From the NCBI RefSeq assembly GCF_016861605.1, contig NZ_BOLM01000012.1, positions 1 to 64,000 on the forward strand: DNA of 64,000 nt, given 5' to 3'. Below, one piece after another: positions 1 to 64,000 of this stretch; the stretch's first letter is position 1, and the number at the start of each line of letters is the position of its first letter. The notes under the pieces were generated by a model. That model had not been told where the DNA came from. It did no database searches and worked only from the letters and a program-made list of their open reading frames with translations. The DNA comes from Levilactobacillus wangkuiensis. Its GTDB lineage: Bacteria > Bacillota > Bacilli > Lactobacillales > Lactobacillaceae. Both the position numbers and the translations under genes were made by a program.

Positions 1-52
1 ATAGAAAATAATTTGATGATATCTAGTTTTGAGGGAATAAGTTCTCTTATAG

Positions 53-169
<117 letters not shown>

Positions 170-176
170 GAACGAA

Positions 177-203
177 AGAACCCAGTGATTGGGTTCTTTT
201 TTT
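177..203 (+). terminator. Rho-independent terminator after 5S rRNA
   Basis: GAACCCA / TGGGTTC stem with a short loop followed by a run of seven T. It lies between the 5S rRNA and the tRNA gene. Confidence 0.8.
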
Positions 204-241
204 ATTGCCATTTTCTGCGAAGTTCGCGATAATGGACTTAT

Positions 242-314
242 GCCGCTTTAGCTCAGAAGGTAGAGCGTTTCCATGGTAAGGAAGAGGTCGTTGGTTCAAA
301 TCCAATAAGCGGCT
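242..314 (+). tRNA. tRNA-Thr (anticodon GGT)
   Basis: A 73-nt cloverleaf: acceptor GCCGCTT/AAGCGGC, D arm GCTC..GAGC, anticodon stem TTTCC/GGAAG with loop ATGGTAA giving anticodon GGT (decodes ACC/ACT), T arm GTTGG-TTCAAAT-CCAAT, discriminator T. CCA is not encoded. It follows the 5S gene directly, typical of rRNA-tRNA clusters, and has its own terminator. Confidence 0.93.
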
Positions 315-344
315 TATCAGCAAGCTTTTCACATTTTCGTCTAG

Positions 345-387
345 AAGGAACCGCACTGGAGTCGTATTCCGGTGTGGTTCCTTTTTT
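345..387 (+). terminator. Terminator after tRNA-Thr
   Basis: Long stem AAGGAACCGCACYGG-type paired with CCGGTGTGGTTCCTT around a short loop, then six or more T. Confidence 0.85.
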
Positions 388-522
388 GTTAAAGACTAAG
401 CAGAAAACCTGCGATTTTAATCGCGGGATGAATGCCAGAACTTAATAATATTTTTCGAAACATACGTTCCCCTAAAGTGCTAGATATGGTATACTTGACC
501 CAATCTACAGGGGAGGTATCCA

Positions 523-1743
523 TTGGTTGAACTAGGACGAACAATCAAGCTGAGACTCTATCCAGACACGAATCAAGCGGAACAATTTTTGGCAATGAGC
601 CAGGAATATCAACGTGTAGCTAATGTTGTTAGTCAATGGATTTTTGACCATGAGTTTCAGTTAAGCTGGCTAAAAATCAATCACTATCTGTACAAAATAT
701 TCAGACAAGAATCACCGCTCAACAGTCAGATGGTCCAATCTGTTTTTCGGACAGTTGTGGCTCGCTACAAGACCGTCCGAGAACAAATGAAGCAGCATCC
801 TTACCGTTACCAGAACGAAGAAAAGGAGTGGGTTCAAGTTCCTAGAGACCTGAACTGGTTGGTGAATCCCATCCAGTTTCGTCGGCCACAAGCAGACTTG
901 GTACGTCAGAGTAATTACTCTTTTGTAGATAAGATGCAACAGATCTCAATCACCACTCTAGGTAAACGAACTAAGTTGAGGTTCACTGATAAAGGATTCG
1001 AGAATTACTTCACCGACAACTGGAAACTGGGTACCGCTAAGCTGGTCCACACCCAGGGTAAGTGGTTTTTGCATATTGGTATCACAAAGGAAGTTAGTGA
1101 TTTCAATCCCAAGGATATCCCGCAAATTGTGGGTATTGACTGGGGCCTGCGCTTTCTAGCGACTATCTTTGATAGTGAAGGCAAGGTACTATTCTTTGAT
1201 GGTCAAAAAATCTTACTTAAGCGAAAGAAGTTCCTGGAGATTCGTCGGCAACTACAAAGTAAAGGTACCAAGTCTGCCAAGAAAAAGCTGAAGCGACTAG
1301 CGCAACGAGAGAACCGCTGGATGACTGATGTGAATCATCAGCTAGCTAAGACACTCGTTGCACGATACGGTTCGCATACACTTTTTGTCCTGGAGGACTT
1401 AACCAACGTAACATTCAACACCGATGACTTACCTAAGTCCCTTCGGAATAGCCATCGCTCTTGGTCCTTTTTCCAGCTAGAGTCTTTTTTAACATACAAG
1501 GCTCAGGCCATTCAGAGTACCGTTGTGAAAGTGAATCCAGCATTTACCTCACAGAGATGTCCGAAGTGTGGCCTAGTTGAGAAGACTAATCGTCATCACG
1601 AAACTCACGAATATTGGTGCGCTCAATGTCAGTATCGTTGTAATGATGACCGATTAGTCGCAATGAATATTGAGATGCTTGGTCGAGATTGGTTAAACGG
1701 TATCAAACGACCAAAGATTAAGAAGCTAACAGCTATTGGGTAA
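523..1743 (+). CDS. tnpB: TnpB RNA-guided nuclease (IS200/IS605-type OrfB)
   Basis: A 406-residue TnpB. TnpB proteins are RNA-guided DNA endonucleases encoded by IS200/IS605 and IS607 elements and are ancestors of Cas12. The RuvC triad appears intact: D206 in GIDWG, E291 in VLEDLTN, and D376 in NDDRLVAMNI. A four-Cys zinc ribbon (CPKC ... CAQC, about residues 346-369) sits between RuvC-II and RuvC-III. The N-terminal region (about 1-190) is the helical/WED part. The start is TTG at 523, with GGGGAGG at 511-517 at good spacing. There is no tnpA transposase beside it, so this is either a tnpB-only element or a relic. The 300 nt downstream look like the guide RNA (separate entry). The protein differs from the inactivated TnpB-derived repressors because all three acidic residues remain. 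Confidence 0.9.
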   Translation: MVELGRTIKLRLYPDTNQAEQFLAMSQEYQRVANVVSQWIFDHEFQLSWLKINHYLYKIFRQESPLNSQMVQSVFRTVVARYKTVREQMKQHPYRYQNEEKEWVQVPRDLNWLVNPIQFRRPQADLVRQSNYSFVDKMQQISITTLGKRTKLRFTDKGFENYFTDNWKLGTAKLVHTQGKWFLHIGITKEVSDFNPKDIPQIVGIDWGLRFLATIFDSEGKVLFFDGQKILLKRKKFLEIRRQLQSKGTKSAKKKLKRLAQRENRWMTDVNHQLAKTLVARYGSHTLFVLEDLTNVTFNTDDLPKSLRNSHRSWSFFQLESFLTYKAQAIQSTVVKVNPAFTSQRCPKCGLVEKTNRHHETHEYWCAQCQYRCNDDRLVAMNIEMLGRDWLNGIKRPKIKKLTAIG

Positions 1744-2059
1744 AACTAGTAGTTAAACGGGTAGCCGTCAATTACCCGATGATGTTGCCACTATGAGTAG
1801 GAGTGCCTTAAAGGGTATGTTGGACTACTGTGTCGTCAGACACGTGAGCGACAAGCCTCTGAATTCATTCAGGGGCAATTGACTTGGTCTAGGATTAAGG
1901 AAAAGTTTACGCAGATTTTGCGCCATTTTTGAACGCTTAACATCGTTGATGCCAGCTAAACTGCTAAGGTATGGCGTGGTGAAGCGACATCAGAATCCTA
2001 ATGATCCACTGGGGGCTGTGCACGGTTCTAATGCGGAACGAAAGGCAGAATACCAGAAC
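1744..2059 (+). ncRNA. Candidate omega-RNA (reRNA) and right end of the tnpB element
   Basis: The stretch after the tnpB stop has no ORF but several hairpins: GGGTA/TACCC (about 1760-1779), GTGTCG-TCAGACAC (about 1840-1853), CCTCTGAAT/ATTCAGGGG (about 1857-1876) and GTTC-TAATGCG-GAAC near 2027-2041. TnpB guide RNAs are transcribed from this position, overlapping the gene 3' end and the right transposon end. A 12-nt near-repeat, GAATRCCAGAAC, occurs at 430-441 upstream of tnpB and at 2048-2059 here, and may mark the element limits. The boundaries are inferred. Confidence 0.45.
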
Positions 2060-2113
2060 AAATGTCACAGGGTAAATAACTTTGGATAAGAGCGGTTAAT
2101 ATCATGGGAAACC

Positions 2114-2143
2114 TTGTCTTCCTTGCGTTACCGGCTGTATACT
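2114..2143 (+). promoter_or_regulatory. Putative promoter of the secreted-protein operon
   Basis: TTGTCT at 2114-2119 and TATACT at 2138-2143 with 18 nt between them, about 20 nt before the ribosome site of the CAP-domain gene. The assignment is by sequence only. Confidence 0.45.
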
Positions 2144-2176
2144 TTAGCTGTAACTATTTTTAAGGAGGATGAAATT

Positions 2177-2962
2177 TTGACAACTAAATGGGGAATTGCG
2201 GTTGGCTTGTTACTGGGCTTGCTTAGTACGACTACCGGACTCGCAGCCACGACGCAACCGGCAAAACAGATGACCGTACATTACCAATCAACCACGGGAA
2301 AGACTCTCAAACCCGCTAAGCAGATTACGACGACCGGTGCTACGGTTCAAGCTTATGGCAGTCAGTTTAGTGCTAGTGGGACTGGGACTTTTGGTAACGG
2401 TGGCACCGGATACGTTAAAAAGATCAAAGGCTACGTGCCATTTTCACTGAAGAAGGCTTATCATTACAGTCAACTACCTACCAAGGTGACCGTGACCTAT
2501 GTGAAGGAGTCCGTCCTCAATAAAAAAGTCGCTGCGAGTTACCTTAAGCAGTTTAACGCCTACCGGAAGAAGCAAGGCCTTCAACCGTTGAAGCACCGGA
2601 AGAGCCTGCTGAAAAAGGTGAACGTCCGCGCGCATGAACTCTGGATTCGCGATGATCATATTCGGCCTAATGGTAAATCCTACAACGCCAAGATGAGCGG
2701 TTATGCCGAGACCATGGCAGAGTTACCTGCCTATTACACGCCAGCCGGCATGATGGTTGGGGGCCTCGGGGCCAATCTGGTTTACAATGCCAAGGGCCAC
2801 ATTAGCTACAAAGGGACTGCTCAGACGGCCGTCAACGAGTTGATGACCGTTGACAAGTTACACCGGGATACGGAGCTCAATACCTGGGCCCATTATAGTC
2901 AAGTTGGGTTTAGCTTTGCCTCCGACGGCTCAGCCATGATGGCCCAATTGTTCCAAATTTAG
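2177..2962 (+). CDS. Secreted CAP/SCP-domain protein
   Basis: A 261-residue exported protein. The likely start is TTG at 2177: AAGGAGG lies at 2162-2168 and the product then begins with an ideal signal peptide (MTTKWGIAVGLLLGLLS..GLAA). Residues about 30-105 contain a MucBP-like beta segment (TVHYQSTTGKTLKP ... VTVTYV). The C-terminal half is a CAP (SCP/PR-1) domain with DDHIRPNGKSY, YAETMAEL and HYSQVGFSF, matching the family's HxRPNG, GENL and YxxVGxG positions. CAP proteins in lactobacilli are extracellular; their biochemical role is unclear. No LPxTG anchor is seen, so it is presumably released or non-covalently bound. It heads a three-gene run of secreted proteins (next gene 15 nt on). 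Confidence 0.75.
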   Translation: MTTKWGIAVGLLLGLLSTTTGLAATTQPAKQMTVHYQSTTGKTLKPAKQITTTGATVQAYGSQFSASGTGTFGNGGTGYVKKIKGYVPFSLKKAYHYSQLPTKVTVTYVKESVLNKKVAASYLKQFNAYRKKQGLQPLKHRKSLLKKVNVRAHELWIRDDHIRPNGKSYNAKMSGYAETMAELPAYYTPAGMMVGGLGANLVYNAKGHISYKGTAQTAVNELMTVDKLHRDTELNTWAHYSQVGFSFASDGSAMMAQLFQI

Positions 2963-2977
2963 GTTAGGAGATCGCAT

Positions 2978-3880
2978 ATGTTTAAGCAACTTAGTTTAGG
3001 ACTCGCTGTCGGCTTAGCAGTCTTGGGCCTGGGCGCAACTGCCCAAGCCGCTAGCAGCCAACAACTCGTTTCACAAAAATCGGTGACCCGGTATGGTCAG
3101 GTGACCGGTAACGTTAAGGGCAAGTTGTATGCCTTTAAGACCACTGGTCAGGCATTAACCTTAACGGCGACCCATCAGTTGAAGAATTATCCGCACACGG
3201 CTTGGATCGTTAGCAAGACTGCGGTTATTCAAAAGACGAACGGTCAGCACTATCGGTATAGCTACGTGACGTCAACCAGTTCCAAAACCAAAAAGACGGT
3301 GAGTGGCTGGGTCTGGGCGCACTATCTCAAGACGCCAACGACCGTTAAGCTCGGCGCGCCCTATGTGAGTCAGCAGGCGGTGAAGGCCTGGATGGGGTGT
3401 GAGTCGGCCAGTTTACTTGAGGGCCTACACTACAAAGGCGTTTTGACTTCCACCGGCCTGGTCGCCTTTATGAAACACCTGCTACGTAGTAAAAATAATA
3501 ATCCCAATAATGGGTTTGCCGGGAGCCCCTACAAGGTGACGCCAGGGGTGTTCCAATCCATTTTTCCTAAGCCACTGGCCAAGTGGGGGAACCGGTATGA
3601 GCCGGTTAAGAACATTAGTGGGGCCAAGTTGGCTAAGTTACGCGCGCAACTCCGGCTACATAATCCCGTTGTGGTCTATGTGACCTTGCACTTTGCCAAG
3701 GCGCAATATGGCCATTATTTCTGGGGCACTGGCATCAACAACAGCCACGTGATGCTACTCGACGGCTATAAGTCTGGTGCATACCATGTGGCCGATCCGA
3801 ACCATGGCAAATATTGGGTCAGCGCCAAGAAATTTGCACGGAGTTATAATTACAAACATTTCGCCGTTGCTGTTCAGTAA
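2978..3880 (+). CDS. Secreted C39-like (peptidase_C39_2) protein with SH3-like N-terminal region
   Basis: 300 residues with a signal peptide (MFKQLSLGLAVGLAVLGLG..AQA). Residues about 35-125 form a beta-rich GW/SH3-like module ending GWVWAHYLK, probably for wall binding. The C-terminal domain has a papain-fold C39-like signature: Cys141 in GCESASLL and His257 in NNSHVMLLDGY, followed by HVADPNHGKYWVS with a possible third catalytic residue Asp. The C39_2 family is related to bacteriocin-leader peptidases and tape-measure cysteine peptidases, but secreted lactobacillar members have no settled substrate. AGGAGAT upstream gives the ATG at 2978. It is followed 17 nt later by a paralogue. Confidence 0.8.
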   Translation: MFKQLSLGLAVGLAVLGLGATAQAASSQQLVSQKSVTRYGQVTGNVKGKLYAFKTTGQALTLTATHQLKNYPHTAWIVSKTAVIQKTNGQHYRYSYVTSTSSKTKKTVSGWVWAHYLKTPTTVKLGAPYVSQQAVKAWMGCESASLLEGLHYKGVLTSTGLVAFMKHLLRSKNNNPNNGFAGSPYKVTPGVFQSIFPKPLAKWGNRYEPVKNISGAKLAKLRAQLRLHNPVVVYVTLHFAKAQYGHYFWGTGINNSHVMLLDGYKSGAYHVADPNHGKYWVSAKKFARSYNYKHFAVAVQ

Positions 3881-3897
3881 GAGATAGGAGGATGAAC

Positions 3898-4749
3898 ATG
3901 TCAAAGTGGCCAAAAATTTTTACCGGGTTTGTCGTTGCTCTCGGATTACTGGGACTGAGCCAGGCGGCCAGTGCTAGCAGCTATACCGTTAAATCTGGGC
4001 GGACTTATAATTCCCGCATTGTTCGGAGCAAGGGGTGGCGGCTATGGAATCAGCCGTACACCAAACAAGCCAAAGCGTTAGGTAAGACGGGAAAGCTTAG
4101 CGGTCAGTTGGTCCAAGTGGATCAGGTGGCCAAGCAAGGAAAGGACACGTATTTTCAGATCAGTCGGCGGGGGCATAACTACGGTTGGCTCAATGCTCAG
4201 GGATTGAAAAAGACCAGTCGTTATGTGTTGCCGTACACCTACACCAGTCAACTGTACCCGCTGTACGCGCCTAATGCGTGCGAGGCGGCCAGCATGAAGA
4301 TGGCGCTGTCGGTCAAGGGAATTGCGACCAAGACCAGCTTGAAGACCATCATCACCAAGATGCCCAAGGCCAAGACACCTAGCAAGGGGTTCGTGGGTAA
4401 TCCGTACACGGAGAGTCGTCCAGGGGAGACCCGGACCATTTATCCCAAACCGCTAACGGCCTATACCAAAACGTATGATGCCCAGGCTAAAAATATTACC
4501 GGTGCTAGCAAGCAACAGTTGATCACGGAAGTCAAACGCGGCAATGCCGTCATCTTTTCTGGGGCTTGGCGCATGCAAGGATTCCGTCCCTATCACGTTT
4601 TAGCGCTAGTTGGCTATCAACGCGGGCAATTTTTAGTTGCTGATCCGTACATGAAAAAGAGCTGGCCAAATAAAACTTATTGGACCAAATCGTCAAACTT
4701 TATGAAGGTGTACCAATCCCGGTATTCACGGGCAATTACGGTACGTTAA
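3898..4749 (+). CDS. Second secreted C39-like (peptidase_C39_2) protein
   Basis: 283 residues, paralogous to the preceding gene. ATG 3898 is preferred to ATG 3892 because TAGGAGG ends at 3891; the product then starts MSKWPKIFTGFVVALGLLG..ASA, a signal peptide. A GW/SH3-like region (about residues 35-105, ending YGWLNAQGLKK) precedes the C39-like domain with Cys128 (NACEAASMK) and His233 (PYHVLALVGY), then VADPYMKKSWP. The two copies share order and motifs but differ widely in sequence, so the duplication is old. A terminator follows directly, so the CAP gene and the two C39-like genes probably form one transcript. Confidence 0.8.
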   Translation: MSKWPKIFTGFVVALGLLGLSQAASASSYTVKSGRTYNSRIVRSKGWRLWNQPYTKQAKALGKTGKLSGQLVQVDQVAKQGKDTYFQISRRGHNYGWLNAQGLKKTSRYVLPYTYTSQLYPLYAPNACEAASMKMALSVKGIATKTSLKTIITKMPKAKTPSKGFVGNPYTESRPGETRTIYPKPLTAYTKTYDAQAKNITGASKQQLITEVKRGNAVIFSGAWRMQGFRPYHVLALVGYQRGQFLVADPYMKKSWPNKTYWTKSSNFMKVYQSRYSRAITVR

Positions 4750-4756
4750 TTAAAAA

Positions 4757-4793
4757 AATGGAATCACCGTTCGAAGGCGGTGGTTCCATTTTT
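4757..4793 (+). terminator. Terminator of the CAP/C39 operon
   Basis: AATGGAATCACCG pairs with CGGTGGTTCCATT across an 8-nt loop and is followed by T5. An A-run on the 5' side makes it potentially bidirectional. Confidence 0.85.
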
Positions 4794-4903
4794 GATTGTG
4801 TGCAACGAATTGTGTTTTCTTCTGCGTATCAACCTGATAGGATGTTAATTATCGGAGAGAGAACAACAGACAATCAAATTTAAAAATTTTGGGGGAAAAG
4901 AAA

Positions 4904-7900
4904 ATGACACAACACGTACGCACAAGTTTATGGTTAACGGCGGCAGCGACTCTGGTGGGGGCCGGAATGTTGATGACGGATGACCAAAGTAAGCACGTCT
5001 TTGCCGCTACGGTGGATGCCCAACACCGCGTGGTCGAAACCGGTGATTTAAAACCCGGCGACCGGTTGGACAAAGAAATGACGAACACCTACTTACAAGA
5101 CATTGTTTTGCAAGCGCTTAATCGTGAAAATCAAAGCCGGAAAAAATGGCAAGATTTTTCTGAAGTTAAAGTTCGGGACGTTGCCCACATCAAGCGGTTG
5201 GCCATTTCAACGGAAAACACGATTTACGGGACCAATATTCCAACCGGTGAATTCACCTTGAACGGGTTGAAATACTTCACCGACTTGGAAGAACTCTCGT
5301 TGGATGGGTCCGTTCGGAACTTTGATGACAAGAACCATTTCACAGCTGGTCAAAAGCCCGTTTGTCAGGGACAGGGAAAAATTACCCGACTGAAGCAGCT
5401 CGAACGACTCCACAAGCTCAAGTCAGTCGACCTAAGCAACAACATGATCAGAGACATTAGCTCGTTGGCCGGGCTACCCGAATTGTCGGTGCTGCGGCTT
5501 GAAGGCTGTCGCATCAAAGACTTCTCCCCACTGAAGGGCACGAACTTTGAGGTTTTGAAGCTGGCTGGGCAGGTCATCACCGATAATAGCCGGTTGAAGG
5601 GTCAGACAGTCAACGCCCATCTGGCCAACGACTTTATCTGGGTCGATGGCACGAAGAAGCAGATGACCGCCGCCCAAGAATTTGGTATCACCTCTTACTA
5701 TCAGGAATACCGCAACGAGCTGGGAGAATGGCAAATGACGACGCGTTTCTACAAGCCGCGGTTCAGCGGAGGTAAGGCAACGCCCAACACGCAGGATTAT
5801 GGCCTGGATTTCAAAGACTTAGCCGTCCAGGAAAAGGTGCGGAAGACGGATACGATTGGTGAAGGTAAGGTTGCTAATGCCGGTCAAGATAACCGGTACG
5901 CCATGATCGGTGAAGTATTAGGGGATGACGGCAAGCCAATTTGGACGTACATTGACACCTACTCATCCAACGTTTATCCAGCGCCAGTCACGGTTTCTTA
6001 CGTTGATGAAAACGGCAAGACCTTGAGCGAAGACGTCGTGTTGAAGGATAATTTAGGTGTGGCATATACCGCGGAAGAAAAGAAAATTGCCGGCTACAAA
6101 CTGAAAAAGGTTGAGGGCCAAGCAAGTGGGACATTTACCGAGGAAAAACAGGCTGTGACCTTCGTTTATGAAACGGATGGAAATGACAGCGGTTCCAATG
6201 GTAGCGATAACAACGGTGATGGTGATACAAACACCGGGAATGGTAATGATGGTTCCGATGCTGGTAACGGCGATGGCGGTTCTGACGCTGGGAACGGCGA
6301 TGGCGGTTCTGACGCTGGGAACGGCGATGGTGGTTCCGACGCCGGGAACGGCGATGGCGGCTCCGATACTGGGAACGGTGATGGCGGCTCCGATGCCGGG
6401 AATGGTGATGGCGGCTCCGATGCCGGGAATGGCGATGGCGGCTCCGATGCTGGGAATGGCGATGGCGGCTCAGGTGCTGGGAACGGCGATGGCGGTTCCG
6501 ATACTGGGAACGGTGATGGCGGTTCCGATGCTGGAAATAGCGATGGCGGCTCCGACGCTGGGAACGGCGATGGTGGTTCCGATACTGGAAACGGTAATGG
6601 CGGTTCCGACGCTGGGAACGGCGATGGTGGTTCCGATACTGGAAACGGTAATGGCGGTTCTGACGCTGGAAATGGTAACGGCGGCTCTGGATCAGGTGGC
6701 GGTAACGATGGCAACGTGACTGGCCCTGGTGGTAATGGTTCTGGCAACGGCGGTAGCAACGGTGAGGACAATGGTTCTGACGGTTCGGATGGTTCCGGCG
6801 ATGGCGGTTCTGGTTCCGGCAGCGGTGACGATGGAGATGAAAATGATACTGGTGTAGATGGCGATTCCGACGGTGATGACTCTGACGACGGAGACGGATC
6901 TAACAACGGAGATGGCTCTGGTAACGGTGATGGTTCCGGCAACGGTGACGGCTCTGGTAACGGAAACGGTTCTGGTGATGGAGACGGCTCCGGTAACGGG
7001 AATGGCTCTGATAACGGTGATGGTTCCGGTAACGGTGATGGTTCCGGTAACGGAGATGGCTCTGGTAACGGAAACGGTTCTGGTGATGGAGACGGTTCTG
7101 GTAACGGAAATGGTTCCGACAACGGGAATGGTTCTGGCGATGGAAACGGCTCTGGTAACGGAAATGGTTCTGGCGATGGAAACGGCTCTGGTAACGGGGA
7201 TGGTTCCGGTAATGGGGACGGCTCTGGTAACGGAGATGGTTCCGGCAATGGAGACGGTTCTGGTGACGGAAACGGTTCCGACAACGGGAATGGTTCTGGC
7301 GATGGAAACGATTCCGGTAACGGAAATGGTTCCGACAACGGAAACGGTTCTGGTGATGGAGACGGCTCTGGTAACGGAGATGGTTCCGGTAATGGAGACG
7401 GCTCCGGTAATGGAGATGGTTCCGGCAACGGGGAAGGTTCTGGTGATGGAGACGGTTCTGGTAACGGAGATAGTTCCGGCAACGGAAACGGTTCTGGTGA
7501 TGGAGACGGCTCTGGCGATGGAAACGGTTCTGGTGATGGAGACGGCTCTGGTAACGGAGATGGTTCCGGCAACGGGAATGGTTCTGGTGACGGAGATGGA
7601 TCCGGCAACGGAAACGGTTCTGGCAACGGGGACGGTTCTGGCGATGGAGAGGGTTCTGGCAACGGGGACGGTTCTGGTAACGGAAACGGTTCTGGCAACG
7701 GAGATGGTTCCGGCAACGGGAACGGTTCTGGTGACGGAAATGGTTCCGACAACGGGAATGGTTCTGGCGATGGAAACGGTTCCGGCAACGGAGATGGTTC
7801 CGGTAACGGGGACGGCTCTGGTGATGGAGACGGCTCTGGTAACGGGGATGGCTCTGGTAACGGAAACGGTTCTGGCAACGGAAATGGTTCCGGCAACGGG

Positions 7901-8662
7901 AACGGCTCTGGTAACGGAAATGGTTCTGGTAACGGAGATGGATCCGGCAACGGGAATGGTTCCAACACCGGCGACGGCTCTAACTCGGGTAACAACACCG
8001 ATGATAATAACAACGATACCGGTGTTGGTTCAGGTAATGGCTCTGGTAGCAACTCGGGTAACGGCAACACAGGTGGTACCGGCAATGGCAACAACAATGG
8101 TAACACCGGGGGTTCCGGTTCCAACACTGGCGGTAACAATGGCAATGCTAACGGTAATAACCAAGGCAGCGGGAACACGGGCACTGGCGACGATCACAAT
8201 GCCGGCAATAACAACAGTGGCATCGGAACTGGGAACACCACCGGTTCAGGTAACGGCACGACCGACGTCAGCACGGGAACGACTGGCAATGGGACCGGTA
8301 GTAGCACAACCGGTGATACTGGCAGCGTGACGGGAACGGTAAGTCCTGACGATACGGGTGACCAAAACGTTACAGGTTCCGCGGCAGACACGTTAACGGG
8401 TGGGACGTCATCGACCAACGACGATGCACCAACCGGGCTAAGTTACAGCGGGTCTGGTTCAACCGGCTCAACGGGGTCAACTGGCGGTAGCGGCTCCGGT
8501 AGTTACGGCCACAGTGGCAGTACAATTGGTGGGCAGACCGCGAACGGTATTTTACCACAAGCCAACGAGCAACAATCTTCTGCTGCTTGGGTAGGTGCCC
8601 TGTTAACGGTCCTTACACTGGGTGGCTGGAAATTGGTCAACCGCAAACGGCGTCAGAGTTAG
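4904..8662 (+). CDS. LPxTG-type cell-wall protein with LRR, MucBP and giant G/N/D/S repeat stalk
   Basis: 1252 residues from ATG 4904 (GGGGG at 4891-4895); a TTG at 4889 is in frame but sits inside that region. Order: signal peptide (about 1-35, ..KHVFA); a folded N-terminal region with leucine-rich repeats ([18 protein letters not shown] and following, about 160-225); a MucBP module (about 360-425); a stalk of Gly, Asn, Asp and Ser repeats (about 430-1025); a Ser/Thr/Gly/Asn-rich stretch; then LPQAN at 1217-1221, a hydrophobic segment ([15 protein letters not shown]) and the tail NRKRRQS. LPQAN deviates from LPxTG at positions 4-5, as lactobacillar LPQTxE motifs often do. Role: sortase-anchored surface adhesin, with the stalk projecting the N-terminal domain, by analogy with Clf/Sdr-type proteins. 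Inferred, not shown. Confidence 0.85.
6234..7975 (+). repeat. In-frame coding repeats of the wall-protein stalk
   Basis: Two tandem arrays. Block 1 (about 6234-6690) repeats a 9-residue unit of the type GNGDGGSDA, period 27 nt. Block 2 (about 6900-7975) repeats [12 protein letters not shown] units, period 18 nt, with Asn and Asp alternating irregularly. A more acidic non-repeated stretch separates them (about 6720-6900). The third bases vary between units, so the DNA is partly diverged though the protein is constant. The copy number is likely to vary between strains. Confidence 0.9.
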
Positions 8663-8786
8663 CACGCATACGCGCAGAATAGAAGCGTTAGGGGACACTG
8701 AAAAAATGGGTGTTATACAGAGTCCAAATCCAGTGGTTACCTGATATAGTGAACAAAAATATTTTTAAAATTAAAGGAGGCTAGCT

Positions 8787-8993
8787 ATGAAATCAAAAAA
8801 GCCGACAGCACCGGTTGCTGGGATAACGACCGAGCAGTGCGGCGAAACGGGACCAGCTAAAGACACACACAAGTCGTTGCGGACTGGGGGAGTCCCGCTG
8901 CGACAACCAGCGACACCGTTGGTTTGGCTGGGAACACTGTTGGCGGTGCTACGGGGGCGCCAACAAGAATCAGCGAAGCAAGGTAAGGACTAG
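8787..8993 (+). CDS. Small hypothetical protein with sorting-signal-like C-terminus
   Basis: 68 residues; a strong AAAGGAGG (about 8773-8780) precedes the ATG. No family is recognised. The first 35 residues are polar; then SLRTGG, a hydrophobic stretch (TPLVWLGTLLAVL) and a basic tail (RGRQQ) resemble the end of a sortase-anchored protein, but there is no signal peptide and LRTG lacks the Pro of LPxTG. It may be a remnant of the 3' end of a wall-protein gene that gained a ribosome site, or a small membrane protein. It lies 124 nt after the large wall protein. Confidence 0.45.
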   Translation: MKSKKPTAPVAGITTEQCGETGPAKDTHKSLRTGGVPLRQPATPLVWLGTLLAVLRGRQQESAKQGKD

Positions 8994-9017
8994 CAACGCC
9001 AAAGAGTAGCGGAAATG

Positions 9018-9059
9018 AAAAGGTATGGCCCTGTCAGTTGACGAGGTCATACCTTTTTG
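9018..9059. terminator. Bidirectional terminator between convergent genes
   Basis: AAAAGGTATGRCC pairs with GGTCATACCTTTTT; A-run on the left and T-run on the right serve the small gene upstream and the Nudix gene on the other strand. Confidence 0.8.
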
Positions 9060-9590
9060 TCATGAATCAATTTGACTGTGTTGTTGGATATGTGCCCAGG
9101 CGCGCTGGAGCTCCTGGGTGTAGGCGTTGAAGCCAATCTGTTTGAGGTGTTCATGGGCAGCTGGTAGATCAAAATAGGCCACCCGCTGGAGTTCCTCCGT
9201 CTGAATCGTCAGTGCGCTTGCTGGCTGGTCCGTTTGAAAGGCGAACCAGGCCTCAATCCAGTGAGAATGGGGCTGGAGTAGATAGTTGTCCGCCGGCGTG
9301 ACCGGTAAATCCAGTCCCAGCTCCTCCGCCATTTCACGGTGCATGGCGGCCGTAATGGTTTCACCAGCGACGACGGAGCCGCCGACGGAACAGTCCCAGC
9401 AATCGGGAAAGTTCAGCTTGTTGGGCGACCGCTTTTGCAAGAGCACTTCGCCCGCTGGATTGAAAATAAAGGCATCCACGACCAAATGAAATTCACCGGC
9501 TCGCACGGGATTGCGCCGCTGTTGTTGACCGACGCGTTGTAGGCGCCGATTATAAATATCCCAATACTCACTTAACCGATCCGCGGCCAT
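9060..9590 (-). CDS. Nudix hydrolase, YfcD/IPP-isomerase-like
   Basis: 176 residues starting at the ATG at 9590 (AAGGAG is 9 nt upstream; the ATG at 9599 is too close). The Nudix box is complete: GGSVVAGET followed by REMAEELGL (GX5EX7REUXEEXGU). The family binds a divalent metal and cleaves nucleoside diphosphates linked to another moiety. The flanks LLQKRSPNKLNFPDCWDCSVGG are typical of the YfcD/IPP-isomerase-like subgroup, but real IPP isomerase activity cannot be claimed; lactobacilli with the mevalonate pathway normally use the type II flavin isomerase. It is monocistronic, convergent with the small gene. Confidence 0.8.
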   Translation of the reverse strand: MAADRLSEYWDIYNRRLQRVGQQQRRNPVRAGEFHLVVDAFIFNPAGEVLLQKRSPNKLNFPDCWDCSVGGSVVAGETITAAMHREMAEELGLDLPVTPADNYLLQPHSHWIEAWFAFQTDQPASALTIQTEELQRVAYFDLPAAHEHLKQIGFNAYTQELQRAWAHIQQHSQIDS

Positions 9591-9667
9591 GCCGGTCATC
9601 TCCTTACCTTTTAGTCTAGCGTACCACTTTTAGGACAAAACGTTGACCGTTAAATTTATTGAAGAGC

Positions 9668-10306
9668 TTAGGCTTCGTCGTAACGGGTAATCTCGAACTG
9701 GTGATTTTCATACTTAGCCATGTAGACGTCCCGCACGTTCTGAACTCCGTGTTGCTTCAGTTGCGCTAAGAGCCAAGTTTCATCGTGGCTCATCAATTCC
9801 AGAACGTCGTAGTCAATCTGCCCGTCCACGATGACCGGGTAGCGAATGGAGCCGTCACCTTGCCGGAGCACAGTTAAGCTCCCATTTTGCTCGACGATAG
9901 CCCGTTTAACGTCATCAATTTGGTAAACGCCCGCCGTTCGGAGTTTGAAATCAATTTCCTTGGCGGATAAATTGGCCTTTAAACAGTTGTGGACCAATAA
10001 CTGGCCGTTGCGAATCACCGTGATGGGACCGCCGTCAATGAATTTGCCAACGGCCCGGACGTGAATCTTGAGGTAGCGGGTGACCAGTATCAGCAGTGAC
10101 CAAATCAGTAACACCATGATGAACTGGATTAAGGTCACGGCCGAGTTATAGATGACCCCACCAACGATTCCCCCTAAGACATAGTTTTGCACTTGGTCGA
10201 TAGCGGAGGTGGGGGCTAGGTTGCCTTTCCCCGAGAAATTGATCAGCAGAGTCATAAAAATAAAACCAACGAGCAATTTAATAAAAACATCTGAATAAAC
10301 GAACAT
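9668..10306 (-). CDS. DUF421 (YetF-family) membrane protein
   Basis: 212 residues. Two to three N-terminal transmembrane segments (about 8-85) are followed by a cytoplasmic domain with FIDGGPITVIRNGQLL and LSAKEIDFKLRTAGVYQIDDVKRAIVE, typical of DUF421/YetF proteins. Function is unknown; in Bacillus the family includes spore-associated proteins, which cannot be the role here. AAAGGAG precedes the ATG. It starts 3 nt after the stop of the DUF3290 gene, so the two are co-transcribed, a pairing seen repeatedly in lactobacilli. Confidence 0.85.
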   Translation of the reverse strand: MFVYSDVFIKLLVGFIFMTLLINFSGKGNLAPTSAIDQVQNYVLGGIVGGVIYNSAVTLIQFIMVLLIWSLLILVTRYLKIHVRAVGKFIDGGPITVIRNGQLLVHNCLKANLSAKEIDFKLRTAGVYQIDDVKRAIVEQNGSLTVLRQGDGSIRYPVIVDGQIDYDVLELMSHDETWLLAQLKQHGVQNVRDVYMAKYENHQFEITRYDEA

Positions 10307-10309
10307 AGC

Positions 10310-10756
10310 TTACTCCTTTACCAGTGTGATCTTCGGCCGGTGTAACTGGACCTTTTCCAAAACGTAGGCGGACCCATCAGCGTTGTAATCCAAGCGGTAA
10401 TAGCCTTGCGGGGCCTTGATCAATAAATTGGTATTCGTATTGGTCGCGTTGACCGCCAACTGGGTGGGGGCCACGTGCAGCTGTTTGGCGACGGTGGTGA
10501 CGGTACTGGTAATCTCACCGGTCTGTTCGGTTGCCGACCGTAAGGAAACCAGACTATTGATTTGAAAGCCCAGGACGAGTAAAAGTAGGGTCCCGGTAAT
10601 AATACTCATATCTTTATATTTAACGTTCCACCGGTGGCGTAAGTAGTAAACGAACAAACCAATGAAAACAATCAAGAGGGCAATTAGTAGGCCAATGCGG
10701 GCGTATTGCCAGGTGTTGTGATGATTGGTTAGATACCCATAAGTATAGAATGTCAT
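10310..10756 (-). CDS. DUF3290 family membrane protein
   Basis: 148 residues; first gene of the pair with DUF421. Two transmembrane helices (about 18-38 and 50-72) are followed by an extracytoplasmic domain with a beta-rich end (YYRLDYNADGSAYVLEKVQL). The family is known only as a partner of DUF421 proteins, with which it may form a membrane complex (inference from gene order). AAGGGAG precedes the ATG. Confidence 0.8.
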   Translation of the reverse strand: MTFYTYGYLTNHHNTWQYARIGLLIALLIVFIGLFVYYLRHRWNVKYKDMSIITGTLLLLVLGFQINSLVSLRSATEQTGEITSTVTTVAKQLHVAPTQLAVNATNTNTNLLIKAPQGYYRLDYNADGSAYVLEKVQLHRPKITLVKE

Positions 10757-10910
10757 CGTGTACTCCCTTCAATAGTTACTAGGGGTTATTTTATCACGAA
10801 ATGGTGGTTGCGGGTCGGACTACGTTTGCGGAAAAGTCGTTTCAATCGTTAGATATTCAGCTGACTTGCCAACCCGGCCAATTAATATTTTAATTAAGAA
10901 ACGATTAGAG

Positions 10911-10916
10911 TATAAT
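10911..10916 (+). promoter_or_regulatory. -10 element (TATAAT) of the MFS transporter gene
   Basis: A perfect TATAAT lies 29 nt before the ATG at 10945. The expected -35 position (about 10888) is AT-rich without a good TTGACA. The region 10881-10896 is a near-palindromic AT tract (TTAATATTTTAATTAA) that could be an operator. Confidence 0.55.
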
Positions 10917-10944
10917 GAGAATATTTACATTAGGAGGGACCACC

Positions 10945-12210
10945 ATGGACGTTCAAATCACGAATCGCCAGTCGGTCATTCAAATTGTTAAGGCCGCTAG
11001 CAGCGACATCATTGGGACACTTGGTGGCGACACCTTCAGCTTTGCCCTGGGACTCATGCTGTTACATACGACCCACTCCGCCATCAGTTTTGGCTTGGGA
11101 TCGATTATTTATCCGCTGGTCGGTTTACTGTTGGTCATGCCGGTCGGCAACTTAGTGGACCGCCGGCGCCATAAGCCACTCTTACTGACCAGTCGGGGCG
11201 TGGCCTTGCTGGCGTTCGTCGGGTATGCTTTATTAGCGAACCGCGTCAGCAACGTCATGGCATTGGCGGTTGTGGTGCTAACCATCCTTGCCTGCGCAGA
11301 CAAAGTGACCTCGACGACCTATACTGCGTCGATCCACGAACTGGTCAACGACGAGCACATTAAAACGCTCGCGACGATTGAACAGGCGGCAACGGCGGGA
11401 ATCCAGTTGATTTCACCGGTGCTGGCCGCCGCGCTGTATGGCTGGATTGGCTTTGAAGGGATTGTGGAAGTCGAAATCGTAGCCGAGAGCTTGACCTGGT
11501 TGATTGCCTTGAGCATGCACTTCCATCCCCTGAAGGCCACGGACGAAGACGAGGCGGACACGGACAAGACTCAGTGGCAACAATTTAAGGTCGGCCTGGT
11601 CTTTATCCGGCGCCACTTCACACTCTTTACCATCGTGACGATCGGTATTTTTCTAAATTTCTTATTCTCTTCGATCGACGTCGGCTTGCCCTACGCCATC
11701 GTGCAGACCCGCCACCTGGGCAACGCCCGCTTGAGCTGGATTTTAAGCGCCTTTGCCGGTGGGGTCCTGGTCGGTAATTTAGTCCTGTCGGTGCTGCCCC
11801 GGTTTAAAAATGTACTGGTTGCCGTCTTACGGTTAGCCATGCTGTTGGGTGTTCTGATTGGCGTCATCGGTGGGCTCTTCCTGGTGCCCATCTCCAGCTT
11901 CCTGCTGGTCGCCAGTCTGATTGGTATCTCCTTTATCATCGGGGGGATCCTGGCCTTCGTCAACACGCCGATGTCGGTCTACATGCAGATGACCGTGCCC
12001 ACCAAATTACTGGGAAGAGTCGGTTCGACGTTTTCCACGCTGCTGCAACTGGCCCTGCCATTAGGGACGGCATTTTACGGGTTTGCCTTTCAAAAGGTTT
12101 CAGCGGGCCCCATTTATTTGGCGACCGGGATTGTCATCGTGGTGTACATTGGCGTCAATTACCTCGCCGTTCACCGGCATGCCGGCACGGAACAAAATAC
12201 GCCTGATTGA
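10945..12210 (+). CDS. Major facilitator superfamily transporter
   Basis: 421 residues; ATG 10945 is chosen because TAGGAGGG is at 10931-10938 (an upstream ATG at 10915 lies in the -10 box). About 10-12 hydrophobic segments; MPVGNLVDRRRHKPLLL matches the MFS loop 2-3 motif GxLaDrxGrk. The overall type resembles MefA/SotB-like drug or metabolite exporters; the substrate is unknown. The flavoprotein gene follows 55 nt later in the same direction. Confidence 0.8.
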   Translation: MDVQITNRQSVIQIVKAASSDIIGTLGGDTFSFALGLMLLHTTHSAISFGLGSIIYPLVGLLLVMPVGNLVDRRRHKPLLLTSRGVALLAFVGYALLANRVSNVMALAVVVLTILACADKVTSTTYTASIHELVNDEHIKTLATIEQAATAGIQLISPVLAAALYGWIGFEGIVEVEIVAESLTWLIALSMHFHPLKATDEDEADTDKTQWQQFKVGLVFIRRHFTLFTIVTIGIFLNFLFSSIDVGLPYAIVQTRHLGNARLSWILSAFAGGVLVGNLVLSVLPRFKNVLVAVLRLAMLLGVLIGVIGGLFLVPISSFLLVASLIGISFIIGGILAFVNTPMSVYMQMTVPTKLLGRVGSTFSTLLQLALPLGTAFYGFAFQKVSAGPIYLATGIVIVVYIGVNYLAVHRHAGTEQNTPD

Positions 12211-12265
12211 CCCATTTTCGTGCTAAACTCGGAGACGTAATCGACACGAAATGGAGGAGTCTGAC

Positions 12266-13600
12266 ATGCAAGAATTTGATGTTGTCATCATCGGCGGTGG
12301 CCCGGGTGGCCTAGCCGCAGCTTATGGGTTACATGCGCGCGGGATGAACGTCGCCGTGGTGGAAAAGGACCTGTGGGGTGGCACCTGTCCCAACCGGGGA
12401 TGTGATCCGAAGAAGATTTTGATGGCCGCGGTGGAGGCTCAGGGGCGCAGTGAAGCGCTCCAGGGTCACGGTCTCACCAGTGTGCCCCAGCTGGATTGGC
12501 CAGCCTTAATGGCCACCAAACGGGCGTACACGGCGAAGATTCCCAGCGGTACCCAGGGCGGCCTGCAATCCGCTGGTATCGCCAACTTTCACGGGACCGC
12601 TAGCTTTAACGCCGATGGCACGTTGACGGTGGGCGAGACGCAGCTGACCGCGACGAACTGGATCATTGCGACCGGCCAAGAACCTCATTTGCCCGCTATT
12701 AAGGGGCAGGAGTGGTTACGGACCAGTAATGATTTTCTGGACCTGGACAACCTTCCGGCAGACATCACGTTGATGGGGGTTGGGTTTGTCGGCGTTGAGC
12801 TGGCGGCCATCGCCAGTGCCGCGGGTAGTCGTGTCCACCTGGTTCACCACAGCGACCGGCCATTACGGGCCTTCGATGGTGACCTGGTCACGGACTTATT
12901 GGCCCGGTTAACCGCTGAGGGGGTCGATGTCAAATTAAGCACCGACATCACCGAGGTGACGCCAGCGGATGATCAATACCGCGTCACGACGGCCACGGGT
13001 GAGAGTTGGACGTCAGATTTGGTCTTTGCCACGGCAGGTCGAACGCCGGTTACTGCGGACCTCCGCTTGAATCGGATTGACGTGGTCACCAGTCGGCATG
13101 GCATCAAGGTCAATGGCCAGCTCCAAACGACTAACCACCATGTCTTTGCCATCGGTGACGTGGTCGACCGGCCACAACCCAAGCTGACGCCGGTTGCCGG
13201 TTTTGAAGGTCAGTACCTGGCGGATACCCTGGCGACGGGGGATGCGGCGGCCATTGTTTATCCAGCAATTCCGTCCGTCGTTTACGGCAAAACGCAACTG
13301 GCCCAGGTGGGCGTCACGACCGCCGAGGCGGCAACAGCACCCGACAAGTACCACGTTACGGATTTGGATTTGACCCACTGGTACAGCTATCAGCGGATTC
13401 AGGACCCGGCGGCACGGATCAAAGTCGTGGTCAATCAAATCAGCGGCAACATTGTGGGGGCGACGATTCTCAGTAGCGAGGCCGAGCAGGTCATCAACTA
13501 CTTGGACTTTGTGATTCAAAATCACATGACTACGGCAGACATCAACCGGATGATCACGGCCTATCCAACACTAGCTTCAGACCTGACTTACTTCAATTAA
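12266..13600 (+). CDS. FAD/NAD(P)-dependent pyridine nucleotide-disulfide oxidoreductase (glutathione-reductase-like)
   Basis: 444 residues from ATG 12266 (GGAGG at 12253-12257). FAD-binding GGGPGG at 10-15; redox-active disulfide C41-C46 in GTCPNRGC; second dinucleotide fold around GVGFVGVELAAIAS; FAD-binding AIGDV near residue 293; C-terminal dimerisation domain. These are the marks of the glutathione reductase/dihydrolipoamide dehydrogenase class. One oddity: near the C-terminus the family's catalytic His-Pro-Thr is replaced by Tyr-Pro-Thr (TAYPTLASD), so classical glutathione reductase chemistry is doubtful; a related thiol or quinone reductase is possible. Confidence 0.85.
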   Translation: MQEFDVVIIGGGPGGLAAAYGLHARGMNVAVVEKDLWGGTCPNRGCDPKKILMAAVEAQGRSEALQGHGLTSVPQLDWPALMATKRAYTAKIPSGTQGGLQSAGIANFHGTASFNADGTLTVGETQLTATNWIIATGQEPHLPAIKGQEWLRTSNDFLDLDNLPADITLMGVGFVGVELAAIASAAGSRVHLVHHSDRPLRAFDGDLVTDLLARLTAEGVDVKLSTDITEVTPADDQYRVTTATGESWTSDLVFATAGRTPVTADLRLNRIDVVTSRHGIKVNGQLQTTNHHVFAIGDVVDRPQPKLTPVAGFEGQYLADTLATGDAAAIVYPAIPSVVYGKTQLAQVGVTTAEAATAPDKYHVTDLDLTHWYSYQRIQDPAARIKVVVNQISGNIVGATILSSEAEQVINYLDFVIQNHMTTADINRMITAYPTLASDLTYFN

Positions 13601-13625
13601 GCTCTGTTTAGATTGGTGGTTTGCA

Positions 13626-13890
13626 GCGCCTCCGGGCTGGTGAAAACTGGGCCTGGTCGTGTCCGTTCCCGGCGGCGGATTCAAAGTGCCCTGCTGTGGG
13701 GCCGGTTCCAGCCAAAGGGCGGGCTTCCACCTCAACTTTGAGCCTGAGGGGCGGTCTCAAAGGTTGTCCCATGCTCTAAGCTGAGTGAGAAACCTCAGCT
13801 AAGACCATCGACACAGCTGGTCGCTTTGATCCGCCTCTGGTCACTCCCACGACCGGCCCAGTTTTTCCAGCCCTGCGGCTCACACGGATT
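13626..13890 (-). repeat. Nested structured repeat: R2-type basal helix around an R1 copy
   Basis: An R1 unit in reverse orientation (13664-13844; constant motifs CTGTGGGG, GGGCGGTC, GTCCCATG, CCATCGACACAG, hairpin TAAGCTGAG/CTCAGCTAAG) is enclosed by an R2-type inverted repeat, GGGCTGGTGAAAACTGGG at about 13634 and CCCAGTTTTTCCAGCCC at about 13857. A further R2 half-stem fragment lies at about 13990-14035. No ORF with a ribosome site is present in 13601-14447. Confidence 0.75.
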
Positions 13891-14261
13891 TAGCCCGCTG
13901 AATTGCGAGTAGCCGTTCTGAGTTGTTGGTTTTGGCTGTTTGGATGGTCATCGTCTAAATAAGGTCGTGGCTCGTCTCTGGTCGTTCCCTTGGCCGGCCC
14001 AGCATTTCCAGCCTTGTGGTCGATACGGAATTTAGCCCAGTCTATTTGAGTTATTAAATTGATGGTCCAACTACTTCAGATGTTTTGAAGTGGCTGGGCC
14101 TTTTTGTGATTGATTGGGGATTAGCTATTCAGAAGTTGAACCGATTATTACTATAGTGGTTGTCATTATGAATTTTTGAACGCAAAATTGCACAGACTAT
14201 GGGGTGAGAAGCTGATTCGTCACAGCTGTAATAACTAGTAGAAAATATATAGCCAATATCA

Positions 14262-14332
14262 GTGACCAGAGGGGAATCAAGCTGAGTACCGTTCCCCACA
14301 GCAGGGCTGCTTGAATCCACCGCCGGGAACGA
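14262..14332 (+). repeat. Internally deleted R1 repeat
   Basis: Begins with the R1 left end (GTGACCAGAGG, then TCAAGCTGAG) and jumps straight to the R1 right end (CCGTTCCCCACAGCAGGG ... CCGCCGGGAACG), lacking the two central hairpins. 71 nt instead of about 185. Confidence 0.75.
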
Positions 14333-14447
14333 ACTGGTCAGGCCTATTTTCAGATTGCGCGGTTACCCAAGTAACTGAATGGTTAGCGGCCATTGCCCCC
14401 TCGTAAGCGTGGTACACTGGCGGCAATTCCAGGAGGGGGACTGGCTA

Positions 14448-14636
14448 ATGTGGGGGTTAGAACGGAAAAAGCGTGTGTGTAGTTTTTGGTTTAGTTGGTT
14501 TTTGTTATTGCCCGCAACGAGTTGGCTACTGACTTATCCGCGGCAATCCGCTGTGGACTTGACGGCGGAGGGGCTGGCTATTTTGTGGGGATTATTGGTT
14601 TTAGGTTGGTCTTGTCGGCCACAACATCAGGCATAG
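14448..14636 (+). CDS. Small hypothetical membrane protein
   Basis: 62 residues from ATG 14448, preceded by AGGAGGGG (14431-14438) at good spacing. Basic start (WGLERKKR), then two hydrophobic segments (about 11-30 and 43-57) and a short polar tail. No family is recognised. The ribosome site and a terminator-like hairpin just downstream (14644-14676) support a real gene. It precedes the antiporter gene by 100 nt. Confidence 0.5.
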   Translation: MWGLERKKRVCSFWFSWFLLLPATSWLLTYPRQSAVDLTAEGLAILWGLLVLGWSCRPQHQA

Positions 14637-14643
14637 CTTACGC

Positions 14644-14676
14644 AAGCATCACCAAAAAGTTTCCGGTGGTGCTTTT
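14644..14676 (+). terminator. Putative terminator after the small membrane protein
   Basis: GCATCACC pairs with GGTGGTGC across an A-rich loop, followed by TTTTGTGTT. Confidence 0.55.
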
Positions 14677-14736
14677 GTGTTGTCCAAATGTGGCGTATGA
14701 TAGTATTTATTAAATTTTATTGAAGGAGGGATCCGC

Positions 14737-15918
14737 GTGGCATTTCTAGGAACGTTGTGTTTAATCCTGGTACTGACGACGCTGGCGGGAAACTTAGCGA
14801 ACCGTCTAGGCGTTCCAGCAGTTATCGGGGAGTTGCTAGTAGGTATCATCGTCGGACCGGCATTGCTAAACTGGGTACAGCTCAACAGCTTAGTTAGTTT
14901 ATTTGCCGATATCGGGGTGGTGATTTTGATGTTTCTCGGGGGGCTGGAGAGTAATCTGCAGTTACTGATGAAATATCTGCGCCCGGCCATTGTGGTGGCA
15001 ACCTCTGGCGTCATTTTTCCGGTGACACTGATGGGGCTGACGTCTTGGTGGTGGGGCTTTACACCGTTGGAATCCCTCTTTATCGGGGTGATTTTCTCCG
15101 CCACGTCCGTGTCCATTTCGGTTGCGGTGTTGAAGGAATATCACGCCCTGACGACGCGGGAGGGCGCCACGATTCTGGGGGCGGCCGTGGCCGACGATAT
15201 TATCGGCGTGGTGCTGCTGTCCTTAATGATCAGCCTGTTGGCTAGTCAGGGCATCGAGACGGCCGGGAGTCAGCCGGCGTTGGCCTTGGTCTTAGTGGAA
15301 CAGGTCGCGTTCTTTGGCGGCACGTACATCCTGGTCAAATGGGTGGCCCCATACCTCATGCATTTGAGCGAACGCCTGGTGATGGCCTCCAGTGTGACCA
15401 TCATGTCGATGGTCATCTGCCTCGGCATGGCCTGGATTGCCAATTTGGTCGGCTTGAGTGGGGCGATTGGCGCCTTCTTTGCCGGCATTGCGGTAGCCCA
15501 TACGCCATACCGCGCTGTGCTGGCCGATCACGTGGAACCACTGGGGAATGCCATTTTCATTCCGGTCTTCTTCGTGAGTGTCGGGTTAAATATGACGCTG
15601 AACCATTTGGCGGATAACTTGGGCATCATCGCAATCTTAACGGTGCTGGCCTGTGTGACCAAGCTAATTGGTTGCGGCCTGGGTGCGCGCTTGAGCGGGT
15701 TTACCACGGGCAGCAGTACCGTGATTGGGACCGGAATGATTGCCCGGGGCGAAATGGGCTTGATCACCGCCCAGATTGGTCATCAGGCCGGTCTGCTCGG
15801 TGGGAGTGATTACTCCGCCATGATTCTGGTGATTATTTTAGCCACCGTCATCGCACCACTGTTATTGAAACAGGCATTGAAACATATGCCAGCGGGCCGG
15901 CCAGAACAGGCGGTCTAA
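14737..15918 (+). CDS. Cation:proton antiporter, CPA2/Kef type
   Basis: 393 residues starting with GTG at 14737, AAGGAGGG at 14723-14730. About 12 transmembrane helices; NRLGVPAVIGELLVGIIVGP near the N-terminus and the AVADDIIGVVLLS segment (with the paired Asp residues of the ion-binding site, about residues 150-162) identify a monovalent cation/H+ antiporter of the Na_H_Exchanger (CPA2) family, like NapA/KefC core domains. There is no RCK/TrkA regulatory domain. Probable role: Na+ or K+/H+ exchange for pH and salt homeostasis. Followed by a terminator; monocistronic. Confidence 0.85.
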   Translation: MAFLGTLCLILVLTTLAGNLANRLGVPAVIGELLVGIIVGPALLNWVQLNSLVSLFADIGVVILMFLGGLESNLQLLMKYLRPAIVVATSGVIFPVTLMGLTSWWWGFTPLESLFIGVIFSATSVSISVAVLKEYHALTTREGATILGAAVADDIIGVVLLSLMISLLASQGIETAGSQPALALVLVEQVAFFGGTYILVKWVAPYLMHLSERLVMASSVTIMSMVICLGMAWIANLVGLSGAIGAFFAGIAVAHTPYRAVLADHVEPLGNAIFIPVFFVSVGLNMTLNHLADNLGIIAILTVLACVTKLIGCGLGARLSGFTTGSSTVIGTGMIARGEMGLITAQIGHQAGLLGGSDYSAMILVIILATVIAPLLLKQALKHMPAGRPEQAV

Positions 15919-15937
15919 GTGATTAAATAAAATAGGT

Positions 15938-15982
15938 AAAGGCCCTGCCGAATTCGTGATGAATTTAGCAGGGCCTTTAAGT
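15938..15982 (+). terminator. Terminator after the antiporter gene
   Basis: AAAGGCCCTGC pairs with GCAGGGCCTTT around a 19-nt loop, followed by a T-rich tail. Confidence 0.75.
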
Positions 15983-16145
15983 TTAAGTAAGCTAAAATCG
16001 CAAAAAATGCTAACCAACCAGCTGGGCTGGCCAGGCAACTTAGCGTGTAGAAAATTAATAGACTTCGCTTAGCAGTGGAAAAGCCCAATCAGAATATAAG
16101 GGTGTAAAGCCAGTCTGCTGGATTGGGGTTCTACGGCCAGTCTGA

Positions 16146-16335
16146 GTGACCAGAGGTGGATCAAGGTTCCCTGCTGTGTCGGTGGTCTTGGCTGAGTGAT
16201 TTTCTCAGCCTTAGACCACGGGACGACCTTGGAAACTCGCGATTCTTTGCGAGGTTTCAAGGCGAGGTGGAAGACCGCTTCTCAGGCTGGAGCCGTTCCC
16301 CACAGCAGGGGACCTTGAATCCACCGCCGGGAACG
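16146..16335 (+). repeat. R1 structured intergenic repeat
   Basis: Starts GTGACCAGAGG, ends CCGCCGGGAACG. Hairpin 1 TTGGCTGAG/CTCAGCCTTA; hairpin 2 CTTGGAAACTCGC/GCGAGGTTTCAAG; constant motifs CTGTGTCGGTGG, GGGACGACC, GACCGCTTCTCAGGC and CCCCACAGCAGGG. It occupies most of the 15983-16452 gap; the remainder shows nothing recognisable. Confidence 0.85.
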
Positions 16336-16452
16336 CCCCAGAACCAGCCCTAGAAACGCCCAGTCCAGTGAAAGACTTGCTTTATCGGGGGAAGACGCGT
16401 AAATTTAGGGAAAGCTAGACGCAGCGCGGAACATTTCACGGGAGGAATAATC

Positions 16453-16914
16453 ATGAAGAAACCCTATTTTTTAATCGGATTGGCAGCCGTCACCCTCGGC
16501 TTAACGGCGAACAACCTGTCATCAGCCCAAGCGGCGACGTGGCACACGGGGACGCCGAAAGTTTTGCGCCACACCTGGTTTTACAACGGTAAAGACGACA
16601 ACAAGGCCTACATCACCTATAGCAAGTCCAAGAGCACGGGCAACCTATTTGGTTACGACAGCACCAGCGAACGCTACTATCGGCTGCCCGGATATGGTTT
16701 GAAAAAGCTGAAATACCAATCCTTAGGCAAACACGTTTACCGGTTGTCCGGGATTCAGTATTCACCTAAGGGCAGTCAGGTCCAGTTTGACGGGCAACGC
16801 ATGACGTACAAGGTCAAGGTGACCAAGCAACAGCTGCACTTCTACAAGGGCTATAAAAATTATGTCCGCAAGGCGACCTTCGCCACGATGAAGGCGCCCG
16901 CCGGCTTATCATAG
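16453..16914 (+). CDS. Secreted hypothetical protein
   Basis: 153 residues; GGAGGAA (16441-16447) and ATG 16453. Signal peptide MKKPYFLIGLAAVTLGLTANN..AQA, then a basic, Tyr/Lys-rich, apparently beta-structured mature part (HTWFYNGKDDNKAYITYSKSK ... KYQSLGKHVYRLSG). Similar small exported proteins are common in lactobacilli and have no assigned role. No anchor motif. Terminator directly downstream. Confidence 0.65.
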   Translation: MKKPYFLIGLAAVTLGLTANNLSSAQAATWHTGTPKVLRHTWFYNGKDDNKAYITYSKSKSTGNLFGYDSTSERYYRLPGYGLKKLKYQSLGKHVYRLSGIQYSPKGSQVQFDGQRMTYKVKVTKQQLHFYKGYKNYVRKATFATMKAPAGLS

Positions 16915-16922
16915 GCAAAAAA

Positions 16923-16962
16923 TAAAGTCCCACCAACAATTTCTGCTGGTGAGACTTTTTAA
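16923..16962. terminator. Bidirectional terminator
   Basis: AAAGTCYCACCAGC-type stem (AAAGTCCCACCAACA ... TGCTGGTGAGACTTTTT) with A- and T-runs at the two ends; separates the secreted-protein gene from convergent helD. Confidence 0.8.
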
Positions 16963-16968
16963 TTTCAG

Positions 16969-19275
16969 CTAATTTTGAAATTCGTGTTCGATCGTGAGGT
17001 CTGACGCGGGAATCTTGTTGGAGGCAATCAGCGGGGAGGCCGCGCCGATGCATAACAGCGTCAAATGGTGCATGGCCCGCGACGCAATCGTGTAGAGCGT
17101 CCCGGTCAGCTGCTCATTGGGATAATTCTCCGCGGACACGTTGTAGGCGATGACGCTGTCGAACTCGAGGCCCTTGGCCAGGTAGATTGGCAGGACGACG
17201 ATGCCCTTTGGCAGGGAACGGTCGGTGTCCGTCAGCCGCGTGATGTCGAAGTCGCGGTGGAGTTCCTGGTAAACGTACTTGGCCTCCGCCGTGCTCTTGG
17301 TCAGGATGGCCACGGTGCCGTTGGTCGCGAGCTCTAATTTCAGCTCGTGAGCTAACGCCTTGAAGGCCGCCGCGGCATCGTAGCGGATGATGACCTTCGG
17401 CAGGTCGCCCGGCCGGTTGAAGGCCTCAATCTGGTCACCGTCGGGCAGGAGTGCCTTGGCAAAGGTGGTGATGGGCAACGTCGAGCGGTAGGACCGCCGC
17501 AACGTAATCAGCCGAGACCGCTTGACGTTTAGCGCGGCGTCCAACTTTTTCAAAATGGTTTCCGGTGCTTCCACGGCCTTGAACAGCGCCTGTTCGCTGT
17601 CGCCCAACAGGGTGAGCTTGGCCCGGGGAAAGGCGTGTTGCAGGTAAATCAGTTGGGCCATCGAATAGTCCTGCATCTCATCGACAAACAGGTGCTGCAT
17701 CCGGTGATTGGCCCCGCCACCCGCGAGAATGTCCCGCAGGTAGAGCAACGGCGCCGCGTCGGTCAGCGCCAGCCGGTGAAACTCAATGTCGTGTTGGTAG
17801 GCATCGATGACCGTTTGCCAGTCATCAGCGGAGACGTCGTCCGGTAGGGGACACTGTTGCAGAAACGCCGTGTACTGGCTGTAGGCGTCCAAGAAGTAGC
17901 CGTTGTAAATGGCATCGTCGACCGACCGCAAGCGCCGCCGAACAATTTGCCGGGCGATGAAGTCAATTTCATCGTCCAACTGCTCGAATTGGCCGAGGTG
18001 TTTTTCGCCCAACAGATTGTGGTAATCCTCATCGCTGAGTTGGTCGATGGTATCGCGGACCCAGTCCGCCTTGGCCTCGTCGGCGATGCGGTGCTTGAGC
18101 CGTTTTTCCAGGGCGTTCTTGGTCCGAAGTAGGCGGTCGGCCGGCGCCGTGGCGTCTGGGAATTGGCTGTAGATATCGCGAATTTCTTCCTTACTGAAGA
18201 AGACACGACTCTTGAAGCGAATATCCGTGAATTTCAAATCGGCCGGTGAACACTGGTAACAGTAGTCCTTGACCGCCGTCATCATGGCCGCACTTTCCCG
18301 GAAATTGCGCAGGGGGAGGTTGACCGGTGTTTTCTGGTCGGCCTCGTAGCGTTCAAATTGCGTTTGCACGTTGAGTCCCTGGAATCGTTGCGTCAGGAAC
18401 TCTGCCAACGTGACCTGCCGCATGTTCCGCTCACCCAGGCTGGGGAGCACGTCGCTGATGTAGTGACTGAACAGGCGGTTAGGCGAAAACAGAACGATTT
18501 GATCAGCCTCTAGATCCCGCCGACTGTGATACAGCAGGAAGGCGATTCGTTGTAAAATGGCGGACGTCTTGCCGGAACCGGCGACCCCTTGGACTACCAG
18601 AAGGTCACTCTTGGTATCACGGATGATGTCGTTTTGTTCGCGTTGAATAGTCGCCACGATATTTTGCATGGTGGCGTCGTTTTGCTCGCCCAGGGCATGC
18701 TGGAGCATTTCATCCCCCACGGTTTCGTTGGTGTCGAACATGCTCTCGATTTGCCCATTTTGAATCAAAAATTGGCGTTTCTTTAAGAGGTCGGTCTGTT
18801 GGTCGCCAGCGGGGGTGCTGTAGGCGACCTTCCCTAACACTCCGTTGTAGTAGATACTGGAGATGGGGGCGCGCCAGTCGTAGACCAAAAAGTTCTGGTC
18901 ATCGTCGACGAATGAGGCGGTCCCAATGTAGAGGGACTCGGACTGCGTTTCGCCCGGATCCTGGATGTCAATGCGGCCAAAGTAAGGGGACTTCTGGAGT
19001 TCCTTAAAGGTATCCAATTGGTCTTGAATAATGTTTTGGTTTTCAGTCAGCCGGGAGACCAGCGCCCGTTGCTGTTGCAGTTCAGCACTGGTTTCGATTC
19101 GGTCATCGACTTCAAACCAGTTGACCGAGGTGTTTTCACTATAATTCTGCAGGACGTTGCGCAATTCTTGGTGCGCGGCGTTGTAGTCGGCATCGGTCTT
19201 CGCGATGCGCTTACCAATTTCATTTGCCACGCGGTCGACGCGCTGCTGTTCCTGTGCTTCTTCGCTGGTGGTCAA
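16969..19275 (-). CDS. helD: RNA polymerase recycling motor ATPase HelD
   Basis: 768 residues, the usual HelD size. It is a UvrD-like superfamily 1 helicase: Walker A VQGVAGSGKTSAIL around residues 228-240 (K236), Walker B LFVDEMQDYS in the middle, helicase motif LTLLGDSEQALF and C-terminal motif YLAKGLEFDSVIAYN. The N-terminal 80 residues are predicted coiled coil (ANEIGKRIAKTDADYNAAHQELRN), the arm that enters the RNA polymerase secondary channel in characterised homologues. HelD releases stalled or post-termination RNA polymerase from DNA/RNA. TTG start with AAAGGAGG 8 nt upstream. Monocistronic. Confidence 0.88.
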   Translation of the reverse strand: MTTSEEAQEQQRVDRVANEIGKRIAKTDADYNAAHQELRNVLQNYSENTSVNWFEVDDRIETSAELQQQRALVSRLTENQNIIQDQLDTFKELQKSPYFGRIDIQDPGETQSESLYIGTASFVDDDQNFLVYDWRAPISSIYYNGVLGKVAYSTPAGDQQTDLLKKRQFLIQNGQIESMFDTNETVGDEMLQHALGEQNDATMQNIVATIQREQNDIIRDTKSDLLVVQGVAGSGKTSAILQRIAFLLYHSRRDLEADQIVLFSPNRLFSHYISDVLPSLGERNMRQVTLAEFLTQRFQGLNVQTQFERYEADQKTPVNLPLRNFRESAAMMTAVKDYCYQCSPADLKFTDIRFKSRVFFSKEEIRDIYSQFPDATAPADRLLRTKNALEKRLKHRIADEAKADWVRDTIDQLSDEDYHNLLGEKHLGQFEQLDDEIDFIARQIVRRRLRSVDDAIYNGYFLDAYSQYTAFLQQCPLPDDVSADDWQTVIDAYQHDIEFHRLALTDAAPLLYLRDILAGGGANHRMQHLFVDEMQDYSMAQLIYLQHAFPRAKLTLLGDSEQALFKAVEAPETILKKLDAALNVKRSRLITLRRSYRSTLPITTFAKALLPDGDQIEAFNRPGDLPKVIIRYDAAAAFKALAHELKLELATNGTVAILTKSTAEAKYVYQELHRDFDITRLTDTDRSLPKGIVVLPIYLAKGLEFDSVIAYNVSAENYPNEQLTGTLYTIASRAMHHLTLLCIGAASPLIASNKIPASDLTIEHEFQN

Positions 19276-19388
19276 ACTGACCGCCTCCTTTTGCTAGGCT
19301 AAAGTGCCTAACAAGTTTAGTCATATTCCCCGGCCGTGTCAATCAATCCCCCTTCGATTGTCGCCATTTTTCTTTTGGGGGTTGGTTT

Positions 19389-20189
19389 CGCCCTTCCGGG
19401 TGGGTCAAAATAGGCCGGAACGCTGTGGGGAGGACGCCCCGAGCCTGAGGGGCGGTCTCGGGACTTGCTTTGAGCCTCAAAGGTCGAGTCTCAAAGTCAC
19501 CATTTCCTGAGGTGCCCTCAGGAAATCCCGCGGCTGAGCCTATTTTGAACCACCCTGCAGGGCTGACGGTGGTGAGGGTTGGCAGCAATCGGAGTGGGAT
19601 TGCACTGACACTTAGTTTTTTCAGCATCATTAGATATTGTGGGCGGTCTCCAGTCTTGCTTTGAGCCTCGAAAGGCGGGTCTCAAAGTCACCATTTCCTG
19701 AGGTACCCTCAGGAAATCCCACGGCTGAGTCTATTTAGCCCCGCCCTGCGGCTGACGGTGGCGGAAGGTGGCGACAATCGGAGTGGGATTCGGCTAACAC
19801 TTTGTTCTTCTTTAGATGGATGTGGTGGGGAGGACGCCCCGAGCCTGAGGGCGGTCTCGGGACTTGCTTTGAGCCTCAAAGGTCGAGTCTCAAAGTCACC
19901 ATTTCCTGAGGTGCCCTCAGGAAATCCCGCGGCTGGGCCTATTTTGAACCACCCTGCAGGGCTGACGGTGGCGGAGGTTGGCGACAAGCGGAGTGGAATT
20001 CGCTGATACTTTGTTCTTTTGCCTCTTGTCAGTGGAGGTTGTGGGCTGACGATTGGAGCCAAAGGGCGGTCTCCAGTTTTGCTTTGAGCCTCAAGGGTCG
20101 AGCCTCAAAGTCACCATTTCCTGAGGTGCCCTCAGGAAATCCCGCGGCTGAGCCTATTTTGAACCACCCTGCAGGGCTGACGGTGGCGG
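19389..20189 (+). repeat. Tandem array of four R2 structured repeats
   Basis: Four head-to-tail copies: 19389-19574 (complete), about 19638-19764, 19825-19974 and 20041-20189 (5' basal strand degraded). The complete copy has basal helix GGGTGGGTCAAAATAGG / CCTATTTTGAACCACCC, hairpin A CCCGAGCCTGAGG..GGTCTCGGG, hairpin B CTTTGAG..CTCAAAG and hairpin C TTTCCTGAGG/CCTCAGGAAA. Copies also share about 40 nt of downstream sequence (GGCGACAATCGGAGTGGGAT), so the duplicated unit is about 230 nt. No gene in 19276-20389. Confidence 0.88.
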
Positions 20190-20287
20190 AGGTTGGCGAC
20201 AATCGGAGTGGGATTCGCTGATACTTAGTTCCCTTGTAATCTATTCAGCAGCGCACCAATTTTCTAGATTATAAGTTATCCTTACGA

Positions 20288-20316
20288 TGTAAGCGCTTTT
20301 ATGATACGCTTATAGT
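20288..20316 (+). promoter_or_regulatory. CcpA cre site and promoter of the alcohol dehydrogenase gene
   Basis: TGTAAGCGCTTTTA at 20288-20301 matches the cre consensus TGWAANCGNTNWCA at all but one defined position. TATAGT at 20311-20316 is the likely -10, so the cre box covers the -35 region: carbon catabolite repression is predicted. Confidence 0.65.
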
Positions 20317-20389
20317 ATCCCATTAGTTTTACATTTTGTGATACATAAGCATAGTTGTCGTTTCTCTGAGCTTAGAAAGGATGATTTGA

Positions 20390-21340
20390 ATGCAAGGCTG
20401 GCAATTTACGAAGACGCATGAACCACTACAATTGGTTGAGGTCGCTGATCCTGTTGCGGCGGCTGGGCAGGTTGTGATTGACATCAAGGCTTCCGGGTTG
20501 TGTCATACTGACGTGACTATCATTGACGATCCTGGGTGGATGGATTTGATTCAACCGCCAGTTATTTTAGGGCATGAATGTGCGGGCGTGATTGCATCCG
20601 TCGGCACGGGGGTGACTAAATTTAAACCGGGTGACCGGGTTGGGGTTTGCCCCATTGATCCGGACACCCAAGTCTCAATCGGCGGGGTCGTTGACGGGGC
20701 CTATGCCAACAAACTCGTTGTCCCCCAGACTGAGTTGATCCCATTGCCCGACAACGTGTCCTTCATTGATGGTGCCGCAGCAACTGATGCCGGCATGACC
20801 TCTCACCGAGCTATCTTTGGCGTCGGTGGTGCCAAGGTGGGGATGAAGGTTGGTATCGTCGGCATTGGAGGTATCGGGGACTTTGGTGCCCAGCTCGCGA
20901 TTGCGGCAGGTTGTGATGTCTATGCCGCTGACCCGAAGCCAGCCGCTAAAAATATGGCTGAGGCGATGGGCTGCAAGGGCATCTTCGACGATGTCAGTGA
21001 AATGAAAGATATTGCCCCAGACCTCATCGTGGACTTCGCCGGCTTCGACAGCACCACGAGCCACGCCTTATCCGTTGTCGCACCCGGTGGCAAGGTCGTC
21101 GTGGTGGGGATGGGGATTCTCCATTCAACCATCAGCACCTGGGATCTGATCATGAAACGCGCTCAGGTCGTTGGTAGCATGGGCGGTGACAGCTCAGACA
21201 TTGCGTTTTGTTATGACGCGCTGTCCAAAGGCCAGGTCAAGCCAACGCTGTCGACCATCGACTTCAGTAAAATCGATGAAGGGCTGGAAACGTTGCGTCA
21301 AGGTGGCGTGACCGGTCGACTGATTGCCACACAGGATTAG
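20390..21340 (+). CDS. Zinc-type alcohol dehydrogenase lacking the structural-zinc lobe
   Basis: 316 residues; GAAAGGATG precedes the ATG. Medium-chain dehydrogenase: catalytic zinc ligands in ASGLCHTD and GHE (GHECAGVIASVG), Rossmann motif GIGGIGDFGAQLA. Members of about 340 residues carry a lobe with four cysteines binding structural zinc right after GDRV; here GDRVGVCPIDPDTQVSIGG leads straight to VDGAYANK with a single Cys, so that lobe is missing, explaining the short length. Substrate unknown; probable NAD(P)H-dependent alcohol/aldehyde interconversion. cre site upstream, terminator downstream. Confidence 0.82.
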   Translation: MQGWQFTKTHEPLQLVEVADPVAAAGQVVIDIKASGLCHTDVTIIDDPGWMDLIQPPVILGHECAGVIASVGTGVTKFKPGDRVGVCPIDPDTQVSIGGVVDGAYANKLVVPQTELIPLPDNVSFIDGAAATDAGMTSHRAIFGVGGAKVGMKVGIVGIGGIGDFGAQLAIAAGCDVYAADPKPAAKNMAEAMGCKGIFDDVSEMKDIAPDLIVDFAGFDSTTSHALSVVAPGGKVVVVGMGILHSTISTWDLIMKRAQVVGSMGGDSSDIAFCYDALSKGQVKPTLSTIDFSKIDEGLETLRQGGVTGRLIATQD

Positions 21341-21354
21341 TTATTTTTAAATTT

Positions 21355-21393
21355 GAAATCATCATCAGCGGGTAAATGCTGGTGATGATTTTT
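21355..21393 (+). terminator. Terminator after the alcohol dehydrogenase gene
   Basis: AAATCATCATCAGC pairs with GCTGGTGATGATTT, followed by T5. Confidence 0.85.
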
Positions 21394-21544
21394 AGGCTAT
21401 CAGTACTTACTGCGGCATGTAAGCCGGGACAAATAAGTCACGTAAGTCAGTCCAAAATGAGTCACGACCGCCAACGCTTTCAGTATAAAAATCTTTGTGG
21501 AAGTTACCAGTTTACTTTACCCGAAAAAACCTCTAAAATAAGGA

Positions 21545-21757
21545 AATAGAGCTTGATAAAAGTAGGCCAACATTAGAGAAAAACCGCTCGTGCTGAAACG
21601 GTTTTACGGCCCAAATGGGTCAAGCAAGTTTCATTTAATCGATAATTAATTATCGCGGTGTCGCCGTTATTGACGAGAGTGGTGGTCCCAACGACCACAA
21701 ATTAGGTGGTACCGCGCACGAGCGTCCTATTGGCAATTGGCCAGTAGGGCGCTTTTT
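21545..21757 (+). promoter_or_regulatory. T-box riboswitch of trpS (tRNA-Trp sensing)
   Basis: Stem I spans about 21545-21640, its base formed by GAGCTTGAT and GTCAAGC; a TGG codon at 21616-21618 lies in the specifier-loop position, fitting Trp. The T-box core AGGTGGTACCGCG is at 21704-21716. The terminator (21720-21757, AGCGTCCTATTGGC / GCCAGTAGGGCGCT then T5) overlaps the antiterminator partner. Uncharged tRNA-Trp should stabilise the antiterminator and allow trpS transcription. The 21394-21544 interval before it shows nothing else clear. Confidence 0.9.
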
Positions 21758-21774
21758 CAGAAAGGAAGAACAAA

Positions 21775-22794
21775 ATGAGTAAAAAACACGTTATTTTAAC
21801 TGGAGACCGACCAACAGGTAAGCTACATATTGGGCATTACGTGGGGTCGTTGAAGAACCGAGTCGCTTTGCAAAACACCGGTGATTACGATACTTATATC
21901 ATGATTGCGGACATGCAGGCCCTGACCGACAACGCCCGGGATCCCGAAAAGATTCGCCACAGCCTGTTACAGGTCGCTTTGGACTACCTGGCCGTGGGTA
22001 TCGACCCCGCCAAGTCTACGATTCTGGTGCAATCCCAGATTCCTGCCTTGAACGAGCTGACCATGGCCTACCTGAACCTGGTTTCCGTTTCCCGGTTGAA
22101 CCGAAACCCAACCGTTAAGACTGAAATTAAGCAAAAGGCCTTTGGCGAAAGTGTGCCCGCTGGTTTCTTCATCTACCCAGTTAGCCAAGCCGCTGATATC
22201 ACGGCGTTCAAGGCCGACACGGTCCCTGTTGGGGAAGACCAAGAACCCATGCTGGAACAAACCCGCGAAATTGTGCGGAGCTTTAACAGCATTTACCAAC
22301 AAGAGATTCTGGTTGAACCTGAAGGCTACTTCCCACCTAAGGGGCAAGGCCGGATTCCTGGCTTGGATGGCAACGCCAAGATGAGTAAGTCCCTCGACAA
22401 CGCCATTTACCTGGGCGACAGCGCCGATGAGATTCAAAAGAAGATCATGTCCATGTACACGGACCCAGAACACATTCACATCGAAGATCCTGGTCATATC
22501 GAAGGCAACACCGTGTTCACCTACCTCGACATTTTTGCCGATGATCATGAACACGTTGAAGAATTAAAGGCCCAATACCAACACGGTGGCCTAGGTGACG
22601 TCAAGATCAAGCGGTACCTGAACGAGGTCTTACAAGCTAAATTACAACCAATCCGCGAACGCCGTGAAGCCTTCGCTGCCGATGAGGGCGCCGTTTACGA
22701 CATCCTTAAGCAGGGGAGCGAAAAGGCTAACCAAGTCGCCGCACAGACGTTACGTGAAGTTCGGCACGCGATTGGTATTGATTACTTCGGTTAG
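21775..22794 (+). CDS. trpS: Tryptophanyl-tRNA synthetase
   Basis: 339 residues, class I synthetase. HIGH motif in [12 protein letters not shown] near the N-terminus, KMSKS in [17 protein letters not shown] in the middle, which is the compact TrpRS pattern. It attaches tryptophan to tRNA-Trp in the cytoplasm. GAAAGGAAG precedes the ATG. Its leader is a T-box with a TGG specifier, agreeing with the assignment. Ppx follows 20 nt on. Confidence 0.95.
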
Positions 22795-22814
22795 ATTGAA
22801 ACGGGGGATGAACA

Positions 22815-23735
22815 ATGCAAAACTTAGCCATTGTTGATTTGGGCTCTAACTCGGTCCGGATGGCCGTTAACGAACTGCATGACGACGGCACGTACCGTGA
22901 AGTCAACCGCATCAAGGCTGACAGCCGTTTGTCAGAGGGGATGGGTCCCGAAAAGATCCTCCAACCGAAGGCGATGGACCGCACGATTGCGGCGCTGAAG
23001 TCGTTTCGACCGTACTATGAGCAGTTGCCCCATTTAATTGTTAGGGGAATTGCGACGGCGGCCGTACGCCAAGCCCGCAACCGCGACGAATTTTTAAAAC
23101 GCGTCGCAGCGGCCACGAACATTGAATTAGAAGTGTTGTCTGGGGACCAGGAAGCCTACTACGACTACCTGGGCGCAGTCAACCGGTTAAAAATTAAGGA
23201 TTGTCTGTTGCTGGATACTGGTGGGGCCAGCTGTGAACTGGTTCACGTCAAAGATGGCCGCGATGCCAACCTGATCAGTGTGCCGTTTGGCGCCGTCAAC
23301 CTGTCGGAACAGTTCCGGCTCGATGACCGCGTTACGGCCGTAGACTTGTTCTCCGCTCAGGTTTTCCTCCGCGAACGCCTCCAGGACATTTGGTGGCTCA
23401 ATGATGCCAAACACCTGCCACTGGTGCTCTTGGGTGGGGCCAATCGGACACTGGCCCGGATGAACCGTCAGCAGCAAAAGATTTTGCACGTCGAAAATAT
23501 TCACGGGTATCGGCTCACCACTGGTCAAGTCATGAAGACGTTTGAACGGTTACTGCGGGTACCTTTGCGGGAACGCAAGCGGATCTCTGGCCTAGAGACG
23601 GAGCGGGCTGATATTATTATCGGGGGAATGTTACCCCTGGTCACGCTGCTCCAAATGCTGGATTCCGACCGGGTCATTTTCTCTGAAAGTGGCGTCCGGG
23701 AGGGCATCATCTCCGAGTACCTGAGTCAACGTTAG
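22815..23735 (+). CDS. ppx: Ppx/GppA family phosphatase (exopolyphosphatase-like)
   Basis: 306 residues, an actin-like ASKHA fold: IVDLGSNSVRMAV (phosphate 1 motif), GIATAAVRQARN, LLLDTGGASCELVHV (phosphate 2) and LLGGANRTLARM. Only the catalytic Ppx-GppA domain is present; the C-terminal HD-like domain of the E. coli enzyme is absent, as in many Firmicutes. It hydrolyses polyphosphate ends or pppGpp; which one cannot be told from sequence. GGGGGATG is the ribosome site. Its TAG stop (23733-23735) overlaps the ribosome site of mvaA, so trpS-ppx-mvaA-HELLH gene may share a transcript. Confidence 0.85.
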   Translation: MQNLAIVDLGSNSVRMAVNELHDDGTYREVNRIKADSRLSEGMGPEKILQPKAMDRTIAALKSFRPYYEQLPHLIVRGIATAAVRQARNRDEFLKRVAAATNIELEVLSGDQEAYYDYLGAVNRLKIKDCLLLDTGGASCELVHVKDGRDANLISVPFGAVNLSEQFRLDDRVTAVDLFSAQVFLRERLQDIWWLNDAKHLPLVLLGGANRTLARMNRQQQKILHVENIHGYRLTTGQVMKTFERLLRVPLRERKRISGLETERADIIIGGMLPLVTLLQMLDSDRVIFSESGVREGIISEYLSQR

Positions 23736-23747
23736 GAGGGGACATCA

Positions 23748-25010
23748 ATCAACCAACCACCATTTTACCGGCTACCTTATGAGGCGCGCCGGGACCAAAT
23801 TGCCAGCCAAAGCCATTTGACGGTCGACCAGTTAGTTGAGCTGACCGCCCATCGACAGGCGACCGACGAGAATTTAATTGAAAATTATCTCACGACGTAC
23901 GGCCTGCCCGAGGGGGTGGCCGTAAACCTGACCGTCGATGGCCGACCGGTAACGGTGCCGATGGTGACTGAGGAACCCTCAGTCATCGCAGCAGCTAGCA
24001 ATGGTGGCCGGCTATTGGCCAGTCCAACGGGGATTGAGACCCAGGTTACCCAGCGAGAATTGATGGGGCAAATCGTTTTCAGTCACGTCATTGATCCCCG
24101 TGATTTAGTGAAATGGTTGACGGCTAACCGTAAGCGACTTCTTAACGTTGCCGATGCGGCCCACCCCAGCCTGATTACCCACGGAGGTGGCGCTAGCAGT
24201 CTACGGATTCGCCAGCTGCCGCCCGATTGGGTATTGCTAGACGTCTTCATTGATGTCGGCGAGGCCATGGGCGCCAATCTGGTCAATACCATGACGGAAG
24301 CCGTGGCAGCGGACATCAAGGCGCACCGCGACGAGGATATTCTAATGAGTATTCTCAGTAATTACGCGACGCACAGCCTGGTAACCGCGACCTGTGAAGT
24401 GCCGGTCGACCAGGTGAAAACGCTCACGATTGCCGGAGCCGCGGTGGCCCAACGCATCGTTGAGGCCAGTGACCTGGCTCAGGTCGATCCGTACCGCGCC
24501 GTGACTCACAACAAGGGCATTATGAACGGTATCGATGCCGTCGTCCTGGCGATGGGCAACGACTGGCGGGCCGTCGAGAGCGGCGTACACGCCTATGCGA
24601 GTCGCAATGGTCAGTATCAGGGACTCAGCCAGTGGTCAATCGTTGATGGCAAATTACGCGGCGAGTTGACGCTACCCCTGGCCTTGGGCTTTGTGGGCGG
24701 CGCCACGCGTGTGTTACCACTGGTGAAGGTGAACCAACAGATTGCTCACGTGACGAGTGCTCGTGAACTCATGGGGATCACCGCGGCGGTCGGACTCGCC
24801 CAGAACGTGGCGGCCTTGCGCGCACTGGTGACCGACGGCATTCAACGCGGCCACATGTCCCTGCAACGCAAGTCGTTGGCCTTATCCGTTGGGGCGACCC
24901 CCATGGAGCTGCCAGCAGTGATGCAACGCTTAGCGACCATCACTCAGCCAACTATGGCGCAGGCCCAAGCGGCCCTAACCGCCGTCCGTCAAGCAAATTT
25001 AAAGGAATAG
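23748..25010 (+). CDS. mvaA: Hydroxymethylglutaryl-CoA reductase, class II; apparent ATC start codon
   Basis: About 420 residues; makes mevalonate from HMG-CoA in isoprenoid synthesis. Catalytic features: Glu near residue 75-76 (TEEPSVIAAAS), GEAMGANLVNTM, THNKGIMNGIDAV, and His369 (RGHMSLQ). The first usable ATG/GTG/TTG in frame is TTG 23817, which has no ribosome site and would cut off the conserved N-terminus (PPFYRLPYEARRDQIASQSH, typical class II start). AGGAGGGG (23734-23741) lies 6 nt before an in-frame ATC at 23748, and a stop at 23733-23735 closes the frame just upstream. Initiation at ATC is therefore inferred. The downstream gene begins immediately after the stop. Confidence 0.88.
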   Translation: MNQPPFYRLPYEARRDQIASQSHLTVDQLVELTAHRQATDENLIENYLTTYGLPEGVAVNLTVDGRPVTVPMVTEEPSVIAAASNGGRLLASPTGIETQVTQRELMGQIVFSHVIDPRDLVKWLTANRKRLLNVADAAHPSLITHGGGASSLRIRQLPPDWVLLDVFIDVGEAMGANLVNTMTEAVAADIKAHRDEDILMSILSNYATHSLVTATCEVPVDQVKTLTIAGAAVAQRIVEASDLAQVDPYRAVTHNKGIMNGIDAVVLAMGNDWRAVESGVHAYASRNGQYQGLSQWSIVDGKLRGELTLPLALGFVGGATRVLPLVKVNQQIAHVTSARELMGITAAVGLAQNVAALRALVTDGIQRGHMSLQRKSLALSVGATPMELPAVMQRLATITQPTMAQAQAALTAVRQANLKE

Positions 25011-25991
25011 GTGAAAATAAACAGTATGCAAGCAAAAGATGTCAAATTAAATAAAGAGGTTCAAAGCCTGTTAGATCAAGTTAACGCTATCTATCCAGGT
25101 AAGGTTGAAGTCCAATTTATTGGGGAACTGCAAGCCGGTTTCGTCCGGCATGACCAGGCCCAACAGATGCAAATGGGCAAGGACATTGCCATTCAGGTGG
25201 CCGATTTGACCGCGCCAAACTACACGGCCTCACACGAACTGCTCCATTTGTTAATGATTCTGTCTGGGTTCCCACAGGTCTTCTTCTCCTTGACGACCGG
25301 CCAACCCCAACTCGACGAACAACTGATGATCATGGGCACCGAGCTGTATGATATCGTCAGCCACGAAGTCGTGGTCAGTGAACAACGCAAGCACCATTTA
25401 ATTGACGACAATATCAAGGATTTATACTTGAAAGGGGTCACGGCAACCATTAAGCCAGAACCCAACCCAGTCGACGATGAAATGACGTTGCGGACGCTGA
25501 CCTTGCTGGATGCCTTAGTCTTCTTCGGCACCGACGACCAAGACCTGATGGCCCAATTCACCAAGGATTATCCCATCAGTTTCGCTGCCGCTCAGAAGCT
25601 GTACCAAGTTATCACGGAAAAGCCAGTCGACTCACCATTTAGCCTGCGCCGGAACGTGGTCAAGTTGTTCAAGGCCTTCGACGCCCAACTGGAAGCTTGG
25701 AGCTTACCAGCTCTGCACAACACTGAGTTCACAACACTGACCAGCGTCTTGTCTAAGCGGCAATTAAGCCTACAGGTCAAGCAGATCTTTGAGCTGTACC
25801 ACTCAGACATGCACGAGAAGACGACACAACGCCGCGGCTACGTCGGCTTCAATCACGCCGACGAACAAAACGCGTTCGTGCTCCCAGCACCAGCGCCCAA
25901 GGACGATACGCCAGAGTACTTCACGAAAATTTACAGCATGACGGTCGAAGAGCTCTTCAAGCAACTCAAGATGCCATACATCTTGCGGTAG
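25011..25991 (+). CDS. Putative HELLH metalloprotease-like protein (IpaB/EvcA-named family)
   Basis: 326 residues; GTG start at 25011 abuts the mvaA stop, with AAAGGA upstream; ATG 25026 is an alternative. Lactobacillar homologues carry the name IpaB/EvcA family, which implies no known function. H75-E-L-L-H79 in ASHELLHLLM is a zincin-type HExxH motif, followed by a mostly helical protein; a third zinc ligand may lie in TELYDIVSHEVVVSEQRKHH about 35-50 residues later (E or H). No signal peptide, so it is cytoplasmic. Coupling to mvaA is conserved in my recollection of lactobacillar gene order but is not evidence of function. Confidence 0.65.
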   Translation: MKINSMQAKDVKLNKEVQSLLDQVNAIYPGKVEVQFIGELQAGFVRHDQAQQMQMGKDIAIQVADLTAPNYTASHELLHLLMILSGFPQVFFSLTTGQPQLDEQLMIMGTELYDIVSHEVVVSEQRKHHLIDDNIKDLYLKGVTATIKPEPNPVDDEMTLRTLTLLDALVFFGTDDQDLMAQFTKDYPISFAAAQKLYQVITEKPVDSPFSLRRNVVKLFKAFDAQLEAWSLPALHNTEFTTLTSVLSKRQLSLQVKQIFELYHSDMHEKTTQRRGYVGFNHADEQNAFVLPAPAPKDDTPEYFTKIYSMTVEELFKQLKMPYILR

Positions 25992-26010
25992 CTAGACGTG
26001 CGCCTGGGTT

Positions 26011-26194
26011 CGCCTTACCGGGCGGTTAAAATAGGCTGGAACGCGGTGGGCAGGACGTCTCAAGCCGAAAAGCGGTCTTGAGACTCGCTTTGAGCCGCAA
26101 AAGTCGCGTCTCAAAGTCGCCATTTTCTAAGCAAATCACTTAGAAAATCCCACGGCTGAGCCTATTTTAACCGCCCTCACGGCTGACACTGGCG
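26011..26194 (+). repeat. R2 structured intergenic repeat
   Basis: Basal helix GGGCGGTTAAAATAGG / CCTATTTTAACCGCCC; hairpin A TCTCAAGCC..GGTCTTGAGA; hairpin B CTTTGAGCC..GTCTCAAAG; hairpin C TTTTCTAAG/CTTAGAAAA; then CCCACGGCTGAG. Each stem differs from the 19.4-kb copy by paired changes. Confidence 0.88.
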
Positions 26195-26471
26195 CAGCTT
26201 GCAACAGTAAATAAATGGTATTTGTGAGATGTGGATTGGTTAGTTGTAAGGTGGCAACTGTGTTCATTCAGCTAGATATATTTTGAACTTTATGAAAAGA
26301 ATCCGCGACAATCAGCTGAAACCGGCATACAATGAGAGCGAAATCTGTTTTCTATTCGATTGTTTTCGTGCGAACGTTAGTCATTGTGGCATGAGAAATG
26401 TGTATTGAAATAAATACAGGTATAGGTGGGCCGGCGAACTGAAGTAACGTTAACTTAGATGGACCATGTTA

Positions 26472-26656
26472 GTGACCAGAGGTGGGCCAAGGTGATCAGC
26501 TGTGTCGATGGTCTTGGCTGGAGTTCTTTTCCAGCCTAGAGCATGGGACGACCTGAGAGACTGGTGATTTTCCAGGCTTTCAGGCGAGGTGGAGGACCGC
26601 TCCTCAGGCCGGAGCTGTGCCCCACAGCAGGGCACCTTGAGCCCATTGTTAGGAAC
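26472..26656 (+). repeat. R1 structured intergenic repeat
   Basis: Starts GTGACCAGAGG; hairpin 1 TTGGCTGGAG/TTCCAGCCTA; hairpin 2 CCTGAGAGACTGG/CCAGGCTTTCAGG; right end CCCCACAGCAGGG. The terminal helix is degenerate at its outer end. The interval 26195-26471 upstream is AT-rich with no ORF. Confidence 0.83.
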
Positions 26657-26748
26657 AATATAGGATAAGGTGAATCTTAGTTAGTTTTACGGCTGAATAA
26701 GTGGACCTTTGCAATTTAATGCTAGCTTAAAATGATAGGGCTAGTTTC

Positions 26749-26932
26749 AGCGACCAGAGGCGGGTCAAGTTGACCAGCTGTGTCGATGGCCTTAGCTGGG
26801 GTTCTTTCCCAGCTTAGCCCATGGGACGCCCTTTGAGACTTGGCTTTTAGGCTTTCAGGCGAGGTGGAGGACCGCTCCTCAGGCCGGAACCGTGCCCCAC
26901 AGCAGGGCTGCTTGAACCCGCCGCCGGGAGCG
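26749..26932 (+). repeat. R1 structured intergenic repeat, second copy in the same gap
   Basis: Hairpin 1 TTAGCTGGGG/CCCAGCTTAG; hairpin 2 around TTTGAGACTTGG; ends CCGCCGGGAGCG. Same orientation as the copy at 26472, 93 nt away. Confidence 0.83.
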
Positions 26933-26984
26933 AAAGTCGCACATGTTTTAAGATATGGATTTGATTTAAGAAGGGATGATGGGG

Positions 26985-27689
26985 ATGGAAGCGAGCTTGC
27001 AAGCAACCTTTGATGACGCCAAATACATCGTGTTTCTAACCGGCGCAGGCGTCTCGACGCCGTCGGGGATTCCAGATTACCGGTCGAAAAACGGCCTGTA
27101 CACGGGACACCGCAACGCCGAGTATTACCTGAGTCACGCCTGCCTGGTACAGGAGCCAGAGGTCTTTTATGATTACGTGAAGCAAAACCTGTACTATCCA
27201 GACGCCAAACCCAACGTCATTCATGAAAAACAGGCGGCCTTGACCCAGCAGGACCGGGCGATGGTGATTACGCAAAATATTGATAACCTGTATAACGTGG
27301 CCCACACCAAGCACTTGGTGGAATTTCACGGCAATATGTACCAGGTTCACTGTCAACTCTGCGGGGCGAAGGTCAGCTGGCAAGATTACTTGCGGGACCC
27401 GCACCACGATGTTGACGGTGGCTGGTTGCGACCAGACGTTGTGCTTTACGACGAGGGCCTCAACGAGCTGAATATTCAGCGGTCGGTTGCCGCGATGGGC
27501 CAGGCCGATTTGGTCGTGATTGTCGGGACCTCCATGCGGGTTTACCCGTTTGCCGGGCTCCTAGATTATCGTAATCAACAGGCCAAGGTAGTCGTGGTCA
27601 ACCAGGAACGCTTGAATTTAGGCTTTGACTACACGATGGTTCAGGCGGACGCTACTGAGTTCTTCAACGAACTCCAAGTTCGGGGGTAA
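26985..27689 (+). CDS. Sir2-family NAD-dependent protein deacylase
   Basis: About 234 residues; three in-frame ATGs (26976, 26979, 26985) follow AAGAAGGG, of which 26985 has the best spacing. Sirtuin motifs: GAGVSTPSGIPDYRS (NAD binding), TQNIDNL, catalytic His in VEFHGNM, VGTSMRVYP. It removes acyl groups from lysines using NAD. The zinc module keeps only the first Cys pair (CQLC); where the second pair is expected the sequence runs DPHHDVDGGWLRPDVV, so zinc binding is doubtful. Followed 4 nt later by a small membrane gene. Confidence 0.85.
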   Translation: MEASLQATFDDAKYIVFLTGAGVSTPSGIPDYRSKNGLYTGHRNAEYYLSHACLVQEPEVFYDYVKQNLYYPDAKPNVIHEKQAALTQQDRAMVITQNIDNLYNVAHTKHLVEFHGNMYQVHCQLCGAKVSWQDYLRDPHHDVDGGWLRPDVVLYDEGLNELNIQRSVAAMGQADLVVIVGTSMRVYPFAGLLDYRNQQAKVVVVNQERLNLGFDYTMVQADATEFFNELQVRG

Positions 27690-27693
27690 GCCG

Positions 27694-28020
27694 ATGACGC
27701 ATCAAGAAGTAATCCATCAACTACACGGGCTGGTGAGGCGTTTGCGTTGGCTAAACGTGCTCCAGCTGATTCCAGATACGTTGGTCATCTACGGGATTCT
27801 CCAGCTGGCCTTTAGCGGGCAAATCGTCACGCTGTTTGAAGCGAGCTTTTCTCGCAACCAGGCGGTCCTCGTGACGGTGCTCTTTGCGCTGATTGACCTC
27901 TGTGTGACTGGGATTCGTTACAATGACCGGGTTGCGGGGAAGCGGCTGATCAGCCAACTGAGCGGACGCCTGACTACCCCTGAAGCCGAATTGATTAAGA
28001 AGTTTGAACGTTTTAAGTAA
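27694..28020 (+). CDS. Hypothetical two-helix membrane protein
   Basis: 108 residues from ATG 27694, 4 nt after the sirtuin stop, inside an operon. Two hydrophobic segments (about 21-43 and 58-77; the second contains FALIDLCVTGI), a basic loop and a charged C-terminus (PEAELIKKFERFK). No family recognised. Translation is probably coupled to the sirtuin gene (GGGGGTAAG upstream). Confidence 0.6.
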   Translation: MTHQEVIHQLHGLVRRLRWLNVLQLIPDTLVIYGILQLAFSGQIVTLFEASFSRNQAVLVTVLFALIDLCVTGIRYNDRVAGKRLISQLSGRLTTPEAELIKKFERFK

Positions 28021-28033
28021 GGAGTGGTTTGGC

Positions 28034-28879
28034 ATGATTACCATTGGGTTGACCACCTGGACGGAGCATCCGGCATTAATTGGCGGCGATACGCGACCCG
28101 TCACGTTACCGGAGTATGCGGGGCATTTTCCAGTCGTTGAGCTGGATACGCCGTTCTACGGGATTCCCCGCCAGAGCACGATTGAGAAGTGGCAAGCGGC
28201 CGTGCCGGATGGGTTTCAATACATTTTGAAGGCCAATCAGGTCATGACCCGGCACGACCGGGATGAAACGTTGCCTGAAACCGAGCGAAATCTAGCCTTT
28301 GATCAGTTTCGCACGGCGATTCAGCCACTGGTTGCACACCAGAAATTGTTGACGGTGCTCTTCCAGTTTCCGCCGTTCTTTAACCGGACGACGGCAAACA
28401 TCGAATACTTGCGGCAGGTCCGCGTGCTGATGGGCAATTTGCCCGTCGCCGTGGAGTTCCGCAGCCCCAGTTGGTTTGCGACGCCGGAGATGAGCGCAGA
28501 TGTGTTGGCCTACCTGAAGTCGTTGCGGTTCACCAACGTGACGACCGACGAGCCGCACAATCTAAACGACGGGATTCCCCTGGATGAGACCGTGACGACA
28601 CCTGAGCTGGCGATGGTTCGGCTGCACGGCCGTAACGCCGAGGGCTGGTTTAATCAGGGCCAGAATTGGCGGAAGACCCGCACCCTCTATCACTATTCGG
28701 AAGAGGAGCTGCAGGACTTTGCGGCCATGGTCAAGCGCTTAGACCAGCAGGCCAAAGACGTCTGTGTGATTTTTAACAACAACGCGGGTCGTGACGCCGC
28801 TCCCAATGCTCAGCGACTCCAAGAAATCTTGGACCTGCACTGGCAAAATTTGGCGCCACAACAATTGGATCTATTTTAA
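28034..28879 (+). CDS. DUF72 (YecE-family) protein
   Basis: 281 residues from ATG 28034 with AAGGAGTGG upstream. TIM-barrel-like DUF72 family: MITIGLTTWTEHP at the N-terminus, VVELDTPFYGIPRQSTIEKW, LFQFPPFF, VAVEFRSPSWF, VRLHGRN and VIFNNNAG near the C-terminus. The family is widespread and uncharacterised; a nuclease or sugar-metabolism role has been suggested from fold only. Last gene of the sirtuin run; terminator follows. Confidence 0.85.
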   Translation: MITIGLTTWTEHPALIGGDTRPVTLPEYAGHFPVVELDTPFYGIPRQSTIEKWQAAVPDGFQYILKANQVMTRHDRDETLPETERNLAFDQFRTAIQPLVAHQKLLTVLFQFPPFFNRTTANIEYLRQVRVLMGNLPVAVEFRSPSWFATPEMSADVLAYLKSLRFTNVTTDEPHNLNDGIPLDETVTTPELAMVRLHGRNAEGWFNQGQNWRKTRTLYHYSEEELQDFAAMVKRLDQQAKDVCVIFNNNAGRDAAPNAQRLQEILDLHWQNLAPQQLDLF

Positions 28880-28898
28880 CTGAACGAGTGAAACGAGC

Positions 28899-28940
28899 GA
28901 GTACGCAACTGAGTGAATCGGTTGGGTACTTTTGTCTTTT
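28899..28940 (+). terminator. Putative terminator after the DUF72 gene
   Basis: AGTACGCAACTGA pairs imperfectly with TCGGTTGGGTACT, followed by a T-rich tract. Confidence 0.6.
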
Positions 28941-28997
28941 TCATTGGGTAGTTTCACCACAAAATCCTGGGTTAGCGCTATGGCTAAACCGGGGTTT

Positions 28998-29007
28998 ATG
29001 CTATACT
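28998..29007 (+). promoter_or_regulatory. Extended -10 promoter of metG
   Basis: TGCTATACT (TGn plus TATACT at 29002-29007), 73 nt before the metG start. The GGTTAGC/GGCTAAACC inverted repeat just upstream could be an operator or a terminator remnant. No T-box is present. Confidence 0.45.
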
Positions 29008-29052
29008 TGATTAGAATTTATCATGAATTTTAACCCGATAATAACGGAATAA

Positions 29053-31116
<2,064 letters not shown>

Positions 31117-31138
31117 GGTTACGTTTTAGTTGCTTGCC

Positions 31139-31324
31139 GCGCCTCCGGGCCGGTGAAAATGGGCCGTGACGCTGTGGGCGCGCGTCTGAAGCCTGAGAAG
31201 CGGTCTTCAGACTTACTTTGAGCCGGAGTTCACGTCTCAAAGATAGCAGTTGCCTAAGCGGTAAACCGCTAAGGCAACTCCCACGGCTGAGCTCATTTTC
31301 ACCAGCCCTGCGGCTGACATGGTG
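31139..31324 (+). repeat. R2 structured intergenic repeat
   Basis: Basal helix GGCCGGTGAAAATGGGC / GCTCATTTTCACCAGCC; hairpin A GTCTGAAGCC..GGTCTTCAGAC; hairpin B CTTTGAGCC..GTCTCAAAG; hairpin C GTTGCCTAAGCG/CGCTAAGGCAAC; then CCCACGGCTGAG. Confidence 0.88.
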
Positions 31325-31420
31325 TTAACCCGTATCGCGCTGACGTAGATGTTGGCAATGGTAGGATGGCATTGTCAACACACCACATGTAACTTGTGGG
31401 GCGCTAGACGGTATGGATTA

Positions 31421-31560
31421 GTTCCAGTCTGTGAAGTGGGCTTCCACCTCAACTTTGAGCCTGAGAAGCGGTCACAAAGGTTGTCCCATGGGCTAAGCTG
31501 AGAAAATCACTCAGCTAAGGCCATCGACACAGCTGGTCACTTTGGCCCGCCTCTGGTCAC
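31421..31560 (-). repeat. R1 repeat lacking its right end
   Basis: Reverse-oriented R1: CCACCTCAACTTTGAG, GCCTGAGAAGCGGTC, GTCCCATG, hairpin TAAGCTGAG/CTCAGCTAAG, CCATCGACACAGCTGG, CGCCTCTGGTCAC. The outer GTTCCCGGCGGCGG part is missing. Confidence 0.78.
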
Positions 31561-31572
31561 TAACATTGACTG

Positions 31573-31690
31573 CGTGGCTCATTTTCACCAGCCCTGCGGC
31601 TGACATGGTGTTAACCCGTAGATCACTGACGTCGTGTTGACAATGGTACATGATACCGTCAGCATGCCACATGTAGTTTGTGGGTTGGTA
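31573..31690 (+). repeat. Direct duplication of the R2 3' half and its downstream flank
   Basis: GCTCATTTTCACCAGCC and GGCTGACATGGTGTTAACCCGTA recur here after first appearing at 31291-31334, and the following sequence down to a CCACATGTARYTTGTGGG motif is also repeated in diverged form (31381-31400 and about 31664-31683). The R1 fragment lies between the two copies. 31691-31825 shows nothing further except the leader of tatD. Confidence 0.7.
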
Positions 31691-31831
31691 GCAGTAATAC
31701 CGGTAGCCAGTAGGGGTAACACTTCACACAAACCAAATAAAACCATAACCAAAACGTGGGCGGCGGATCGATGAGACGCCGGCTGCGTTTTGTTCGTTTA
31801 ATCAATCAAATTAGGGTAAAGGAGAATGACG

Positions 31832-32611
31832 ATGAAAATCTTTGATTCGCATACACATTTGAACAGCGAAGAGTTCATCAATGATGTGCCTGGCTTTTTG
31901 AAACGGGCTGCCGATTTGGGTGTCGTCAAGATGACCAATATCGGATCGAACACACAGCTGAACGCCGATGCCATCAAGTTGGCCCACCAGTATCCGCAGC
32001 TGTACGCCGCCGTTGGTTGGCACCCCGAAGATTCCAAGAACTACGATGCCGCAGCTGAGAAATTGTTGGAAGAACAGCTTGCCGATGACCGGGTCGTTGC
32101 GCTGGGTGAAATTGGGTTGGACTATCACTGGGACACGTCGCCACGGGATGTGCAGCGGAAGGTCTTTGCCCGGCAGATTGCCATTGCCAAGGAAGTGGGC
32201 AAGCCAATCGCCGTGCACAACCGGGATGCCTTTGAAGACACCTACCAAATCATCAAGGACGCCGACATCAGTGAAATTGGGGGCGTCATGCATAGTTTTA
32301 ATGGTGACCCCGAATGGCTGAAGAAGTTCCTTGACTTGGGGATGCACATCTCGTATTCTGGCGTTGCTAGCTTCAAGAACGCCCACGAGGTCCACGACGC
32401 CGTTCGCGCGACGCCACTGGACGTCATGATGGTCGAGACCGACGCGCCTTACCTGACGCCGGAACCACACCGCGGCGAGCAGAACGAGCCTGGTTTCACC
32501 CGCTACACGGTGGAAGCCATTGCTAAGGAACGCGAGACCACGCCGGAAGAAATTGCGGCCGCCACGTTTAAGAACGCAGAGGAGTTTTACAAAATTAATG
32601 AAAAAGATTAA
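31832..32611 (+). CDS. tatD: TatD-family metal-dependent deoxyribonuclease
   Basis: 259 residues; ATG 31832 fits AAAGGAG (31818-31824) better than ATG 31826. Amidohydrolase-like TIM barrel: metal ligands in FDSHTHL at the N-terminus, GEIGLDYHW, PIAVHNRDA, GGVMHSFNG and MVETDAPYLTP. Family members are Mg-dependent 3'-5' DNases involved in DNA repair or turnover. The stop overlaps the rnmV start by 14 nt; the tatD-rnmV-rsmA order is conserved in Firmicutes. Confidence 0.92.
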   Translation: MKIFDSHTHLNSEEFINDVPGFLKRAADLGVVKMTNIGSNTQLNADAIKLAHQYPQLYAAVGWHPEDSKNYDAAAEKLLEEQLADDRVVALGEIGLDYHWDTSPRDVQRKVFARQIAIAKEVGKPIAVHNRDAFEDTYQIIKDADISEIGGVMHSFNGDPEWLKKFLDLGMHISYSGVASFKNAHEVHDAVRATPLDVMMVETDAPYLTPEPHRGEQNEPGFTRYTVEAIAKERETTPEEIAAATFKNAEEFYKINEKD

Positions 32612-33161
32612 AGAGGTCCTCGTCGTTGAGGGCAAAGATGATACCAAACAAATCAATCGCGCAGTCAACGCCGACACCATTGAAACCCGGGGCTCCGCGA
32701 TTGATGAGGACACGTTAGCCTTGATTCAAAAATTAGCGGATCAACGCGGCATTATTATTTTCACCGACCCAGATTTTTCTGGGGAAAAGATTCGCAAGAT
32801 TGTGGCCGAGGCGGTGCCGAATGCTAAGCACGCCTTCCTCCCCAAGAAGGAGGGGCGTCCGGACAAGGCCGGTGGCTCGTTAGGGGTGGAGCACGCCAGT
32901 CCCGAAGCCATTCGGGCAGCATTGGACCACGTTTACACGGAGACGACCGCTGCACCAACCCTGATTACCCACGAAGACCTGCTGGCCGCTGGCTTGATTG
33001 GTGGCGCAGGCGCCAAGGAACGCCGAGAACAGCTGGGCGAGCTGTTACAGATTGGTTACGTGAATGGGAAGCAGCTCGAGAAAAGACTGCGGATGTTTGG
33101 GATTCAGCCGGCTGATTTTGCGGCCGCCCTCAAGCAGGTGCGCGCAAAGGAGGATAAATAA
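32598..33161 (+). CDS. rnmV: Ribonuclease M5
   Basis: 187 residues from ATG 32598, inside the end of tatD (translational coupling). TOPRIM domain: VLVVEGKDDTKQI (catalytic Glu) and FTDPDFSGEKIR (DxD-type). RNase M5 matures the 5S rRNA precursor, the same kind of RNA that is encoded at the start of this window. C-terminal part has the RNase M5 helical domain (LLAAGLIGGAGAKERREQLGELL). Confidence 0.93.
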   Translation: MKKIKEVLVVEGKDDTKQINRAVNADTIETRGSAIDEDTLALIQKLADQRGIIIFTDPDFSGEKIRKIVAEAVPNAKHAFLPKKEGRPDKAGGSLGVEHASPEAIRAALDHVYTETTAAPTLITHEDLLAAGLIGGAGAKERREQLGELLQIGYVNGKQLEKRLRMFGIQPADFAAALKQVRAKEDK

Positions 33162-34051
33162 TGATGAATGAAGTACCTGAAATTGGGTCACCAGCACGGA
33201 CAAAGGCGATTTTGAACCGGTACCATCTGGTTGCGAAGAAGAGTCTGGGGCAGAATTTCCTGTCCGACCTCAACATCTTGCGGAACATTGTGGCCGCCGG
33301 GGACGTGACTGAACAAGACAACGTCATTGAAATTGGTCCCGGGATCGGTGCTCTGACGGAACAGATCGCCAAACGGGCCCACAAGGTCGTCGCCTTTGAA
33401 ATTGACGAAAACCTGTTGCCAGTCCTGGACGAGACGCTGATGGATTACCACAACGTCAAAGTCATCAACCAGGATATCCTGAAGGCCAACCTACCCGAGG
33501 TCGTGGCAGCTGAATTTGAGCCGGGCCATCCCCTGAAGCTGGTCGCCAACCTGCCATACTACATCACGACCCCCATCCTGATGGGGGTGCTCCAAAGCAC
33601 AGTGGACTTTGACGCCATCGTGGTCATGATGCAGGCCGAGGTGGCCGATCGGTTGGTCGCAGAACCCGGGACGAAGGCTTACGGGTCCTTGTCCGTGGTC
33701 ATGCAGTACCGGGCGCACGTTGAGGTTGCCTTTAACGTGCCGCGCACGGCCTTCATTCCACAACCGAACGTTGATTCCGCTATCATTCGCTTAACGCCGC
33801 GGGAGCCGTTACCAGTTAATCCGTACGAAGACAAAGCCCTGTTTAGTTTTGTTAAGGGATGCTTTGCGCATCGGCGGAAATCCTTGTGGAACAATTTGCA
33901 AGGTATCTTCGGCAAGCAACCGGAAGTCCGCGAACGAATTGAATCAGTCTTAAATGAAACCAAAATTTCGCGTCAGCTACGGCCAGAACGCTTAACGCTG
34001 ATAAATTTCATCGAATTAACCAACGCTTTCCACAATGAAGGGCTTATGTAA
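33161..34051 (+). CDS. rsmA: 16S rRNA dimethyladenosine transferase
   Basis: 296 residues (KsgA). SAM-binding GPGIGALTEQIAKRA, acidic loop FEIDENLLPVL, catalytic NLPYYITTPI, FIPQPNVDSAI. It dimethylates the two adjacent adenines of the 16S rRNA helix 45 loop. The ATG shares one base with the rnmV stop; AAAGGAGG upstream. Confidence 0.95.
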   Translation: MMNEVPEIGSPARTKAILNRYHLVAKKSLGQNFLSDLNILRNIVAAGDVTEQDNVIEIGPGIGALTEQIAKRAHKVVAFEIDENLLPVLDETLMDYHNVKVINQDILKANLPEVVAAEFEPGHPLKLVANLPYYITTPILMGVLQSTVDFDAIVVMMQAEVADRLVAEPGTKAYGSLSVVMQYRAHVEVAFNVPRTAFIPQPNVDSAIIRLTPREPLPVNPYEDKALFSFVKGCFAHRRKSLWNNLQGIFGKQPEVRERIESVLNETKISRQLRPERLTLINFIELTNAFHNEGLM

Positions 34052-34071
34052 CCCTTACCAACTGTGGATTC

Positions 34072-34138
34072 TTGCGGTTTGGCAGCGGTTGTGGTATAAT
34101 TTGCAATTTCTGTGAAACGGTGCTATAATTGTTTCACA
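34072..34138 (+). promoter_or_regulatory. Tandem promoters and inverted repeat upstream of veg
   Basis: P1: TTGCGG at 34072-34077, 17 nt, TATAAT at 34095-34100. P2: TTGCAA at 34101-34106, 17 nt, TATAAT at 34124-34129. A perfect 8-bp inverted repeat TGTGAAAC (34111-34118) / GTTTCACA (34131-34138) brackets the P2 -10 box, so it may be an operator. Confidence 0.75.
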
Positions 34139-34150
34139 GAGGTGAAGTGC

Positions 34151-34390
34151 ATGCCAACAAGTTTAGCGAACATTAAGAACAAACTGGACGATCGTATCGG
34201 CGAAAAGTTGATGGTGATTGCCCAGGCCGGTCGTAAGAAAACGACAGAGCGGCATGGAATTCTTCGGGAAACCTATCCAGCCGTTTTCGTGGTGGATTTA
34301 GACCAAAACGAAAATTCGTTCGAACGGGTTTCATACAGCTATACCGATATTTTAACTAAAAACATCGAAGTTGACTTTGATGAACAATAA
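34151..34390 (+). CDS. veg: Veg family protein
   Basis: 79 residues from ATG 34151, AGAGGTGAAG upstream. The short beta-barrel-like protein (KLDDRIGEKLMVIAQAGRKKT ... HGILRETYPAVFVVDLD) is the Veg family. In Bacillus subtilis Veg stimulates biofilm formation through the SinR/SlrR system; lactobacilli lack that circuit, so the role here is open. Strong double promoter suggests high expression. The conserved position between rsmA and ispE supports the call. Confidence 0.9.
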   Translation: MPTSLANIKNKLDDRIGEKLMVIAQAGRKKTTERHGILRETYPAVFVVDLDQNENSFERVSYSYTDILTKNIEVDFDEQ

Positions 34391-34445
34391 TTGGGCCAAT
34401 TAGGCCTTTTTATTTTGCCCAGTTTTTTCGGACTGACCTGACCAT

Positions 34446-34518
34446 AAAGAGTGTGTCAAGGCCGGTAGTGGCGCTTAACCCCGCTAACTACTTGGCTTTT
34501 GACACACTCTTTTTATTT
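34446..34518 (+). terminator. Terminator between veg and ispE
   Basis: AAAGAGTGTGTCAA pairs with TTGACACACTCTTT across a long, partly paired loop, followed by T-rich sequence; A-run on the other side. Confidence 0.85.
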
Positions 34519-34599
34519 TGGCTAAAACCATAGTATAATAGGCTTAATTAGAATTACGAGAACGGTAGGCAACCTACCTAGTAGAATTCAGGTGAGCAC

Positions 34600-35454
34600 A
34601 TGCAACTGATTGAAAAGGCGCCAGCTAAGATAAACCTCGGGCTCGACACCCCGTACCACCATCAGGATGGGGCAGAGGAGTGGAACATGGTCATGACGTC
34701 CGTGGACTTGGCCGACTATGTCGAAATTCAAACGTTAACCAAGCACAAACGCATCCGGGTCGCTTCGGATAGCGGCTTTTTACCAAATGATCAGCGGAAC
34801 CTAGCCTTTCAGGCCGCCCATTTGCTGCAAACAAACTACCACATTGATGAGGGGGTCAATATTCGCATCAAGAAAAATATTCCGGTGGCGGCCGGTTTGG
34901 GTGGTGGATCATCGGATGCCGCCGCGGTCCTACGCGGATTGAATCAGGCCTGGTCGTTGGGCCTGAGCTGGCAGGAACTGGCCGAGTTAGGTCTCCAGAT
35001 TGACTCCGACGTACCGTACTGTGTTTACGGGCGGACGGCCCACGTGCGCGGGCGGGGCGAGCGAATCACCCCGCTGTCCAAGCTACCGGCGGCCTGGGTC
35101 ATTTTGGCCAAGCCCAAGGTGAGTGTTTCCACGCCGACGATTTTGCAGCAGATTCGCTACGATAACCTGGAACACCCGGATATTGAGGCGCTACTGCGAG
35201 CCGTTCGGGATCAGGATATCGATGGGATGTGTGCGGTCATGGGCAATGCATTGGAACCGCTCACAGCACACCGTTACCCCGAAATCACCCAGTTGAAGCA
35301 ACAGATGATGAAGTTCGGCGCAGATGCCGCGCAAATGAGTGGCACGGGGCCCACGGTCTTTGGCCTGTGTAGCAAGCAGTCACGCGCCCAACGGGTCTTT
35401 AACGGCATGAAAGGGTTCTGTCGTGAAGTGTATTTGGTGCGGCCGTTGCCTTAG
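34600..35454 (+). CDS. ispE: IspE-type GHMP kinase (4-diphosphocytidyl-2-C-methyl-D-erythritol kinase homologue)
   Basis: 284 residues. GHMP kinase fold: EKAPAKINLGLD at the N-terminus, ATP-binding PVAAGLGGGSSDAAAVLRGLN, Asp in LQIDSDVPYCVYG, and C-terminal AAQMSGTGPTVFG. By sequence it is IspE, an enzyme of the methylerythritol-phosphate pathway, yet the window also carries mvaA of the mevalonate pathway. Lactobacilli often keep ispE without the rest of the MEP pathway, so its real substrate is uncertain. TATAAT at 34534-34539 may be its -10. Confidence 0.9.
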   Translation: MQLIEKAPAKINLGLDTPYHHQDGAEEWNMVMTSVDLADYVEIQTLTKHKRIRVASDSGFLPNDQRNLAFQAAHLLQTNYHIDEGVNIRIKKNIPVAAGLGGGSSDAAAVLRGLNQAWSLGLSWQELAELGLQIDSDVPYCVYGRTAHVRGRGERITPLSKLPAAWVILAKPKVSVSTPTILQQIRYDNLEHPDIEALLRAVRDQDIDGMCAVMGNALEPLTAHRYPEITQLKQQMMKFGADAAQMSGTGPTVFGLCSKQSRAQRVFNGMKGFCREVYLVRPLP

Positions 35455-35575
35455 TTGCTTTAGGGATTAGTTGTTTCTTTTTTAAGTGAATTGCTGGTCA
35501 TTTAGTACGGGCTATTTTGTTTAGGTTTGAGAACCTGCGTGTGCTATATTGAATGCTAGGGAGGCGAAGCTGGTC

Positions 35576-36142
35576 ATGAAACTTAAAGAAATATATTCAT
35601 CTGATTTTATCAATCAGTTTGGTGACAATGCTGACGGCTTTGGTCAATTATTATTGCTTCCCTCTTCTCCGTACATTGACTTAAAAAGAATTGCGGAATT
35701 ACTTGGCATTAAACTCAATTATGTCCACTTACCAGATAACCATTCTGGGGAGTTTGACGAAGCTAATCAAACGATTAGAATCAATCAAAAGCATCCTGCC
35801 ACACGCAATCGATTTACAATTGCCCATGAAATTGGTCATGATATTTTAGGCCATCATGGGATTTCGCTACGTTCAACTGCTCTCGGTTCTTATGAAAGTG
35901 TCTTAGAGAAAAGTAATGAGATGGCGGCGAATAACTTTGCAGCGACTTTATTAATGCCTAGAAAGTTATTGGTGAAATTAGTGAATGAAACAATCAACCG
36001 ACTTGAGCTAGATGATGCTGGGTTAACAAAGCAGCAAGTTGATGAAGTTACTAAAATCATTTCTCGAGAGTTGGCGGTATCTGGGGAGACCATGACCTAT
36101 CGTCTTCAAAACGTCAGAATGTTTGTGAAGATGGATGACTAA
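35576..36142 (+). CDS. ImmA/IrrE-type metallopeptidase
   Basis: 188 residues from ATG 35576 (GGGAGG upstream; an ATG at 35549 is also in frame but has no ribosome site). H84-E-I-G-H88 in TIAHEIGHDILGHHG is the COG2856 zincin motif; NEMAANNFAATLLMPRKLL follows, with the third ligand Glu (NEMAANNFAA). ImmA-type proteases cleave XRE repressors in mobile elements; IrrE/PprI acts in DNA-damage response. No XRE partner gene is adjacent. The gene is visibly more AT-rich than its neighbours, suggesting acquisition by transfer. Confidence 0.8.
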   Translation: MKLKEIYSSDFINQFGDNADGFGQLLLLPSSPYIDLKRIAELLGIKLNYVHLPDNHSGEFDEANQTIRINQKHPATRNRFTIAHEIGHDILGHHGISLRSTALGSYESVLEKSNEMAANNFAATLLMPRKLLVKLVNETINRLELDDAGLTKQQVDEVTKIISRELAVSGETMTYRLQNVRMFVKMDD

Positions 36143-36190
36143 GGAAATATTGAGCCAACAGAAAGTTTAAATCGTTAGGAGCGAAGAGCC

Positions 36191-36769
36191 ATCGATGCAG
36201 AGGAGATTTTTCAAGCCATTCAGGATGATCCAGCCAACCAACACTTTACCCAGCAGGGGATTTTACCCCTCTACCACGTTGAACCGCAGGCGGAAATTCT
36301 CTTGATCAGTCAGGCGCCCAGCCGACAGGGCCAGGCGTCCATGACCTTTTGGGATGATGCCAGCGGGGACCGCTTACGCGACTGGATGGGGGTTACCAAG
36401 GACCAATTTTACAATTCCGGTAAATTGGGCGTGTTGCCCCTGGACTTTTACTATCCGGGCAAGCACGCACACGGGGGTGACTTACCGCCACGCAAGGGCT
36501 TCGCGGACAAGTGGCACGCACCGCTCCTGGCGTTGATGCCCAACGTCAAGCTGACCCTCTTGATTAGGCAGTACGCGCAAAAATACTACCTCCCCAAACA
36601 CGAGAAGACGCTGACGGCAACGGTCGAGCACTACGCGGACTATTTGCCAGAGTTCTTCCCACTGGTCCATCCGTCACCACTGAATTACGGCTGGATGCAT
36701 CAGCACCCATGGTTCGAGGCGTCGGTAGTGCCGGAACTGCAGGCCCGCGTTGGTGAGATTATTTCGTGA
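36191..36769 (+). CDS. Uracil-DNA glycosylase family protein; apparent ATC start codon
   Basis: About 192 residues. UDG-superfamily features: ILLISQAPSRQGQAS (water-activating loop region), FYNSGKLGVLPLDFYYPGK, LTLLIRQYAQKYYL and HPSPLNYGWMH (the HPS loop). The subgroup is uncharacterised and related to YqiD-like UDGs; a role in base-excision repair is inferred. The first TTG in frame (36302) would remove about 37 conserved N-terminal residues (AEEIFQAIQDDPANQHFT). The frame opens at 36179 after a TAG, and the only plausible initiator with a ribosome site (TAGGAG at 36176-36181, 9 nt away) is ATC at 36191. Confidence 0.8.
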   Translation: MDAEEIFQAIQDDPANQHFTQQGILPLYHVEPQAEILLISQAPSRQGQASMTFWDDASGDRLRDWMGVTKDQFYNSGKLGVLPLDFYYPGKHAHGGDLPPRKGFADKWHAPLLALMPNVKLTLLIRQYAQKYYLPKHEKTLTATVEHYADYLPEFFPLVHPSPLNYGWMHQHPWFEASVVPELQARVGEIIS

Positions 36770-36775
36770 AATGAC

Positions 36776-36816
36776 AAAAGAGGTGTCTGGGAGTTTCCCG
36801 GATACCTCTTTTTTAA
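36776..36816. terminator. Bidirectional terminator
   Basis: AAAAGAGGTGTCTGGGA pairs with TCCCGGATACCTCTTTT; T-run on the right, A-run on the left, between convergent genes. Confidence 0.85.
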
Positions 36817-36824
36817 ATGAAGCG

Positions 36825-37097
36825 CTAGAAAGTCACGCTGGCCAAAATAATCCAAACCAGGATGCCGCCGTACAGGAGTCGATCGCGTTTCGTCAATGAA
36901 ATTTGGCGGCGTAGACGGTCGACCAGGTAGACGCCGACAAGCAAGACAAAATCAAAAATCATCATGACGGTCGTTGTAAACGTATTTGGCAGGGCGAATT
37001 GGAGAATCATCAGTTTGCTCAGGAGAAGCACGGCAGCGAGGAGACTGATGAGAACCAGACTATGATGGTACTGGTGGCGTAGGTGCATCGTAATCAC
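36825..37097 (-). CDS. Small hypothetical membrane protein
   Basis: 90 residues (GTG at 37097; ATG at 37088 is an alternative, AAAGG lies upstream of both). Three hydrophobic segments (about 12-33, 40-57, 73-89) separated by a basic cytoplasmic loop (DRLRRQISLTKRDR). No family recognised. Own terminator shared with the convergent UDG gene. 37098-37219 upstream contains no other feature. Confidence 0.6.
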   Translation of the reverse strand: MITMHLRHQYHHSLVLISLLAAVLLLSKLMILQFALPNTFTTTVMMIFDFVLLVGVYLVDRLRRQISLTKRDRLLYGGILVWIILASVTF

Positions 37098-37219
37098 TTG
37101 CCTTTCTTTGCGTGCACAAGCCGCAATCGACTAAAGCTATTGTTAGCGATGCCTATTATGCCGCCGAAGACCAGCGAATGGCCAGTGGGGGCAACGGTCA
37201 GTAAAGGACCCCCGCGCAA

Positions 37220-37278
37220 CTAAAAAATCCCCGTACCACTAACGACTCTCGGGTCGCTGGTAGTGCGGGGATTTTTAT
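37220..37278. terminator. Terminator of the alpha-xylosidase gene
   Basis: AAAAATCCCCGTACCACTA pairs with TAGTGCGGGGATTTTT through a bulged stem; A- and T-runs at both ends, so bidirectional. Confidence 0.8.
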
Positions 37279-37290
37279 TTGAAAATTAAC

Positions 37291-39579
37291 TTAGAGTGTC
37301 ACAGTGACCGAGTTGTCGGTTAGGGCTGCCTGGGTAACGTGGCCATTTTCGTGAACGAGTACGGTGGCCGAACCAGTCAAACCGGTCGTAGTCACAGTCA
37401 GTTCGTTGCCATGCCGGTCAACGGTGACCTGACCCGCATCCTTACCTTTTTGATTCACAACAGCAACGGTCGTGGTGCCTTCGTGCATGTCGTAGAGGTG
37501 GATATCGAGATCCTTGGTGAAGTCATAGTCGGCATGAACGGCCTTAGGATTCCGCAACAGAATCGTGTTGTCGCGGGCCAGGACAGGGAGGTCTAACTCA
37601 CTGTAGTCCTTGCTGAACCATTTGCCATCAGTGACATCGTAAACTTCACTGTCGTCAATGATGCTGGTCCACTTGCCGGCTGGCAGGTAGAGGTTGACGT
37701 GGCCTTCATGGTTGAAGACGGGGGCAACCAGAATCTGGCTCCCCAACATGTACTGGTTATCCAGGGTGTGGGCGGTGAGGTCTTCGGTAAAGTCGAACCA
37801 CATTGGCCGCATCAGGGGATTGCCGTAAGCCGTGTTGTGGGCGGCCTGGGTGTACAGGTAAGGCATCAGGGACAATTTCAAATTAACGAACTTCCGTGTG
37901 TTTTCAACGGCTTCGTCATCGAAGTTCCATGGCACCCGGTAAACGTTGCTACCGTGGTAACGACTGTGAGAAGACAGCAGGCCAAATTGGGTCCACCGCT
38001 TGTATAGGTCGGCGGTTGGCGTGTCGGGACCGTCTTCGAACCCACCAATATCGTGGCTCCAGAAGGCGAAGCCGGAACTCAGGAAGGACAGCCCACCATG
38101 TAAGGTGTCAGCCATGTTCTTGAAGGTCGACAGGGCGTCACCACCCCAGTGAACAGGGAACTTCTGTGAACCAACCGTGGCGGAGCGGGCAAAGACGACC
38201 GCTTCATCCTCACCCTTGGCAGCGACAATCGTGTCGTAAACGGCCTGATTGTATTGCAGGGTGTAGTAGTTGTGTTCACGCTTAGGATCGGAGCCGTCGA
38301 AGAAGACCGCGTCGTCCACCGGAATCCGTTCACCGAAATCGGTCTTGAAGCAGTCCACGCCCATGTCGATCAGCGCTTGGAGCTTGCCTTGATACCATTT
38401 AACAGCGGCGGGGTTGGTGAAGTCGACGAAGGCGTTGCCGGCTTGCCAGAGGTCCCATTGCCAGATATTGCCATTTTCGCGTTTGACAAAGTAGCCGTTC
38501 TTCTTGCCCTCTTCAAACATCTTTCCCTTTTGGGCGATGTACGGGTTGATCCAGACACAGACCTTGATCCCACGGTCATGAATCTTCTTGATCAAGCCTT
38601 CTGGGTCGGGGAACTCGTCGCGGTCCCATTCCATGTTGGACCATTCAAAGCCCTTTTGCCAGAAGCAGTCAAAGTGGAAGACGTCCAGTGGAATCTCGTG
38701 GTCCTTCATGCCGTCGATGAACTTCATGACGGTTTCTTCACTGTAATCAGTGGTGAAGGAGGTCGTCAGCCAGAGGCCAAATGACCAGGCAGGTGGCAGC
38801 TGGGTCTTCCCAGTCAGTTCCGTGTAGCGGTGGAGAATCTCTTGGGGCGTTGGGCCGTAGATCACGTAGTACTGCAGGGATTGGCCCTCGGTACTAAATT
38901 GAACCCGGTCAACGTTTTCGGAAGTGATTTCAAAGTCGACGGGTTGTGGTTGGTCCACGAAGACCCCGTAGCCGGCATCCGTTAAGTAGAACGGAATGTT
39001 CTTGTAGGATTGTTCGGAGGCCGTTCCACCATCTTGGTTATCGATGCGGACTTCTTGGCCGTTCTTGATGAAGTTACCGAAGCGTTCGCCGAGGCCGTAA
39101 ACCTTGTCGTCCACGCCAACGTTCAGTTGTTCACGCATGTAGTCGACGTTGGTGTCCTTGTCATGAATTACGCCTTGGGCCTTGTCCAACGACTGGGTCA
39201 ATAGGTGATCACCATGTAAGAAGTCTAATTGGAAGGCTTGCTTAAAGGGAATGCGGGCGGTCAGTCCGCCGGTGGTAAAGGTCAGTTCGTCGGCACCCGT
39301 GGTGATGGCCACGTCCGGATTCTGATCGGTAATGTGGTAGGAAGGCCCCTGCGTCTCCTGATCGAAGTGGGTCAGCTTGACACCAATCACGCCCTCAATC
39401 GGGGAAGTCAGGTCAATCGTACTCATCCCCAAGTTCAGTTCATCGCCACGTTCGTTGATGAATTTGAAGGGGGCGTACAGCGTTAACTGCCGGTCCGTCT
39501 GCTTGTAATCGAAAACTTCTCGTGGTGATTCAATCTGATATTGTGGCCGGTCTAACCAATAGCCATTCGTAAACTTCAT
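37291..39579 (-). CDS. xylQ: Alpha-xylosidase, glycoside hydrolase family 31
   Basis: 762 residues, close to E. coli YicI in length and layout: N-terminal beta-sandwich, (beta/alpha)8 barrel, C-terminal beta domains. Nucleophile D414 in KTDFGE; acid/base D481 in HWGGD; SHDIGGFE (D510) also conserved. It hydrolyses alpha-1,6-xylosides such as isoprimeverose, intracellularly (no signal peptide). Divergent from the symporter gene; in Lactobacillus pentosus xylQ (alpha-xylosidase) sits beside xylP (isoprimeverose transporter), hence the symbol. AAGAGGTG precedes the ATG. Promoter, cre box and operator are visible (next entry). Confidence 0.9.
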   Translation of the reverse strand: MKFTNGYWLDRPQYQIESPREVFDYKQTDRQLTLYAPFKFINERGDELNLGMSTIDLTSPIEGVIGVKLTHFDQETQGPSYHITDQNPDVAITTGADELTFTTGGLTARIPFKQAFQLDFLHGDHLLTQSLDKAQGVIHDKDTNVDYMREQLNVGVDDKVYGLGERFGNFIKNGQEVRIDNQDGGTASEQSYKNIPFYLTDAGYGVFVDQPQPVDFEITSENVDRVQFSTEGQSLQYYVIYGPTPQEILHRYTELTGKTQLPPAWSFGLWLTTSFTTDYSEETVMKFIDGMKDHEIPLDVFHFDCFWQKGFEWSNMEWDRDEFPDPEGLIKKIHDRGIKVCVWINPYIAQKGKMFEEGKKNGYFVKRENGNIWQWDLWQAGNAFVDFTNPAAVKWYQGKLQALIDMGVDCFKTDFGERIPVDDAVFFDGSDPKREHNYYTLQYNQAVYDTIVAAKGEDEAVVFARSATVGSQKFPVHWGGDALSTFKNMADTLHGGLSFLSSGFAFWSHDIGGFEDGPDTPTADLYKRWTQFGLLSSHSRYHGSNVYRVPWNFDDEAVENTRKFVNLKLSLMPYLYTQAAHNTAYGNPLMRPMWFDFTEDLTAHTLDNQYMLGSQILVAPVFNHEGHVNLYLPAGKWTSIIDDSEVYDVTDGKWFSKDYSELDLPVLARDNTILLRNPKAVHADYDFTKDLDIHLYDMHEGTTTVAVVNQKGKDAGQVTVDRHGNELTVTTTGLTGSATVLVHENGHVTQAALTDNSVTVTL

Positions 39580-39604
39580 GGATAAACACCTCTTAGATTT
39601 TTTA

Positions 39605-39670
39605 GAAAATTGAATTTCTTAATCGACACCAACAGTGTACGTGGATTTGATTTAAATGTCAACGCTTTCA
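39605..39670 (-). promoter_or_regulatory. xylQ promoter with cre box and repressor operator
   Basis: On the minus strand: -35 TTGACA (39657-39662), 17 nt, -10 TACACT (39634-39639). TGAAAGCGTTGACA (39657-39670) is a perfect cre and covers the -35. The operator GAAAATTGAATTTC (39605-39618, partial palindrome) lies downstream of the start site. Confidence 0.82.
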
Positions 39671-39913
39671 TGAGAAGAAATTATCCTGGATGGGGGTGGT
39701 GGGTCGCCTATAGAGGTAAGAGAAAATAGGCGTCAAGTCGACAACCGGTTGCACCGACCAATTACACCTAAGCAGCTATAACGTACTGAATTGACTCGAT
39801 AAAAGTCCTAGACCAATTGCCTAAAAATTTAAGAACTGACCGTTTAACTAGATTCCATCGGGCTTTTACCCACCACATTCAACCCCAAAGTCGTTCAACC
39901 CCTAAAATTGTTG

Positions 39914-39963
39914 TTGACAACTGAAAACGGTTACAGTAAACTGTGATTTGAAAATTGAATTTC
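39914..39963 (+). promoter_or_regulatory. xylP promoter with cre box and the same operator
   Basis: -35 TTGACA (39914-39919), 17 nt, -10 TAAACT (39937-39942). TGAAAACGGTTACA (39922-39935) is a perfect cre between the two boxes. GAAAATTGAATTTC (39950-39963) is identical to the xylQ-side operator. The stretch 39671-39913 between the two promoters holds no gene. Confidence 0.83.
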
Positions 39964-40025
39964 CTTGAACGTCGACGGTTCAAACGCAAGTCAATTGATT
40001 CAACCAAATAATGAGGTGTGTACTT

Positions 40026-41426
40026 ATGAGTGAAAATGCTCCTAAAGTCGCGGTTGCCGAGAAGAACATGGTGCCGTGGAACGAACGAATTGCCTATAGC
40101 TTTAGTGACTTTGCCTGCAACCTGTCCTTCCAAATGGTCGGGACGTACTTAATGATTTTCTACACGGATACGTTTGGTATCAGTGCCGCTGCAGTGGGGA
40201 CGTTGTTCCTGGTCGCCCGGATCGTGGATGCCTTTGATGGGCCATTCTGGGGAATCATGATCGACCACACGCATACCAAGTGGGGGAAGAGCCGACCGTA
40301 CTGGTTATGGTTCTCGATACCGTTTGCGGTGTTCTGTGTGTTAGTCTTCACCACGCCAAATATGAGCCTGACCGGTAAATTGGTCTGGGCCTACGTGACT
40401 TACATTGGGGTCGATGTGCTGTACTCAGCCGTTAACATTCCGATTACTTCGATTTTGCCATCATTAACCAGCAACCCCCAAGAACGGGTCACGTTATCCA
40501 CGATTCGGCAATTCATGGGGACGGCCGGTGCCACCATTATTACCGGGATCACGTTGACCATGGTTGCCTTCTTCGGCCACGGCTCAACTACGAGTGCCCG
40601 CGGCTGGTTCATCTGGGCCTTAATTGTCGGGATCATTGTGGTCATCATCTTTGGGTTCGTCTTCAAGAACACGACGGAACGGGTCCAAACCAAGAGTTCT
40701 CGGCAATCTATTCCAATTAAGGAATCTCTGAAAGCCTTGAAGCGCAACTGGCCTTGGGCCATCATCATCTTCATCAACTTCATCTACTGGATGGGGATGC
40801 AGACGCGGTCTCAAGTGACGGTTTACTTCTTTAAGTACAACATGCACGATGCCAAATTAGCTTCATTTGTACTGAGTTTACAAATGGTTGCACTGGTCGC
40901 CGTGGTCTTAACGCCATGGACGTCCAAGCTGATCGGTAAGCGAAACACGATGCTCGGTGGGATGATTCTTGCCGTGGTCGGTCAATTACTCTTGAGCCTG
41001 GGTGCCACGCATCTGAGTGTCCCAATGATTATCTTCGCCACCATCGTCGGTTACCTGGGGACCGGGTACGTTTCTGGTCTGATTGCCGTGATGTTAGCCG
41101 ATGCTGTGGACTACGGGGAATGGAAGAACGGCGTCCGCGCCGAAGGAATTGTTACCTCTTTCTCTAGTTTTAGTGCTAAATTAGGTATGGGGATTGGTGG
41201 GGTCATCACCGGTTGGATTTTGACCGGAAGTGGCTACGTTGCCAACCATACGCAATCGGCTGCGGCCTTACACGGAATCGAATTGAACTACATTTGGGTT
41301 CCCCTGTTAGGCTTCGCACTTTCCGGAATTGCTTTGATGTTCTACCACGTTGACGGCATTGAAAAACAAATGCAAAGTGAGTTAGCAGAAAAGCACGCCC
41401 GTGAAAACGCAGAGGACGGCGAATAA
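40026..41426 (+). CDS. xylP: Glycoside-pentoside-hexuronide (GPH) cation symporter, isoprimeverose/xyloside transporter
   Basis: 466 residues; ATG 40026 is preferred because GAGG (40013-40016) is 9 nt upstream. Twelve transmembrane helices, N-terminal RIAYSFSDFACNLSFQMVGTYLMIFYTD and DAFDGPFWGIMIDHT(H)TKWGKSRPYW are the GPH family (2-A-2) hallmarks. There is no PTS EIIA-like domain as in LacS. Beside a GH31 alpha-xylosidase, the substrate is probably isoprimeverose or a related xyloside. The C-terminus is polar (ELAEKHARENAEDGE). Followed by the ROK regulator after 22 nt. Confidence 0.88.
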   Translation: MSENAPKVAVAEKNMVPWNERIAYSFSDFACNLSFQMVGTYLMIFYTDTFGISAAAVGTLFLVARIVDAFDGPFWGIMIDHTHTKWGKSRPYWLWFSIPFAVFCVLVFTTPNMSLTGKLVWAYVTYIGVDVLYSAVNIPITSILPSLTSNPQERVTLSTIRQFMGTAGATIITGITLTMVAFFGHGSTTSARGWFIWALIVGIIVVIIFGFVFKNTTERVQTKSSRQSIPIKESLKALKRNWPWAIIIFINFIYWMGMQTRSQVTVYFFKYNMHDAKLASFVLSLQMVALVAVVLTPWTSKLIGKRNTMLGGMILAVVGQLLLSLGATHLSVPMIIFATIVGYLGTGYVSGLIAVMLADAVDYGEWKNGVRAEGIVTSFSSFSAKLGMGIGGVITGWILTGSGYVANHTQSAAALHGIELNYIWVPLLGFALSGIALMFYHVDGIEKQMQSELAEKHARENAEDGE

Positions 41427-41448
41427 CTAGATAAAGTGAGTGAACGGC

Positions 41449-42606
41449 ATGATTATTAACAAGGACGTGATGCGTGATCACAACGAACGGTCTGTCCTGC
41501 AGACCATCGTGAATCACGGACCGATTTCGCGGTCAGAAATTTCTAAATTGTTGGGGCTAAACAAGGTCTCGGTATCGGATATCGTGGGTACGTTTAGCGA
41601 CCGCAAATTAGTTCTGAGTCAGGGTGAAGCCACCTCAAATCAGGGGAGTGGCCGCCGCGCCGAGCTAGTGGCCTTTAACGCCACTTACGGCTACATCATC
41701 AACTTCAGTATTTCCGGTGAAAAGCTAGAAATGTTGGTGACCCAGCTGGATGGGCGGGCCCTGGAATACAACGAAAGTCCCATTAGTCACCTTGCCGTGA
41801 AGGAAATTGTCGCTAAGATGGTCGACATGATCGGTCAATTGCCGAGCTTCAAGGCGGAGAACGGCCTCCAAGCCATCTCCATCGCCATCTTCGGGGTCGT
41901 TTATGAAAATGAAATCGTGACGTCGCCCTTCGTGGACTTCGCCGATTTCGACCTGGTCGGCTACTTTAAGCGCCGCTACCACGTGCCCATCATCTTGGAA
42001 AACGAAGCCAATCTGGCCGCCGTTTTTGAACAGGACTTCAGTAAGCAGGAACTGCAAAGCATCGTTGCCATCAGTATTCATGAGGGTATCGGGGCCGGCA
42101 TCCTGGTCAACAAGCAGCTCTACCGCGGAAATTACGGGCGCGCTGGTGAAGTCGGCCACATCATGATTCAGGATACGGGGCGGAAACGCCAGCGCTTAGC
42201 TCAGCTGCCAAGCTTTGATGAGGAGTGGTCGGAAACGGCTTTGCTCAAGAAGGCGGCCCAGATCAAGGGCGTGGCGCAGGTTACCTTGGCGGAGTTGGTC
42301 ACGGCGGCCAATCAAAACGACCCGGAAATCTCCGGGCTACTTGAGGAGCTGTGTTACCACCTGGCCATCGTGACCAGCGATTTGATTGTCGCCTACGATC
42401 CACAGATGATTTTCTTCAACTCACCGTTGGTTGAACAATTGCCAGAGATTTTAAAGAACATTCAGATGAAATTGAGCTTTATGCCATTGGTCCCGCCACT
42501 GGTGATGTCCAAGGATGTGAAGTATGCCACCTTACTGGGCGGCGCTTCCTTGGCGATTCATGAGGTGTTGGCGATGCCCGGCACGCGGCTGATTTTTCAC
42601 CATTAG
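41449..42606 (+). CDS. xylR: ROK-family transcriptional repressor (XylR-like)
   Basis: 385 residues from ATG 41449. N-terminal winged helix (ERSVLQTIVNHGPISRSEISKLLGLNKVSVSDIVG, about 11-45), then a ROK domain (ISIAIFGVVYENEIVTSP, ENEANLAAVFE, GIGAGILVN, GRAGEVGHIMI). The zinc-site cysteines of sugar-kinase ROK proteins (CxCGxxGC) are replaced by GRKRQRLAQLPSF, as in some xylose-responsive repressors. Likely to bind the duplicated GAAAATTGAATTTC operator and to be relieved by xylose or a xyloside. Terminator directly after. Confidence 0.85.
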   Translation: MIINKDVMRDHNERSVLQTIVNHGPISRSEISKLLGLNKVSVSDIVGTFSDRKLVLSQGEATSNQGSGRRAELVAFNATYGYIINFSISGEKLEMLVTQLDGRALEYNESPISHLAVKEIVAKMVDMIGQLPSFKAENGLQAISIAIFGVVYENEIVTSPFVDFADFDLVGYFKRRYHVPIILENEANLAAVFEQDFSKQELQSIVAISIHEGIGAGILVNKQLYRGNYGRAGEVGHIMIQDTGRKRQRLAQLPSFDEEWSETALLKKAAQIKGVAQVTLAELVTAANQNDPEISGLLEELCYHLAIVTSDLIVAYDPQMIFFNSPLVEQLPEILKNIQMKLSFMPLVPPLVMSKDVKYATLLGGASLAIHEVLAMPGTRLIFHH

Positions 42607-42613
42607 CACCAGC

Positions 42614-42660
42614 AAAGTGGTCCGCAAGCTCATTCCTTGGGTTTGCTGGGCCACTTTTCT
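42614..42660 (+). terminator. Terminator of the xylP-xylR operon
   Basis: AAAGTGGTCC pairs with GGGCCACTTT around a partly paired loop, followed by TCTTTTT. Confidence 0.75.
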
Positions 42661-42698
42661 TTTTGGACTGGTTTGGGGATGGGGTTATGGGTGATTTG

Positions 42699-42892
42699 CC
42701 GCCTACGGCCTCTGGGGACTCCGCCTTCTGTGGGGCACGCTTGCGGCCTGAGAAGCGGTCCTCCAGCTCGGTTTGAAGCCGGAAGCCCGCCGTCTCCAAA
42801 CACGTCCCATGCTGTAAGCCCGGGAAAGTTCGCCCGGACTAACACCATCGACACAGAAGACTACGTACCCAGCTACCTCCGGCTCTTGATGG
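42699..42892 (-). repeat. R1b structured repeat (variant ends)
   Basis: Reverse orientation: CTTCTGTGGGG, GCCTGAGAAGCGGTC, GTCCCATG, hairpin GTAAGCCCGGG/CCCGGACTAAC, CCATCGACACAGAAG. The helix CTTCTGTG/CACAGAAG replaces CAGCTGTG/CACAGCTG of other copies: a compensatory change. Its outer part (GGCCTCTGGGGACTCCGCC) matches the 50.7-kb copy. Confidence 0.8.
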
Positions 42893-43088
42893 TGGCCCGA
42901 CCAGTCTGGTGGTTGGGGGCCAACCAGTTGGGGTGGGTTCTGGATGTGCCGTTTTGGCTGGTGGTTGCGTCTTGAATGGTTTAAATAATTGTGAACCGGT
43001 ACATCAGATTAGTTAATTAATGTGTTGCTGTGATTGAGTGGAAAATGAGACCTTCGGAAGACAAGGTGAAAGTCAGGTGTCCATGTGA

Positions 43089-43275
43089 GTGACCAGAGGC
43101 GGGCCAAAATGTCCAGCTGTGTCGGTGGTCTTAACTGAGTGGGTTTCTCAGTTTAGAGCACGGGACGACCTTGGAAACTCGCGGTTTTTAGCGAGGTTTC
43201 AAGTCGAGGTTCCAGACCGCTTTTCAGGCTGGGACCGGCCCCATAGCAGGGCGTTTTGAGCCCGCCGCCGGGAAC
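43089..43275 (+). repeat. R1 structured intergenic repeat
   Basis: Starts GTGACCAGAGG; hairpin 1 TTAACTGAG/CTCAGTTTAG; hairpin 2 CTTGGAAACTCGC/GCGAGGTTTCAAG; ends CCGCCGGGAACG. Confidence 0.85.
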
Positions 43276-43387
43276 GGCTGATTACGCTTAGTTTCACCAC
43301 ATTTGCGTAAGTATTTGCAAGCCGGATGGGTGCTGACCAAAGATAGGCGTGAAAATAATTTCCGCCAGCCGTTTTAACCTATAAGCA

Positions 43388-43580
43388 CCACCGTAGCCGT
43401 GAGGGCGGGAAAAATGAGCCCAGCCGTGGGATTTCACTCACGGCAGGGACTGGCGTGAGTGAAATGGTGCCTTTGAAACTCGGTTCTCAGAGGTTCAAAG
43501 CAAGCGCGAAGACCGCTCTTTGGCTTCGGGCGCCCTGCCCACCGCGAACCGGTCTCATTTTTCCCGCCCGGTAAGGCGGC
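43388..43580 (-). repeat. R2 structured intergenic repeat
   Basis: Basal helix GGGCGGGAAAAATGAG / CTCATTTTTCCCGCCC; hairpin C ATTTCACTCACG/CGTGAGTGAAAT; hairpin B CTTTGAAACT/AGGTTCAAAG; hairpin A CGAAGACCGC..GGCTTCG. 42893-43088 and 43276-43387 between the repeats hold no ORF with a ribosome site. Confidence 0.88.
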
Positions 43581-43605
43581 AGTAAAAGACAATATAACTA
43601 TGTAA

Positions 43606-45979
<2,374 letters not shown>

Positions 45980-46045
45980 GTTAACAAGATTGAAAGCTTG
46001 TATTGGTCACCGAAGTCGCGCATAGTCTCGATGGAGGTGAGCATT

Positions 46046-46237
46046 ATGGCTGTGGATAGCCTGAACCTATTGATAGATAAGCAGTTAGCTGACAAGGTAG
46101 ATTGCATTCTCGAGGCCAATGACTTGACGATGGAAGATCTCATTAAGACCCTGTACGCGCAAATCAACACGGAAAAAGCAGTTCCCGACCTAACTGCCTT
46201 TGTCAAAAGCCAGTTAGCGAGTACTGAGACGAAATAG
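46046..46237 (+). CDS. RelB/DinJ-like antitoxin-type protein, orphan
   Basis: 63 residues from ATG 46046, GGAGGTGA upstream. The pattern SLNLLIDKQLADKVDCILEANDLTMEDLIKTLYAQ matches the ribbon-helix-helix N-terminus of RelB/DinJ antitoxins (beta strand with alternating residues, then two helices), with EKAVPDL near the end like the EKALPFDL of DinJ. No RelE/YafQ-like toxin ORF follows, only 480 nt of non-coding DNA with an R1 repeat. It may act as a stand-alone regulator or be a remnant of a toxin-antitoxin pair. Confidence 0.6.
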   Translation: MAVDSLNLLIDKQLADKVDCILEANDLTMEDLIKTLYAQINTEKAVPDLTAFVKSQLASTETK

Positions 46238-46458
46238 TTAAGGAGACAACTCACCCTATTTTTTCAAGTGAATTAGTGGCACCAGCGACAAATTTTCGGT
46301 ACAGTAAGGGTAGAACATTGGCCAGGGATTGTTGAAATTACAGACATGTGATTAATCAATAAAGGCAACAAAAATTGGACCAATGACTTGAATGAGCGAC
46401 GCGGGAGAAACAGGCGTTGATCGTAGAAATCGTGAATGAATTGGGCAGGTCCGTGTGA

Positions 46459-46644
46459 GTGACCAGAGGCGGACCAAGGTGACCAGCTGTGTCGGTGGTC
46501 TTGACTGAGTGATTTTCTCAGTCTAGAGCACGGGACGACCTGAGAGACTGGTGGTTTTCCAGGCTTTCAGGCGAGGTGCAGGACCGCTCCCCAGGCCGGA
46601 ACCGTTCCCCACAGTAGGGCATCTTGAGGCCGCCGCCGGGAACG
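46459..46644 (+). repeat. R1 structured intergenic repeat
   Basis: Starts GTGACCAGAGG; hairpin 1 TTGACTGAG/CTCAGTCTAG; hairpin 2 CCTGAGAGACTGG/CCAGGCTTTCAGG; ends CCGCCGGGAACG. 46238-46458 upstream contains nothing recognisable. Confidence 0.85.
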
Positions 46645-46723
46645 GCAAGCCACCACAATTCATTTCACGATTTCGAAGACAACATCAATTTCGCCCGTAT
46701 TAAGTAGAAATGGGGTAGTGATG

Positions 46724-47656
46724 ATGAAGACTTGGCAAAAGGTCGTTGGTGGCGTGGCCGCACTGTCTGCGGTGGGGGCCGTGAGCGTGTTGGGTGCCGC
46801 GGCCGGCCTGTATTTATCGGCCACGCGGTCCTATGCCCGTAGCCGGCAACAGTCAAAGGAACGGGCCATCAGTGAAAATACGGCGGCCGACAACGTGTGG
46901 TACTTGCGGCACAATCCGGTTGAGTGGACGCAGACCAGTCAAGACGGCCTGTGTTTACGCGCGAGCTGGATTGCGGCGGACCAGCCGACGACCAAGGTCG
47001 CTATCCTGGCCCACGGGCTCGGTCACGCTCGGGAACAGATGATTCCCTGGGCGCGCGCCTTTCATGACTGGGGTTACGCAGTTTTGATGCCGGATGCTCG
47101 GGCACATGGCGAAAGTGACGGTCACACGATTGGCTATGGTTGGACGGACCGGCACGATTATCAGGGCTGGATCAACCAGGTGATCGCACAGAATGGGAAC
47201 GACAGTCAAATTGTCATGCTGGGCATCTCCATGGGCGCAGCGACCGTCATGGCCACTGCCGGGGAGAACCTGCCGGCCAACGTCAAGGCCATCATCGCTG
47301 ACTCGGGCTACGCGTCTGTCTTGGGCGAGGCCCGTTTCCGGATGCGGCACGAATTTCACGTGCCGACCCAGCCAACGCTAGCGATTGCCGACCAGTATTC
47401 CCGGTTGGGTGATTACCGCTTGGCGGACGGCGACATTGCCGGGCAGCTGAAGAAGAGTCAGATCCCCCTACTCCTGATTCAGGGCGCTAAGGATGAGACC
47501 GTGCCGATTGAAAATTTGGACTTACTTTACCAAGCAGCGGCCGGTCCCAAGCAGAAATACCGGGACCCGGATGCCGCCCACATTGCGACGCGGGAGGATG
47601 ATCCGGTGGCCTATGACCACTTGGTCGCGGATTTCTTAGCCCCATATATTAAATAG
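46724..47656 (+). CDS. Membrane-anchored alpha/beta hydrolase
   Basis: About 310 residues; GTG 46718, ATG 46721 and ATG 46724 are possible starts, no strong ribosome site. One N-terminal transmembrane segment (about 7-32) anchors it. Alpha/beta-hydrolase core: HGLG oxyanion region (AILAHGLGHAREQM), nucleophile Ser in LGISMGAATV, Asp in QGAKDETVP, His in DAAHIATRE. Same class as the YqkD/YfhR-like serine hydrolases; substrate unknown. Monocistronic, terminator downstream. Confidence 0.82.
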   Translation: MKTWQKVVGGVAALSAVGAVSVLGAAAGLYLSATRSYARSRQQSKERAISENTAADNVWYLRHNPVEWTQTSQDGLCLRASWIAADQPTTKVAILAHGLGHAREQMIPWARAFHDWGYAVLMPDARAHGESDGHTIGYGWTDRHDYQGWINQVIAQNGNDSQIVMLGISMGAATVMATAGENLPANVKAIIADSGYASVLGEARFRMRHEFHVPTQPTLAIADQYSRLGDYRLADGDIAGQLKKSQIPLLLIQGAKDETVPIENLDLLYQAAAGPKQKYRDPDAAHIATREDDPVAYDHLVADFLAPYIK

Positions 47657-47669
47657 AAAAATTTGTGTT

Positions 47670-47707
47670 GGACGTGTTTGCCCGTTGTTAGGGGAGCACG
47701 TCCTTTT
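47670..47707 (+). terminator. Terminator after the hydrolase gene
   Basis: GGACGTGTTTGCCC pairs imperfectly with GGGGAGCACGTCC, followed by T5. Confidence 0.75.
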
Positions 47708-47780
47708 TGCCATCAAATTTTGGGTTGACGCGCACCCCTTTCGGCGGTATTCTACGATTAATTTAATTTCAGTTTGGTTC

Positions 47781-47800
47781 GAGGTCCAGTGAGACCGGCC
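47781..47800 (+). promoter_or_regulatory. PyrR-binding-type hairpin in the pyrD leader
   Basis: GAGGTCCAGTGAGACCGGCC: the loop core TCCAGTGAGA resembles the conserved PyrR RNA recognition sequence (TCCAGAGAGG) and is closed by GGTC/GACC. It lies 43 nt before pyrD. No terminator is seen between them, so control may be at translation. Confidence 0.6.
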
Positions 47801-47842
47801 AAACGTTTTCAGCAAGACATTAACGTATCACGGGAGGATATT

Positions 47843-48763
47843 ATGTCGACAATTAGTGTGCAGTTACCCGGGCTTGATTTGAAGAACCCCATCATCCCAG
47901 CGAGTGGGACGGCGGCTTACGGTCAAGGCCTGGCCCAACAGTTTGATTTGAATGAACTAGGGGCGCTCGTGATTAAATCCACGACGTTAGAACCTCGAAC
48001 TGGCAACCCCAAGCCCAACGTGACGGAAACGCCGGCGGGGTGGATGAACGCCATCGGTCTGACCAATCCGGGCATTGAAGCCGTGATGGCGGACCGCTTA
48101 CCGTGGTTGGCCACGCACTACCCAGACCTGCCCATCATTGGCAGCGTGGCCGGCAGCACGTTTACCGAGTACGTGGCGGTGGCCCAACGGCTGACCCAAG
48201 CGTCCAACGTGCACGCCTTGGAGATCAACATTTCCTGTCCCAACGTGGCGGCCGGTGGATTAGCCTTTGGCACGGATCCCGAGTTGGTCCAAAATCTGGT
48301 CGCCCAAGTGGTGGCGGTGGCAACGAAGCCGGTCTACGTTAAATTAACGCCGAACGTGACGGACATCACGGTAATCGCCCAGGCAGCGGTCGCGGGTGGG
48401 GCCAGTGGCCTGACGATGATCAATACGCTGACTGGGCTCCAACTGGATTTAACCACGCGGCAACCGACCCTGAGTAACGGCACGGGTGGCTTGTCTGGCG
48501 CGGCAATTCATCCCTTAGCCGTCCGCATGGTTCACCAGGTGCGCGCCGTGACGGACGTGCCCATCATTGGGGTCGGCGGCGTCATGCGGCCGGAAGACGC
48601 TATCGAATTCTTCCTGGCGGGTGCCAACGCCGTGCAGGTCGGGGCGGCCACGTACGGCAACCCCTGCGCCTGTCGCGACATTGCCCGGGCATTACCGACA
48701 ACGCTGGCGAAATATCACTTGCCAGACCTGATGACGTTGACGCGGGAACAGAAAATTAGATGA
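47843..48763 (+). CDS. pyrD: Dihydroorotate dehydrogenase, class 1B-type catalytic subunit
   Basis: 306 residues from ATG 47843 (GGGAGGA upstream). FMN TIM barrel with catalytic Cys132 in EINISCPN (Cys base marks class 1), NPIIPASGTAAYG, KSTTLEPRTGNP, GGVMRPEDAIEFFLAGANAVQVG. It oxidises dihydroorotate to orotate in pyrimidine synthesis. The Cys and sequence type suit class 1B, which normally pairs with the PyrK electron-transfer subunit; no pyrK or other pyr gene is nearby. PyrR-type hairpin upstream, terminator downstream. Confidence 0.9.
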   Translation: MSTISVQLPGLDLKNPIIPASGTAAYGQGLAQQFDLNELGALVIKSTTLEPRTGNPKPNVTETPAGWMNAIGLTNPGIEAVMADRLPWLATHYPDLPIIGSVAGSTFTEYVAVAQRLTQASNVHALEINISCPNVAAGGLAFGTDPELVQNLVAQVVAVATKPVYVKLTPNVTDITVIAQAAVAGGASGLTMINTLTGLQLDLTTRQPTLSNGTGGLSGAAIHPLAVRMVHQVRAVTDVPIIGVGGVMRPEDAIEFFLAGANAVQVGAATYGNPCACRDIARALPTTLAKYHLPDLMTLTREQKIR

Positions 48764-48771
48764 AAATAAGG

Positions 48772-48813
48772 CAGTGGTCTCAGAAATCTTCAGAATTTCT
48801 GAGACCACTTTTT
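48772..48813 (+). terminator. Terminator after pyrD
   Basis: AGTGGTCTCAGAAAT pairs with ATTTCTGAGACCACT, then T5. One of the strongest terminators in the window. Confidence 0.9.
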
Positions 48814-49052
48814 AATTTGCGAAAAAAATAGAATTTGCGTGGCGTTGCGAAAAGGTTATTTATATAACAATCGGAAAGATTAGAACATGTCTCATTGTTT
48901 TTTAATGAACTAAGGCTTACACTGAGTTAATGTTTATAAATTTTTATCTTAACAAATGCTGCGATTGCGCGTTAAAACTATGAATTGTGGTTCTAAGATA
49001 CAAGTCGCAGACGAAATGAAAATGAGAATAACAGAACCTGAGGATGGTGCGT

Positions 49053-50300
49053 ATGATTAATGTCTTAAAGAACAGATCGGTCGAGGTTCTATCCTTGGCG
49101 AATATCTTTGAAACCTTAGGGGTTAGTATCTTCAATATTGTTTTACTGACGTATGCGAAGACCTACGCTAATCCAGCGATTATGGTGTCAGTTGTTTCGA
49201 TTGCCACCGTGGTGCCAGGGACTCTGGGATTTGTGATTGGCTTTTTAGCGGATCATGTCATCCACAAAGATCGTATGCTGGTTTTGACCAAGGTGATTCA
49301 AGCCGGGTTGTATCTGGTATTGGCCCTGGTGATTGATGCACGCACACTGGTGGTCTTTACGGTTGTCGTGGCCATTAACTTAGTCTCGGATTGTTTGGGA
49401 TTTCTGAGTAGCAGTCTACGTTTGCCAGTTATTCGCGAACGGGTAGCCAGAGATGACCGCCAGCAAGTTTTAGGGTTAAACCAGAGTATTGCTTCTCTCT
49501 TACAACCGGTTGGCCAGTCGATTGGGGTTTTCGTGCTCGCAGCGACGCATGATTACGCGCTGGCTGCTTTGATTAATGCTGGGACATTTCTTATTGCAGC
49601 GCTGATTCTCTTCATTGGGCGGCGGGCCATTCACATCGCACCGGCTGTTATTCCACAACCGCAGACTGAGACGGTGAAGGGCCCCAGCCTGTGGCAAAAA
49701 ATGAGTACGATTTTAGGCCAGTCTTCAGGAGTCAGCATCATCCGTCTATTAGTGGCAGTGGTGATTGTCAATGCAGTGGGGGCTAGTGTGGATGCAGTGA
49801 TTAACCTCTACTTGTTGGATCAGGGTAAAGCAACTGGGCTGCCGTTTGGCGTTGCCATTTTGATTGTGAACATTTTGTTTGTCATTGGTACTGTATTGGG
49901 CAGTACGCTGCGGTTGAAGTTTCTTGACCGCCAGTCGTTCAAGCTAGTGATGGTGGAAACGATTGCGGTGATGGTCGTCCTTTACCTGAATTTCTTATGG
50001 ATTCAAAATTATGCGCTACTGGCGATTTTGATGTTCGCCATTGCGTTTGGCTTGGGCAACATGAACCCCAAACTCTATGCGCAGGTAATTAGTATTGCCG
50101 ACCAGAACTTGGTGGGAACCATCTTCGGCACGGTCAGTTCGCTGGTCACGGTAGCCGCACCGGTCGGGAGTGTCGGCATCGTTTTGATTTACAACGCGGT
50201 TTCGCCAGCCGCCGCGTACTGGGTGTCGATTATGATTTTGGTGCTGGGGACGGCGATTTTATTGACCGGTAAATCAACCAAGCCAGCAGAGACGGTTTAG
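49053..50300 (+). CDS. Major facilitator superfamily transporter
   Basis: 415 residues; ATG 49053 is preferred (GAGG 9 nt upstream); ATG 49044 is in frame. About 12 hydrophobic segments; the MFS motif appears as FLADHVIHKDRMLVLTK after helix 2. Resembles MefE/enterobactin-exporter-like MFS proteins; substrate unknown. Base composition is less GC-rich than the surrounding genes and the upstream 48814-49052 stretch is AT-rich, hinting at acquisition. No ORF or clear promoter is seen in that stretch. Confidence 0.8.
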   Translation: MINVLKNRSVEVLSLANIFETLGVSIFNIVLLTYAKTYANPAIMVSVVSIATVVPGTLGFVIGFLADHVIHKDRMLVLTKVIQAGLYLVLALVIDARTLVVFTVVVAINLVSDCLGFLSSSLRLPVIRERVARDDRQQVLGLNQSIASLLQPVGQSIGVFVLAATHDYALAALINAGTFLIAALILFIGRRAIHIAPAVIPQPQTETVKGPSLWQKMSTILGQSSGVSIIRLLVAVVIVNAVGASVDAVINLYLLDQGKATGLPFGVAILIVNILFVIGTVLGSTLRLKFLDRQSFKLVMVETIAVMVVLYLNFLWIQNYALLAILMFAIAFGLGNMNPKLYAQVISIADQNLVGTIFGTVSSLVTVAAPVGSVGIVLIYNAVSPAAAYWVSIMILVLGTAILLTGKSTKPAETV

Positions 50301-50385
50301 GTACGCTCAGTTCAAGGAACCCTCAGTAGGTGTGCTTGGTTTTGAGTGGTCAGATTAGCAGAATTCTTCTATAGAGTAATCACCG

Positions 50386-50414
50386 AGTCAGTCCACCAAC
50401 TGGGCTGGCTTTTT
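50386..50414 (+). terminator. Terminator after the MFS gene
   Basis: AGTCAGTCCA / CTGGGCTGGCT stem with a small loop, then T5. Confidence 0.7.
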
Positions 50415-50453
50415 ACATTTGTGCAAAGTTTCCACCCCGTCGCTCGAAAGCTG

Positions 50454-50506
50454 TTGACAAGTTTTCAATTTCTGGTAAACTACTAAACGGTAATCATTAC
50501 TGTTTA
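50454..50506 (+). promoter_or_regulatory. Promoter and Zur-type operator of the metal ABC transporter operon
   Basis: -35 TTGACA (50454-50459), 16 nt, -10 TAAACT (50476-50481), then the near-palindrome TAAACGGTAATCATTACTG (with TTTA, 50484-50506), which matches the Gram-positive Zur box core TCGTAATNATTACGA at most positions. Zinc-dependent repression is predicted. The leader from here to the first ATG is over 400 nt and contains an R1b repeat. Confidence 0.78.
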
Positions 50507-50675
50507 CATAAAAATATGTGTGTTTAAACGTTCTGGTTAGTATGCCTATTCATGTCAGAATAATAATCATGCGAATAGTTAGTTTGCCTACACGTTGCCT
50601 AGTGTTTCCGACCTAATGGTGAAGAATAGCGCCAGAGTTTAAGCGACACTTGACGCTGTTTCTTGATTGGTGCAC

Positions 50676-50868
50676 CACCGTAGCCGCAGGCAGCCAGGGA
50701 TGGAGTCAGCTGTGTCGATGGTGTTAACGGCTGTCCTTTGGCCGTTTACAGCATGGGACGACTTGAGAGACTGCTGAACTTTGGCAGGCTTTCAAGCGAG
50801 GTGGAAGCCCGCTCTTTGGCTGGAACCGGGCCCCACAGCAGGCGGAATCCCTGGAGGCCGGAGGCGAC
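50676..50868 (+). repeat. R1b structured repeat in the transporter-operon leader
   Basis: Basal pairing CAGGGAT / ATCCCTG; constant motifs CAGCTGTGTCGATGG, CATGGGAC, CCCCACAGCAGG; hairpin 1 TTAACGGC/GCCGTTTA; hairpin 2 CTTGAGAGACTGC/GCAGGCTTTCAAG. Outer ends match the 42.7-kb copy rather than ordinary R1. Confidence 0.82.
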
Positions 50869-50939
50869 CAAGTTATATCTGGTTTCCAGTGGTGATCAAT
50901 GTTAACGACAAAGTAACGAATATAAAAAATGAAGTAAAG

Positions 50940-51872
50940 ATGGGGATGACGGACTTGCGAAAACAAATAGGACGACTGAAAGGCCACCGGTGGCTAGCAC
51001 TGGTGGTCAGTTTGGTGGCGGTTTTCACCTTGGCGGGGTGCCAAGCGACGACCCAGCCCAAGCAGTCCGGCAAAATCAACGTGGTGGCGACGCTGGGCTT
51101 TTATGGCGAGGCGGCGGAAGCCATTTTAGGTGAGCAAGGCAACGTCCACACGATTATCAACAGTCCCAGCATCGACGCCGAGAGTTATGAGCCGGACGTG
51201 AAGACGGCTAAGCTGGTCGCTAAGGCCAACGTGGTGGTTGAGAATGGTCTGGGCTATGACAGCTGGATGGACCGCGTGGTGGCCGCCAATGAGGGCTCTG
51301 GGACGCAGACCTTGTCGATTGGCAAACTCATGGGCAAGGCCACGGGGGACAATCCCCATCTGTGGTCGGACCCGACCGTGATGATGCAGGTCACGCAGCG
51401 GTTGGTTACCCAGTTCAGCCGCATCTCACCTAAGCACGCAGCCGATTTCAAACGCCGCGGCGCCGCCTACGAGAAGCAACTGGCCGTGTTAACGAAAACG
51501 GCCAAGCAAATCAAGCGCCAGGCCCATGGCCAGAAGGTTGCCGTGAGTGAGCCGGTCTTTGATCTGGCGTTGACTGCGATGGGCTATCAGGTCAGCGACG
51601 GTCATTTTGCCCAATCCATCGAGGAGGACAGTGACCCGACTCCGGCCGACATCACCCAATTACAGAAGCAAATCAAGCACCATCAAATTGCCTTTTTCGT
51701 GGAGAATACCCAAAACTCCAGCAAAAACGTGACCGCCATGGTCCAGCTCGCCCATAAGTACCACGTGCCCGTGGTCCAGGTGACGGAGACCATGCCGACC
51801 CACCAAACGTACCGAACCTGGATGCTGCAACAGTATCGCCAGGTCCAACGGATTCAGGAGGAGAATCGCTAA
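50940..51872 (+). CDS. znuA: Metal ABC transporter substrate-binding lipoprotein (ZnuA-like) with altered ligands
   Basis: 310 residues (ATG 50940 or 50946). Signal peptide with lipobox LAGC (LVAVFTLAGCQA), then a cluster A-I binding protein fold. Aligned with ZnuA/TroA/PsaA, the four ligand positions are E81 (IDAESYEP, usually DPHxYEP), H140 (DNPHLW), E204 (VSEPVF; Glu in PsaA, His in ZnuA) and E255 (FVENTQ). Replacement of the first His by Glu is unusual and the His-rich loop is absent. The Zur-type operator implies zinc, but the ligand set is not the standard zinc one. Stop overlaps the znuC start. Confidence 0.85.
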   Translation: MGMTDLRKQIGRLKGHRWLALVVSLVAVFTLAGCQATTQPKQSGKINVVATLGFYGEAAEAILGEQGNVHTIINSPSIDAESYEPDVKTAKLVAKANVVVENGLGYDSWMDRVVAANEGSGTQTLSIGKLMGKATGDNPHLWSDPTVMMQVTQRLVTQFSRISPKHAADFKRRGAAYEKQLAVLTKTAKQIKRQAHGQKVAVSEPVFDLALTAMGYQVSDGHFAQSIEEDSDPTPADITQLQKQIKHHQIAFFVENTQNSSKNVTAMVQLAHKYHVPVVQVTETMPTHQTYRTWMLQQYRQVQRIQEENR

Positions 51873-52573
51873 TGACGGAACCAGCCATTTTAAAACTTGA
51901 AAATTTAGGCGTGACTTTCCCCAATCACCCGGTGTTCACCGACCTTAACCTGACGATTCATCAGGGGGAGTTCTGGAGCATTGTCGGGAAAAATGGGGTC
52001 GGGAAGACTACGCTGATGCGCGCCATCCTACACCAATTACACCCAACGACGGGGAAGGTCTCCTACCTGCCCAATGCCGGTGGGGTGAAGATCGGTTACG
52101 TCCCGCAATTTCGCAACATCGACAGCGATTATCCCTTGACTATCAAGGACTTCGTGGGGCTCAACCTGACCGGCTGGAAGTGGCCGTGGTTGTCCCGCAA
52201 GGAGCACGTGGAAATCGAACACATTTTAGCGGAAACGGGACTGACGAAATTGGCAAAGCGGCCAATCGGCCAGGCGTCCGGCGGGGAGCGGCAGAAGGCC
52301 TACCTCGCGCAGGCGTTGGTGGAATCGCCGAACCTGTTGATTTTAGACGAATCGACGGCCAGTCTGGACCCGGTTACCAAGACCGAGTTGCTGGACCTGG
52401 TCATCGAGTTGAATCAGCGGCTCCATCTGACCGTGCTCTTCGTGACGCATGATATTCCGATGGCCCGTAAGTATAGTTCGCAATACCTGATGTTAACGCC
52501 AGCCGGCGCCGAACAGGGCCCCATCAGTGGCTTGACGCAGGAAAAGGTCTGGGAGGGCGAGAAGAATGTTTAG
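51872..52573 (+). CDS. znuC: Metal ABC transporter ATP-binding protein
   Basis: 233 residues. Walker A VGKNGVGKTTLM, signature ASGGERQKAYLAQAL, Walker B LLILDEST, H-loop VTHDIPM. It energises import of the metal delivered by the upstream lipoprotein. The ATG overlaps the znuA stop by one base; the end overlaps the permease gene by 8 bases, so the three genes form a tight operon. Confidence 0.92.
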   Translation: MTEPAILKLENLGVTFPNHPVFTDLNLTIHQGEFWSIVGKNGVGKTTLMRAILHQLHPTTGKVSYLPNAGGVKIGYVPQFRNIDSDYPLTIKDFVGLNLTGWKWPWLSRKEHVEIEHILAETGLTKLAKRPIGQASGGERQKAYLAQALVESPNLLILDESTASLDPVTKTELLDLVIELNQRLHLTVLFVTHDIPMARKYSSQYLMLTPAGAEQGPISGLTQEKVWEGEKNV

Positions 52574-53363
52574 TTATGAATTTATGCGCAACGCCTTCGC
52601 GGCCGGCACCATCATCGCCATCATCTGCGGTATCATGGGCGTCTTCGTGATTGCCCGGAACATGTCATTCTTGACGCATACGTTGTCTGAAATTGGCTTC
52701 TCCGGCGCGGCCTTCGGGGTCTTCGCTGGGTGGGCACCACTGAATGGGATGCTCCTGTTCACGGTCATCAGCTCGGTCATCGTGGGTCAGTTGAGTGCCC
52801 GCAGTGAACGGCGTGAAGCGGCCACCAGTGCCATTTCCGCACTGTTTATTGGGTTAGGAATTTTGTTCCTGTCACTCGCCAACAAAAACGCGAGCTACGC
52901 CACCAGCATCCTGTTCGGGAGCGTCATCGGCATCAGTGCCAGTGATGTCCAGCAAATGTTGTGGCTGTCGATACTGGTCCTGATCATCGTGTTCGTGATT
53001 TACCGGTTCCTGAAATTTGATTCGTTCGACCACACCGGTGCCCGGGTCAAGGGACTGTGGACCAACACACTGTCCATCACGTTCTTGGTTCTGGTCGCGC
53101 TGAGTGTCAGTGTCGCGGCCCAAATCGTGGGTTCCCTGTTGATTTTCATCCTGTTGACATTACCAGCCGCAACGGCGAAATACTTCGCCCACACGGTAGG
53201 TGGCATGATGATCTTAGCGGTCGGCTTAGCCTTGATTGGTGTCTGGGCAGGCTTAACGCTGAGTTACGTGACCAACTACCCGGTTTCGTTCTTCATCGCC
53301 GCCATTGAAGCCGTTTTTTACTTCTTGGCGTTGGGCTGGCAGAAGCTGCAGACAGCGGAATAG
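52566..53363 (+). CDS. znuB: Metal ABC transporter permease
   Basis: 265 residues, eight or so transmembrane helices of the ABC-3 family (ZnuB/MntB/TroC type): FAAGTIIAIICGIMGVFVIARNMSFLTHTLSEIGFSGAAFG at the N-terminus is typical. Membrane channel of the metal importer. Last gene of the operon; an R3 repeat begins right after the stop. Confidence 0.92.
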   Translation: MFSYEFMRNAFAAGTIIAIICGIMGVFVIARNMSFLTHTLSEIGFSGAAFGVFAGWAPLNGMLLFTVISSVIVGQLSARSERREAATSAISALFIGLGILFLSLANKNASYATSILFGSVIGISASDVQQMLWLSILVLIIVFVIYRFLKFDSFDHTGARVKGLWTNTLSITFLVLVALSVSVAAQIVGSLLIFILLTLPAATAKYFAHTVGGMMILAVGLALIGVWAGLTLSYVTNYPVSFFIAAIEAVFYFLALGWQKLQTAE

Positions 53364-53712
53364 AGTGCGGAACGAGCCGCTTAGACTCTGAGCATTAACG
53401 TGGCTAAGGGAATATCCCCGGGCCTGGGATATTTTCTTAGCCGGGTTAAGCGCAGGAGTCTGGCTCGTGTAGCACGTTTCAGAGGACGCCAGGACCGAAA
53501 GATGTTCCGTGTAGAACAAGATTAACGAACTAAGTAAGTCTAAGTTTAGGGTGAAGTCTGAGGCTTGGGTCGTTTTCGTTACGCTGTTAAGCGGAACCAG
53601 TTGCCCCACGGAACACGTTTCAGAGGACGCCAGGACCGAAAGGTGTTCCGTGTAGAACCAGAGAAATGATTTAAAACAATCTGGATGGAATGCTTGGGTC
53701 ATTGCTTAGTCT
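53364..53712 (+). repeat. R3 structured repeat, full plus partial copy
   Basis: Full unit 53364-53520: outer helix GAGCCGCTTAGACTCT / AGGAGTCTGGCTCG, long hairpin TTAACGTGGCTAAGGGAATA / TATTTTCTTAGCCGGGTTAA, then ACGTTTCAGAGGACGCCAGG. A partial second unit (about 53575-53660) repeats the 3' half, and AACAATCTGGATGGAATG with CTTGGGTCATTG (53676-53706) matches the R3 flank at 57.9 kb. The first hairpin may also terminate the znu operon. 53713-53963 shows nothing else. Confidence 0.8.
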
Positions 53713-53963
53713 GAATTGAACGTAGCTCTCGGGCTGAAACTCATTTCCAAACTAGGACAAAGCAATCCAATTTCTATCTATGGAGCAACCAAATAAATTA
53801 AGTTAAAACCAAAGAGTTGGCCAAACCGGTCAGCTCTTTTTTCGAGGACGCTATTAATCACAAATCAGCTAAAAATTTTGACGGCGAATCAAACTTACAA
53901 TTTACAAAAGCTAATCAACAACCTGGGAATCAACCCCACCTAAAATCACAAAGACAACTGTCA

Positions 53964-54145
53964 GTGACCAGAGGCGGGTCAAGCAGACCAGCTGTGTCGG
54001 CGGTCTTAGCTGAGGTTTCCCACTCAGCTTAGCCCGCGGGACAACCTTTGAGACCGCTTTTTGGCTCAAAGTTGAGGTGGAAGCCCGCTTCACAGGCTGG
54101 AACCGGCCCCACAGCAGGGCTGCTTGAACCCGCCGTCGGGAACGA
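53964..54145 (+). repeat. R1 structured intergenic repeat
   Basis: Starts GTGACCAGAGG; hairpin 1 TTAGCTGAG/CTCAGCTTA; hairpin 2 CCTTTGAGACC/GGCTCAAAGT; ends CCGTCGGGAACG. The left end GGCGGGTCAAGCAGACC and the complement of the right end GGCGGGTTCAAGCAGCCC are near-identical, showing terminal inverted repeats. Confidence 0.87.
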
Positions 54146-54279
54146 ACTTAACAGTCAGTCCAGTAATTTGGAAGGTGGCGTAGACCAATCACCCAACAAA
54201 ATCGTCAAAAACATGGAAAATATCCACCCGATTTCTTAAATTTCCGCAAGTAATGTGAATTCTCACGAAAATGTAACGA

Positions 54280-54294
54280 AAAACCCGAACATTT
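54280..54294 (+). promoter_or_regulatory. Candidate PurBox upstream of purR
   Basis: AAAACCCGAACATTT resembles the Gram-positive PurBox (AWWWCCGAACWWT) with one mismatch, 54 nt before the purR start; autoregulation is likely. TATGCT at 54294-54299 could be the -10. A second inverted box is not obvious. Confidence 0.5.
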
Positions 54295-54347
54295 ATGCTA
54301 AAATTGGCTTTACAATTAACTCTAAAGAAATAGTTGAGGTGAAGAAG

Positions 54348-55187
54348 TTGAAAGTCAGAAGAAGTGACCGGTTGGTTGATATGACCCGGTATTTGTTGGA
54401 ACGGCCGCATCAATTAGTCTCATTGACATTTTTTGCAGCGCGCTACGAGTCGGCTAAGTCTTCCATTAGTGAAGACCTGACCATTTTGAAACGCACCTTC
54501 CAAGCACGGGGGACGGGTCTCTTGGAGACGGTTCCCGGCGCTGCCGGTGGGGCGCGATTCATTCCCTACATTTTGCGGGAAGAAGCCGAACAATTTGTTG
54601 ATGAAATGCGGACCGAACTGTCCGAAGCTGACCGCTACCTGCCAGGGGGCTACGTTTACATGTCCGATATCCTGGGGCGGCCCTCAGCTTTGCGTCAGAT
54701 TGGGCGGATCTTAGCGACCCAGTACTTGAATCAAAATGTGGACGTCGTTGTGACGGTTGCCACGAAGGGAATTCCGTTGGCACAGAGTGTTGCCAACTAC
54801 CTGAACGTGCCATTTGTCATCGTGCGTCATGATTCACAAATCACGGAAGGCTCGACCGTCAGTGTGAACTACGTGTCCGGCTCAACCAAGCGCATCGAGC
54901 GGATGGCCCTGTCGAAGCGCAGTGTGAAGCCAAACTCACGCGTGTTGATCGTCGACGATTACATGAAGGGTGGCGGGACCGTTGGTGGTCTGCGCTCCTT
55001 GGTCGATGAATTCGATTCACAATTGGCTGGCGTGGCCGTCTTTGCCGAAGGCGATTTTGCCGGGCAACGGACCGTTAGCAAGTACACGTCGTTATTGAAG
55101 ATTCAGACGGCGGACGAACAGATTCGCGTTTCACAAGGGAACTACTTGACCCAAATCTTTGGCGACGAAAATTCCCAATTAAATTAG
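54348..55187 (+). CDS. purR: Pur operon repressor PurR
   Basis: 279 residues from TTG 54348 (GAGGTG at 54335-54340). N-terminal winged helix (RSDRLVDMTRYLLERPHQLVSLTFFAARYESAKSSISEDL) followed by a PRT-fold domain with the PRPP loop RVLIVDDYMKGGGTVGG. PRPP is the effector that releases PurR from PurBox DNA. It stands two genes ahead of prs, which makes PRPP, so ligand and sensor are encoded together. A longer reading from ATG 54255 adds about 30 residues with no ribosome site. Confidence 0.93.
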   Translation: MKVRRSDRLVDMTRYLLERPHQLVSLTFFAARYESAKSSISEDLTILKRTFQARGTGLLETVPGAAGGARFIPYILREEAEQFVDEMRTELSEADRYLPGGYVYMSDILGRPSALRQIGRILATQYLNQNVDVVVTVATKGIPLAQSVANYLNVPFVIVRHDSQITEGSTVSVNYVSGSTKRIERMALSKRSVKPNSRVLIVDDYMKGGGTVGGLRSLVDEFDSQLAGVAVFAEGDFAGQRTVSKYTSLLKIQTADEQIRVSQGNYLTQIFGDENSQLN

Positions 55188-55203
55188 CTAGGAGATATTT
55201 GGA

Positions 55204-56583
55204 ATGACTACCAGAAATACCATTATCCTCGCTGCCGGCAAGGGCACCCGGATGAAGTCGAAGCTGTACAAAGTGTTGCATCAGGTATGTGGGAAGGCGA
55301 TGGTTGACCACGTGTTGACCCAGGTCGAGCAGACCAAGATGGATAAAATCGTGACGGTCGTGGGCTACGGTGCCGACGACGTGGAAGCCACGCTGGGCAA
55401 ACGGACGCAATACGCGCTGCAAGCCAAGCAAATGGGAACTGGGCACGCGGTCTTACAGACGGAACCGATGCTCAAGGATGAAGAAGGCACCACGCTGATT
55501 GTTAGTGGGGATACGCCTTTATTCCGGGCAGAGACCTTCGATGACCTCTTCGCCTACCACGAAGCTAAGCACGCGGCGGCCACCATTTTGACCTCCATTG
55601 CGCCAGATCCTACCGGTTACGGCCGGATTGTCCGCAACAACATCGGTATCGTCGAGAAGATTGTGGAACAAAAGGATGCCAGCTCCGAAGAACAAGAAAT
55701 TCACGAAATTAACACCGGGGTTTACGTTTTCGACAACCAAAAGTTGTTCAAGGCGCTTCACGAAACCTCTAACGACAACGCGCAGGGTGAATACTACCTG
55801 ACCGATGTCATTGAAATCTTAAAGCGTCAGGGAGACATCGTGGCCGCTTACCAAATGGCTGACTTCGATGAATCCATGGGGGTTAACGACCGGGTTGCCT
55901 TGTCTGCAGCGACGAAGATCATGCGTAAGCGGATCAACGAAGCCCACATGCGCAACGGGGTTACCTTGATCGACCCAGAGACGACCTACATTGATGCCGG
56001 CGTGAAGATTGGTTCTGACACCATCATCGAGCCTGGCGTGCTGTTAAAGGGCGACACGGTGATTGGCGACGACTGCTACATCGGTGCGCACTCTGAATTA
56101 CGGAATGCCAAATTGGCCGACCACGTGACGGTCACGTCTTCTCTGTTAGAAGATTCCGACATGGCAGCGGGCTCAAACATTGGCCCTAACAGTCATTTGC
56201 GGCCAGAATCACACATCGGGCCAAAGGTTCACCTCGGCAATTTTGTCGAAGTGAAGAAGGCCACGATTGGTGAAGGCACCAAGGTGGGGCACCTGACTTA
56301 CGTGGGGAACGCCAAGCTGGGCAAGAACATCAACGTTGGTTGTGGCGTGGTCTTCGTCAACTACGACGGCAAGAACAAGCACGAGACGGTGGTGGGCGAC
56401 GACGCCTTCATCGGGTCTAACTCGAACTTGGTTGCGCCATTGGACGTGGCGGATCACAGTTTCATCGCTGCCGGTTCGACGATTACCGACGCCGTAAATA
56501 AATACGACATGGCAATTGCCCGGGAACGGCAGACAAATAAGCCTAATTATTATCAAAAACTGCCATATCGTGGCGAAGATTAA
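55204..56583 (+). CDS. glmU: Bifunctional UDP-GlcNAc pyrophosphorylase / glucosamine-1-phosphate acetyltransferase
   Basis: 459 residues. N-terminal nucleotidyltransferase: [27 protein letters not shown]-terminal left-handed beta-helix of hexapeptide repeats (about 250-445) with acetyl-CoA site around [10 protein letters not shown]. It makes UDP-GlcNAc for peptidoglycan and teichoic acids. It follows purR by 16 nt and precedes prs; the purR-glmU-prs linkage is conserved in Firmicutes. Confidence 0.96.
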
Positions 56584-56666
56584 GCCGAAGGTCTTGTGTT
56601 TCCCGACCCGATAGCATAAAATTGTTGTAGGAAATTCAGGCAGACTATAGGCTATTGGAGGAAATT

Positions 56667-57647
56667 ATGGCTACGCAATATTTTGACCCTAAACTAAAGA
56701 TTTTTGCGTTGAACTCCAACAAACCGTTGGCAGAAAAAATTGCTAACGAAGTTGGTGTCGAATTAGGGAAAACCTCGGTGGACCGATTCAGCGACGGCGA
56801 AATTCGAATTAACATCGAACAGAGTGTGCGGGGCAGTCACGTTTACGTGATTCAGTCCACGTCAGCACCCGTCAACGACAATTTGATGGAACTGTTGATC
56901 ATGATCGATGCGTTACGACGGGCAAGTGCGGCTACCATCAACGTGGTCATTCCGTACTACGGCTACGCGCGGCAAGATCGTAAAGCGCGTTCCCGCGAAC
57001 CAATCACGGCGAAATTAGTCGCTAACATGTTACAAACGGCCGGTGTGACCCGGGTTTTAGCATTAGACCTGCATGCCGCCCAAATTCAAGGATTCTTCGA
57101 CGTGCCAGTTGACCATTTGATGGGCGCACCGCTGTTAGCGGACTACTTCATCAACAGTGGTTTGGCTGAAGATGCTGTTGTTGTGTCACCTGACCATGGT
57201 GGTGTGACGCGGGCACGGGCATTAGCTGAATTCTTGAAGGCCCCAATTGCCATTATCGACAAGCGGCGGCCAAAGGCGAACGTGGCTGAAATCATGAACA
57301 TCATCGGTGATGTCAAAGGCAAACGTTGCATCATGATCGATGATATGATCGATACGGCCGGGACGATTACTTTGGGTTCGCAAGCCTTAATGGATGCGGG
57401 CGCCAAGGAAGTCTACGCTAGCTGTACCCACCCAGTCTTGTCTGGGCCAGCCATTGAACGAATCGAGAAGTCACCAATCAAGAAATTGGTTGTGACGGAT
57501 TCCATTCAATTGACCGCCGACAAGCAAATCGATAAGATCGAACAAATTTCAGTCGGTCCGCTGATTGGTCAAGCCATCAAGCGAATCAACGAAAACCGGC
57601 CAGTCAGCCCATTGTTCAAGAACCGTTTCCGGAGTCACGAACAATAA
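56667..57647 (+). CDS. prs: Ribose-phosphate pyrophosphokinase
   Basis: 326 residues from ATG 56667 (GGAGG at 56656-56660). Class I PRPP synthetase: SFSDGE-type region [52 protein letters not shown] and PRPP loop [14 protein letters not shown]. It makes PRPP from ribose 5-phosphate and ATP for nucleotide, His and Trp synthesis. Terminator downstream. Confidence 0.96.
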
Positions 57648-57658
57648 AAAGATACGGA

Positions 57659-57700
57659 GAGACTCAAGTGGCGCGGTGGTGCGTGGCTTGGGTCTTTTTT
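57659..57700 (+). terminator. Terminator after prs
   Basis: AGACTCAAG pairs with CTTGGGTCT through an internally paired loop, followed by T6. Confidence 0.8.
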
Positions 57701-57984
57701 AGAGTGCGGAGCGGGGCGTTTAACTGGCGAGCATTAACGGCGTAACGGGAATGACCCCGGGCTTGGAGCGTTTCCGTTACGGTGTTAAGCGGAACCAGTT
57801 GCCCCGCGTAGCACGTTTCGGAGGCTGCCAGTACCGGGATAGTGCCGTGGAGAACAAGTCCAAAGCACTAAAGCAATCTAGACGAAATACTTGGGTCATT
57901 GTTTAGTCGGGGTTAAGCGCAGGGACCTGGCTCGTGGAGCACGTTTCAAAGTCCGCCAGTACCGGAACAGTTCTACACAGAACC
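57701..57984 (+). repeat. R3 structured repeat, full plus partial copy
   Basis: Begins GTGCGGAGCGGGGCG directly at the prs terminator. Hairpin CATTAACGGCGTAACGGGAA / GCGTTTCCGTTACGGTGTTAA; then GCACGTTTCGGAGGCTGCCA. The flank AGCAATCTAGACGAAATACT followed by TGGGTCATTG (57871-57900) matches the 53.7-kb R3. A partial unit (about 57903-57984) repeats GGGTTAAGCGCAGG..CTGGCTCG. Confidence 0.8.
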
Positions 57985-58080
57985 AATTTAACGAAATAAA
58001 CGGGTATAATATTAACCAAAACCAGCACCACCCAACCGAAAAATCATCAAATAACCAAGTCAAATCAAAGGATGAAGCGA

Positions 58081-58434
58081 ATGAAAAACTGGAAAAGAGC
58101 GGCAACCGGAACCGTAGCGGCGGGGCTGTTAGTTGCGTTAGTCATGAAAATTTTAGGCCAATCGTTTATGGTCATTGGGAACCTCTTGTTCATGGTGGGC
58201 CTGTTACTCATCATGTTTGGTGGCATTTGCGTTTTGGCTAAAGGGCACTTGTTTACCGGGTGGCGGCATCTCTGGCATCGCAAGGAAAAGGTTGAGCCAC
58301 TGCCAGGTGAAAAGGTGCCGGTGCGGCAAGTTGCTAGTACTAAAAATGCGCCCATCGTGGTCAACACGTTGGCCCGCTTCGGACTGGTTAGTGGCGCCTG
58401 TTACCTGATTTTAGGGGTCGTTTTTACAATTTAA
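58081..58434 (+). CDS. DUF3899-type small membrane protein
   Basis: 117 residues; ATG 58081 fits AAAGGA (58067-58072) better than ATG 58072. Three hydrophobic segments (about 8-25, 30-52, 96-115) and a basic loop (GWRHLWHRKEKVEP). Layout and composition fit the DUF3899 family of uncharacterised Firmicute membrane proteins. Monocistronic with terminator. Confidence 0.6.
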   Translation: MKNWKRAATGTVAAGLLVALVMKILGQSFMVIGNLLFMVGLLLIMFGGICVLAKGHLFTGWRHLWHRKEKVEPLPGEKVPVRQVASTKNAPIVVNTLARFGLVSGACYLILGVVFTI

Positions 58435-58443
58435 CTTACTTTG

Positions 58444-58481
58444 AAGAGTCCGTGGTCGTGATGACTGAGGGCTCTTTTTTT
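58444..58481 (+). terminator. Terminator after the DUF3899-type gene
   Basis: AAGAGTCCGTGGTCGTGATGACTGAGGGCTCTT-type stem (outer AAGAGYCC/GGGCTCTT) followed by T6. A separate minus-strand terminator (CAAAATCGCCAAC..GGCGATTTT, 58504-58532) serves the LysR gene. Confidence 0.7.
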
Positions 58482-58503
58482 GACGAAAATTTCTGGCAAA
58501 ATA

Positions 58504-58532
58504 AAAAATCGCCCAAATAGTTGGCGATTTTG
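58504..58532 (-). terminator. Terminator of the LysR-family gene
   Basis: On the minus strand AAAATCGCC pairs with GGCGATTTT and is followed by a T-rich tail. Confidence 0.75.
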
Positions 58533-58543
58533 GCAAAGTCAGT

Positions 58544-59440
58544 TTAGTTGGTTTGCTTGAGGCGTAAGAGGTCGTGCAAAGCCGGATTTTTATTTTTGGG
58601 ATCATAGACCATGACGATTTGATATTGTTGCGAGTCAAGGGCAAAGGGCCGGTAAACGATGTCCGGGGTGTCAGCGGGTCCATTTTCTAAGAGCCCGGCC
58701 GGATAGAATGCCACGGCTTGATTGAGGGCTACCAGCAATTGCATTTGTTCAATGCTGGATACGCGTAACACATGGTCAGCCTGTTGACCCTGAGGCAGGC
58801 TAGCGAGAAAGCTTTCCAACAGAAAAGTTGAGCTTTCCGGGCTGTAGTATAAAATCGGTGTTTCCTGCAGGTCGGCCACGTTGATCTTAGCTTGTTGGGC
58901 GAGGGGGTTATCCCGGCCGAGGCCCAAGACCATTTCGCCGGTGAAGACGGGGAGTACGGTGAGACCGGTTGTTTCTGGAAGGGTGGCGTTTCCGTAGGCA
59001 ATCGAGTAGGCAATGTCCAAAGAACCCCGGTGAATGCTCTTGATTAGGTGTTCATTGCTTTCCTCACGAACGGTGACGTGAACGTCGGGATGCGATTGCT
59101 TTAGGGTTCGCATATCAGCCGTAAGCAGGTGACTCTCAAAAATGGAGAAGTAACCAATCTGTAGCGTTTGGCTGGTGAGTCGGTCCAGTCCGTGAAGCTC
59201 GTGAACGGCATTGTTATAATGATTCACAATGTCTTGCGCCTCCGCCCAGAAGAATTGTCCCTGGGTATTAAGCGTAATGGCATTAGCTTTGCGTTGAAAG
59301 AGGGTGACGCCTAGTTCGGACTCAAGTTGCCGAATCTGTTTGGAGACGGCCCGTTGCGAGATGAAGTGCCGGTCGGCAACCTGCTTGAAACTGCCGTATT
59401 GCGCGACTTCGAGAAATAAGTGAAGGTGTTCTAAATCCAC
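58544..59440 (-). CDS. LysR-family transcriptional regulator
   Basis: 298 residues; GTG start at 59440 with AGGAGG upstream. N-terminal winged helix DLEHLHLFLEVAQYGSFKQVADRHFISQRAVSKQIRQLESELGVTLFQR, then a periplasmic-binding-like effector domain. It is divergent from the flavoprotein/FMN-reductase operon, the standard arrangement for a LysR activator of its neighbours; the intergenic region (59441-59605) has AT-rich TATATTAACATATATTAAC at about 59497, a possible binding site. Effector unknown. Confidence 0.88.
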   Translation of the reverse strand: MDLEHLHLFLEVAQYGSFKQVADRHFISQRAVSKQIRQLESELGVTLFQRKANAITLNTQGQFFWAEAQDIVNHYNNAVHELHGLDRLTSQTLQIGYFSIFESHLLTADMRTLKQSHPDVHVTVREESNEHLIKSIHRGSLDIAYSIAYGNATLPETTGLTVLPVFTGEMVLGLGRDNPLAQQAKINVADLQETPILYYSPESSTFLLESFLASLPQGQQADHVLRVSSIEQMQLLVALNQAVAFYPAGLLENGPADTPDIVYRPFALDSQQYQIVMVYDPKNKNPALHDLLRLKQTN

Positions 59441-59608
59441 GATGGTTCCTCCTAGGGGGCTTATTTGGTTCGCCTGACGAATTCTTTTGTGACTATATTA
59501 ACATATATTAACAGGTTAGAATGAAGTCATTCGTTAATCAATTAGTTCAACCGATATTTTTTTATAACTTATTGTGTAAAAATTCACTAACAAGATGGAG
59601 GAATAATG

Positions 59609-61087
59609 ATGTCTATCCCAAATGAAAAAAGTTATGATGTTGTCGTTGCTGGTACCGGTGCTGCCGGTATGTCAGCCGCTTTGACCGCTGCGCAACAAGG
59701 CCTTAAGGTTTTATTGCTGGAAAAGGGTCACACGACTGGTGGAAGCAGTAACTATACGGAAGGCTTGTTCGCCGTTGATTCTTACTTACAGAAGGACGCT
59801 GGCATTCACGTTTCTGGGACGGAAGTCTTAAAGGAAGAAGTTGCCTACTCCAAGTACAAGGCCGATTCCAGAATTTGGCGGAAGTACGTCGATGCTAGTG
59901 CCGACAACGTGCAATGGTTAGCCGACCAAGGCGTTGAGTACGAAGGTGTTCAAGCAATGGGCGACGGTGAAGCCACCTGGCACATTTACAAGGGGATGGG
60001 GAACCAAGTCATCCATGGTGCCCTGCAACCTAAGGCGGAAGAAGCTGGTGTCGAAATCTTAACGTCAACTTCAGCACAGGGCCTGCATCGTAATGACAAC
60101 GGTGAAATCACGGCCGTTGATGTGAAGGATGAAGATTCTGGTAAAGTCGTTGAGATCCAAACACCCGCAGTTGTCATGGCCACTGGTGGTTACCTCAACA
60201 ATCCTAAGATGATGTCAGAGTTGACGGCTTACGACACGGACCGGTTAATTCCCGTTAGTTCTGGTAAAGGAACCGGCGATGGGTTACAAATGGCCTGGGA
60301 CGCGGGCGCTAAGCCTTCTGGTACGGGGACTGCAATGCTTTTTGGCGGCTACTTGAAAGATCCGGACGAACCTTCATTCAAGTTCATGGGCTCACAAATG
60401 AACGCTGCAGCCGGCCAACAACCTTTGCTATGGGTCAACGAAAAGGGTGAACGTTTCGTTGATGAAAGTGTCGTTTACAACTTCTCCTACGCGGGTAACG
60501 CCATGTACACCCAAAACGCCGTCTACAGTATTCTGGATCAAGGCGTCATCGACCGGATGGCAACTGAAGGAAACTTCATGGGCTTAGGCGTTTACGTTAA
60601 GCGTGGTGAAAAGATGACGAAGCTCCAAGACGAAATTGATGCCGCTGTCGCCGCTGACAAGCCATTCATTTTCAAGGCGGACACGTTAGAAGAGTTGGCC
60701 GAGAAGATGGGGATGCCTGTTGCCCAACTTAGCCAGACGATTCACCAATACAACCAATCAGCCGAAAAGGGCGAAGATGATTTGTTTGGGAAGGACGCGG
60801 CCTACCTGGTGCCGGTCAACCAAGGACCTTACTACGGCTTCAAGCTGAACACGGGGGCTTTCTGTACGATGGGTGGTCTACAAGTGACGCCAGAAAATGA
60901 AGTTTTGGATAATGAGGGCCAAGTGATTCCCGGACTGTACGCGGCCGGAAATGATTCCTCTGGTTTGGTTGGGGACACCTATGGTCCGAACATGCCAGGG
61001 ACGTGCGTGGGTTACGCTTTCTATTCAGGGCGAAATGCCGGGCAAAGCATTGCCAGCTATTTGAAAGTGGCAGAGGAGACAGCCTAA
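59609..61087 (+). CDS. FAD-dependent fumarate reductase/urocanate reductase-type flavoprotein
   Basis: 492 residues; ATG 59609 (GGAGG ends 59601), ATG 59606 possible. FAD-binding VVVAGTGAAGMSAALTAAQQGLKVLLLEKG at the N-terminus, GGSSNYTEG, and C-terminal YGPNMPGTCVGYAFYSGRNAGQSIASYL: the FAD_binding_2 (flavocytochrome c/Frd) family. No FMN-binding domain, haem or signal peptide, so it is soluble and cytoplasmic. It probably reduces the C=C of a small carboxylate, with electrons from the adjacent NADPH:FMN reductase-like protein. The substrate is not evident; fumarate is only one candidate. Confidence 0.83.
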   Translation: MSIPNEKSYDVVVAGTGAAGMSAALTAAQQGLKVLLLEKGHTTGGSSNYTEGLFAVDSYLQKDAGIHVSGTEVLKEEVAYSKYKADSRIWRKYVDASADNVQWLADQGVEYEGVQAMGDGEATWHIYKGMGNQVIHGALQPKAEEAGVEILTSTSAQGLHRNDNGEITAVDVKDEDSGKVVEIQTPAVVMATGGYLNNPKMMSELTAYDTDRLIPVSSGKGTGDGLQMAWDAGAKPSGTGTAMLFGGYLKDPDEPSFKFMGSQMNAAAGQQPLLWVNEKGERFVDESVVYNFSYAGNAMYTQNAVYSILDQGVIDRMATEGNFMGLGVYVKRGEKMTKLQDEIDAAVAADKPFIFKADTLEELAEKMGMPVAQLSQTIHQYNQSAEKGEDDLFGKDAAYLVPVNQGPYYGFKLNTGAFCTMGGLQVTPENEVLDNEGQVIPGLYAAGNDSSGLVGDTYGPNMPGTCVGYAFYSGRNAGQSIASYLKVAEETA

Positions 61088-61644
61088 TGAAAATTATTGG
61101 TTTAGTTGGGAACAACGCCGACTTCTCTTACAATCGCTTATTACTACAGTTCATGGCCCAGCATTTTACGACGGACGTGACGATTGAGGTCCAGGAAATT
61201 AAAGAGCTGCCTTTATTCAACGAATCAACGGCCCAACCAACGCCGGCGTGTGTCGTTGCCATGGCAGATAAGATTGCGGCGGCAGACGGCGTGGTCATTG
61301 CGACACCAGAATATGACCACTCGATTCCAGCCAGCCTCAAGAATTGTTTGGAATGGCTGTCCTACGCGGCACACCCCTTTGCGGATAAGCCCGTGATGGT
61401 GGTCGGCGCGTCACTTGGTCAACAGGGGACGTCATTCGCCCAAACGCAGTTACGAGAAATCTTAAATTCCCCTGGGTTGAACGCGCACGTTCTGTCAGGA
61501 AATCAATTTATGATGGGCTTCGCGAAACAACAATTCAACGAAGCAGGTCAGTTAACCGACGACCGGACACTGAAATTTTTGACGACGTGTTTCGAAACGT
61601 TCCAGCAGTTTATTCAAGCACACCGGTTAGTTCCGGCTGAATAG
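61087..61644 (+). CDS. NADPH-dependent FMN reductase
   Basis: 185 residues; ATG 61087 overlaps the preceding stop by one base. Flavodoxin-like FMN_red family: IIGLVGNNADFSYNRLLLQF, EIKELPLFNES, VVIATPEYDHSIPASLKNCLEWL, VVGASLGQQGTSFAQTQLREIL. It transfers electrons from NAD(P)H to flavin and, by coupling, probably to the upstream reductase. Terminator downstream; the pair is presumably controlled by the divergent LysR protein. Confidence 0.87.
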   Translation: MKIIGLVGNNADFSYNRLLLQFMAQHFTTDVTIEVQEIKELPLFNESTAQPTPACVVAMADKIAAADGVVIATPEYDHSIPASLKNCLEWLSYAAHPFADKPVMVVGASLGQQGTSFAQTQLREILNSPGLNAHVLSGNQFMMGFAKQQFNEAGQLTDDRTLKFLTTCFETFQQFIQAHRLVPAE

Positions 61645-61668
61645 GCAAATTAAATAGATCAGTTATGC

Positions 61669-61700
61669 GGGACACTTCCAGTTAGGGGGTGTCCTTTTTT
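61669..61700 (+). terminator. Terminator of the flavoprotein operon
   Basis: GGGACACTTCC pairs with GGGGGTGTCC, then T6. Confidence 0.8.
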
Positions 61701-61844
61701 CGTGGTCGTCCAGGGGCTTAACTAGTTTGATAGCCAATACGATCCCACTATTCAACGAACGCTTGTTCTGATATAGTAGGCCATACACCAGAACAGATTG
61801 GTGATATAACAGTATTTGTAGGCAGGTTGAAGGAGGCTTCCATA

Positions 61845-62138
61845 TTGAGCAGAAAAGGGTTCCCTCTGAATCGGGACTATGTGTCAAAACCAGGGGAGAT
61901 ATTGGCGGAATCATTAGCGGCTTTGGGCATTTCACCAGGCGAATTGGCCCGGCGAACAGCTATATCACCCGATTACGTTGCGGCGGTTCTAAGCGGGGAT
62001 GCACGGATAACTGTGGCCTTTGCAGAAAAATTGGCGACCGTCATCGCTATGGAACCGGGATTCTGGTTGCGACTGGATAAAAACTACCAATATTTCAAGC
62101 AGCATGGCCGTGAAATGCCCCAGCATTTGAAAAAATAA
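61845..62138 (+). CDS. HigA/VapI-like HTH antitoxin-type protein, orphan
   Basis: 97 residues; TTG 61845 follows AAGGAGG (61830-61836) by 8 nt. XRE-type helix-turn-helix of the HigA/VapI family: KPGEILAESLAALGISPGELARRTAISPDYVAAVLSGDARITVAFAEKLATVIAMEPGFWLRLDKNYQ. HigA antitoxins normally follow a HigB toxin gene; the 200 nt upstream contain none, nor does the downstream sequence. It may regulate other genes. AGAACAGATTGGTGATATAA upstream may contain the promoter. Confidence 0.75.
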   Translation: MSRKGFPLNRDYVSKPGEILAESLAALGISPGELARRTAISPDYVAAVLSGDARITVAFAEKLATVIAMEPGFWLRLDKNYQYFKQHGREMPQHLKK

Positions 62139-62231
62139 GCCAACAAAAAATCGGAGCTTCCCGATGGACACTCCGATATCAGGGTTGCAGCATAGCGGCT
62201 ATCTCCTCGCGGCACGGGCCACGGTCTTGGG

Positions 62232-62648
62232 TTAAACGACTTGATCGTCCAACTCACCAATCTCTTCGATCATGGCGTCTAGTTCACTCTTGGATAGGGT
62301 GGAGGTCGTGAGGGCCTCAGCCATTTGGTCGGTCAAGACGGCGAGTTCGGCGTAAAAATGTTGGTTATCAATGAACTGCGCGTGCTTTCCCGTGATGAAC
62401 CGGAGGGTATCGGCACAGCAGGTGGCACAGACATTGGCCGAGCGTAGGTGGAGGATGTCTTGGATTTCATCCAAAGGTAGGCCTGCACGTTTGAGACTAT
62501 GGATGATGCGGTAGGTGGTGAGGTCTTCGACCGTGTATTGGCGGTAATTGCCGTTGGTGCGACCCGGCACAAGAATGCCCATCTTCTCGTAAAAGCGCAG
62601 GGTGTCTGGATGACAATCCACCTTTTCAGCGAATTCTTTTATATTCAT
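62232..62648 (-). CDS. MerR-family transcriptional regulator with central Cys cluster
   Basis: 138 residues. MerR winged helix at the N-terminus (NIKEFAEKVDCHPDTLRFYEKMGILVPGRTNGNYRQYTVEDL), then a dimerisation helix. Cysteines at C12 of the HTH and a CATCC cluster near residue 75 could sense metal, thiol or electrophile, though the position is earlier than the C-terminal metal loop of CueR/ZntR. The target is unknown; neighbours give no clue. Ribosome site AGGAGATG just upstream of the start. 62649-62756 upstream is free of genes. Confidence 0.85.
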   Translation of the reverse strand: MNIKEFAEKVDCHPDTLRFYEKMGILVPGRTNGNYRQYTVEDLTTYRIIHSLKRAGLPLDEIQDILHLRSANVCATCCADTLRFITGKHAQFIDNQHFYAELAVLTDQMAEALTTSTLSKSELDAMIEEIGELDDQVV

Positions 62649-62756
62649 AAGCCATTCATCTCCTCTGATTGCGACAAGATTACCACGTGAGTTAATGATA
62701 GGGTTAAGAAATGCTACCTGAATCGGGATTTTAACCGAGGTTCGGTGAGTTAATTA

Positions 62757-62793
62757 AAAAATCGACTTATCCGCTTAGCGGGTAAGTCGATAA
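62757..62793 (-). terminator. Terminator of the HAD phosphatase gene
   Basis: On the minus strand ATCGACTTACCCGC pairs with GCGGATAAGTCGAT and ends in T6. Confidence 0.85.
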
Positions 62794-62808
62794 CGGGTCA
62801 GATTAGTT

Positions 62809-63618
62809 TTACTGTAGGGCATACTTCCGAATGGCGGCAGCAACACCATTTTCGGCGTTCGTCAGGGTGACCGCTTGGGCCGCTTCCTTGACCTCGTCGA
62901 TGGCATTGCCCATGGCGACCCCTAAACCAGCGTATTTGATCATGGTCAGGTCGTTGCCTTGGTCACCTAAGGTCATCACGTCGTCAGCGGTCAGCCCCAA
63001 CTGGGTAACCAGTTCGCCCAGGGTGCCGCCCTTGCTGGCATGATTGTTCATGACTTCAATAAAGTAGGGCGCACTTTGGACCACGCTGAAGCGCTCCTTA
63101 AAACTCTGGGGCATGTTGGCCTTAACCCGGTCAATCACGGCGGGGTCGTCAACAAACATGGCCTTAGAAATCGTCAGGTTGCGAGGGGTCTCACTGACTT
63201 CGCGGTACCGAATCAACATCCGGACCAAGTAGCTTTCCGCAATGGTGTAGGCGCTAATATTTTTGTTGGCCGTGTAGATGTAGTCGGGTGTTTCAATTTG
63301 GAAATGCGATTGCAGCTTGCGGGACAAGCTTTCCAGGTCAATGTAGTCGTCATAGGTCAATGAATGATTGGTGAGGACCTTACCCGAAATTGTTTGGGCG
63401 ACGGAACCATTAAAGGTGATGGCGTATTGGTCGTCACCGCTGATTCCCATGGCGTCGAGGTAAGGTTGGACACCGGTCAAGGGCCGGCCGGTGCACAGAA
63501 CGACCTTGATGCCTTGGGCTTTAGCCGCTTGTACGGCGTCAATCGTTTCTTGGGCCAGCTCGTTCTTTTCGTTGAGTAGCGTGCCGTCGATGTCAATCGC
63601 AATTAATTTGATGGTCAT
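62809..63618 (-). CDS. Cof-type HAD-IIB sugar-phosphate phosphatase (YidA-like)
   Basis: 269 residues; AAAGGAG before the ATG. HAD motif [10 protein letters not shown] (nucleophile and acid Asp), motif II LCTGRPL, Lys region and motif [29 protein letters not shown]2B cap between. Family members dephosphorylate sugar phosphates and flavin/pyridoxal phosphates. A paralogue lies directly upstream on the same strand (gap about 20 nt). Confidence 0.9.
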
Positions 63619-63639
63619 GGATGCGTCTCCTTTAGGTAA

Positions 63640-64000
63640 TTAAAGTGATAGTGCGTATTTCAAAATGGCGTTTGCCACGCCGTCTTCGGCATTACTGCTG
63701 GTAACGGCATCGGCTGCGGCTTGTACCGTTGCGGTGGCGTTACCCATGGCGACGCCTAAGCCGGCGGCCTGGAGCATTGGCAAATCATTTTCGCCATCCC
63801 CGATAGCCATGGTTTCGTCAGCGGTAATGTTCAGCCGGTTGGCGAGTTCCGTGAGGGCCGCGGCCTTGCTAACGTGGTGGTTAAGGACCTCGATGAAATG
63901 GGGGTCGGTCCGAACCACGTAAAACTGGTGATGCAGTGCAGGTGGTAAGGCTTGCTCGAAGTGGTCAATGACGTCCTTTTCGTCAATGTAGACGAAGGTC
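63640..64000 (-). CDS. Cof-type HAD-IIB phosphatase, 5' end outside the window
   Basis: The last about 120 residues are visible: cap-domain end (IDEKDVIDHFEQALPPALHQF then HFIEVLNHHVSKAAALTELA) and motif [27 protein letters not shown]. The frame stays open to base 64000 so the gene starts beyond the window. It resembles the next gene closely in its C-terminal third (VSKAAAL / ASKGGTL, AILKYAL / AIRKYAL), indicating tandem duplication. Confidence 0.88.
   Translation of the reverse strand, partial: TFVYIDEKDVIDHFEQALPPALHHQFYVVRTDPHFIEVLNHHVSKAAALTELANRLNITADETMAIGDGENDLPMLQAAGLGVAMGNATATVQAAADAVTSSNAEDGVANAILKYALSL

Follow-up and report, generated by a model that had tools for sequence, protein, structure and literature searches.

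The 64-kb window, by which we mean the whole stretch of DNA analysed here, comes from a Levilactobacillus genome and carries copies of two repeats, R1 and R2, at the following positions.

13633–13897, forward strand: R1 cargo within R2-type ends.
19336–19366, forward strand: 5' flank of R2 copy 1, mirrored beyond the element (from the alignment around 19399–19554).
19389–19562, forward strand: R2 copy 1, complete, with basal helix, junction helix P2 and hairpins A, B and C (core 19399–19554, 165.8 bits).
19580–19611, reverse strand: inverted copy of 19336–19366 behind R2 copy 1 (from the alignment).
19641–20230, forward strand: three R2 units in tandem, each missing the 5' basal arm (68.2, 108.5 and 95.1 bits).
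26011–26192, forward strand: R2 copy, its core starting 28 nt past the stop codon of the ORF at 25011–25991.
29080–31116, forward strand: gene encoding 678 aa; the mirrored flank is its 3' end.
31139–31320, forward strand: R2 copy flanked by the stop codon of the 678-aa gene and a terminator-like hairpin.
31326–31378, reverse strand: inverted, decayed copy of 31072–31128 (the 3' end of the gene and the first bases beyond), behind the R2.
31430–31620, forward strand: R1 cargo, then an R2-type 3' end.
43348–43366, forward strand: 19-nt stretch beyond the element that matches, inverted, the start region of the adjacent ORF (43623–43641).
43388–43580, reverse strand: R2 copy upstream of the ORF at 43636–45111.

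The 678-aa gene is presumably that of methionyl-tRNA synthetase. Four copies had initially been counted from 19389 onwards; one of these is complete, whereas the other three are the tandem units, which start at about 19641, 19824 and 20057 and are each followed, as judged by eye, by the same inverted flank. Several sites differ between related genomes. The allele of genome G026 at the 26011 site differs by a paired change in the basal helix, the copy at 43388 is mostly deleted in G020 and G026, and these same two genomes hold an R2 at the site orthologous to the R1 of 13633–13897. The 43388 copy and an R1 at 53961 were considered as clean empty sites in G020 and G026 and rejected, both being internal deletions. 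The R2 at 31139 was not found at the same place in L. angrenensis, L. andaensis, L. fujinensis or L. brevis, and a counterpart of the inverted copy at 31326–31378 is present in L. lanxiensis (L089). Downstream of the R1 at 31430–31620, a second inverted match to the end of the 678-aa gene was seen by eye.

R2 is a multi-branch palindrome of cloverleaf-like shape, made of a basal helix and hairpins A, B and C, and the conservation of this fold is strongly supported. The initial annotation had described a basal helix that changes in step on both strands and a hairpin C that pairs in every copy, and for each of these stems all four of the pairs that it quoted are present where it had placed them; the fold is as it described, although the palindrome is longer and often continues into the host flanks. 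In a MAFFT alignment of 49 copies from the same genome, which was not fitted to a model and from which 5 of 54 copies had been removed beforehand as truncated or odd, pairing cells amount to 95.0% (79.3% in shuffles and 31–55% in slid structures), the covariation score reaches 0.435 (0.142 and at most 0.103, respectively), and 37 of the 53 pairs show changes on both sides (24.7 and at most 22). DNA folding of pieces of 149–150 nt, slightly short of the full cores, gave z-scores of -5.57, -6.41, -4.54 and -4.33 for four R2 cores, with no shuffle equally stable; in the minimum-energy fold of the 31148 piece, the basal helix is not formed. Together, the two-sided changes and the folding z-scores strongly support the conserved multi-branch fold that had been proposed. 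The contrary outcome named at the time, loss of the stems in most copies, is not what is seen: with two internal-loop column pairs set aside, 97% of the cells are Watson-Crick in the best 140 of 150 model-aligned matches; this alignment was fitted to the model and took the best 150 of 241 matches, with rows 141–150 excluded from the counts. A K-turn in the internal loop was dropped by eye, its letters varying from copy to copy.

The description of R2 as a self-contained family, on the other hand, has to be given up: its ends are common to R1. Indeed, R1, R2 and near-empty versions have the same ends, imperfect terminal inverted repeats of the GGGTTAAAC / GTTTAACCC type (strong at the 3' end and weak at the 5' end), and the cargo between them may differ at orthologous sites, with R1 in one genome and R2 in another. 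The motif of the 3' end occurs 180 times at up to 3 mismatches, against a single occurrence for the reversed-pattern control, and the 17 units with both ends within 300 nt measure 65–262 nt end to end, 11 of them holding R1. R2 is one cargo version of a larger family of small non-coding elements, short enough to leave no room for a transposase gene.

There are at least 150 R2 copies in this genome, and matches to the model, whose core spans 157 positions, occur in 106 of 397 Lactobacillaceae genomes and 11 of 40 genera; the G+C content of R2 matches is 48–68%. In three related species the copy number is at least 150 per genome and orthologous sites are numerous, which makes the family a natural archive of hairpin copying next to genes. 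According to crude longest-ORF gene calls, which underlie all placement counts, 50 of 68 copies have the 5' side of the core 13–49 nt past a stop codon on the same strand, and distances on the 3' side are broad. None of 140 copies is intragenic, a figure biased by the skipping of ORFs of less than 400 codons that overlap the element by more than 60 nt. A replication-strand preference was rejected as too weak (83 of 140 copies with the leading strand, in a hand tally based on contig GC skew).

In many copies the 3' flank of R2 is the reverse complement, in decayed form, of the flank on the 5' side, a gene edge. In an anchored test on the copies of this genome, 60 of 139 exceed all 40 mismatched controls (3.4 expected) and 94 fall at p<0.1 (13.9 expected), leaving 45 without an inverted flank at that threshold, and a mirror (non-complement) control yields 3 of 139. 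When the first 24 nt outside the core are skipped, an inverted flank is detected in 24 of 139 (3.4 expected); in 6 of the 60 best copies the arm ends at most 36 nt from the core, mostly inside the family ends. An unanchored search at 28–90 nt, beyond the ends, shows a smaller excess (28 of 139 at p<0.05, with 7 expected), and the direct-repeat control for the same range a lesser one still (17 of 139), which we attribute to the tandem units. Inverted flanks also accompany 9 of the 17 units with R2-type ends (1.1 expected), and 35 of 74 copies in G020 (1.8 expected), many of which are orthologous to those of this genome and hence not independent. In a genome of another genus (G129), the inverted flanks of two of three loci (L076 and L086) lie above their controls. 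Among 20 loci taken from other genomes, the control is exceeded in only 4, and beyond 40 nt in 3. Direct target-site duplications of 1–10 nt show no excess in 52 clear-ended copies of the 124 examined.

Across species, at three loci representing three insertion events, the inverted gene edge exceeds the highest control value at all 7 of the sites that contain the element and at none of the 15 where the element is missing from that place. The anchorable gene ends at these loci number 9 of 30, 8 of 30 and 5 of 5; the empty sites belong to more diverged species, and a recent insertion was not among the events observed. At the metG-like locus, 5 of 7 Levilactobacillus loci were used and L094 and L095 left out; neither has an R2 match, and L095 holds, by eye, a diverged relative further down.

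We lean toward the interpretation that R2 is a MITE-like hairpin, a piece of mobile folded DNA in which the folded 3' end is lengthened by copying of the neighbouring flank, because of the inverted flanks, the missing direct duplication, the position of the 5' side near stop codons and the scarcity of G-U pairs in the stems. The hairpin-folded element would be joined through its 5' end to a gene edge, and its 3' end, base-paired with the 5' arm of the element, might act as a primer, from which a polymerase would add to the strand a copy of some tens of bases of the flank beside it; only then would the end be joined to the DNA downstream. The product would be flank, element and reverse complement of the flank, replacing the usual direct target duplication, and the stems could be kept paired by selection on the active hairpin and by conversion between copies. 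The data suggest that the repeat spreads or grows by fold-back and copying of adjacent DNA. Counted against this are the 45 of 139 copies without an inverted flank at p<0.1, the arms that end close to the core, the smaller excess in the unanchored search, the few loci of other genomes that exceed their control, the greater divergence of the species with empty sites, the negative outcome for an enzyme, Y1 transposases included, and an excess of single over double stem changes, 37 to 5, in 27 ortholog pairs of at least 93% identity (50 pair cells that are non-Watson-Crick in both partners being set aside). This excess at short divergence also led us to reject fast templated stem correction as the sole cause of covariation. 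We regard as possible, rather than probable, the broader claim of a new mode of bacterial DNA mobility, in which a small branched hairpin, moving as single-stranded DNA, attaches to a gene edge through its 5' end and its folded 3' end primes flank copying, so that an inverted target duplication would be the mark it leaves in many genera of the Lactobacillaceae. If this is true, such a duplication would be unusual as the footprint of a bacterial mobile element, and it would open the insertion mechanism to testing in an everyday lactic acid bacterium.

It is rather unlikely, in our estimate, that the insertion was ordinary and the inverted flank was added later by intrastrand template switching, with the nascent strand folding at the hairpin and using its own upstream sequence as template, and no special transposition chemistry. 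Switching of this kind, in which a folded nascent strand primes nearby copying and creates or repairs stems, has been proposed (PMC8794818, in part), and the tandem units and internal deletions mark the sites as unstable. Nevertheless, the inverted copy accompanies the element at all three compared loci, which fits a step coupled to insertion, and the direct duplication that marks ordinary insertion was not found in the 52 clear-ended copies. In that source the process is discussed for RNA genes, among them mammalian microRNA loci and those of rRNA, in contrast to the dispersed repeats and host gene edges considered here; it also presents template switching during DNA replication as another source of covariation.

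More improbable is that R2 is a structured RNA (a 3' UTR element, attenuator or terminator) kept by selection on the transcript, even though its stems covary strongly, many copies stand directly behind stop codons, and change per site in the 27 ortholog pairs is about 1.7% at paired against 5.5% at unpaired positions, indicating stems constrained in place. Outside two internal-loop column pairs, G-U makes up about 0.6% and A-C about 1.3% of R2 stem cells (41 against 95 cells on the given strand), an imbalance that becomes a G-U excess if the other strand is read. Yet tRNA stems of the host genome contain 5.6% G-U (43 distinct tRNAs called by ARAGORN, whose stems showed zero mismatches, so that this control is informative for G-U only), and R2 stands at about one tenth of that level on the given strand and about one quarter on the other. 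The upstream gene is on the same strand as R2 in 68 and on the opposite strand in 66 of the 134 copies with both neighbours called, so that no single transcript orientation is kept; moreover, the cargo can differ between orthologous sites, and the inverted flanks are left unexplained. The near-pure Watson-Crick covariation, with G-U rarer than A-C, and the occurrence in either orientation to genes thus point to a DNA element rather than a cis-regulatory RNA. Of the functional RNA implied by the initial annotation, the conserved fold stands, while the scarce G-U pairs and the near-even orientation speak against RNA. Strong covariation in dispersed repeats may reflect DNA hairpins instead of functional RNA, a point to bear in mind when RNAs are sought by covariance. 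Rfam searches recovered no R2 or R1 family, returning only 5S rRNA and one tRNA for the whole window at the gathering score, and only a T-box at 21545 for positions 19300–32000 at E<=1.

Insertion into the loops of pre-existing hairpins, such as intrinsic terminators, with inverted flanks older than the element, is very improbable, for although a terminator-like T run lies behind the inverted arm at L205, the mirrored arm takes in the coding end of the gene at three loci, and the absence of the inverted copy from 15 of 15 element-free sites contradicts the idea at the three loci tested.

In the open-licence literature, as represented by listings and the beginnings of abstracts, we found neither the R2 family nor any comparable inverted target duplication. 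In the part available of a stem-loop survey covering 40 genomes, L. johnsonii is the sole lactobacillus named (PMC2267715). The DNA hairpin that we favour resembles MITEs in being short, non-coding, intergenic and strongly folded between terminal inverted repeats (PMC10969869, in part). It differs in its inverted flank copy, found in place of a direct target duplication, and in its branched fold and exchangeable cargo; MITEs are also said to be typically AT-rich, unlike the R2 matches. Among the 180 ends, 20 end-bearing loci were inspected for a parent insertion sequence with R2-type ends, and none was seen in these. The BOX, RUP and SPRITE elements of Streptococcus pneumoniae are likewise structured intergenic repeats of many copies, viewed by their authors as parasitic, with about half of the insertions common to all strains, and BOX is modular, much as the R2 family combines common ends with variable inner modules; an inverted flank duplication is not among the features described in the part of PMC3049150 at hand, the comparison being one of descriptions, not sequences. 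REP and REPIN sequences with their RAYT transposases share high copy number, palindromic structure and extragenic location, judging from partial sources, but REPs measure 20–40 bp (PMC3733652, in part), far less than the R2 core. A RAYT/IS200-type transposase was rejected as the partner of R2, the Y1 (RAYT-type) family PF01797 having 0 matches in the host genome (G000). PF01797 matches occur in 23 of 35 genomes of the genus, including G031, which is itself without an R2 model match.

The fold that the initial annotation proposed for the R2 repeat family holds up: every helix it cited is found in the window sequence, and all five measures of a conserved multi-branch structure were extreme when set against slid structures and against 500 shuffles, none of which scored as high. 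From the host genome (3.14 Mb in 56 contigs) we aligned 49 of 54 extracted copies, leaving out five as truncated or odd. In the consensus, hairpins A, B and C are accompanied by a basal helix and by a junction helix, P2 (GTGGG/CCCAC and variants), five helices in all; 37 of the 53 pairs show changes on both sides. A covariance model built from these 49 copies yields at least 150 host matches, those listed all having E below 1e-23, and at least 150 in each of two close relatives; blastn with window 19389-19800 as query yields 51 host matches. R2 has no match in Rfam 15.

By blastn, R2 is matched in 22 of 34 same-genus relatives and in 0 of 23 other genomes. The model, at E<=1e-4, has matches in 106 of the 397 genomes sampled from the host's family, spread over 11 of 40 genera, and 24 of the 106, host included, belong to the host's genus. 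In an order-wide sample 12 of 295 genomes match at E<=0.001, among them one from another family (G035) with weak scores, and across the phylum the host is the sole match among 299 genomes; the larger scans used stricter filters, with which weak matches may be missed. Distant members retain the core motifs and are divergent in sequence. In G198, a genome of another genus, the three-hairpin versions are very long and almost perfect (loci L065, L077, L088), and parts of their flanks appear common between copies.

When the 53 pairs of the model are tallied over 140 copies, 7015 cells are Watson-Crick, 193 G-U, 104 A-C and 73 other, and 35 are gapped. Of the G-U cells, 139 belong to a single, almost invariant G-T column pair, read as an internal loop, and 13 to the column pair beside it; without these two, 41 G-U stand against 95 A-C. 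As a control, the ARAGORN stems of 43 distinct host tRNAs hold 53 G-U among 949 pairs. R2 does not show the preference of G-U over A-C expected of an RNA selected on this strand. Among 27 ortholog pairs at >=93% identity, change is about 1.7% at paired sites versus 5.5% at unpaired ones. The stems are thus under constraint in situ, which points to some function or correction, though not to fast templated correction; single changes number 8 G-U, 19 A-C and 10 other, against 5 double Watson-Crick changes.

Among the 134 copies with both neighbours called, 68 share the strand of the upstream gene and 66 lie opposite to it. Behind a same-strand gene, 50 of 68 copies have a core (the part fitted by the model) that starts 13-49 nt past the stop codon. 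With a divergent upstream gene, 47 of 69 copies lie 41-143 nt from the called start codon. No comparable distance limit is seen on the 3' side. No intragenic copies were scored, though the gene caller is biased on exactly that point.

Direct target duplications are not seen in the flanks of the 52 copies whose ends are clear, and the sequence 3' of R2 often mirrors that on its 5' side. For each copy, the 5' flank was reverse-complemented and scored against the 3' flank of that copy, in a comparison anchored at the core and limited to 95 nt, with 40 mismatched pairs as controls. The mean score was 11.84 for own pairs versus 4.59 for mismatched ones, and 60 of 139 copies scored higher than every one of the 40 controls, where 3.4 would be expected. 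Their arms extend 29-93 nt from the core; in 6 of these 60 the arm stops within 36 nt, mostly within the family ends. After removal of the first 24 nt, 24 of 139 copies still exceed all controls, and the mirror control was null (3 of 139). Without anchoring, the inverted signal lies at 28-90 nt, where 28 of 139 copies reach p<0.05 (7 expected) and 17 do so in the direct control; past 60 nt it is slight. The close relative G020 gives 35 of 74 copies, partly the same insertions as in the host. Some arms span 50-60 nt. The arm at the 31139 site is:

31072-31128, 3' end of the upstream gene, mirrored at 31326-31378

A 678-aa protein at window 29080-31116, which we take to be methionyl-tRNA synthetase, is 99% identical to a Levilactobacillus lanxiensis protein.

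At each of three loci one gene end was compared between species, the gene end being anchorable in 22 of 65 loci. In all 7 filled sites, which represent three insertion events common to close relatives, the gene end of the species in question appears in reverse complement after the element and scores above the control maximum (15.3-22.3 versus control maxima of 9.3-14.2). In all 15 sites that have no element at that place the inverted gene end is within the control maximum; 5 of them hold other repeat pieces further downstream, and divergence is greater for the species that lack the element than for those with filled sites.

The simplest account of the arrangement would be that the 3' end of the folded element, while paired with the element's 5' arm, was elongated with the adjoining flank as template, which would yield flank, element and reverse complement of the flank. 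We favour, with moderate confidence, a coupling of this extension to insertion over later addition, because the mirror goes with the element at all three loci compared and no other target mark was found. For RNA genes, PMC8794818 proposes intrastrand template switching that is primed by the folded nascent strand. A search for a partner enzyme found no Y1 transposase match in the host genome. In size, placing and fold R2 is similar to MITEs and to the BOX/RUP/SPRITE repeats of pneumococci, but it shows no direct duplication of the MITE kind; it is not classed as a REPIN, since no RAYT-type gene was found.

The family extends beyond R2. The R2 3' end motif occurs 180 times at <=3 mismatches (reversed-pattern control, 1), and the same ends enclose another cargo, R1, at window 13633-13897 and other loci, while some units have ends and an almost empty interior. 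Of 17 units with these ends, 11 holding R1, 9 exceed all controls in the inverted-flank test. The site orthologous to window 13633 holds R2 in G020 and in the other close relative, G026, and R1 in the window; at 26011 the G026 allele of R2 differs, with paired differences in the basal helix and hairpin C. Among 63 orthologous R2 placements (flanks >=82% identical over 100 nt), core identity is >=92% in 37, 86-91% in 6 and <85% in 20, and both flanks match in 13 of these 20, several of which lie inside tandem arrays where unit pairing is uncertain. These comparisons indicate that interiors are sometimes swapped in place, most simply via conversion between copies. Comparison of window 53961-54146 with locus L057:12400-12720 reveals a G026 copy of R1 that keeps both ends and has lost its interior, and internal deletion is thus another route of decay at these sites. 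Window 42724-42884 holds a degenerate piece matching both R2 (D13) and R1 (I13, I18).

Positions 53421-53674 and 57760-58000 hold a third repeat family (D10/D11), which on visual inspection is unrelated to R1 and R2. About 1.1 kb present in both G020 and G026 is absent from the window at 36146-36153. A T-box leader match at 21545-21732, under the gathering score (69.8 versus 93 bits, E 9e-14), stands upstream of an ORF at 21775. The 1257-aa ORF at 4889-8662 consists mainly of repeats with 27-nt and 18-nt periods (6104-6795; from 6745), and its length apparently varies among the window, G020 and G026.
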